A stretch of 35,522 bases of DNA from Terramyces sp. JEL0728. Its lineage: Eukaryota; Chytridiomycota; Chytridiomycetes; Rhizophydiales; Terramycetaceae. The first letter of the stretch is position 1, and each line of letters starts with the position of its first letter. The DNA is taken from positions 1 through 35,522 of the forward strand of contig JADIIU010000131.1 of the NCBI GenBank assembly GCA_027603945.1, written 5' to 3'. The notes under the pieces were generated by a model. That model did no database searches, was not told the origin of the DNA, and saw only the letters and a program-made list of their open reading frames with translations. A program made the translations under genes and the position numbers. Shown here piece by piece: positions 1 through 35,522 of the stretch.

Positions 1-78
1 TCACTGATTGCTTGCATTATTTCTGCTTTACTCGGGTTAGGAGCTGTAGTGTGGTTTACTGGTACTAATAAAAAATAA
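1..78 (+). CDS. C-terminal end of a membrane protein (partial)
   Basis: The window opens inside a plus-strand frame that stays open for 25 codons and stops at 76-78. The visible piece is a hydrophobic segment of about 19 residues (LIACIISALLGLGAVVWF) followed by the short polar end TGTNKK. It looks like a C-terminal membrane-spanning helix or tail anchor. The body of the protein lies upstream of the window, so its function cannot be told. An alternative is an exon end whose frame is set by an intron outside the window. Confidence 0.5.
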   Translation, partial: SLIACIISALLGLGAVVWFTGTNKK

Positions 79-186
79 TGTATTATGTTATACACTTGGG
101 ATTGCCTCAATTATCTACATGATTTGAATATATCAGAGCAACCGAATATGACTGGTAACCACATCCAAGTTGAAATCTCAATGTGT

Positions 187-988
187 TTATTGCAACTTTT
201 TGATTCCGGTTTCTTTGATGATTTTAGCTAAAATACGGTGCTTTTCTTCATTTTTCACAAGGGGAGACAAGTATCCACGTTTGCTTTCATCAGCATAAGT
301 CGCGATTAATCTTCTTGGTGGTAAAATCATTTCCGGAACTGAATGATAGTTTTTGCCATTCATCAAAGAGTGGATCCTTGTCTTGTCAAAGTAAACAGTT
401 GTAACTTTGCCGCCATGCTTTTCGATTGTTTTAATTGCATTTTCACTGGCTTTGTTACACTCAATATCTACTTTTGCATTAAAGAATTCAGCTCCCTAGG
501 TTAATACGAGTTACTTTTCCAAGCAATACAACCCCGTCTTTGATTTTACCACAGATTTTGCTATCCACCAATGCCTTCATTGTGATTTTCTTTGTAGGAT
601 CGATCCTCCCGACATTAATCCAGTGCTGCAGAGTATCCAGGGCCAAAGGCCGTAAATTCTGTCTGATATGCTTCAACCTAGAATAAAAACCCACTTACAT
701 TCCTCTGTTTTGCACACCAATCTTTGGGGTTTGTTCGACAATAGAAGTTTGACCACCAGTGAATGCGCGGTGAGGTTTTGCCTTGGAAGAGCGGTGTTTG
801 TACCCCTTTCTACCTCTTCCAGCAGTTCTACCTTTTCCTCCTCTTCCTACAACTTTTCTTTTTTTCTGTGCATTTTTGGGTAGCGTTACGTTGTTTAATG
901 TAAGAACTGATTTGAATCTCGTTTGAATTAGTGGTTTAAATATTGGTCTTGTAATTGGTCTGAATGCTAGTCGCAGGATTGAAAGCAT
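187..988 (-). CDS. MRPL10: Mitochondrial large-subunit ribosomal protein uL15m
   Basis: Mitochondrial ribosomal protein of the bacterial L15 family. The start at 988 gives a basic presequence-like N terminus (MLSILRLAFRPITRP). The family's Gly/Arg/Lys-rich loop follows (GRGGKGRTAGRGRKG), then GGQTS, the block GRIDPTKKITMKAL, then KDGVVLLGK. The gene is three exons: 699-988, 515-677 and 187-495, with introns at 678-698 (21 nt) and 496-514 (19 nt, GTAACTCGTATTAACCTAG). Removing the second intron joins DGVVLLGK to GAEFFNAKVDI and the family-typical stretch NKASENAIKTIEKHGGKV, which confirms the junction. The spliced product is 253 residues. The stop TAA is part of an AATAAA. Identity is well supported; the yeast name is used for the family only. 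Confidence 0.92.
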
Positions 989-1104
989 TCTGATTTTTTA
1001 TTTTTTTTCCAACCTTTGAAGAGCACCACTTATTCTATTGTGAAAGAGCAGATTCAATACCGGGCTACATTGCAGATTTCAAATTAAATGTGCCAGATAG
1101 ATAT

Positions 1105-1166
1105 CTCGCAAAGTAAATAGAATAATTCTCGCAAGTAAATAGAATAATTCTCGCAAAGTAAATAAG
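1105..1166. repeat. Tandem repeat, 22-23 bp unit, about 2.7 copies
   Basis: The unit CTCGCAAAGTAAATAGAATA (plus ATT) begins at 1105, 1128 and 1150. The middle copy lacks one A, and the third degenerates after GTAAATA. It lies between the uL15m start and the relic at 1201-1464. Nothing suggests a function; it reads as a recent local duplication in intergenic DNA. Confidence 0.8.
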
Positions 1167-1200
1167 ATTCCAATATTTACAAATCCAGAAAGTAGATCTG

Positions 1201-1464
1201 CTATGCTGGCATTATCAACGCGAAAATATACTGGAAGGTTATCCTTAATTGCTCCACCTTTGAAATGTATTCCTCAATCTCAACACCTTTTGTTTCACCA
1301 GGAAAGAAATCAGATGAGAAAATATACAACACGTGATAAGTTGCCAAAACGTTGTTGATATCACCTAGCTTTCCAAAAAATTCAACGATAATAAAGCGGA
1401 AATTACCTATACTTTCCTGCGTTATCGCTCGTTGAAGAACACAATTATTGTTGTTCCTATTGTG
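1201..1464 (-). pseudogene. Relic resembling the C-terminal half of an adaptin sigma subunit
   Basis: A minus-strand frame is open from 1464 to the stop at 1201-1203 and has no ATG. Its core, FFGKLGDINNV-(5 residues)-VLYI-(6)-PGET, has the same spacing as the sigma-adaptin segment containing FF, V, V, I and GE (FF at 1-2, V at 11 and 17, I at 20, GE at 28-29 of the block). The N-terminal half expected of a sigma chain (about 80 residues) is absent, because the next gene's start lies at 1559. No mini-intron pattern restores it. It is best read as a decayed fragment. The resemblance is by eye, so an unrelated small gene is possible. Confidence 0.33.
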
Positions 1465-1558
1465 CTATACCACAATAAGGACCCTACCATTGTTTCCAAG
1501 CCACTACCAGTAAAAAAACCCGCACAACTCAAAATTTTTTTCACTCTACAAATTTCAG

Positions 1559-2506
1559 ATGTCTGCTCCAGTTGCTAAACCAGTAAAACAAAAGGATTCA
1601 TTCGCTGTTGCTCTTGCTAAGGATTTCTTGGCCGGTGGTGTCTCTGGTATCGTATCCAAGACTGCTACTGCTCCAATCGAACGTGTCAAGCTTGTCATTC
1701 AAACCCAAGACGCTAACCCAAAAATTATTTCTGGTGAAGTCCCAAGATACAAGGGTATTGGCGACACTTTCTCCCGTGTTGCAAAGGAACAAGGTATTAG
1801 AGCTTTCTGGAGAGGTAACTTTGCCAACTGCATCCGTTATTTCCCAACCCAAGCTATTAACTTGGCTACCAAGGATTCTATCAAAGGACTTTTCCCTAAA
1901 TACAACCCAAAAACTGAATTCTGGCCTTTCTTGGCTGTTAACTTGGCCTCTGGTGGTCTTGCTGGTGCCATCTCTCTTTGCTTTGTCTATCCATTAGATT
2001 ATGCCCGTACTCGTTTGGCTTCTGATGTCGGCTCTGGAAAACGTCAATTCTCTGGTTTATGGGACTGTTTGGTAAAGACTTCAAAAGGTCCTAAAGGTTT
2101 CTTGTCTCTCTACCAAGGATTTGGTGTCTCTGTTGCTGGTATTATTGCTTACCGTGGTGTCCAGTTTGGTTTGAACGATACCATCAAAGGTCTCAACCCA
2201 TATGACAAGGATGTTACTGTTATTGGTATCTTCTCTAAATTCGTTGCTGCTCAAGTTTCCGTTATTTCTTCATCTATGGCTACTTACCCATTAGATACTG
2301 TCCGTCGTCGTTTGCAAATGCAAGCTGAAAAGCCAATGAACGAACGTCTCTACAAGAGTACTTTACACTGCTTCTACAAGATCTACGCCGATGAAGGTTT
2401 CTCTGCCTTGTTCAAGGGAGCCGGTGCCAACATCTTCCGTGGTGTCGGTGCTGCTTTAGTGCTTGTACTTTACGGTGAAGCTCAAGCCGTCATGAAGTCT
2501 AAATAA
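1559..2506 (+). CDS. AAC: ADP/ATP-carrier-type mitochondrial carrier
   Basis: Intronless 315-residue mitochondrial carrier with the threefold structure of about 100 residues each. Carrier signatures are PIERVKL (39-45), YPLDYARTRL (144-153) and YPLDTVRRRL (243-252). ADP/ATP-carrier features include QGIRAFWRGNFANCIRYFPTQA, the block GFGVSVAGIIAYR, and a C terminus ending VLVLYGEAQ. It would exchange ADP and ATP across the inner membrane. One oddity: the nucleotide-carrier hallmark RRRMMM reads RRRLQM here (249-254). Codon choice is strongly biased (GGT, AAG, GTC, CCA), unlike most neighbours, as expected for a highly expressed gene. The stop lies inside AATAAA. A related adenine-nucleotide carrier with another substrate is the main alternative. 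Confidence 0.9.
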   Translation: MSAPVAKPVKQKDSFAVALAKDFLAGGVSGIVSKTATAPIERVKLVIQTQDANPKIISGEVPRYKGIGDTFSRVAKEQGIRAFWRGNFANCIRYFPTQAINLATKDSIKGLFPKYNPKTEFWPFLAVNLASGGLAGAISLCFVYPLDYARTRLASDVGSGKRQFSGLWDCLVKTSKGPKGFLSLYQGFGVSVAGIIAYRGVQFGLNDTIKGLNPYDKDVTVIGIFSKFVAAQVSVISSSMATYPLDTVRRRLQMQAEKPMNERLYKSTLHCFYKIYADEGFSALFKGAGANIFRGVGAALVLVLYGEAQAVMKSK

Positions 2507-3077
2507 ATTTAACTTTGCACTCAATAAATCGCTTTTAATTATTCCATTTTGTTTGTACTTGATTTAATTACAGAAGGCTCAATCATAGGTTCAGAATCCC
2601 CTTATAGAGATCTAAATCAAACGTGCTGTAAATCCAACTCAACTTTTGTTTCCGCTAAATCGCAATAGCTAATAGAATCTAGAAATGCGACTGCAAAATA
2701 TGGCGTAATGCATACCGGATCAACTTTGGCGGAGATTTATGAGTGTAAATCCAGAGATCAGCAAATGCAAAATATTCTCGCGTCATTTACATGTCATAAG
2801 TACACTATAGACTAATATCATATGGCGGTGATCGGCCACGTTTTTACACGCAATTACATATTGGAACTGTGAGATCCTTACCGGCAAATGTTAATTAAAT
2901 TTAAATCACGTTATGCCACGCTCCAATGAATGTATTAAACCACGTTCACTTGATACACATCGTATATTAAAATACGTCCATTAATCGTTCAGTGCTTGTT
3001 CCCCTGCTGATCCGTGCACTTTTATTTTTTCTTATTTTTTCCCAAATTATAAATAACGGGAGAATAATGGACTGGCA
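2507..3077. promoter_or_regulatory. Intergenic region with a CACG(T/C)T cluster
   Basis: About 570 bp with no supportable gene on either strand. AATAAA around 2522 probably ends the carrier transcript. Four copies of a CACGTT-like hexamer, (C/T)CACG(T/C)T, lie within about 110 bp, at 2836, 2906, 2916 and 2940, upstream of the gene at 3078. Clustering suggests, but does not prove, a transcription-factor site array. The last 80 bp are T-rich and lead into a TATA box. Confidence 0.3.
3048..3055 (+). promoter_or_regulatory. TATA box (TATAAATA)
   Basis: TATAAATA ends 22 nt before the ATG at 3078, after a T-rich run. If transcription starts 25-30 nt downstream of the box, as is usual, the 5' untranslated region would be almost absent. 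Confidence 0.5.
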
Positions 3078-3485
3078 ATGTTCAAATTACATGCAATTAA
3101 AAAAAAACTTTCCAAGGTATTCCGCAAAAACGAGGTGAATGAACCCGTCAAATCGTTACCTGTCGTATACTATGATCACGACCCCAGTCTCACTGACTCT
3201 AATCTAATTGATGATGATGTTATATCAGTTCATACTACAACGACAATTACCAGTCAAGATACACCTGATTACATTTACGCTCAGTATCATAGCATGCCGC
3301 GCATGAAACCTGCGAGCGATTTGACATTAAATCGAAAAACGTGTACTATGCCTAGGATGAATAGGAGTGCAGAGGTTAGGAAAGGCAGGTTTTTGGTTAG
3401 TTGCGAAAAGAGCTCTCTATGGTGTGCCAATATTGACAAGGGCCCTAGCAGGTTCCAGTATGTGGATGAAGTGGATTTACTCTAA
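3078..3485 (+). CDS. Small RF-motif protein, copy 1 (unknown function)
   Basis: A 135-residue intronless protein with no membrane segment. The N terminus is basic and possibly amphipathic (FKLHAIKKKLSKVFRK), the middle is acidic and Thr-rich, and the C terminus carries RKGRFLVSCEKSSLWCANI followed by PSRFQYVDE. The same C-terminal layout occurs in the gene at 31149 (KKGRFTM..EKSSLYYANIKKDKSRFEFVE), so the two are paralogues 28 kb apart. GRFLV fits RFx(V/I), the peptide bound by the CCT domain of SPAK/OSR1-type kinases. That link is inference from the short motif alone. The basic N terminus also aligns loosely (LKKLQKYFKK in copy 2). I do not recognise the family. The start is supported by the TATA box 23 nt upstream. 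Confidence 0.7.
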   Translation: MFKLHAIKKKLSKVFRKNEVNEPVKSLPVVYYDHDPSLTDSNLIDDDVISVHTTTTITSQDTPDYIYAQYHSMPRMKPASDLTLNRKTCTMPRMNRSAEVRKGRFLVSCEKSSLWCANIDKGPSRFQYVDEVDLL

Positions 3486-3539
3486 GTTATTTTGTGCATT
3501 TAATATATATTTTTTCATTAGCCGGCTCTGTAATCTGCA

Positions 3540-4367
3540 ATGTATCCATATCGTGAAATACCAGTTTATCAAAGAGAAGCCACACTAGCCACAAAACTCT
3601 TACCAACATTAATGTTCACAGTTGAAAATACTACCAATGTGCCTCTTAATATCCTTCTCACTAGATTTATTCCAGTTATAGGTTATGTTCCCTGCGATCA
3701 TAGGTGGGGCTTGAATCCAGGAGAGAAACACAACTTTAGACAAACCACTGGACGGAGGGTAACTGTATGGATGGACAATGGAGAACCTACCAGAATATCC
3801 GACTCGGCACTGAAAGCATGGGTTGGCGGCAAAGTAGTAATTGCAGGAGTAAGCTTCGGGACACATGCAACATTGGACCATATGGTATCAGACCTAGTAC
3901 TGGATTCAATCATAGGCCACTTGATCACACATGTAATAGATTCGCATATTTCGTCAGTATTAATATCCCACGTAATTGAACATTTGACAATGGAATTCAT
4001 TGCAGATAAATTAGTTGATGCCGCACTGTATCCCTTTGTAAGATTAGCAGAAGCAAAACTGGAAAGGGAAGGAATAGCTAAAACCCACGCCAAGATAGAT
4101 ATAGGAGGGCTGGTTGGTGTCAAAATTAAACCTGGAAAGCATTTGATTCATCATACGAACTTGAATGGATGCGAGATGATTGTTACTGGCGGCCCAGGAA
4201 TTGAAATTCTGGAGAAGGATGGTGAAAAGTATGTTACTTGGATTGTTGCAGATGAGTGTCAAAAGGAATTTGAAATTATTAAACATTCGGCTTTGGGAAA
4301 CGCTGTTAGGAAAGCTGCTGGTGTGCTTACTAATGCGACCAACGCTATCCTAGGGGAAAAGTTTTAA
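3540..4367 (+). CDS. Hypothetical protein, 275 residues, His-rich helical middle
   Basis: A long intronless frame with an ATG 54 bp after the preceding stop and a stop inside TAATAAA. I do not recognise it. The N-terminal third looks beta-rich (LMFTVENTTNVPLNILLTRF, VTVWMDNG). Residues about 110-160 form an unusual hydrophobic helical stretch with regularly spaced His and Ile/Leu (HMVSDLVLDSIIGHLITHV, SSVLISHVIEHL), too polar for ordinary membrane helices. The C-terminal third (GGLVGVKIKPGKH ... GCEMIVTGGPGIEILEKDG) looks beta-rich again, with an Ala-rich end. A membrane-associating or pore-like two-domain protein is one reading, with no direct support. It sits between the RF-motif gene and the LRR cluster, same strand. 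Confidence 0.65.
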   Translation: MYPYREIPVYQREATLATKLLPTLMFTVENTTNVPLNILLTRFIPVIGYVPCDHRWGLNPGEKHNFRQTTGRRVTVWMDNGEPTRISDSALKAWVGGKVVIAGVSFGTHATLDHMVSDLVLDSIIGHLITHVIDSHISSVLISHVIEHLTMEFIADKLVDAALYPFVRLAEAKLEREGIAKTHAKIDIGGLVGVKIKPGKHLIHHTNLNGCEMIVTGGPGIEILEKDGEKYVTWIVADECQKEFEIIKHSALGNAVRKAAGVLTNATNAILGEKF

Positions 4368-4525
4368 TAAAGAAACCTCGTACATCCATTTACATTGAGC
4401 TCTTACCTTGTGAATCACTGCACTGGAAACTAGTACAATTACTTGAAGGTTCCTACCAAGTCAACCATATTCACATGGCTCATTTGTTAGCCCCAATAAT
4501 TGAAAATTTCGTTATTCAAAAAATT

Positions 4526-5700
4526 ATGGTCTCCACTGACTGCCAGCTGTTTTATTCTACAATTTACCCAGCATTAACAAAAACCAATCCGCAACAGACC
4601 AGTTCATCTTGTTGCGGAATTGCTAACCTGAAATGCGACGGGCAACAGCGAATTACCCAAATTGATTACCACAACACGACTACACTCACTGGGTACATTC
4701 CACCAGAGATAGGACAATTGACACAACTTACGATTCTATTATTGTATCAAACCAATTTGCACGGTACTCTACCATCCTCAATTTCAAATTTAACCGGCCT
4801 TACCCAATTGGCACTTGGTGGAAACTCTTTTGTAGGCCCAATTCCACCAGAGTATGGGAATTTACAGCAACTCCAGCAATTGTACCTTGATGAAAACTTT
4901 TTGAATGGGACTATTCCTGATTCATTGGGACACATACCTGCTTTGCAAATATTGTATGTGAATGATAATCCAAATATTGTTGGTCCGCTACCTCCCTCTT
5001 TGAAAAATTTGAATACGAACACTACGCCAAAATTTGTTTACGACCAATCAGTACTCACAACCAACGTATCTTCTCTCACCACCACCTCACCAACTGCTTC
5101 AGCAGCACCAGTTGTTGACCCTTCAACACCATTCCCTACGAGCTCAATTATTATTATTGTGATTGCAATAGTAATATGTGCAATTGGAATGATCGGATTC
5201 GTCTTGTTTAGATTGAAAGCATCAAAAGTAAAGAAACTAGAAAGATTAAATTCGCAATCAACAGCAGTCGACCGTCAGGACTCTCCGCTTATAGCCGCAC
5301 CAATTGAATCGTTTTCTGACAGAGATAAACGCGTTTCCAAGACTATACAATTCGACCAAATTCAAACGGATAGGGGTAGCAAAGCTTACAGTTCGCTGTC
5401 AACCCCAATTGCGGATGTAAGCTGGCACTAATTGTAGATGAAGGATGAGTACCGCAAATCGCAACCGCCATTACTCTACGATCATGTTCATGATCCTTCT
5501 GGGATGAACCAGCCTAGAAACCCACTAGATGAACAAAAGGCAAGCGTTGCTAATTTTAGGATATTGTCCAATTAGCTACTGACCAGCCACCAATTATTGT
5601 TGAGATATCCACTGACCAGCCTCCAATATTATCCCAACCAAACGAATCTGGAAAAGTATCTCTGGAATCTGTTCAACCACCGGTGCTCCAACCATTCTAG
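4526..5700 (+). CDS. LRR single-pass membrane protein A with QPPIL tail
   Basis: First of four tandem LRR proteins; 377 residues in three exons: 4526-5416, 5438-5539, 5560-5700. Introns are 21 nt (5417-5437) and 20 nt (5540-5559, GCAAGCGTTGCTAATTTTAG, a GC-AG intron). The order is: N-terminal cap with DCQ, CCG and a third Cys (5-37), about four plant-type LRRs (54-161; IPPEIGQL, IPPEYGNL, IPDSLG, LPPSL), Thr/Ser/Pro stalk, membrane helix (about 207-229), basic stop-transfer, tail. The tail has SPLIAAPIES, AYSSLSTPI and four QPP copies (SQPPLLYD, DQPPIIVE, DQPPILSQ, VQPPVLQP), three of them only visible after splicing. The start is the ATG of MVSTDCQ, shared by B-D, although an in-frame ATG lies at 4475. 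The intron that B-D have after the cap is missing here. Probably a surface recognition or adhesion protein. Confidence 0.83.
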
Positions 5701-5906
5701 ATTAGAAATTACATGCCTGAATAAATTTGTTTTAATAAGGTGTATTACTTTATGGTACATGAAAAAGGCTTGTATGGATTATACCAGAAAGTCGGCAGAT
5801 CCAAAAGCTCAGAAGTCGGTAATTGTGGAAACTAGCCTTTGGCATAGTCTGGCATATGATATCACCATATCCGTCTACTCAAAGAATTTTCTGAATTTAT
5901 TTTTTC

Positions 5907-7311
5907 ATGGTTTCTCAGGACTGCCAATTATACTACAGCAAAATCTATCCAGCTATCAGCAACACTAGTCCGCAATCGTCAACTTCTACCTGCTGTACTA
6001 TTCCGCAACTTAAATGCGATGACCAGGATCGAATCACACAAATGTAGCCTTTATTAACTTAGCGATTTCCACCAGTCATCTTCGACGATCACTGGAGTGA
6101 TCCCGCCGGAAATTGGCCAGCTGAGTCAACTAACTATATTGCATTTGTACCAAAACAATCTGCATGGATCACTCCCTTCGTCAATCTCAAAATTAAGTTT
6201 ATTAACAGACTTGTCGCTAGGAGGAAATTCATTCGAAGGATCAATTCCACCAGAGTACGGAAACTTGAGCCAGTTGCAGTACTTTTATTTGGATGAAAAT
6301 AAGTTAACTGGGGCTGTACCGGATTCTCTGGGAAAGTTGCCTGCATTGATCAATCTCAAAGTTGAGAATAATTTGTTGACTGGACCATTACCGCCATCAC
6401 TGCAAAATTTAAATGCAAATACAAAACCGTATTTTACTTGTGATGGTTTTGTGCGAACATCTACTGGAACTGCTACTAATAATGTGACTGCAACTCAAAC
6501 ATCAGTGATTGTGACCCCGCCTTCATCGACAAACAACTCTGGTTTGATCATAGGAGTTGCGATTGCTGGGGTATTAATTTTGGCAGTCTTTGCAGCTGGA
6601 TTGCTTGTTGTTTATAGGAAATCTGGTAAAAAGAGACAATTGGAAAGACAGGATTCACAAGCAACATCAATCGAACAACGAAATTCACCTGTAGTCGTAA
6701 CTCCAGTAGAATCAACAGGTACTAGTTTTTAACAAAGGCATGTTGAGTTATCCTCCGAGTGAAACTAGTGAAGTTAGCGACCAGCTAAAGTATTTACCAT
6801 CTGAAGGATTCGATACGCATATAGAAAAGAAACTAAATCGGCATAGTCAGGAAAACAATAGATTCTCAAGAAACGTACAAGATTTTCGGTTCTCGAGAAA
6901 CTTGGATTACCAGCAAGATTATATGAATCCTGGCTATCAAAGCAATCAGTATTATCCAGTACAATACAATATGCCATATAGAGAAGAGTACCAGAATGAT
7001 CTGTACACGCCAAATATCTTGCACATCGATCCGAATAATAGAGCTAGTCAGGCGTATACTTCACTATCAACGCCTATTGAAGAGCACGGCGATTCTCTTG
7101 GTAGACAGCCGCCTATCCTCTACAATAACCCTTCAAACACTCTATCACAACTTCCAACAAATAATCAGGACAGTTACAACGGAGAGATGTTTGCTACACA
7201 GCCGCCGATCATACTTGCACCACAATCTGGCCAAGATGTAAGTAAATTTAACTGTAGACCAGTGAACAACCGCCAATCTTGATGAAAAGCTTTTCTAATA
7301 ATCGCCAGTAA
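5907..7311 (+). CDS. LRR single-pass membrane protein B with QPPIL tail
   Basis: Four exons: 5907-6043 (137 nt), 6063-6718, 6738-7237, 7258-7311; introns of 19 nt (6044-6062), 19 nt (6719-6737) and 20 nt (7238-7257, GTAAGTAAATTTAACTGTAG). The product is 448 residues: cap MVSQDCQLYY with CC and a third Cys, four LRRs with IPPEIGQL and IPPEYGNL, Thr-rich stalk, membrane helix GLIIGVAIAGVLILAVFAAG, long tail. The tail contains SPVVVTPVES, FDTHIEKKL (shared with D), QAYTSLSTPI (shared with A) and three QPP motifs (RQPPILYN, TQPPIILA, EQPPILMK). The last lies alone in the final exon. The stop is TAATAAA. There is no N-terminal signal peptide before DCQ, so membrane insertion would depend on the internal helix. 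Confidence 0.84.
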
Positions 7312-7467
7312 TAAAGTTTTATTTCATACGGCCGAGTCTTTGTTCTTGGCGTAAATATCGACCCAGTTAGTGAATATCAATGTTTATAACGCGTAAATTT
7401 GACAATACCATTGTTCTAGAACTCCGATGAAACCAAATCGTACCCAGAATAAATTTCATCCAAATAC

Positions 7468-8136
7468 ATGAATCCCGAGCCAAACCTAGTACAAATTAAA
7501 ACTGACGACACAATCGATGTGGTAACAAGAAAAAAGAATATTTTCCAAAAGGGGATTTCACAAGCTAAAAAAGGTGCAAAGAAATCAGTTAAAATCGCTG
7601 GAAATGTGCTGGAAGATTTTAAAGAATTTTTGAACAGAGGTAATGTAGTTGATTTGGCTGTTGGGGTCGTCATCGGTGCTTCGTTTACCGCTATCGTTAA
7701 CTCGCTCGTCAATGATATTTTTACACCAGCCATTTCATTAGCTCTTGGATCAGCCTCATTGGATAATGTGTTTATACTGCTGGCTTGTCCGCTGCTGAAT
7801 CCGAATATTTCAAATTCTGGAAGAGGCAAGGTCGGTAAGGACTGCTTCCAATACCAATACGCGACTGTTGCATTAGCTAAACAAGCCGGTGCTATTACGT
7901 GGAACTACGGCAGCTTCTTGCAACAGATTATCAATTTCCTTATAATCGCGATAATTGTATTTTTCCTTGTCAAAGTATACTCAGCAGCGTTTAGGAGAAA
8001 GAAGACAACAGCAGAAAAATATGGAAAGGAATGTCCTTACTGTTGTAAAGGTATCCCAATCAATGCAAAGAAATGCTGTTTCTGCACAGCCGACTTGGAA
8101 GATGGTGAACCAGAGGCTAGCGATTCAAAATCTTAA
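7468..8136 (+). CDS. mscL: MscL-type large-conductance mechanosensitive channel with C-terminal zinc ribbon
   Basis: Intronless, 222 residues. After a basic N-terminal extension of about 45 residues comes the MscL core: EDFKEFLNRGNVVDLAVGVVIGASFTAIVNSLVNDIFTP, i.e. the amphipathic S1 helix and the pore-lining Gly/Ala-rich first helix. A periplasm-type loop follows, and then TM2 (QQIINFLIIAIIVFFLVKVY). The C terminus has CPYC..GIP..AKKCCFC, a four-Cys zinc-ribbon module also seen on some bacterial MscL proteins. Homopentameric channels of this family open under membrane tension and release osmolytes on hypo-osmotic shock, a sensible need for a wall-less zoospore. It lies between LRR genes B and C on the same strand. 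A bacterial origin is possible but ancient, since its base composition matches its neighbours. Confidence 0.9.
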   Translation: MNPEPNLVQIKTDDTIDVVTRKKNIFQKGISQAKKGAKKSVKIAGNVLEDFKEFLNRGNVVDLAVGVVIGASFTAIVNSLVNDIFTPAISLALGSASLDNVFILLACPLLNPNISNSGRGKVGKDCFQYQYATVALAKQAGAITWNYGSFLQQIINFLIIAIIVFFLVKVYSAAFRRKKTTAEKYGKECPYCCKGIPINAKKCCFCTADLEDGEPEASDSKS

Positions 8137-8210
8137 TAAATCATCATTGAAATTTGCACAAGCCTAATTTCCATTTGGAATGTGAAGCCGCACTCTTTTT
8201 TTTCATAGAA

Positions 8211-9469
8211 ATGGTTTCGGCAGACTGCCAACTGTACTACAGCACAATCTATCCCGCCATAAGTAGTACTCAGCCGCAACAAACAACTGCAACCTGCTGT
8301 GGGACGGACCAAATTCAGTGCGACAGCCAGGATCGGATAACAACAATGTATTTGAATTTAATATAGTGATTTTCATCAAAATCCAGTAATCATCGGCTTC
8401 ATACCAAATGAAATCGGACAGCTGTCGAAATTAACTGTTTTGAGGTTGTATCAGAATAATTTGAATGGGAACCTGCCAGTATCAGTTGTAAATTTAACTT
8501 TGTTGACAGAGTTGACACTGAAGGGAAATTCGATTGTTGGAAATATTCCTCCAGAGTATGGAAGTTTTCAACAGCTTACTATAATGTCGTTGGAGAACAA
8601 TAGACTGACTGGAACTATTCCGGATTCGCTGGGGAAAATTACAACGTTAAAGACACTGCTGCTCCATAATAATCAATTAGTTGGACCTCTTCCGCCATCT
8701 CTACAGAATCTGAATATGTCTACTATCCCGCAATTTCATTGCGACGATGCAGTTCGGAACTATGTTGCACAGACTAATTTGACAAATAATGCAACTGGAG
8801 GAACCAATACACCCGGTAGCGGATCTATCAGTACCATATTAATAATATGTCTCGTATTGGCTGGTGTGGTATGCGTTGTTGCTGCTGGAGGGTTCTATTG
8901 GTACTGGAAGAAACCAGTTGAAATTAAAGCAAAAAAGATTGATGATTTAGATACCACTTCGATAGCTCCTTCTGAAGGAACATCCGTCACGCGTTCAGAA
9001 TCAACGGCAATTGTGTCCCCATCAGAACGCCTTCAAGGTAGCTGGTTTTAATGGTAGAATTTCCTCCGGATCCTGCTGAAGACAGGCTTAAAGACCTGAG
9101 GCAGCTGAGGAAAATGAATTCCTACCAGCCAGTGCCAAAAGAAGATCATGCTGCAGATAATCAACCATTGGTAATGAATGATCTACTTGTAATGACTAGT
9201 AGCCAGCCTCCAATTCTCGCGGAAAATTTGTCAGCTGTCGATAAAGAAAATATAACAAGGCAGGAAACAGTTCATGCACAGCCGCCTATTCTAGCAGAAG
9301 AACCGAGCTGCAACCAGGTATTTCAATTTTAATCAAGGACACACATGATAACTCTAATAGTCAGCCTCCCATTCTGCTGCAAGATTACGATCCAAAACCT
9401 TTTCTTGAGATTGGACAAAGTCAGCCGCCAATCATCTTATTACCTAACTCTGGTACCACAAGTAAATAA
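8211..9469 (+). CDS. LRR single-pass membrane protein C with QPPIL tail
   Basis: Four exons: 8211-8347 (137 nt, identical in length to B and D), 8367-9037, 9058-9317, 9338-9469; introns of 19 nt (8348-8366), 20 nt (9038-9057) and 20 nt (9318-9337, GTATTTCAATTTTAATCAAG). The product is 399 residues: cap MVSADCQLYY with CCG, four LRRs (IPNEIGQL, IPPEYGSF, IPDSLGK, LPPSLQN), stalk, membrane helix ILIICLVLAGVVCVVAAGG, tail. The tail lacks the SLSTPI block of A and B but has four QPP motifs (SQPPILAE, AQPPILAE, SQPPILLQ, SQPPIILL), the last two in the terminal exon. The stop overlaps AATAAA. The function is probably recognition or adhesion at the surface, with a motif-rich cytoplasmic tail. Confidence 0.83.
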
Positions 9470-9821
9470 AAGTTATATCCAATCTCTGTTTATTTGATAT
9501 AAACACAGCTTGTAATTACGGATGTTCACGCAAAAATTAGGGCAATCGTCACTGGAAGCCCTTGTGTTAACTGTGATTCAATTGGCTTCATGCATACATT
9601 TCTGGTCGCTTGGAGCCCAAAATTCTTTTATGTCGTATTCGAAACCACCATACTCAACCTGTCAATAAATAAACTTGCGGATCCCAATATCTAAATACTA
9701 CAAACCCCATATCCAATCCAACAATAGAAAATCCTTCCGACGGTGATTTAGTACTTTACTTTTTAGGAACTAAACGCAGGCTGAGTGTATATATAACAAA
9801 AAAATCACTTGAAAAAATCAG
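9470..9821. other. Intergenic spacer between LRR-C and LRR-D
   Basis: About 350 bp in which no convincing coding frame or RNA gene is seen. It holds the polyadenylation signal of LRR-C at its start and the LRR-D promoter at its end. Confidence 0.5.
9788..9796 (+). promoter_or_regulatory. TATA box (TATATATAA) of LRR-D
   Basis: TATATATAA ends 25 nt before the ATG of MVSQDCQ. This leaves no room for an upstream exon, so the protein really does begin at its Cys cap without a signal-peptide exon. Confidence 0.55.
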
Positions 9822-11195
9822 ATGGTTTCACAAGATTGTCAGCTATTCTATACTAAAATCTATCCAGCGTTGACTAATTCGCAACCGCAACAGCTCTCAA
9901 ATACTTGCTGTGGAATACCGCAGCTGACTTGTGATAGCCAAGACAGAATTACTCAAATGTACGGTTTGCTAATGTAGTGATTTTCATCAAATGCCAACTT
10001 TATTAAGCGGGACTATCCCTACTGAAATTGGGCAGTTGGCCCAGCTCGCCGTGCTTCACTTGTACCAAAACGATTTGGGAGGTACATTGCCCTCTTCGAT
10101 ATCCAAATTATCACTCTTGGCAGACTTGTCGTTAGGCGGTAATGGAATTAAAGGCAGTATACCATCAGAATACGGAAACCTAAATAAGCTTTCTGTAATG
10201 TATTTGGATTCAAATCAATTGACAGGAGCTATCCCTGGCTCGTTGGGTAAATTGCCTGCAATAACTATCTTGTCTATGCATGCCAACAAGTTATCAGGTC
10301 CACTACCTGCATCCCTACAGAACTTGAACGCAAATACTACACCGCAATTTACATGCGATGATAGTGTTAGAAATTCTGTCTCACCAAATACCACTATCAA
10401 TGTCGGTCCAGCGAATACTGGCACTAGTAATAACAATAACGGGTCGGGTAACCAAGTTGACAGCACTGCAGGATCGCAAAACTCTGGGTTAATAATTGGT
10501 GTTACAGTTGGTGTTGCCTTATGCGTGGTTATTGCAGTTGGCTTATTCTTATTTTGGAGAAACAGCAACAGAAAGAAACGACAAAGAGACTCGGAAATTA
10601 CAATCAAGGAATCACCAGTAATCGTTACACCGATCCAAGAAAGAGCCTCTTTTGGTAATTTGGTGTTTATTTAGATTTTCCAGTTCAAAAACAGCAGAAT
10701 ATTTACAAGGAATTGCCAGATCCAAATCCAATTGATCCCTACAAGCAAAATCTGTATTCAAACAGAGACGCTTTTCAAAATGATCCGTTTTCTGAAGGAG
10801 ACACGGTGCTAATGGATCTGTTTTCTAGACGAGATACTGATCCTCTCGAATACAGGGATACAATCATTGAAGACAATCAGCAAAAATATCTCGCTGAAGA
10901 CAGCTTTGACGCACACATTGAGCGCAAATTATACGAAGATTTCAGAGGCTCCAGATTAGAACCGATTGGCAGAAATTCCAGCTCGTACCAACAAAGATAC
11001 ACCGGAGAGTATCGCGGTGATCAAGCTAGATTTGCACTTCCAGGTATTAGAGATAGCGGACCAGCTAGTACTCTGTTTACACCTATAGTGCAAGTAATTT
11101 AGTATTAATTTTAGACTGTTGATGCAGAAAGTACAACTTCTAGGCAACCGCCAATTCTGCTCTACAATCCCAAGCAAAACCAACGTAATAAATAA
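9822..11195 (+). CDS. LRR single-pass membrane protein D with QPPIL tail
   Basis: Four exons: 9822-9958 (137 nt), 9978-10654, 10675-11093, 11115-11195; introns of 19 nt (9959-9977, GTACGGTTTGCTAATGTAG), 20 nt (10655-10674) and 21 nt (11094-11114). The product is 437 residues: cap MVSQDCQLFY with CCG, four LRRs (IPTEIGQL, IPSEYGNL, IPGSLGKL, LPASLQN), Asn/Gly/Thr stalk, membrane helix GLIIGVTVGVALCVVIAVGL, tail. The tail carries SPVIVTPIQE, FDAHIERKL (shared with B), STLFTPI (degenerate form of SLSTPI) and one QPP motif, RQPPILLY, encoded in the last exon. Intron positions match B and C exactly, so the three arose by duplication after those introns existed. The stop lies in AATAAA. Confidence 0.84.
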
Positions 11196-11290
11196 ATTGT
11201 TATCGCGTAAATAATGACCGACTTTTTCCTTATTGGCACTGCTAACGGATAGAATGCTAGTGTTGTTATACTTGTGGATCACGAATTTAT

Positions 11291-12513
11291 TTAGTAAAAA
11301 CCCAGGTACCAAGAAATGTTGTAGATGAGCCAGTCAAATATCATGTAAGCCATGTTTGACCAAGACATCATACTACGAAAATTGTTTGCCAACTCATTGG
11401 CACTAGCCACGTTGACGAATTTATGAAGATTGCCGTCAGATTCTTTTGCAGCTCTTCTTGCTCTGCTCCACATGTACTTTTTCTCAAACAATTCAATTTC
11501 TCTGCCCACAGGAATGTTGCGTTTGAGTGCATTTATAAGCGCTTTTGCCAAGTCCGCTCCGTCGGCCAAAGCTAGATTGGCACCTTCGCCTGCAAATGGT
11601 GACATGCTAGGTTAGTTATATCCTACACATGCGCAGCATCTCCAATAAGCGTTACGTTTGACTTCCATGATTCGTCTCTCGTCCATCTTGTATCGATTGG
11701 CAGAGCGTATATCTGTCGCTTAGTGGAAGGATAGTTGCCCAATTTGGTCAAATCCTTATTCCATCCTCGAAGGAAAGCTGGCCCTTGGCCTTCATTGAGA
11801 TCATTTGGGTCACATTTTCTTGCAACATAGATACGTGATACATCTCCAATATGGCCCATTAATAAAGTTCCTTTGTTATCTGCTGCCCATAGAGTACCCT
11901 TTTTTAAACCTGCAGTGTCCGAGCCTTTTGGCAGGATAGAGTCAAGTAAAGCTACACCAGTGTAGGAAGGCTTCAAATCAGTAAGTACCGGACGTACTTT
12001 GGACCAAGCTCCGTCAGCCCCAACTACGATATCCGCGTACTGTGTCGTTCCATCGGCAAATACAAGCCCAATCTTCCTATTATCAGCCGGCTTTTCAACA
12101 CTGGAGAGTTTATAGCCCCATCGGATAACTTTCGGATCAATCGCGTTAATCAGCAAGTTTCGAAGCTCAGTTCTTTCAATTTCGGGTCTAGACCCATCAC
12201 CCGGGTCAGAATACAGCAGAGTACCATCGGAATCTCTAATTTCATGTCCATCCATTGCGTCATGTACTTTTGCGAGAAATTCCTTGTACAGATTTGCTTC
12301 TTTTAATGCTCTTTGCCCAGTTTCGCGATGTAAATCGAGATATCCTCCTTGTCCGCGATGATTCTTGTCTTTTTCTGCTTCGTAAACTACAACGTTATAG
12401 CCTTGATGAAGTGTGAGTATCCTTGCTAGTACTAATCCTGCTGGGCCCGCTCCAATAACTGCGACTGTTTGAGATTCAGTCATTTTGAATTTTTTAGGAA
12501 TATTCGTCACCAT
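11291..12513 (-). CDS. FAD-dependent monooxygenase (TetX/PHBH-like fold)
   Basis: Two exons, 11627-12513 and 11291-11606, around a 20-nt intron (GTAGGATATAACTAACCTAG, 11607-11626) that splits the conserved second FAD motif. Splicing gives GDAAHVMSPFAGEGANLALADG without a gap, strong proof of the intron. The N-terminal dinucleotide motif is VIGAGPAGLVLARIL. A GGYLDLHRETGQRAL block, typical of TetX-like hydroxylases, and VVGADGAWSKVR follow. The product is 400 residues, normal for the family, using flavin and NAD(P)H to hydroxylate a small molecule; the substrate is unknown. The start may be 12513 or the ATG at 12483. The C terminus is aromatic (YMIFDWLIYNISWYLGFY) and may touch membrane. Its stop abuts AATAAA. 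Acquisition from bacteria is possible; the intron and composition show adaptation to this genome. Confidence 0.87.
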
Positions 12514-12543
12514 AATTTGGCTTTAAAGGCAGATGCAGTTTTC

Positions 12544-12717
12544 ATGTCTCATTCCATTATACGTTCGTTAACTCTACTCAAGGTTTCCCTCCATAATTTC
12601 TTGCCTAAAATCCGAGAAACACTAGCAATTGTTGGTCTTCTCTTGATAACCATTTTTACAATGGACAAAGGTGAAGATTACCTGAAGCAAGAGTACGCGA
12701 AAGTAGTTACATTGTAA
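12544..12717 (+). CDS. Small single-pass membrane protein (57 residues)
   Basis: An ATG frame of 57 codons starts 30 bp from the divergent monooxygenase ATG. It has a basic, hydroxyl-rich N terminus (MSHSIIRSLTLLKVSLHNFL), one hydrophobic segment (LAIVGLLLITIFTM) and an acidic/basic C terminus (DKGEDYLKQEYAKVVTL). This is the shape of small mitochondrial inner-membrane accessory subunits, but I do not recognise a family. It could be a chance frame; the coherent topology and tight placement favour a gene. Confidence 0.42.
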   Translation: MSHSIIRSLTLLKVSLHNFLPKIRETLAIVGLLLITIFTMDKGEDYLKQEYAKVVTL

Positions 12718-12746
12718 ACACAGATTTATTTGTTCTACTTTGGTGG

Positions 12747-13649
12747 TCACTTGGTAGATTCAATATTTGTCAATGATTGCTCTTGCTTGGTCATGCTATG
12801 ATAAATATTTGGTTTGTAATAATGAAAGTTCCCTGCTCTAGGTGTAGGTTGTGCAATAACTTGAGCTTCTGATGGGGTTGAATCGAATCTTTGTTTTGAA
12901 TATACTTTTCTTGTTCTATAGTAAATGAAACCCGCTGCTGCTACTACGACAAGCGTGAAACCTACAGAAGCTACAAAGTATATAGGTGAGCTGTCTGTCA
13001 CATCAGTTGCTGGGATATTGTTTGATTTGGTGGCTGTATTGCTTGGAGCGAGTAAAGGCGGATCTGACACAGCTGTTGGTTCCAGCTTGGAAGTAATGGT
13101 AGTAGGATCAATTATTCTAGTAATAGTTGCGACCATAGTTACTGTTGATGGATTAGATCTTGCTGTTTTTTGTACACTAGGAGGGATTCTGGTAATAGTA
13201 GTAACTGATGGAGGTTGGTCCTGGTTTGGAGCAATCGGAGGGATGATGGGTTGAGACGGTTCTGGAATTGGAGGACCATTAGTACCCGGTTTACTCCAGC
13301 CTGGAGTTGGGGATATTTGAGGTATCGGAGCGACATTACAATTGAACGATCCTTCAATCCCATCAAGTGTTTCCAGCACAACCGGAGTGCATATATCTCT
13401 AAATCCAATATGTATTATCGAGGGGAAACTGTCTTTAAACTCGATGATCTGTTGATTGTACAAGCTGCAGGTAATCCTTTCGCTGTTGTAGCTGTAGAAA
13501 TTACAGATAAGATTGCTGTTACAAATGTTACTGCAGTGATTTGCACTCGAGACAAGTAGTCGGTCGAATGGATCTATGTTGACGTACTGGTATCCAGTTC
13601 CATATTCTATAGTGTGAGCTTGAATCGCTGCTATTAGAACATACCGCAT
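12747..13649 (-). CDS. Type I surface protein with PAN/apple-like Cys domain and KPNIY tail
   Basis: Intronless, 300 residues from the first ATG (13649); an upstream TTG extension to 13685 was discarded. It has a short signal-like N terminus (MRYVLIAAIQA), then a Cys-rich domain of about 80 residues with the pattern C..ICNSNLICNFYSYNS...CSLY, which resembles PAN/apple folds. A long Pro/Thr/Ser stalk follows, then a membrane helix (IYFVASVGFTLVVVAAAGFIYY), the basic RTRKVYSK and a short tail. The tail contains YYKPNIYHS, matching the KPNVYK motif at the spliced ends of the next two minus-strand genes. Probably a cell-surface adhesin or receptor of the same functional set. The PAN assignment is by Cys pattern only. 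Confidence 0.72.
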   Translation of the reverse strand: MRYVLIAAIQAHTIEYGTGYQYVNIDPFDRLLVSSANHCSNICNSNLICNFYSYNSERITCSLYNQQIIEFKDSFPSIIHIGFRDICTPVVLETLDGIEGSFNCNVAPIPQISPTPGWSKPGTNGPPIPEPSQPIIPPIAPNQDQPPSVTTITRIPPSVQKTARSNPSTVTMVATITRIIDPTTITSKLEPTAVSDPPLLAPSNTATKSNNIPATDVTDSSPIYFVASVGFTLVVVAAAGFIYYRTRKVYSKQRFDSTPSEAQVIAQPTPRAGNFHYYKPNIYHSMTKQEQSLTNIESTK

Positions 13650-13995
13650 CGGGAGCGAAGGTAATTTGAACACAATGTTGCACAAGTCGTTTGGCTGGCT
13701 GCGAAATTCACGGACATTAAGTGGTCTTGTGCTCGCTATCTTGGCGCGATCAACATCAATCCAACCAGCTTTGACTAATTATTCTCTCTAACAGTAATTG
13801 ACATAAATCTGGTTTTCTTTCCTGCTCGAATTTGAGCAATACTCTGGCTGATCTTGAGAATGATGTGGAATTTCAAACATAACACCGAGAAAGAGAAATA
13901 CTTGCGAATCCTTTGAATAGCGATTTACCATTCTCAGTGATTCTCTGTCCAACTAAAAACTGAGCCAAAATCAATCATAAATCGCAAAATGAATT
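13650..13995. other. Intergenic spacer
   Basis: About 350 bp between the PAN-like gene start and the 3' end of the mucin-like gene. I see no coding frame, RNA gene or clear repeat. It should hold the promoter of the PAN-like gene on the minus strand. Confidence 0.4.
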
Positions 13996-14945
13996 CTATT
14001 TATATTGAGTTTCATAAGAGGCAAGAATCTCTTCTTCACTTGTAGCTGTAGCATACACAGGGTTACCAATAGGAACATTCTCCTTTTGCTTGTACACATT
14101 CTAGTTTAGTAAATAATTACAGGTCTGGCGGCAGTGATATCGCTGGTATCCTTGTATCTATTAATAGTATCACGAGCTACATGTCTTGCAACGCGAGATG
14201 GTTCAATAGCTCTAGGAAGAGCACGTTTCTTTGCAACTGGCTCACTTGGTTCTTCGTACTCTGATATCTCAATTGCTGGCGGAGGAACAGAAGGCTGCTC
14301 GACATCATCTATTTTGTAACTTCTCTTTCTCTTCATGGTAACCACGTAGCCTGCGATTGCAATGCCAACTACAGCAAGTACAATCAGGGCAATGTATCCT
14401 GCGCCAAGCCCACTTGAACTGCCAGAGTCTGAAGAGTTGCTGCTTTGGCCATTAGAGTTTCCTGTGGAAGTTGGGGCAGCAGAAGTTGGGGCTAAGTCAG
14501 AAGAAGTGTTTGCAGACAAGTTGGAATTACCTGTAGTTGGTGCAGAGCTCTGAACTGCTGCAGCTGATGGTGCTGTAGTCGGTTGTACTGCTGGTTTAGT
14601 ATTTTGGTTTTGTGCCGGTGCTTGCGATTGCCTTGGGTTATTCTGGTTTCCGTTGTTGTTATTATTCCCGTTTCCGGTATTTCCACCAGTATTTCCGTTA
14701 CCAGTATTTCCACCAGTATTGCCACCAGTATTGCCACCAGTATTGCCACCGTTTCCAGTAGGCTGAGGTCTAGGAGCGTTAGTAGTAGGTTTTGGTGGGT
14801 CAACAGTTGGTTTTGGTGGAACAACAGTTGGGTTGGGAGGTGCAACTGTGGCAGATGGTGCAGTATCCTGACGTTTAACTAATCCATATTCCACATTACA
14901 GGTGATATAACTAGCAAGCGCAAGAATCCCAACTGAGAATCGCAT
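13996..14945 (-). CDS. Mucin-like type I surface protein with KPNVY/NPVY-type tail
   Basis: Two exons, 14121-14945 and 13996-14100, joined across a 20-nt intron (GTAATTATTTACTAAACTAG). The product is 309 residues: a signal peptide (MRFSVGILALASYITCNVEYG), Pro/Thr repeats (VVPPKPTVDPPKP), a Gly-Asn-Thr repeat block (GGNTGGNTGGNTG), a Ser/Thr/Ala stalk, a membrane helix (AGYIALIVLAVVGIAIAGYVV), a basic stop-transfer KRKRS and a tail. Splicing replaces a premature end (RPVIIY) with RP|NVYKQKENVPIGNPVYATATSEEE. NPVY is an NPxY-type signal. The LRR-E tail has the same intron position and NVYK...NPVYATSE. A heavily glycosylated stalked adhesin or receptor is the likely role. The low-complexity block is also a DNA repeat. 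Confidence 0.8.
14677..14755. repeat. 12-bp tandem repeat encoding Gly-Asn-Thr-Gly
   Basis: The unit CCACCAGTATT(T/G) recurs in series on the plus strand (GGNT on the minus), with two interruptions by CCGTTA. Its nearly perfect copies between 14703 and 14750 suggest recent slippage, so copy number may vary between strains. Confidence 0.7.
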
Positions 14946-15129
14946 TCCTGAAAAAGTGCAGAGTAAAAAATTGCTTTGTTCAAAGAGGATTCGGGACTTT
15001 TTGTTTTAGAAATACCGAGACGATAAAAGACGAGTTAGAAAACTTTACAGCGACATCCAAGATGCCTAGTAACTGTTTTTTACTTTGAAATTATTCCAAA
15101 TCCGTGCTGTCAAAAATTCTATTTTTATT

Positions 15130-16743
15130 CTAAATGTATTCGCCGTGTTGAGATTCATATTCAGAGCTATAGATATCGGAAAGAGCAGTTTCACTCGTTG
15201 CGTAAACCGGGTTTGAGGTTTGGCTCTGAATATCATATTCTTTATAGACATTCTAGGTTAATAGCAATTACTGGTTTGTCCGTGAATGGAGGGCTGATAT
15301 ACCTGGGTTCGTTCATTGTTGGAGCAGTTTCTTTTTCATTTGATAATGCTGACAATCCACTATGGTGTTTGGATATTTTTCTTTCATCGGTAATTGTAGA
15401 TACACTGCTGTGATCTTTTGCCAGCCTTTGTTGTTCAGAGGTAGCTGAAATACCGCTATGATCTCTCATTAATAACCGCTGGTTTGTACTAGATACTCCA
15501 CTGTGATCTTTTGCCAACTTTCTCAGTTCGTTTGCTGAATCAACAGAAACGTTGCTGTTATCTTTTGTAATGTAATTCTTTGGTTTAGTAGTGCTTGGTG
15601 GAGCAGCAGGTTGAACCGTGTCAACAGATTGAACATCACTCGCAGATCGTGATAGGAATGTATTCAAATTTGGCGGTGGGGTTTCAACAGGTACATGTTG
15701 CTGTAGAGAATACCCATCTACATGCGTGACTGAATTGACACTGAAGCTGGTATTTTCAGGTTTTTCTGGATTTTGTGGTTTTTTCTTGCACAGACACAGC
15801 AGGTAAATGATGATTATAAGCAACACAATAACACCAGCACTAACACAGGCAATTAATACAATCGAAGGAGAACTTGATTGCTGATCAGGTGTAGACACAG
15901 GTGCAGAGGAAGTAGATCCAGAAGGAGCAGATGAAACTGTATTTGACGAATCCACATGCACTGTCAAGATTGGCATCTCGTTACTTTTGCTAAATTAGCC
16001 AGTAATTACGTTATCGCTAGTTTTGGATTATCGCTTGTCAAATTTGATACATCCAAGTTATTAAATGAAACATCCCTTTGATTAGATTTAATTACAAATT
16101 AACAAAGTTTTTCATCGATAGGATTGAAGCGGGAACAGTGCCAGTCAGTTGATTATGCGACAAATTGCTAAATTAAGTTGAATTACATGGACTGCAAGTT
16201 TGGTAAATCCGCAATTGAAGCAGGAATTATCCCGCCCAAATTCACTCCTGACATTGCCAAATTGAGTACCTGTGAATTTGTGCCATCACATCCTACTTGA
16301 GAGTAAGCGCAACATGAGGCTGAAATAGTTGATTTACTAAGAAGAGGATAGATGCTAGAGGTGAATACTTGGCAATCCGTCCTTTGACTAGGTGCTTTGC
16401 AGTCAAATCCCTGTTCCAATGTAGTGGAATATCCGTCTCCGTTATAGAATATAATATCTCCAGATTGGGAATCAAGCACAATGTATCCTGAATTGCAAGC
16501 ACTGAAGGTATAAGAGTATCCTGTAATTTGGTCAATGAGACTAATTTTGCCATCAATAAACCCAAATTTGAGTCCTATACAATTTGTCCTTTCTGGGGCT
16601 GAAGGATAACTGGCGAAATATTGGCTGTTTTTGTACACTGTCAATGAACAGGCGGTATTGTTTATGGCAGCAGTGAACGGAAGTGCAGTCAGCGTTCCTT
16701 GAAGTTGCTGCTCCGGTATGATATAGTTACTCCGGACTTGCAT
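15130..16743 (-). CDS. LRR membrane protein E with DHSG-repeat tail and NPVY motif
   Basis: Five exons: 16187-16743, 16096-16167, 16010-16075, 15272-15989, 15130-15252; introns of 19 nt (16168-16186), 20 nt (16076-16095), 20 nt (15990-16009) and 19 nt (15253-15271, GTAATTGCTATTAACCTAG). The product is 511 residues. An N-terminal domain of about 120 residues of unknown fold (Cys-containing, no clear signal peptide) precedes a cap TDCQVFTSSIYPLL...CCA..GC like that of A-D, then a few LRRs (IPASIADLPNLQSI, LSHNQLTGTVPASI, LDVSFNNL). A Ser/Thr stalk and the membrane helix IVLIACVSAGVIVLLIIIIYLL follow. The tail has five diverged K/R-D-H-S-G-(V/I/L)-S units and, in the last exon, NVYKEYDIQSQTSNPVYATSE. 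AATAAA directly follows the stop. It links the LRR family to the KPNVY-tail proteins beside it. Confidence 0.8.
15345..15570 (-). repeat. Diverged repeat of about 48 bp encoding DHSG(V/I)S units
   Basis: Five units of about 16 residues in the LRR-E tail, each centred on KDHSGVSS, RDHSGISA, KDHSSVST, KHHSGLSA or KDNSNVSV. The DNA copies are diverged but alignable (for example, the GATC-TTTTGCCA element recurs), so the array is old and kept at protein level. Confidence 0.65.
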
Positions 16744-17010
16744 TTGCTCAGTCTCTTTAATTTGCGCAAAGCGGTTGTGCTTTTATTCGGCTTTTCATAA
16801 AGAGATGGACCGAATCTAAAGGACAAACGATAGCACAAAATTATCGGATTGGCTGAAATATGGCCATTCCACCAGATAGCTTAATTGGTAATTTGGAGGA
16901 TTGAGCCAGCCGTACTGTTAAAATGGATTGTTCAGCCCTTCAAAGACCACAAAGCCAATAAACGGCAATCGCTTGACCACATCGGATCCAGTAGTAAAAT
17001 TGAAAATTTA

Positions 17011-17707
<697 letters not shown>

Positions 17708-17958
17708 TTGTGATTAACTAGAAAAAAATCGAAACCCAACAATGGGAATTTGTGTAATTTCAATCAAATTGAAATGCTATCAATGAAAATAGTTGCGCAA
17801 CTACATTGGATTTTAGTTTGTCACGTTATTCTTATGCAATTGTGAAAGTTGGCCTGCAATTGCAACTATTGGAAAACTAGGGTATGGAATTAGTCTGAGA
17901 GATTTGGTCTACTATTGGGACTGCGGCAAATCAAATAGTAACCACACAGCCAATAATT

Positions 17959-20222
17959 TTATTTAGATACTTTGAAATATTCTGTAAATTTCTTCTTTGG
18001 AGTGAATCCAAACTCAAACTTCTTTGTCATCGATGCCCGGCTGGTCTTTCTTCGCATTTGAGGCGACATGACACTTTCCATTTCAACATCAACAGTCTTG
18101 ATTCGGTTCCTTGGCTTATCAACACTTTCATCATCACTATCACTAAACTCTTCACAAAATTCACGTGCAAGTAGCACCTTTTCCCTCAGACCTCCATGTT
18201 TCTTTATACTAGACAGTATATACTTGATTGCTTTTACCCACACTTCATGAATCTCCCAACTAATAGGTACTAGCTTGATTACCCTATCACTCGTTTGTAT
18301 CAAAATAAAATACTCGTTTGTTGGCGGATAATTCCTATTCGTTGGAATATTGCCATACTCGATACCTGTCACGTAAGCTACCTTGAGTTTAGTATTTTGG
18401 TTAGGTATTTGCTTTGACCATTGGATGCTTGGCGTATACGGATCAAATTTAATGAAACGGAGTTGAGGGTTGTTGCCATTTCGGTTGAATTTTTGAAACT
18501 AGGTTAGAAAAGGCGTACCCATGAACCTTGCATTGCGTACACTATCGCCGTTATAGAAGAAGTTTCGCTTATAACTGAGGCAGGCTTTGGCGTTTCTGTT
18601 ATTCTTTGGATGTCCAGAAATACATTGTCGTCTAAATGTATTGAATGTCTCTCATATTTGTTTGGAGTTGCGGCTGTTTTTTTGCCAGGAGCGTCGTTGG
18701 TGATTCTATCTGGTGTCATTCGGACAGAGTAGCTTCTATTCGCTTTCCTTTCAGGGGTCTTGAACACAGATACTTCTGGTTTTGGCATCTTCTTTGGACT
18801 ATAGGTTTCAAATGGCTTTAGTGTTTGATCAATTTCTGCTGTGTGGGATGCCGGACTAATGTTGATGGGTTCAGAAGTGTCAGATTCAACAGAGTTACTC
18901 CTTACTCTATATTCCTCTTCATCTTTACTAATTTCCAGCTGATCCACCATTTTGCTTACTTGCTCCGAAACACCCAACACATTTAGATATACTTGCCCAA
19001 ATCCAATTTCAGAATCAGTCTCAATAGGGGTTTCATTTAATGTTACATTTGATTGCACAGGTTGTAGTTTAATATCAACTGTATGCCCTTGAGTATTTGA
19101 ATAAATATCTGCCTTTTGAACCAGCGGAACCAATTCTGGAACTGCAACTTTGGCCGTAACTTCATTGGTTTGTAAAAGCATTGGTTGGGCGATATCTTTT
19201 GGTTCCTCTACAGTTTGAGTTTCATTTGGGAAATCCACATGCTCAACAGTGTTTTCAGCATCCACAGCCTGCCCTTCCTTAACTTTCATTCGTTCGCCAA
19301 ACTCTGCAATCACAATTTTGCCATTTTTGCGTTCAAACCTAGGCCACATTGCAGGACCATCACTAAATCTCCGTTCTTTGGGTATCTTTTCTATAGAGCT
19401 GAATTTGCTTTCAGATTCAATCTTTCGCAATAGGAATTTAGGTGTTTCGGAGGGTGTGTTGTTTTCAGATTTTGATACCTGTTTAATCTGCTTCTGTGCA
19501 GATGACTTTTTGCTGTCAAACATTTCAAGAGCTTTCACAACGGCATTTTCATGCAAATGCGTTTGCTTAACAGGAGTTTCTTTCCTTTCCATATTTCTTT
19601 GCTTGACAGGAGTTGCTTCTTCCGTTCCATGCCTTGATGTATTGTCTGCAGCCGAATTCGGACTTTCACGAAAATCCAAGCCTAATGCTGCACCTTGATC
19701 GAGAAAAGAAAAATTGTTTTCGTGCATCAATTCTTCGTACCGGTCCTGAGTTTTCTTCAGCATTGAATCCATATCAATAATCTGTTCTTGCAACTCTGCA
19801 ATCTGTGCATGCAAATGTTCACATTCCGTACACTCTTTTTCTTGTATTTCTATTTTGGATATAATCTGTTCTTTAATGACTGGTTGTGGAATGTACTCTA
19901 TTACTGTTTCCGGTTTCCGTTGCAGTTCTCGCTCCTTTTGTTTTAAGAGCTTTCTTTGTTTCCCGAATTGATCTTCCAACTCATTAATTCTGCCAAACAA
20001 TTCATGCTCTTGGTTAATCAAAATCTGGTTTTTCTCCGACAAGCTTTGTGTTTCAAGCGATTTCTTTTTGATTAAAAGCGTGTATTCTTGAATAGTTGAC
20101 TGGCAAGCTTGTTTTTCCATCAAAGTATTGTCTAGCTGCTGCTCAACTGCCTTTAACTGGTTTTTTAATTTAGAATTTTGGTAGAGCAACTCATTTTGAA
20201 TTGCGATTGAAATCTCTTCCAT
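17959..20222 (-). CDS. Coiled-coil protein with C-terminal Num1/Mcp5-type PH domain
   Basis: Two exons, 18519-20222 and 17959-18498, with a 20-nt intron (GTACGCCTTTTCTAACCTAG). The product is 747 residues: coiled coil at about 1-170 (LLYQNSKLKNQLKAVEQQLDN, then many Q/E/L heptads), a long disordered middle with two TPVKQ motifs, then a PH-like domain from about 565. Splicing creates its opening, QGSWFQKFNRNGNNPQLRF, followed by DPYTPSIQW and EIHEVWVKAIKYIL. This is the layout of the cortical anchors Num1 and Mcp5, whose PH domain binds plasma-membrane phosphoinositide while the coiled coil holds dynein or mitochondria. Num1's long internal repeats are absent, so Mcp5 is the closer match. It starts divergently from NRDE2. 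The stop overlaps AATAAA. Confidence 0.8.
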
Positions 20223-20463
20223 TCAGATTATGCGCGAGTGGGAAAGTTTCGGATATGCTAAATTTCAAGTAGTCCAATACTGAAATACTATTAGCAAGAC
20301 TCCGATAGTTGCATAAACAGATAACTTTGCAGAGACTGTATTTCGGATTAACCTGAAATAATAATTGAATGGATTCTACGGCGACATTACTCTATACTCG
20401 GTCTAATTATGGTAATCAAGTTGGAATCTTGCACTTTTTTGGTTCAACTCAAAACAATCTAAA

Positions 20464-22630
20464 ATGTTTCCACAGTTCAAGTCATTCAAAAAACAAATCC
20501 AGCCTACAATAAACCAAGTAGAAATAGGTCCAGCCTATCCTACAGAGAATGCCAACCCTGCATATCAAACGGCCAACTCTGATTATCGCAGCGGAGAATC
20601 ACAGAATATTGATATACCAATAAATGAATACAAAAAAAGGAAAAAGAAGGAGGAAAATCAAAAAGATAAAGATTTCTTTATAGACAAGAAACGAGACCTG
20701 GATAACCTAAAGTACGAATCAATTAGAAACCAGGCAATTCCAATCTACAAGAAACGGAAATCAAAAAAAGAGAAAAAGGTCCGGTATTATTTGGATGAAT
20801 TACCTCAAGAAGCGACAGAACCGCAAGAAATTGGCGAATTAAAGGAAACCAGCGACTTTATTCCTCTAAACCAACCCTACAATTACGAAAAATTCAAAAA
20901 AGAAAAACCAAATACATATATGGAGTTGCTAAAGAATGAACCAATGGAACGACAGATTGGCATTCTGGAAAAAGCCATTCATGAAACATGTGATATCGAG
21001 TATGTGTATTTGTTGCTGGAGAAGATTGAAATAGTTTGGGAAACGAGAACAGTATTGGATACCTGGGATAAATACCTTATGCAGTATGAAGGTAAGTTCT
21101 TTGAACGAGTTTCATGATGAATACTCGCGAAAATCAACAGATTAATCCCAAGATGTGTTTGAGTTATGGATAAAGTATTTAGATTACAGACAAAGATCAA
21201 TAATCTCATTCAAATTCACCAAAATACTGGATATATACAGGGAAATAATCGACTTGAAATTGTATGAAAGTGAAAGAATACAACTATTAAAACACCTAGC
21301 AGTATTCCTATATAAATGCGGCTACACTGAATTCAGCACATGTTTATACCAGGCAAATATAGAGTATAACTATTACTACGATCAGGAATTTGAAGTGTTT
21401 TTCGACTTGGAGTTTCCGCTATTTGGAATGGAAGGTAGTCTAGGATGCAAGAATTATTACAGGAATGGATGGGACGTGTCACTACTGGAAGACTGTATTG
21501 AAGATTCAGTGGAAGACATTGGTAATATTGATTTTGAAATGTCGAGCGACGGGGAAATAAGTGATGATTCAGGTGTTAAGGAAACCAAGAAACTGTCAAA
21601 AATCAAAGAGTATGAAACTAATTGGTACCAGAAAGAAAGAAAGTTGTCACAATACTACTTGCCATTGCGCAATTCTACTAATGATAAACAAACGGATGCC
21701 TTTCGAACAGTTCTTTTTTCGGATATTCAACCGTTTCTGTTCAAAATTCAATCGCCAGAGCTTATCTTTGATTTTTTGAATGTGCTCGGGCTGCCTATAC
21801 AAACTAGGTCGAAAAGAGTGTACAAGGAACTGATTACTTTTAAGCAAAATGGAAATTATCCAGTAGTTAATTACTGTATTACACCTGAATTCTTGTTTAG
21901 CAAAACACAGCCGCCAATAACTGTCCAATTACTGGCAGATTTACAGCCAAGGTTGGCTTTTATATTAAATGTCTTGAAACAAAGTATCGAAATTGATGAT
22001 GTATTTCTCTATTATTACTTGTACATTCGAATACTACAGGATAAATCAAATATCAAAGACATTAAACATTACCTATCAAAAGATCCAATGAACCTACGAC
22101 TGTACAATTTCTATGCGCAGTTTCTTGATCTACCTCAACAATCAAAAGTATACAAAAAGATCCTGTCGGTCAGCGGATATCCTAGCCGCCAGCTGCCATT
22201 CTTGGATTTATGTTTATTGAATTATGGCAAAACCGAATCAAAATCCAAATCAATATACCGCCATCTGATACAATTAAGACAACGGCCAGATGATTTTGAG
22301 TTTATACTCAATCTACCGCAAGATGAAGAGCTATACCAGCACACACTAGCCTACATTTCACTTGTCCCTAAACTATACCGCCAGTTACTGGATAAATACA
22401 TTGCACTCTACCCTGACAATACTCTGTTCAAGGTCTGGCTCTATGAAACTGAGCAGAACCAATATTATAAACAGTGGGTATTTAGAAAAGAAGATGAGAT
22501 GTTCAAGAAATGGGCCTTTGGCGAAATCGTGGGAGAAGATATGGAGATGAACAAGTGGTGGATGATGGAGAAGGGAGAATTGGCCTACATTGAGCTTTTG
22601 ATTGAAAAAGAGTTTCGAATCTGTCAATAA
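20464..22630 (+). CDS. NRDE2: NRDE2-family RNA-processing factor
   Basis: Two exons, 20464-21091 and 21153-22630, 701 residues. A Lys/Glu-rich nuclear N terminus (EYKKRKKKEENQKDKDFF) leads to SDFIPLNQPYNYEKFKKEKPNTYMELLKNEPMERQ, the entry to the HAT-like helical repeats (ILEKAI, VLDTWDKYL). Splicing gives QYEDVFELWIKYLDYRQ, the repeat expected next. The rest is alpha-solenoid with recurring LYxxY and aromatic positions, ending in W-rich KWWMMEKGELAYIELLIEKE. NRDE2 proteins act with the exosome helicase Mtr4 and in small-RNA-directed nuclear silencing. The intron is 61 nt, three times the local norm, with an ordinary GTAAGT donor and a TTAATCCCAAG acceptor. The stop lies within AATAAA. The assignment rests on the N-terminal region; the solenoid is diverged. 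Confidence 0.78.
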
Positions 22631-22711
22631 AATGAGTTCTAGATATGTCTGAAACAATAAAGACCATTGGCTTCATGAGAACTATCAAACTTTTTCGCGT
22701 TCAAGTTTACA

Positions 22712-23188
22712 ATGGAAACAACAGATAAACAAACAACAATTCGACTAACAATAGTACTTGCAATTAACTTAGAAATCGTCACTTCCACTTCAGATATTTA
22801 TAAACTTGTATTCATACTACTACCCGCTAAACTGGATTCTACTGCTCGCAATGATGATTTACAAAGGTAAACGCGTTTTTATCCAGGAATAGTTTTTCAG
22901 TATGGAGCGAATGTATTTCAGCTTGAACTGGCTGCGCTATTCGTATGGTGTATACTTGAACTGTCCAGACTGTTTTTGGGCAGCAGAGGAAACAAACTTG
23001 AACAAACACAGCCAACAGTGGTATTCCTGGTGCTGGCGCTGGTGTCTTTTTTCGTACAGTTATTCTACATGTTTTGGCAAAGTTATGTTTTATTATTTGA
23101 TTTGATAATTGGCAGTATCGGGTTGGCATTGATTTTCTTTCAGATGGTGTTTGGAATCTTGCTGGCTGTTAACCTCTCAAGAGTTTGA
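22712..23188 (+). CDS. TMEM216/TMEM80-like ciliary transition-zone membrane protein
   Basis: Three exons, 22712-22753, 22773-22866 and 22887-23188, 145 residues, with introns of 19 nt (GTACTTGCAATTAACTTAG) and 20 nt (GTAAACGCGTTTTTATCCAG). The spliced product reads SSLPLQIFINLYSYYYPLNW, then MMIYKGIVFQYGANVFQLELAAL, ELSRLFLGSRGNKLEQTQP, and two more hydrophobic helices containing FYMFWQSYVLLFD. This is the four-helix Transmemb_17 family, including the conserved LPLQ, IYKG, E..R.FLG.+GN and WQ.YVL..D positions. In animals these proteins sit in the MKS module at the base of the cilium. Presence implies a flagellate cell stage. No unspliced frame covers it: it emerges only with the mini-introns. 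Its last 20 nt overlap the end of SHE9 on the other strand. Confidence 0.85.
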
Positions 23189-24027
23189 AAATAAAAGATA
23201 CAATAACGCCAGAGAATAGGCCCTTCCAATAGAAATGGTTTTCCCATAGCTGGCCGAACCAATTCATTAAGGTAGAGGCAGTTGTAAGCTCGATTGGCTG
23301 GACCTCTTCAACTGCAGGTTTTGGAGCAAGCATCTTCTTTATCATTTCATGGTCGTCCACAGATGATTGATGGACTATTGCCACCACATCCCTGAATAAT
23401 TTTTCCTTCTTTCTCGGTTCAACTACAAATTGAATTAATAGAAACAGGATTAAATGTGTGGTGATCAGCCCTATTGTCCAGTAGGTAGAAGCCTGGCGGA
23501 TCTTGTCAGAGTACATTTGCTCCTCCACGTACCTCTCCCTGATTTCACTACATTAGCATAGAGTACGATAAATAGTCATTCTGTGCCCGTTCATACTGCT
23601 CTGTGCTCGTCTTGTACATTTCCTTGGCTTGTTTTTCTTGCTTGTCTAGAGACAAGGACAATCTATACAGTTCAGTAATCCTGGTGATATCCGCATCTGA
23701 AAGTGAATTCTTTCTATCTCTTAACGAATCTAAATCTTGCTGGCATTTCCTTCTTTCGTCAATCAGGTCTTCGTAACGCAGCTTTGATTTTAAAAAATCG
23801 TCCTTCTTTTGTTGCAGTTGCAGGTCCTTTTGAAGCACGCTGTTTTTCCGTCGTTCTACGTGGTGATAGCCAGTGATTATGTTCAGCTGGTTTGCAATAT
23901 CTGTCACTGAGGTGCCCGACATTATGGATTTCTGCTTTTCTATTAACGGCTCAGTGAATTTCCTTATATAACTTTGAATTGGGAACTGTTTTAAATTTCG
24001 TTGCACCACACTGATTCTTGCCCACAT
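23169..24027 (-). CDS. SHE9: She9/Mdm33 mitochondrial inner-membrane protein
   Basis: Two exons, 23567-24027 and 23169-23547, around a 19-nt intron (GTACTCTATGCTAATGTAG); 279 residues. The chosen ATG (24027) gives a basic presequence (MWARISVVQRNLKQFPIQSYIRK); the frame upstream has only a TTG. Then come INQLN/ITGY near the start of the family domain, a long coiled coil, DITRITELYRLSLSLDKQEKQAKE, and across the splice ERYVEEQMYSDKIRQASTYWTIGLI, the She9 hallmark before the first membrane helix. A second hydrophobic segment ends the protein (YWKGLFSGVIVSFIFKLL). She9/Mdm33 is a fungal inner-membrane protein governing mitochondrial shape and fission. It is divergent from NAP1 with 32 bp between start codons. 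Confidence 0.9.
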
Positions 24028-24059
24028 TTTGAGATATTTTTTTTTGTTTTGAATCTTCA
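24028..24059. promoter_or_regulatory. 32-bp divergent spacer between SHE9 and NAP1
   Basis: Only 32 bp separate the two start codons, dominated by a T run (ATATTTTTTTTTG). Both promoters must use this poly(dA:dT) tract or elements lying inside the neighbour's coding sequence. The NAP1 ATG is secure by homology. The SHE9 ATG is the first in frame. Confidence 0.5.
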
Positions 24060-25145
24060 ATGTCTGACCAAGAAGAAATAACCACCGACGGTGCTGCTGC
24101 TTTCCACAATCCAGCCGCTATCAGCACCCTTCAAGTAAATTTATTTAACCCCAGAGTAGAATGGCTTCGATGATTGGCCAATCCTCCGGCTACATTGCTA
24201 CTTTACCACAAGACGTTCGCAACCGAATCAATGCTTTGAAAAATATCTCAAAAAAGAACCAAGACATTGAGTACCAATTTGAGAAGGAACTTTTGGAATT
24301 GGAAAAGAAATATCTTGCCCTTCATCAGCCAATTTATGATCAGCGTCACCTTATTATCACCGGAGGTTACGAACCAACTGAAGAAGAATGCCAACGCACT
24401 GAAGAAGAGCAGGATGATTTACCACCTGCTCCAGAAGGTGCAGAACCACAAACCGGTATCCCACAGTTCTGGCTTACCGTCCTATTAAATGTACCTGGAA
24501 TTGCAGACACTATTACTGAAGAAGATCAAGAAGCTTTGAAACACTTGGTTGATATTAGAACCTCTTATTTGGAAGGAAACCCGGGTTTCCAATTGGAGTT
24601 TGTCTTTACTGAAAACGAATTCTTTACAAACAAAGTACTTTACAAGAAATATTTCTTGGAAGAACCGGATAACAACTATGATCATGCCGAAGGGTAATTT
24701 GTTATTAATCCAGAACCACAGTCAACTGGAAAGACGACAAGGATTTGAGCGTCAGAGTTGAAGTCAAAAAACAAAGACATAAAGCAACAAACAAGACTAG
24801 AACTGTGAAAAAGACTGTTCCAGTTGATACTTTCTTTAATTTCTTCAAACCACCAAAAGTCCCAGAAGATGAAGAAGAAGCTGAGGATATTGACTTTTCC
24901 TCTTTCGAAATGGACTATGACATGGGTGAAATGATCAAAGAAAAAGTCATCCCTGATGCCGTCAACTGGTTCACTGGAGAAGCTTTGGAAGAATACAACG
25001 AAGAAGAAGACGATGAAGGCTACGATGAGTTTGATGACGATGATGAAATTGACGACGACGATGGTACGCTTGTTTTAATTTAGATGATGAAGATGGTGCT
25101 CCTGCAGGTAATGTTGACAAGGCACCTGAATGCAAGCAACAATAA
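24060..25145 (+). CDS. NAP1: Nucleosome assembly protein 1
   Basis: Four exons: 24060-24134, 24155-24693, 24714-25063, 25084-25145; three 20-nt introns (24135-24154 GTAAATTTATTTAACCCCAG; 24694-24713 GTAATTTGTTATTAATCCAG; 25064-25083 GTACGCTTGTTTTAATTTAG). Each junction restores a NAP1 motif: LQSRMASMIGQSSGYIATLP; YDHAEGTTVNWKDDKDLSVRVEVKKQRHK; DDDD|DEDGAPAGN. The order is short acidic N terminus, dimerisation helix (FEKELLELEKKY), core domain (IPQFWLTVLLNV, FTENEFFTNKVL), FFNFF, then the acidic tail. It ends in CKQQ, a CaaX-type prenylation box as in other NAP1 proteins. It is a histone H2A-H2B chaperone that shuttles between cytoplasm and nucleus. The stop is inside CAATAAA. Confidence 0.95.
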
Positions 25146-25295
25146 ATTCTTTTTTACATTCACCTATCATATCATTCTGGACTGCATCACATCAACATAA
25201 AGATGGATGAGACAAGGTTTCAAAAATAATTCCGGCTATGGTAGTTATAACTAAACAATGTCCCCAAACAATCTTGGCGCGTCATTTGACAATTC

Positions 25296-26719
25296 ATGGA
25301 CCACGCTCCAATACCAAATACAGAAAATGATAAGCGCACCGATTTGCCCTTCAACACGATGCTTACGTTATGCATAGTGTTACTGTCGGAACCAATATCT
25401 TCCACGATCCTATTCCCATTCGTGTACTTTATGGTCAAAGATTTTGGAATTAAAGAACAAGATATTGGGTTTTACGTTGGATTTGTATCTAGTTCGTATT
25501 TCTTTGCGCAATTGCTTACTAGTGTCTTTTGGGGGTACTTTTCAGACAGATGTGGAAGGCGACCAGCTTTGTTGATTGGATTGGTTGGAAATACCATTAC
25601 CATGTTGATGTTTGGAATTAGTACGTCATTGGCCTTTGCAATTGTCAGTCGAACAGCCTGTGGTTTACTTAATGGAAATATCGGGGTAGCAAAAAGTGTG
25701 CTTGGAGAAATCACGGATAACACTAATAGAGCAGCAGCATTTAGCATTATAGGTATTTTTGACTGATGCCAGGCCTTACGTATGGCGTTGGGACTATAAT
25801 TGGGCCTGCAATCGGCGGGATTCTCTCAAATCCAAATGAAAACCTCCCATTTCTGTTTGGCAATAATCGGTTCCTTGCCCAATACCCATATTTTTTACCA
25901 TGTGCACTAAGCGCGCTAATTTCAATCGTAGGTTACTTGTTTGGAAGTTTCTACCTCCCAGAAACATGCAAAAATGTAGGAGGATACCAAGTAATAAGTC
26001 CAGATACATCCGCAGACACAGTAGCGCTGGATGAAGCCGAATTTGAGCCGATTGCAATAGAAGAGACTGGATTTGGAATGAATGCTCTATTTGTAGCTTT
26101 GACGTATGCAGCACTCGCATTTCATGATATTATTTTTGTGGAAATATTTCCTTTATGGGCTGTAGCAAAGCCAGGAATTGGATTAGGGTTTGATGGTGCT
26201 CAGATTGGCATTTGCTTATCAGTTGTAGGAGTATTCACTCTGGTTTGTGCCATTTTCCTGTATCCCTCCATTGCGAAGCGTACAACTAGCTTGACAATAT
26301 TCAGAGTGTCATCTGCACTATTTGTACTAATTTCACCAGTATTCCCATTAATATCTACCTACATCTCGCCTGCAAACAACGGGATTTACTTATGGGCAGC
26401 GTTATTGTTGGTGCTTGGGATCCGCTCAATGATTGAAAACTTTGCATATACCTCAGTAATGATTTTGGTACATTTAAATTGATGGTAGGTTAGTTTGTCA
26501 GCAAAGCCGGGGCAATTGGGGAGAGTTAACGGACTAGCCCAGAGTCTGGCGTCATTTGCAAGATCAGTAGGGCCAGCTCTTGGAGGAACGATATGGGCAT
26601 GGTCATGCCAAAATAGCCTCCCTTTTCCACTGAACCATATATTTGTGTTTACGTGTATCGTCGGAATTGCAGCGATTGTCACACTTCAGTCTTTCCATCT
26701 CTCTGGATTTGACGAATGA
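25296..26719 (+). CDS. Major facilitator superfamily transporter, 12 helices
   Basis: Three exons, 25296-25752, 25773-26467 and 26489-26719, 460 residues. The introns are 20 nt (25753-25772, GTATTTTTGACTGATGCCAG) and 21 nt (26468-26488). The MFS loop signature is WGYFSDRCGRRPAL between helices 2 and 3. The first splice yields GLTYGVGTIIGPAIGG (helix 5 motif C); the second gives MILVSLSAKPGQLGRVNGLAQSLASFARSVGPALGG, the second-half motif. The hydrophilic loop between helices 6 and 7 is short. The sequence type resembles the fungal YCR023C / plant zinc-induced-facilitator-like group, probably an H+ antiporter; the substrate is unknown. Helix 12 ends FHLSGFDE. Confidence 0.88.
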
Positions 26720-26869
26720 GCAATGTTTCTGTGCTATTCATGTGCTTCCAACTAGTTCCAGCGGTGACCCAGTGTGGACTATTGGCTGGATTGAATACCA
26801 GTGGAAGACTGGTTAATGGATTCCAGTAAAAGCACCATAGACAGCTAATAAATCCTTCAAGTTCCTTTA

Positions 26870-27556
26870 TTACCCTAAATAGTGATAAATCAGCCCCATT
26901 ATTATTGTAGATGCAATAATCCCTCCAATCAAGATGTAAAAATCACTGGCACTTCGCTGTTCAATGAATCTGATAACATTGCTGGATAATCCCATGTTAT
27001 TTGCTGCATCTAATAATCGCTTTTGAGTGGACTGGTTAGTTTCAAATTACTTTAAGCATTGACCGTTGGTCGTATAAATCTGATAGCGCATTCCTCCCAA
27101 TTTTCAAATATTCGTCAACACTGGTCTCTGCTGCTCCTAGTCTGCCATCAACATCAAAATCCAAAATCGTCGACTCTGTTTTCCTATTGGTCTTGTATTA
27201 ACACTAAATACCATTTGGTTTCCAAGCAACTCTTGTCGCTGCATATCATGTATTTTTTGTTGCGTTTGTTTTATAGCATCGCTCTCGCTGCGAATCTGCT
27301 GGATATCTTTTCGCAACTCTGCTACTCGCCTTTGTTAGATTCAATTACTGTACCCATTAATCATTTCCCTCTTTGCTGCCACCACTTCTCTCTTTCCCAG
27401 CGAATTTAGCTCTGTTGCCAAATGCTCTAACTGGGCTGTTCCTGAAATTATTCTTGAAAATGTTTGTTGCGAGTATGTAGTTGAAAGCGATTGTAAATCC
27501 TGGAATAATTCGGATTTTAGTTTGAAGGCATTGGAATAGATAATTGCCTGCGACAT
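26870..27556 (-). CDS. BOS1: ER-Golgi Qb-SNARE of the Bos1/membrin type
   Basis: Four exons (27354-27556, 27212-27329, 27051-27191, 26870-27031); 207 residues, close to human GOSR2. The introns are 24 nt (27330-27353), 20 nt (27192-27211) and 19 nt (27032-27050, GTAATTTGAAACTAACCAG). The order is N-terminal helices (MSQAIIYSNAFKLKSELFQD), the central region with REMING..VAELRKDIQQI and QELLGNQ, then the SNARE motif ending DQRSMLKSTQKRLLDAANNMGLSSNVIRFIEQR. A C-terminal anchor, DFYILIGGIIASTIIMGLIY, follows. The last two splices run through conserved SNARE positions and leave no doubt about frame. It mediates fusion of ER-derived vesicles with the Golgi. The start is the first in-frame ATG. 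The stop is TAATAAA. Confidence 0.9.
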
Positions 27557-27682
27557 TTTGGAGATTTGCAAAATTGCTTTTTCAACGTGGAAGGTTGGTT
27601 CCAAATGTACCCATTGGTAGGCGTTGTTAATTGCATAAAATCGGATTAGTTAGGCTTTGTTTATTCACTTGCTCCAGAGTCG

Positions 27683-27850
27683 TCAGCAATGGCATGCGCA
27701 ACGAACGACGGCAGAGTCCAATTCAAAAGACATCCAGTATTTCGCGGTTTCTTCATCTTGGTATATAATTTCATATTTGATGCGATTGGCCAAATACGAT
27801 ATTTCCGGTAGCAGTTTGGAAATCTGGGAAAGAGAAAGTGTCTGGGATAA
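27683..27850 (-). other. Orphan open frame, coding-like, between BOS1 and the reductase
   Basis: The 320-bp gap 27557-27878 has a minus-strand frame open for 55 codons with protein-like composition (SLSQISKLLPEISYLANRI, then KYEIIYQDEETAKYW). It lacks an initiator in a sensible place. A neighbouring frame ends GDDSGASE-like just after. A small spliced gene may be here, but no mini-intron joins the frames cleanly and I recognise nothing. Confidence 0.22.
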
Positions 27851-27878
27851 TCATTTTATCCAGTTTAAATCATTGATT

Positions 27879-28619
27879 TTATTTCAACAGTCTCTTTCTA
27901 AATCCATTCTCATTCAACAACTGATAGCAGCCCCGCATCATGGGTTTACTTCCAATACACAGCATCGAGTCATTCTTGTCGAATACTTGATTCAAAATAT
28001 CCGCATTAAGACGGCCATGAAAGCTCCCATCGACATTATCTCTTGAAAACAAATAGTGGACTTTAATCCCCATCTTTTTAAATTCGTCTTCAAACAATAC
28101 TTCATTCCTGGTTTTGTAGATGCACAGTAATGTTGTGTTTTTTGACAATTTTGCAGTTTGGATCATTTCCGTTACTCCAATCCCAAAACTGATCAAACCT
28201 ACGGATTGGTGGTCGGTAATTGTTTTCGTCATTGTTTTAGCAATGTAGCAGGTCGTCCCTACGGCAATATCGCCCAAGTAGCGACATATTGAACCTTCTT
28301 TGTACACTTTGACAATAATTTCAATGTGGTTGTCGTCCTTTTTGTTGATTACAGAATAAGTCCTCGAGCGCAAATAAGAATCCGGCCTCCTGATCTTGAT
28401 ATGGGTGAATGGCTGTTCAATGGCCATCACATTCCCTTTTATTGAAAATTTCAGCCGTTGGATTTTTGAAAACGAGTCTCTCTCTGTCCCTCTTACCAGC
28501 TCTTCAGTTTCAATTAATTCGAATGGCCTGAATAATATCCCGCCTCGGAGTGCCATCTTGTTTGTTAATTCCAAGTATATAAAGTAGGAAACTGGGATTA
28601 GAACCAGAGTCCAAAACAT
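27879..28619 (-). CDS. NADH-cytochrome b5 reductase-like flavoprotein
   Basis: Intronless, 246 residues. It has an N-terminal membrane anchor (MFWTLVLIPVSYFIYLEL), an FAD-binding domain with RTYSV (86-90, the RxY(T/S) flavin motif), IEIIVKVYKEGSICRYLGD (the family's G(R/I)xSxxL region) and VGTTCYIA. The NAD-binding domain follows, with LISFGIGVTEMI and CIGSKPMM near the C terminus. It would pass electrons from NADH through FAD to a haem or quinone partner at a membrane. The protein is a little short, and CIGS replaces the usual CGPP, so partner and cofactor preference are open. The stop TAA lies in AATAAA. It is divergent from the GPI-type gene with 72 bp between starts. Confidence 0.8.
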   Translation of the reverse strand: MFWTLVLIPVSYFIYLELTNKMALRGGILFRPFELIETEELVRGTERDSFSKIQRLKFSIKGNVMAIEQPFTHIKIRRPDSYLRSRTYSVINKKDDNHIEIIVKVYKEGSICRYLGDIAVGTTCYIAKTMTKTITDHQSVGLISFGIGVTEMIQTAKLSKNTTLLCIYKTRNEVLFEDEFKKMGIKVHYLFSRDNVDGSFHGRLNADILNQVFDKNDSMLCIGSKPMMRGCYQLLNENGFRKRLLK

Positions 28620-28691
28620 GGCAAAATAAAGAATGTGACATTGTGACTAGTAGAAATAAGGACACAAAATTAAAAACCTTTCCTAAAAACG

Positions 28692-29285
28692 ATGAGAATA
28701 TTGTTTTTGGGAACCGTATACTGTGCGGCAATTGGATCTAATGGCTCTGCAGTTGGCAGCGCTCAAGCCGATACGCAATCTACATTGGTTGCACCTCCAA
28801 CTACAACACAAACACCACCAGATGTGCCGATTGCAGGTGGTGTAGTTGCTCCTCCAACAGTTAATGGCAATCCAACTTCTTTAAATGGGAACGATCAGCC
28901 TTCCTTGAGCGATAATAGTAAGAAACCACCTACTACTTCGAGTACACCTGGATCTACTGTGCAGTCACCAAGCAACAGTAACTCCAGCACCAATAGTAAT
29001 AACAGCAACAGCAATTCAAACAGTGGTTCAAGCAGTGGCTCATCGACAACAAATAGCAACACTAATAGCAATTCCAACAGTAACGGCAATACAAATACCA
29101 ATAGCAATAACTCTAATAGCGCAAGCGGAAACAGTATCCAATCAATTCAAAGCTTGAATTCTGGACTGGACAGCACAGTTACCAATAATGCTCCACCAGA
29201 TGTGCAAAAGCCGCTAAGCACAACTACTCAGTCTTCTGCTGGAAAATCGTTTTCTTGGTTGTATTTGCTCTTGGTTTTTATTTAA
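28692..29285 (+). CDS. Ser/Asn-rich, probably GPI-anchored surface protein
   Basis: Intronless, 197 residues: a signal peptide (MRILFLGTVYCAAIG), Thr/Pro/Ser segments, a long (N/S)-only block (NSNSNSGSSSGSSTTNSN), and a hydrophobic C-terminal end (SFSWLYLLLVFI) directly before the stop, with a plausible small-residue anchor site (SSAG) just ahead. This is the classical arrangement of GPI-anchored wall proteins. It would be a flexible, heavily O-glycosylated stalk without a folded domain. The stop is TAATAAA. The Asn/Ser block is repeat-prone DNA and may vary in length. Confidence 0.72.
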   Translation: MRILFLGTVYCAAIGSNGSAVGSAQADTQSTLVAPPTTTQTPPDVPIAGGVVAPPTVNGNPTSLNGNDQPSLSDNSKKPPTTSSTPGSTVQSPSNSNSSTNSNNSNSNSNSGSSSGSSTTNSNTNSNSNSNGNTNTNSNNSNSASGNSIQSIQSLNSGLDSTVTNNAPPDVQKPLSTTTQSSAGKSFSWLYLLLVFI

Positions 29286-29361
29286 TAAAGCTTGTTGATG
29301 GTTATTTGCACTGTTGGTTTCGCGTACCGCAGAATTGGGATCGGGTGCTTTTTGTCAAACC

Positions 29362-29535
29362 ATGGAGATGAAAAAGAAGTGGAAACTGGCAGCGGATGAT
29401 TATGCCGACCAAGCTGAGTGTAATCACGTAGTAACCAGATGGAAACCATATGGTTACGAATGCGCAGGTACGAACTATACTGCACTGCTGCTAACGATAC
29501 CCACTGCTGTTAAAAGTTCTTTTATTGAAAAATAA
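29362..29535 (+). other. Short open frame of uncertain status
   Basis: Between the GPI-type gene and STS1 lies a frame from ATG 29362: MEMKKKWKLAADDYADQAE, then Cys-containing sequence. A 19-nt segment matching the intron pattern (GTAATCACGTAGTAACCAG, starting about 29420) could be removed, changing the continuation. I cannot tell a small gene from chance; no family is recognised on either strand. Confidence 0.22.
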
Positions 29536-29547
29536 TAACGAAAGCAG

Positions 29548-30433
29548 TTAGAAATTGCCAAAAGAGTGGTTGACTGAAGGATACCCTGAAGCCATTCCAA
29601 AAGGTACAAACTGATTCTTGAGTACATCTTGCTCATTGCTCAACCCAACAATCCACCCCAAGTTGCGCTTTAATTCATCTAACGCTTCTTTAAACCCAAA
29701 TCTACAATTGATTTCAGTACAGTGAAGGGAGAGGATATGGATCCATTCGCCAACAATATGAGAACCAAATACTTTGCCTATATTAGTACATTGTACCCTC
29801 TTCATTGACTTTTCTGCTGATTTCAGAAACAACGATTCGCCAGTGTCTTCCTAATCTCTCATAAATATAATCCTTGAATTCATTGTTGCTTTCAGTATTC
29901 CAAATAGGTAATTTATGTACGAGTGAGGTTGCCATGTGAAGGTATCCGAACGCATCACCAGCATATTCATGCTCTAAAGTGGCAGGGTATGATTGTGGTA
30001 GTGTAAAAAAATCCAAAAACTGAATGATAGATTTTTGCAATTCTTCTAGCACTGGTCTGACTCTATTAAAAGAGTAATCGCTTCTATCTGGACCAAACTT
30101 GGAATACGGCATTTGATCAAATACATTTTTAGCCATGTTTGATAGAATTGTAGTGGTGTTGGCAAGTGTCGGTCTTGGCAACAGTTCAGTAATAGAGTTT
30201 TCCAGATTCGGGTTGGATGAAACCAAGTTGCTGATGATTGAAATCAGTTGTTCCTTTTCAAGTGCTTGTAAAAGGTCTGGAAGCAACTGTAAAACTGTAT
30301 TTGATTTTGAAGGAGAAGAGTTTTCTTTTGACAGTTGCCAGCGGATTCGCTTTGGTGTGAGGACTATTGGGGGCGACTCTGCATCATAGTAGTTCTTTCT
30401 CTTTCTATTGACTGGAGTGGTTGCAATTTCCAT
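29548..30433 (-). CDS. STS1: Sts1/Cut8 nuclear proteasome tether
   Basis: Two exons, 29797-30433 and 29548-29777, with a 19-nt intron (GTACAATGTACTAATATAG); 288 residues. The N terminus is basic (NRKRKNY, TPKRIRW) with KR-type nuclear signals. The Cut8 core then shows QLLPDLLQALEKEQLISII, LLPRPT, FDQMPYSKFGPDRSDYSFNRV, and HMATSLVHKLPIW. The splice supplies EEGKVFGSHIVGEWIHILS and LKRNLGWIVGL, the conserved end of the family fold. Cut8/Sts1 anchors 26S proteasomes at the nucleus, and its turnover feeds back on proteasome level. Identification is by the ordered motifs, several near-invariant. Confidence 0.88.
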
Positions 30434-31148
30434 TTAATTTCAAAGTTTCAAACGGGGGCTAGGGTTACATATCGCCATTTTCAGCAGGTGATACAGTCAA
30501 TGTCCGAAAATTAAGTTTTTAATGGAGCAAAGTTACTATTTGGGTTAACTGGTTTATATTTGCAATTGGTTGGAGAAATAGATGTTTTGATCCGCGATCT
30601 GGATATAATAGTGTGATTCAGGGTTCATAACGACTCGCTTCATAATGACTCAAGGCATTCATAGTTTGAATTTCTTTGGTGGAAAAATAGCAATGGCATT
30701 GATAAAGATTCAAGCACAGTTTTCACGTGGTTATATGCAAAGGAATTTTGCAAGTTATTCGGATGGCACATTCAATCAACACTTGGCCAAGAAGGTTGAC
30801 CTACAATGCTGGCATGATCTACAAAGCAGACATGCAAGGCTGAATTAGTCAGTCTTTGCATTAAAAGCATGACAAATTTAGAAACGTTTGATCCACGAAA
30901 ACAAAATTATGCAAATGCTGTCAGTTGAATATTTTTGCGCCTATGAACTGCTTTAGAATTAAAGCTAATATTCGTTCAATTCAACACCCCCCAGTGGATA
31001 TGCGTATTCCATAACTATAACCGCACATTAGAGGCACAGATGTGTTGATCTTAATGAAACCCTTTCTGCGCAATCGTTGGGTTCATGGTGGCTGGTGAAC
31101 CATACAAATTAAAAAATAAAACCAGGAAAAACTAGATACTTTTTTCAA
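30434..31148. other. Intergenic region, about 715 bp
   Basis: The longest gap in the second half of the window. An ATG frame of 67 codons at 30645-30848 (MTQGIHSLNFFGGKIAMALI...) is the only candidate; it has no recognisable domain and ordinary intergenic composition, so I do not call it. I see no tRNA and no repeat. The 3' part should carry the promoter of the RF-motif gene. Confidence 0.35.
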
Positions 31149-31609
31149 ATGCCAACATTTCTAAAAAAGCTGCAAAAGTATTTCAAGAAAACCAAAGAAC
31201 CTCTAGACCTCCAGCGTTCATACACAGACCAGGAATACAAGAGTAAAACCGTCGAGCTGCCATCAAAAAAAGTAGTAGAGCTGGATGAATTGCCATTGGA
31301 GCGTACGCAATCACTAGATTCAATTGTAAAGAAAGGCAGGTTTACTATGACTACGGAAAAGAGTTCACTGTACTATGCGAATATCAAGAAGGATAAATCG
31401 AGGTTTGAATTTGTGGAGCAAACACCAACAGATATCCCTGTTTTGAAAGAAGAATTCATTCAACGAAAGTCTGTTGAAAAAGAGCTTTAAGCAGTGGGGT
31501 TGTTACAGATGTGCAGAGTAGCGGAATTACAATTCATCAAAGCATTCAAATCACATTTGATGAAAAGCCAAAGAAATCTCGTTTCCAGGTTGTAAAAGAT
31601 ACCTCCTGA
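31149..31609 (+). CDS. Small RF-motif protein, copy 2 (unknown function)
   Basis: The simple frame 31149-31490 encodes 113 residues: a basic N terminus (FLKKLQKYFKKTKE), a central linker, then KKGRFTMTTEKSSLYYANIKKDKSRFEFVEQ. The last block matches copy 1 at 3078 (RKGRFLV..EKSSLWCANI...SRFQYV). A further open stretch just downstream ends ITFDEKPKKSRFQVVKDTS, a third RF unit. Removing 31469-31491 (23 nt, donor GTCTGT, acceptor TTTAAG) joins it in frame and gives 145 residues. The donor is unlike the others here, so this end is tentative. KSRFQVV and KGRF match RFx(V/I)-type docking peptides. No domain is recognised. The protein may be an adaptor or inhibitor acting through these peptides (inference). 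Confidence 0.6.
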
Positions 31610-31833
31610 AATTATTTATCGGCCTCTTAATATATCTGTAAGTTAAAGATTCTGTATTTTTATTCTCATTGGTGAAATTCTAGCTTCAATTCATCTAGGA
31701 ATAAACTCGGATTTCAGTGTAGACAGCTTCCCATCAACATACCCGGAAATACACTGCGGGGTACTCCTGCTTTCCATCCTGGGTCTGCAGTCGGATAATT
31801 GTGCTCAAGACTTTTGGACAAGTTCTACTTTTT

Positions 31834-32958
31834 ATGCCAACAGATCTGGAAAATTTCGATTTTGACAACTTGCTCCTACTTTCCGATGCAGAATTAATCC
31901 AGCAAATACCAAGATACGCAGCGAATGGAAACAAGAAGGAACTTTTAATATTTTCATTAGCTGAAGAAAACCAGTTATTCACACGACTCTCTTGCCTCCT
32001 CATTAACGACAAATCCAAGAACGATATCATTAAAAAAGTGCTGTTACTGAAAAAAGATGGATTCGAGACTGTAGAATATTGTCTATCATTTATCGATGAT
32101 TTAAATGTTTGGCTGCAATTGCACAAGGAAATTGCAAACTACAATTGGTATTTCAATGAAATACAAAAACGAGGATTCAATTTCAATACTTGCTTTAATA
32201 ATGATATTCCACCTGTGTATTTATTTGGAATCCAACCCGAACAGTTGATTTTGTATGACAGAAAGTTTTTGTTTGTGCAAGTTTACGGGCTGTTGTTTAA
32301 CGATATGGATCAATTTGTGGTTGAAAATGAATTGAATTTGCTAAAGCACATTTTGGAAACCTTGGATCTGCAGAGTTATATTACTGAAACCAGTGTTGAT
32401 ATTTCGGTTCTTACTCAAAACACTGATCTGCTGAATATCAATCCAGATGCAGCTGGCAAATGTTCAAGCAATTCGGATGGATCTGGCAAAGGAAACAAGA
32501 CTGCATCCAAGAAAAACACAAACACACAAATAGGAGATCAGAATGAAATAGAATACAAGAAATATTTAGAATTTACAGATCGAATGATGGAAATAATCGT
32601 TCGAGGTCCTTCGCAATCATCAGCCATCAACGCAATGCAGATACTAAAAAAACTCGTGATTACCAAGCAAGTTTTAGAACTTGCACTGCAACCACAACGG
32701 CTAATCATCAATATAGAGCTAGGCGGCACAGATGAGTTGTTCAATCCACAAATCTATCAAATACAAGGTAAAGGACTGGAGGATTTACAAGTACTACTAT
32801 ACCACTACCCTACACTGAGTAGTCTAGTAAACCGAAAATTCAACAAACCATTCTTTACATTCTTGCACGAAATAATAACCAAACACCAAGAAAATCCACA
32901 CCTAGCTCTACTGAAATTCAACATCGAATCAAGAATAAACAATTTATTAATTTCTTGA
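31834..32958 (+). CDS. Hypothetical helical protein, 374 residues
   Basis: Intronless from the first ATG (31834); the frame upstream is open but has only non-ATG starts. The protein is Leu/Ile-rich and almost entirely helical in character (LLLLSDAELIQQIPRYAANG, LNLLKHILETLDLQSYI, AINAMQILKKLVITKQVLEL), interrupted by a polar Ser/Lys/Asn linker (KCSSNSDGSGKGNKTASKKN). This suggests two alpha-solenoid (ARM/HEAT-like) halves. I do not recognise a family. Its last 12 nt overlap the end of COX9 on the opposite strand. Confidence 0.7.
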   Translation: MPTDLENFDFDNLLLLSDAELIQQIPRYAANGNKKELLIFSLAEENQLFTRLSCLLINDKSKNDIIKKVLLLKKDGFETVEYCLSFIDDLNVWLQLHKEIANYNWYFNEIQKRGFNFNTCFNNDIPPVYLFGIQPEQLILYDRKFLFVQVYGLLFNDMDQFVVENELNLLKHILETLDLQSYITETSVDISVLTQNTDLLNINPDAAGKCSSNSDGSGKGNKTASKKNTNTQIGDQNEIEYKKYLEFTDRMMEIIVRGPSQSSAINAMQILKKLVITKQVLELALQPQRLIINIELGGTDELFNPQIYQIQGKGLEDLQVLLYHYPTLSSLVNRKFNKPFFTFLHEIITKHQENPHLALLKFNIESRINNLLIS

Positions 32959-33165
32959 GTAATTGTTTTGTGAAGACCATTCTCTTTCTTCAGCTAATGT
33001 CTTTTCCTTGTATTCTGCATTCCATTTTCTCCATTCAGCAAACTTTGGTCTGGAAACACCAAACCAGTATGCGTAGGCCAAGACTACTCCACTGCCTAAT
33101 CCTACGAATAAATCTCTTTTGATTCTGTTTCTAAATCTTCCAGTAATTGGTGCGATTGCAGACAT
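32947..33165 (-). CDS. COX9: Cytochrome c oxidase subunit VIIa (Cox9 type)
   Basis: Intronless, 72 residues: MSAIAPITGRFRNRIKRDL, then a membrane helix (FVGLGSGVVLAYAYWFGV) and a charged matrix or intermembrane-space tail (EYKEKTLAEEREW). The N-terminal APITG-(5-6)-RI followed by a single Gly-rich helix with aromatic end is the Cox9 pattern, though the tail is longer than in yeast. It is a nuclear-encoded small subunit of complex IV in the inner membrane. The stop forms TAATAAA. It is convergent with the gene at 31834, overlapping it by 12 nt. Confidence 0.83.
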   Translation of the reverse strand: MSAIAPITGRFRNRIKRDLFVGLGSGVVLAYAYWFGVSRPKFAEWRKWNAEYKEKTLAEEREWSSQNNYSRN

Positions 33166-33426
33166 TTTTTGATGGAAGAATTTTTTGCTTGTCAGAATTA
33201 TTCATAAATTGGCAGGCTTTATTGCGCTGTTGAACGGCTATTCAATGCTTTTTCGCATTAAAGAACAGATATCTCTCGCTTGCATCTCCCGGCTTTAGTA
33301 TATCTGCAAATCAGTGCCAGATAATTTGGCTGTTGAGTAATATTAAAGTAGAGCAGGAAATTCAATATCTACGAAAAGATAGACCTCGAGATTATTCGTT
33401 GGCTGTATTTGACTTTGAAAGCAAAA

Positions 33427-34628
33427 ATGAAGGAATGGAATCACAGAAACCACTTTTTTATATTTTCAAATGCTGGAAAGCCAATATACACTAGATACGG
33501 TGACGAAATAGACCAATCAGATCTCATGTGTCTAATCCTCTCCTTCCTCTCCTTTTACAAATCCGATCCACTTCAAACTATAAAAACAGTTGATAGGACA
33601 ATAGTGTTTACAGATTGTGGACCGCTGATCATATGCGCAGTCAGCAAGCTACCACCAACCTACATTAAATTCCAACTAAACCTTGTGAAAAATCAATTGA
33701 TTTCGTTCTTTACACTTCCGCAATTGGTTAAAATTTATCAAAATGCACCTACTTTGGATGCAAGGAGTATGATTGACTCGCATTTGATTGACTTGATTAT
33801 CAAAGAAAAATGCTGGTTCGAGAGCGTTGGCGTAGTGAATTTTAGGGATAAGGGTAAAGTCAAAAAGATTATGGAAGGAGTTTGCTGTTTACTGTTTTGG
33901 CACAAGAAGTTGATTGCATTCAAATCAAAGGTATTTTCTTACTTATTTAAGGTGTCTAAATTCTTAATCCAGGTAATCGGCGTGCTAAAAAGATCAATCT
34001 CAGTCCGAACGATATAAAGTTGCTGGTTAACCTAGCGTACTCGTCTTCCAATTTCAAGTCAATAGAATCATGGTCGCCAATATGCTTGCCTGAATTCAAT
34101 GAAACAGGATTCCTGTACGCGTATATTCACTTTATCAAAGACTTTTGTTTAGTTACATTGTCAACTGACAAGAATGCATTCTCAAGCCAATCCGAATTAA
34201 AGAACAGTTTGAATTCCGTATTGGAAAATGTAGATTTAAAACAAAAGAGCATAGTAGAATTAGGTTAGTCACGATTAACGCGTAGGTTCCTCATTATCTT
34301 AATCATAGGTATCTGTCTCATCTAACTAATAATAGGGATCCCAAATCTAAGACACGTCCTGATTCAAAACACAAAGACGAAAACGCACTTTGAACCAGCA
34401 CCGATCCCGCCATACACGAAACGAAAGGAGCTGAAAGAATTGTACAAAAAGTACATTAAAAAGATCAACTACACAAACACTGGGAAAGAGGTGATTATTA
34501 TCCTTCAGAGAAAGGAAATTGTCATTTACAGCTGCTTTAGTCCAACTGTAAAGAAAGAGAATCTTGGGTTCTATGAAGATCAGCTGTTTGAGATTGCAGA
34601 GAATTGCCAAGATTTGTTTAAAGTATAA
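33427..34628 (+). CDS. MON1: Mon1 vacuolar/endosomal Rab7 activator subunit
   Basis: Three exons, 33427-33930, 33993-34263 and 34336-34628, 355 residues. Longin 1 opens at once: EWNHRNHFFIFSNAGKPIYTRYGDE, then TDCGPLIICAVS. The first splice gives KLIAFKSK|INLSPNDIKLLVNL, matching the family's R-P-K-x-S-L-x-P-x-D-L-x-L-L. Then comes ESWSPICLPEFNETGFLYAYI. The second splice gives VELG|IPNLRHVLIQ, the GIPxLRHFxY motif, and the protein ends CQDLFKV. Mon1 with Ccz1 forms the nucleotide-exchange factor that loads Rab7/Ypt7 at late endosomes. The usual disordered N-terminal extension is missing; an upstream exon cannot be excluded. Both introns are odd (62 and 72 nt, each built of three units). Confidence 0.9.
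33931..33992 (+). other. Composite intron 1 of MON1 (21+21+20 nt units)
   Basis: Homology requires removal of exactly 62 nt. The segment parses into three abutting intron-like units: 33931-33951, 33952-33972 and 33973-33992 (GTAATCGGCGTGCTAAAAAG). Each starts GT and ends AG, and the last two have the TTAATC..AG / GCTAA..AG endings seen in single introns here. The internal joins are AG|GT. It can be one 62-nt intron or three excised in turn. Confidence 0.6.
34264..34335 (+). other. Composite intron 2 of MON1 (22+23+27 nt units)
   Basis: Homology (VELG|IPNLRH) requires removal of exactly 72 nt. It parses into 34264-34285, 34286-34308 and 34309-34335, each beginning GT and ending TAG after TTAAC, TTAATC or CTAACTAAT. 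Again the joins are AG|GT. The same architecture twice in one gene argues against coincidence. Confidence 0.62.
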
Positions 34629-34660
34629 ATTTATTGTTTAAAGTATAAATTTATTGTTTA
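34621..34660. repeat. Exact 20-bp tandem duplication at the end of MON1
   Basis: AAGTATAAATTTATTGTTTA occurs twice, back to back; the first copy contains the MON1 stop codon. The unit length equals that of the mini-introns. It is probably a recent slippage product in the 3' flank. Confidence 0.85.
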
Positions 34661-34928
34661 TAGTTTGCAGTTTATCAGTACTATCGGTGTCTGATTTCGC
34701 TGTGCAATGTGTCGGCATATTGGGTAAAATACCTGATAGAAGATTTGCCCGACCTCTGCACCATCTTTGGTCAGTCCTGAAAGATTCTGGACTCGAATAA
34801 TCCCGCTGTGTAGCTTCTCCAACTACCACAAATTGCAGTCAAGCATCGCATGCCCAACAATTATCCAGTCATCTATTTTTTCTTTCCGTAATGAAAATCT
34901 CATTCAAGAATCTACAACAAGAGTAAAA

Positions 34929-35522
34929 ATGGCTAACAACAGATCGTTTTCGATTGAAGCGGAAGGGACAGACTCTGTAGAGAAATTAAAAGAATTGATC
35001 CACCAAGCCAAAGGATACGAACCTAGCCTGCAAAAACTTATCTTGAAAGGAAAGATTTTGACTGATTCACAACTAATTTCTGCAATTGGATATGGAGATA
35101 AGGATTTCGTAGTGGTTATGGTCTCTAAGGTAACTTTAGTTTAACCAAAGCCTAAAACCACTCCTGCTAACCCTGTCACAAGCCAAGCTGCCCCAGTTGC
35201 CATTCCATCAACACCAGCTCCTGTCCAGTCTACAGTACCAGTGCAATCTACTCCTGGCGCTCAACCAAATGCACCAACAGGAGATACTGCGATGGTTACT
35301 GGAAGCGCATATGAAACGTCGGTAGCCAATTTAATGGAAATGGGTTATCCAAGGGATCAAGTTGTAGCTGCATTAAGGGCTGCGTTCAACAATCCAGATA
35401 GAGCAGCTGAATATTTATTTACTGTATGCATTTCTAACTCAGGGAATTCCAGAATCTGCACAAGTTCCAGCAGAATCTACTCCACCAGCTGCTGCACAAC
35501 CACAACCAGCGCAACCTCAACA
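34929..35522 (+). CDS. RAD23: Rad23 ubiquitin receptor (N-terminal part, cut by window end)
   Basis: Exons 34929-35129, 35151-35423 and 35443 to the window edge, with introns of 21 nt (35130-35150) and 19 nt (GTATGCATTTCTAACTCAG, 35424-35442). The ubiquitin-like domain ([21 protein letters not shown] ... [13 protein letters not shown] end [11 protein letters not shown]) is joined by the first splice to a Pro/Thr/Ala linker (PKTTPANPV). UBA1 follows ([37 protein letters not shown]), completed by the second splice to [10 protein letters not shown]. The XPC-binding domain and UBA2 lie beyond the window. Rad23 carries ubiquitylated substrates to the proteasome and supports nucleotide-excision repair with Rad4. 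Confidence 0.93.

Follow-up and report, generated by a model that had tools for sequence, protein, structure and literature searches.

Introns of 19–21 nt as the Very Probable Main Intron Class of the Chytrid Terramyces sp. JEL0728

Results

The main intron class of Terramyces sp. JEL0728 (Chytridiomycota, Rhizophydiales) very probably consists of U2-type spliceosomal introns of 19–21 nt, as judged from the genomic sequence. The genome likely carries thousands of these introns by estimate, and they appear to share a single fixed plan. Introns this short are already known from ciliates and one nucleomorph. The window analyzed here is a whole contig (35,522 nt) from a draft assembly of 231 contigs; the genome of this strain was reportedly described by Amses et al. 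in 2022. The sequence-only reading of the window had proposed genome-wide tiny introns of the spliceosomal type in a fungus-like nuclear genome, with the branch site and the acceptor fused, and the proposal is borne out, for a true fungus, by a census of the window, a motif-free test, a frame test, and a genome-wide motif count.

Intron Census of the Window

Based on frame restoration and/or homology, 38 introns were re-placed in the window. Thirty-six of them are 18–24 nt in length (18 nt, n = 1; 19 nt, n = 13; 20 nt, n = 16; 21 nt, n = 5; 24 nt, n = 1), and the other two are 61 and 72 nt. The gene models of MON1 and a TMEM216-like gene are incomplete in this census, and a 42-nt stretch of MON1 (33931–33972) is outside it. 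The earlier count, which came without coordinates, was 41 (1, 14, 17, 5, and 1 in the same short classes and three introns of 61–72 nt); no third long intron was found.

A GTA start and a fused branch site and acceptor had been claimed for nearly all introns, and the census agrees: 36 of 38 introns start with GTA, the exceptions being the 72-nt intron (GTT) and one GC-AG intron (5540–5559), and YTRAY-N(0–4)-AG is present in 33 of the 36 short introns. The branch A of these 33 is at +14 (n = 21), +15 (n = 11), or +19 (n = 1), and is followed by 4 (n = 2), 5 (n = 19), or 6 nt (n = 12). The distance from the branch A to the 3′ end, previously given as 4–8 nt, is narrowed to 4–6 nt in the window and reaches up to 7 nt in the genome sample. 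YTRAY is replaced by TTTAT in two introns (starting at 678 and 10655) and by CTAAA in one (14101).

A motif scan of the window (64 rows) lists 32 of the 36 short introns. The frame with 75-nt flanks opens only after splicing for 28 of them; it is open with or without splicing for two (9318 and 35424) and closed both ways for two (7238 and 16076), which rest on whole-gene models. The segment 3422–3440 passes the scan but is not counted as an intron; thus, the scan alone is no proof of an intron.

Many of the introns are in surface genes. Four leucine-rich repeat (LRR) paralogues, designated as genes A to D, are encoded on the plus strand. Gene A contains an intron at 5417–5437 (21 nt, from the motif and frame scan) and the GC-AG intron at 5540–5559 (20 nt), whose removal restores a tail of QPPI repeats. 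Frame scan and gene model together place the introns at 6044–6062 and 6719–6737 in gene B (19 nt each), at 8348–8366 (19 nt) and 9038–9057 (20 nt) in gene C, and at 9959–9977 (19 nt) and 11094–11114 (21 nt) in gene D. Introns of 20 nt in the tails of gene B (7238–7257, before a short last exon) and gene C (9318–9337) come from gene models. Gene D has another intron at 10655–10674 (20 nt), placed by the whole-gene model, and the protein is extended from 233 to 436 aa when it and the other two introns are removed. The intron site 6044–6062 of gene B is shared with genes C and D, and gene A has no insert there. This point rests on the translations; the empty site of gene A is not visible in the alignment of the four paralogues, where the aligner spread the gap.

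On the minus strand, surface-gene introns were placed by frame scan and gene model at 15253–15271 (19 nt), 15990–16009 (20 nt), and 16168–16186 (19 nt), and by the whole-gene model at 16076–16095 (20 nt). A surface-gene candidate at 14101–14120 (20 nt, minus strand) is based on the sequence of the site. Two other putative genes on this strand are lengthened by splicing: uL15m from 102 to 253 aa on removal of 496–514 (19 nt) and 678–698 (21 nt; whole-gene model), and a PH protein, whose main ORF has no Pfam match, from 571 to 746 aa on removal of 18499–18518 (20 nt).

The 61-nt intron (21092–21152, plus strand) is in NRDE2, a gene with an NRDE-2 domain. It has a GTAAGT donor and the same 3′ structure as the short introns, and its removal extends the protein from 494 to 717 aa. 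The 72-nt insert (34264–34335, plus strand) belongs to the whole-gene model of the putative MON1. By eye, this insert reads as three abutting GT..AG units (22 + 23 + 27). A search for abutting mini-introns turned up two cases, too few for a rate, and passed over the MON1 insert; one of the two is ambiguous, since its frame also opens when just the first unit is removed. Longer introns such as those of 43 and 72 nt may in some cases consist of mini-introns that directly adjoin one another, with no intervening exon.

Restoration of Conserved Proteins

Splicing out the introns restores conserved proteins, as indicated by gene models, domain matches, and alignments with solved structures. For YPT6, Prp8, and U2AF65, the matches of the spliced proteins to solved structures run across the junctions. 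YPT6 (minus strand) contains introns at 17352–17370 (19 nt, junction at residue 94), 17444–17462 (19 nt, residue 70), 17550–17567 (18 nt, residue 41), and 17627–17646 (20 nt, residue 21), and with all four removed it aligns to Rab6 with 328.9 bits and no gap. In Prp8, a 262-aa match without gaps (556.3 bits) takes in three of the four introns. The score of U2AF65 is 251.7 bits from the unspliced genome and 334 after splicing, against a cut-off of 310.3, and its RRM1 is continuous over its two introns.

Domain matches extend over further junctions. On the minus strand, the FAD monooxygenase intron (11607–11626, 20 nt) has its junction at residue 287 inside the FAD_binding_3 match, whose score rises from 42 bits for the main ORF to 75.4 for the spliced protein. 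The junctions of SHE9 (23548–23566, 19 nt, residue 156) and STS1/Cut8 (29778–29796, 19 nt, near residue 211) are inside the matches to She9_MDM33 (40–216) and Cut8 (8–250), respectively. BOS1 has an intron at 27032–27050 (19 nt) with its junction at residue 155 inside the V-SNARE_C match (124–180), and two more from frame scan and gene model at 27192–27211 (20 nt) and 27330–27353 (24 nt), the latter being the outlier with the branch A at +19.

On the plus strand, the two introns of an MFS transporter, 25753–25772 (20 nt, CTGAT branch) and 26468–26488 (21 nt, TTGAT branch), have junctions at residues 153 and 385 inside the MFS_1 match (25–413). RAD23 contains 35130–35150 (21 nt; frame scan and gene model), whose junction (residue 68) immediately follows the ubiquitin match (3–67), and 35424–35442 (19 nt; gene model), whose junction (residue 159) comes shortly after the UBA match (121–156). 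The public NAP1 protein of this contig (P0241) is identical to the model spliced at three 20-nt introns, 24135–24154, 24694–24713 (junction at residue 206 inside the NAP match, 48–294), and 25064–25083; the public model may be an ab initio prediction.

Genome-Wide Abundance

In the motif-free test, GT..AG gaps of 10–130 nt with coding-like flanks were counted in 235.5 kb of the genome. The first thresholds passed almost nothing, with zero at 19–21 nt, and the test was reached after lowering the codon-score threshold and lengthening the flanks. A clear GT-AG excess was then observed only at 19 nt (77 vs. 34.0 expected), 20 nt (108 vs. 38.2), and 21 nt (27 vs. 5.0), with small bumps at 48 nt (19 vs. 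11.0) and 57 nt (27 vs. 12.0). The YTAAY branch motif emerges at a fixed place in this set although it was not asked for; of the 53 GTA introns of 19 nt, 83% have T at +12 and 85% have A at +14. YTRAY is missing at the expected place in 109 of the 211 matches, where the total expected background is about 77, and about 30% of the excess is without it.

The frames of core candidates were open in 123 of 186 cases when spliced vs. 15 when unspliced, and in 27 or 23 when the removal was shifted by 1 or 2 bases. The commonest intron form has 3315 matches genome-wide vs. 274 in the reversed control. By length, 66 motif matches were found at 19 nt vs. a mean of 2.8 per length across 40–120 nt. A 22-nt form with CTAAC one base past the widest core spacing shows no genome-wide enrichment (24 vs. 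65 in the reversed control). The branch motif is YTAAY, the branch A lying at +14 to +16, the acceptor is (T/C/A)AG, 4–7 nt behind the branch A, and the commonest donor hexamer is GTAATT (15 of 111).

It is very unlikely that these introns, though real, form just a minority while the bulk of the genome's introns are longer and were missed. The two longer introns in the window, the bumps at 48 and 57 nt, and 57 matches of 30–130 nt with GTA and YTAAY-AG would speak for it, whereas no length from 22 to 130 nt, the upper end of the test, has an excess comparable to that at 19–21 nt. Among the 40 of these 57 matches that were listed, several look by eye as if their 3′ part were a short intron that had been paired with a false donor farther upstream.

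Splicing Factors and snRNAs

The genome encodes SF1, full-length U2AF65, Prp8, Cwc25, and a canonical U2 snRNA. The U2 snRNA carries GUAGUA, to which the intron branch motif YTAAY is complementary. The sequence-only reading had hinted at loss or change of U2AF, SF1/BBP, or Prp8; this is not supported, as SF1, U2AF65, and Prp8 are all encoded and look ordinary by sequence. The N-terminal Gly-rich plug of Cwc25 is intact, the protein starting with MGGGDLNLKKSWHP (MGGG). An Isy1 gene was also found, and its first exon could not be placed.

U1 snRNA was not found in a limited genome search, nor did two pattern searches of the genome give a usable U6 snRNA; these absences are weak because the searches score few candidates. 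Two U6 matches of 27 bits, from two contigs, represent a single stretch in almost identical copies; it departs from much of the U6 core, and the matches were not called U6. A single U6 pattern match is coding sequence by eye and has no Rfam match.

The inserts could in principle be removed otherwise, by ciliate-like DNA elimination or by ribosomal bypassing of the mRNA. We know of no fungus that eliminates DNA as ciliates do, and the GT-AG ends and YTAAY fit a spliceosome whose core parts are encoded, which makes such removal extremely improbable. Sequencing or assembly errors, with a pattern read into the broken frames, have a negligible probability even in a draft of 231 contigs, as the breaks share a narrow set of lengths, GT/AG termini, and a branch motif in a constant position, one form outnumbers its control (3315 vs. 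274), 1- or 2-base shifts destroy the frame-opening effect, and LRR gene A is without the insert present at the same site in genes B, C, and D.

Discussion

As spliceosomal introns, these segments would be read by the spliceosome as single units, and the two fixed distances fit this reading. SF1, then U2, would bind the YTAAY motif, and the 5′ site would be read by U1 and then U6 almost next to it, since the two helices are just a few bases apart. The lariat would have a loop of about 14–15 nt and a tail of 5–6 nt. The segment behind the branch is too short to hold a pyrimidine tract, so the retained U2AF65 would have to act on the U-rich stretch between the donor and the branch, or through SF1 and U2AF35. 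Intron length would be set by two rulers, from the 5′ site to the branch and from the branch to AG, and one short set of motifs would thus define the whole intron.

Stentor coeruleus has GU-AG introns of 15–16 nt (8806 annotated), with the branch A at the 10th base in 90.90% of all introns and at the 11th in 5.02%; its U2 carries GUAGUA, and U2AF2 and U2AF1 are listed as present (PMC9505925). Terramyces shares with it one tiny class, a fixed-place branch A, GU-AG ends, and the U2 GUAGUA, and the commonest Stentor intron starts with GUAAUU, the commonest donor hexamer of Terramyces. In contrast, Stentor is a ciliate, its introns are about 4 nt shorter, its branch consensus is weak where that of Terramyces is strong, and its Cwc25 is described as without the Gly-rich plug motif, which is intact in Terramyces; the N-terminus of Stentor Isy1 is also changed (PMC9505925).

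Introns of the Bigelowiella natans nucleomorph are 19 nt, or mostly 18–20 nt, the same length band as in Terramyces, at a relatively high density (PMC2483917, PMC5014332). Their host is a relict algal nucleus, and they are reported to lack a branch-point signature and to have few signals at the 5′ end apart from GT(A), whereas the motif and its place are strong in Terramyces. Yarrowia, Giardia, and Trichomonas resemble Terramyces in a branch site at a fixed short distance from AG and in having no 3′ pyrimidine tract (PMC2483917); they are intron-poor, while Terramyces has an estimated thousands of introns, in which the distance from the 5′ site to the branch is also fixed. Cryptococcus neoformans is also a fungus with short introns, averaging 56 nt, but only a small number are below 40 nt, and these reportedly splice poorly (PMC11913375), whereas 19–21 nt is the main class in Terramyces.

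Terramyces has one trait of ultra-short-intron lineages, the dominance of a single class of about 15–21 nt (in 235.5 kb for lengths to 130 nt, and genome-wide for one form), and lacks another, the degenerate or missing branch signature reported in PMC2483917. A literature search returned no paper on introns this short in chytrids or any fungus, several of its queries being too broad to be conclusive. There is a reasonable likelihood that Terramyces and its relatives represent the first case of a 19–21-nt standard intron in fungi, and also the first ultra-short-intron lineage to retain a strong, fixed-place branch motif alongside an otherwise ordinary SF1-U2AF-Cwc25 machinery. In that case, a lineage could have tiny introns without a degenerate branch site and without a stripped-down spliceosome.

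An intron size of ciliates and a nucleomorph is now seen in a fungus. Many genes of such a genome would be broken by gene-finding and alignment programs whose minimum intron length exceeds 20 nt. Terramyces runs counter to the reported rule that very short introns go with degenerate intron signals (PMC2483917) and, at least where the Cwc25 plug is concerned, to the conjecture that links tiny introns to changes in the branching factors (PMC9505925). The branch site is marked clearly enough for the genome itself to reveal the substrate geometry, and the smallest substrate for a normal spliceosome would become accessible to direct experiment.

Host and Sample

The host is Terramyces sp. JEL0728, which belongs to Terramycetaceae in Rhizophydiales, Chytridiomycota. 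The NAP1 protein spliced at three tiny introns is identical to HDV01_001333 from Terramyces sp. JEL0728 at 341/341 residues. On this basis, "fungus-like", the wording of the sequence-only reading, was right about the fungal nature of the genome but understated it, as the host is a true fungus of Chytridiomycota. The ADP/ATP carrier encoded at 1559-2506 shows 96% identity to a protein from Boothiomyces sp. JEL0838. The assembly searched comprises 15.0 Mb in 231 contigs, and the window is one of these contigs. Spacing and frame tests were performed on a sample of 235,522 bases, composed of the window and one 10-kb stretch from each of 20 contigs.

Spacing of Intron Motifs

The spacings of GTA, YTAAY and AG were tabulated on both strands of the sample. 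The cell of the 19-nt form, in which GTA and YTAAY are separated by 7 bases and AG follows after another 2, contains 66 matches, and the adjoining cells contain 40 and 30. Where GTA and YTAAY are 3-6 or 10-29 bases apart, each cell contains 0 to 6 matches. The donor GTA was observed 157 times versus 10.9 expected in the sample, GTG 18 versus 9.1 with a slight peak, and GTT 22 versus 13.7, while the table for GTC has no peak. The sample shows no enrichment of GC donors (8 GCA versus 13.1 expected). The triplets GGT, AGT and TAA are likewise above expectation there, and this excess is attributed to GTA counted one position out of register.

Over the whole genome, the 19-nt form has 3315 matches versus 274 for the reversed pattern, which bears out the claim that such introns occur genome-wide. 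No enrichment in the genome is seen for a 22-nt form in which GTA and CTAAC stand 10 bases apart (24 matches versus 65 for the reversed control). The net count (3315 - 274 = 3041), scaled by the share of the 19-nt form among core candidates (66/189), gives an estimate of some 8,700 YTAAY introns in the genome. The sample is somewhat richer in these introns than the genome, as extrapolation from its 66 matches in 235.5 kb leads to about 4,200 of the 19-nt form.

Frame Restoration and Motif-Free Test

Core candidates (GTA-YTAAY spacing of 7-9, then 1-3 bases before AG) numbered 189, and the 186 with full flanks were examined for an open frame across 120 bases on each side. The frame is open in 123/186 when spliced versus 15/186 when unspliced. 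Shifting the 3' cut by 1, 2 or 3 bases leaves 27, 23 and 119 open frames. Controls with wider spacing (n = 116) have 31 open frames spliced versus 20 unspliced, and those with narrower spacing (n = 16) have 2 versus 3.

A second test made no use of the motif: GT..AG gaps of every length from 10 to 130 nt, with coding-like 150-nt flanks, were compared with six other dinucleotide pairs. A clear excess was found only at 19 (77 versus 34.0), 20 (108 versus 38.2) and 21 nt (27 versus 5.0); the counts rise slightly at 48 and 57 nt. The high background probably stems from antisense frames, many of which are open. Among the 53 gaps of 19 nt starting with GTA, YTAAY appears at positions 11-15 though never asked for, with T at 12 in 83%, A at 13 in 70% and A at 14 in 85%. 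In the motif-free set, YTRAY precedes AG in 42/76 (19 nt), 49/108 (20 nt) and 11/27 (21 nt) before background correction, and net of background it accounts for roughly 70% of the excess, while branch-motif variants such as CTTAT, GTAAT and TTTAT make up the remainder.

Homology across Junctions

YPT6 in the window contains four introns of 18, 19, 19 and 20 nt, with junctions at residues 21, 41, 70 and 94. The spliced protein (206 residues) matches Rab6 (2y8e_A) with 328.9 bits, gapless over residues 3-175. The modelled stretch of Prp8, on contig C31, includes introns of 19, 22, 21 and 21 nt. Three of them lie inside a 262-residue gapless match (6zym_A, 556.3 bits; hPrp8, 555.8), and the first is a putative intron, judged by the expected Prp8 sequence. 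The U2AF65 gene itself has four introns in its modelled stretch; its family score increases from 251.7 bits, obtained by translating the genome through its stops, to 334 for the spliced protein (cut-off 310.3), and RRM1 is unbroken across two of the introns. The score of the monooxygenase increases from 42 bits for the main ORF to 75.4 when spliced. Pfam matches span junctions in SHE9, STS1, MFS (two junctions), BOS1 (1/3) and NAP1 (1/3). Both RAD23 junctions are just outside the RAD23 domain matches, and these introns are supported by frame and by presumed homology.

LRR genes B, C and D, tandem surface-protein paralogues, have a 19-nt intron at one common site with dissimilar sequences, and gene A has none there. 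The site encodes RITQIDYH in A unspliced, and RITQIDFH in B and D and RITTIDFH in C after splicing.

This LRR family occupies 4476-11200. Each member has by eye one hydrophobic membrane stretch, the tails repeat QPPI(L/I) motifs, and several introns adjoin repeats. Gene A has a predicted 20-nt GC-AG intron (5540-5559), whose branch site is of the usual kind. A single open frame of 227 aa at 7453-8136 encodes MscL, a large-conductance mechanosensitive channel of bacterial type (PF01741, 119.1 bits), although the contig is fungal. Short direct repeats were seen by eye at 1100-1165 and 34618-34660, seemingly in intergenic DNA.

Intron Anatomy

The anatomy was described from the 111 core introns whose removal is needed for an open frame; GTA and YTAAY were required beforehand. 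Their lengths are 18 (1), 19 (50), 20 (47), 21 (9) and 22 nt (4). Donors prefer A at +4 (52%), T at +5 (44%; G only 22%) and T at +6 (54%), and acceptors are TAG (70), CAG (26), AAG (13) and GAG (2). Phases 0, 1 and 2 are represented by 54, 32 and 24 of the 110 introns with one open frame. In other fungi, the branch A is the second A of YTAAY. If the putative branch A is taken as the same residue here, it would be at +14, +15 or +16, and the branch helix would have to lie almost against the 5' site.

Two candidate compound arrangements were noted. The MON1 insert at 34264-34335 looks by eye like head-to-tail mini-introns of 22, 23 and 27 nt with no exon between them. On another contig, abutting units of 22 and 21 nt (L031:3842-3884) open the frame only when both are removed.

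Spliceosomal Components

U2 snRNA was found with 140.2 bits and an intact GUAGUA. Prp8, SF1, U2AF65 and Isy1 are encoded. By eye, SF1 has a Trp-bearing N-terminal motif, a KH region and zinc knuckles; U2AF65 has both RRMs and, by eye, a C-terminal UHM. The loss or change of U2AF, SF1/BBP or Prp8 hinted at earlier is not supported for U2AF65, SF1 and Prp8, which look ordinary by sequence. Cwc25 keeps its MGGG plug. Its match is present on two contigs (C30 and C33) with equal score (53.7 bits) and equal open-frame length, perhaps representing two alleles or a duplication.

Limited searches of the assembly found neither U1 nor U6 snRNA. Weak U6-like matches of 27.4 and 26.9 bits are present in stretches from contigs C199 and C111 (L009:1501-1606 and L010:1501-1605). 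The two are near-identical and contain ACAGAGAA, but diverge from much of the remaining U6.

Comparison with Known Tiny Introns

No literature on such introns in chytrids was found in one open-access library, where several queries were too broad. For NAP1, the public protein corresponds to the model spliced at three tiny introns, and therefore at least some of them are already in a public annotation. None of the 120 matches listed for spliced YPT6 is more than 86% identical. An intact YPT6 model from JEL0728 would rank first, which suggests, without proving it, that some public gene models of this group are broken.

Introns are 15-16 nt in Stentor (PMC9505925), predominantly 15 and 16 nt in Blepharisma, and mostly 18-20 nt in the nucleomorph (PMC5014332). 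PMC2483917 describes short-intron lineages without a branch signature and intron-poor ones tending to strong signals; compared with the rule as given there, Terramyces unites numerous short introns with a strong signal. Stentor, as described in PMC9505925, combines a weak branch consensus with altered branching factors, and the Cwc25 plug is reported lost, whereas Terramyces combines a strong consensus with an ordinary Cwc25 start. In these respects the two tiny-intron designs differ.
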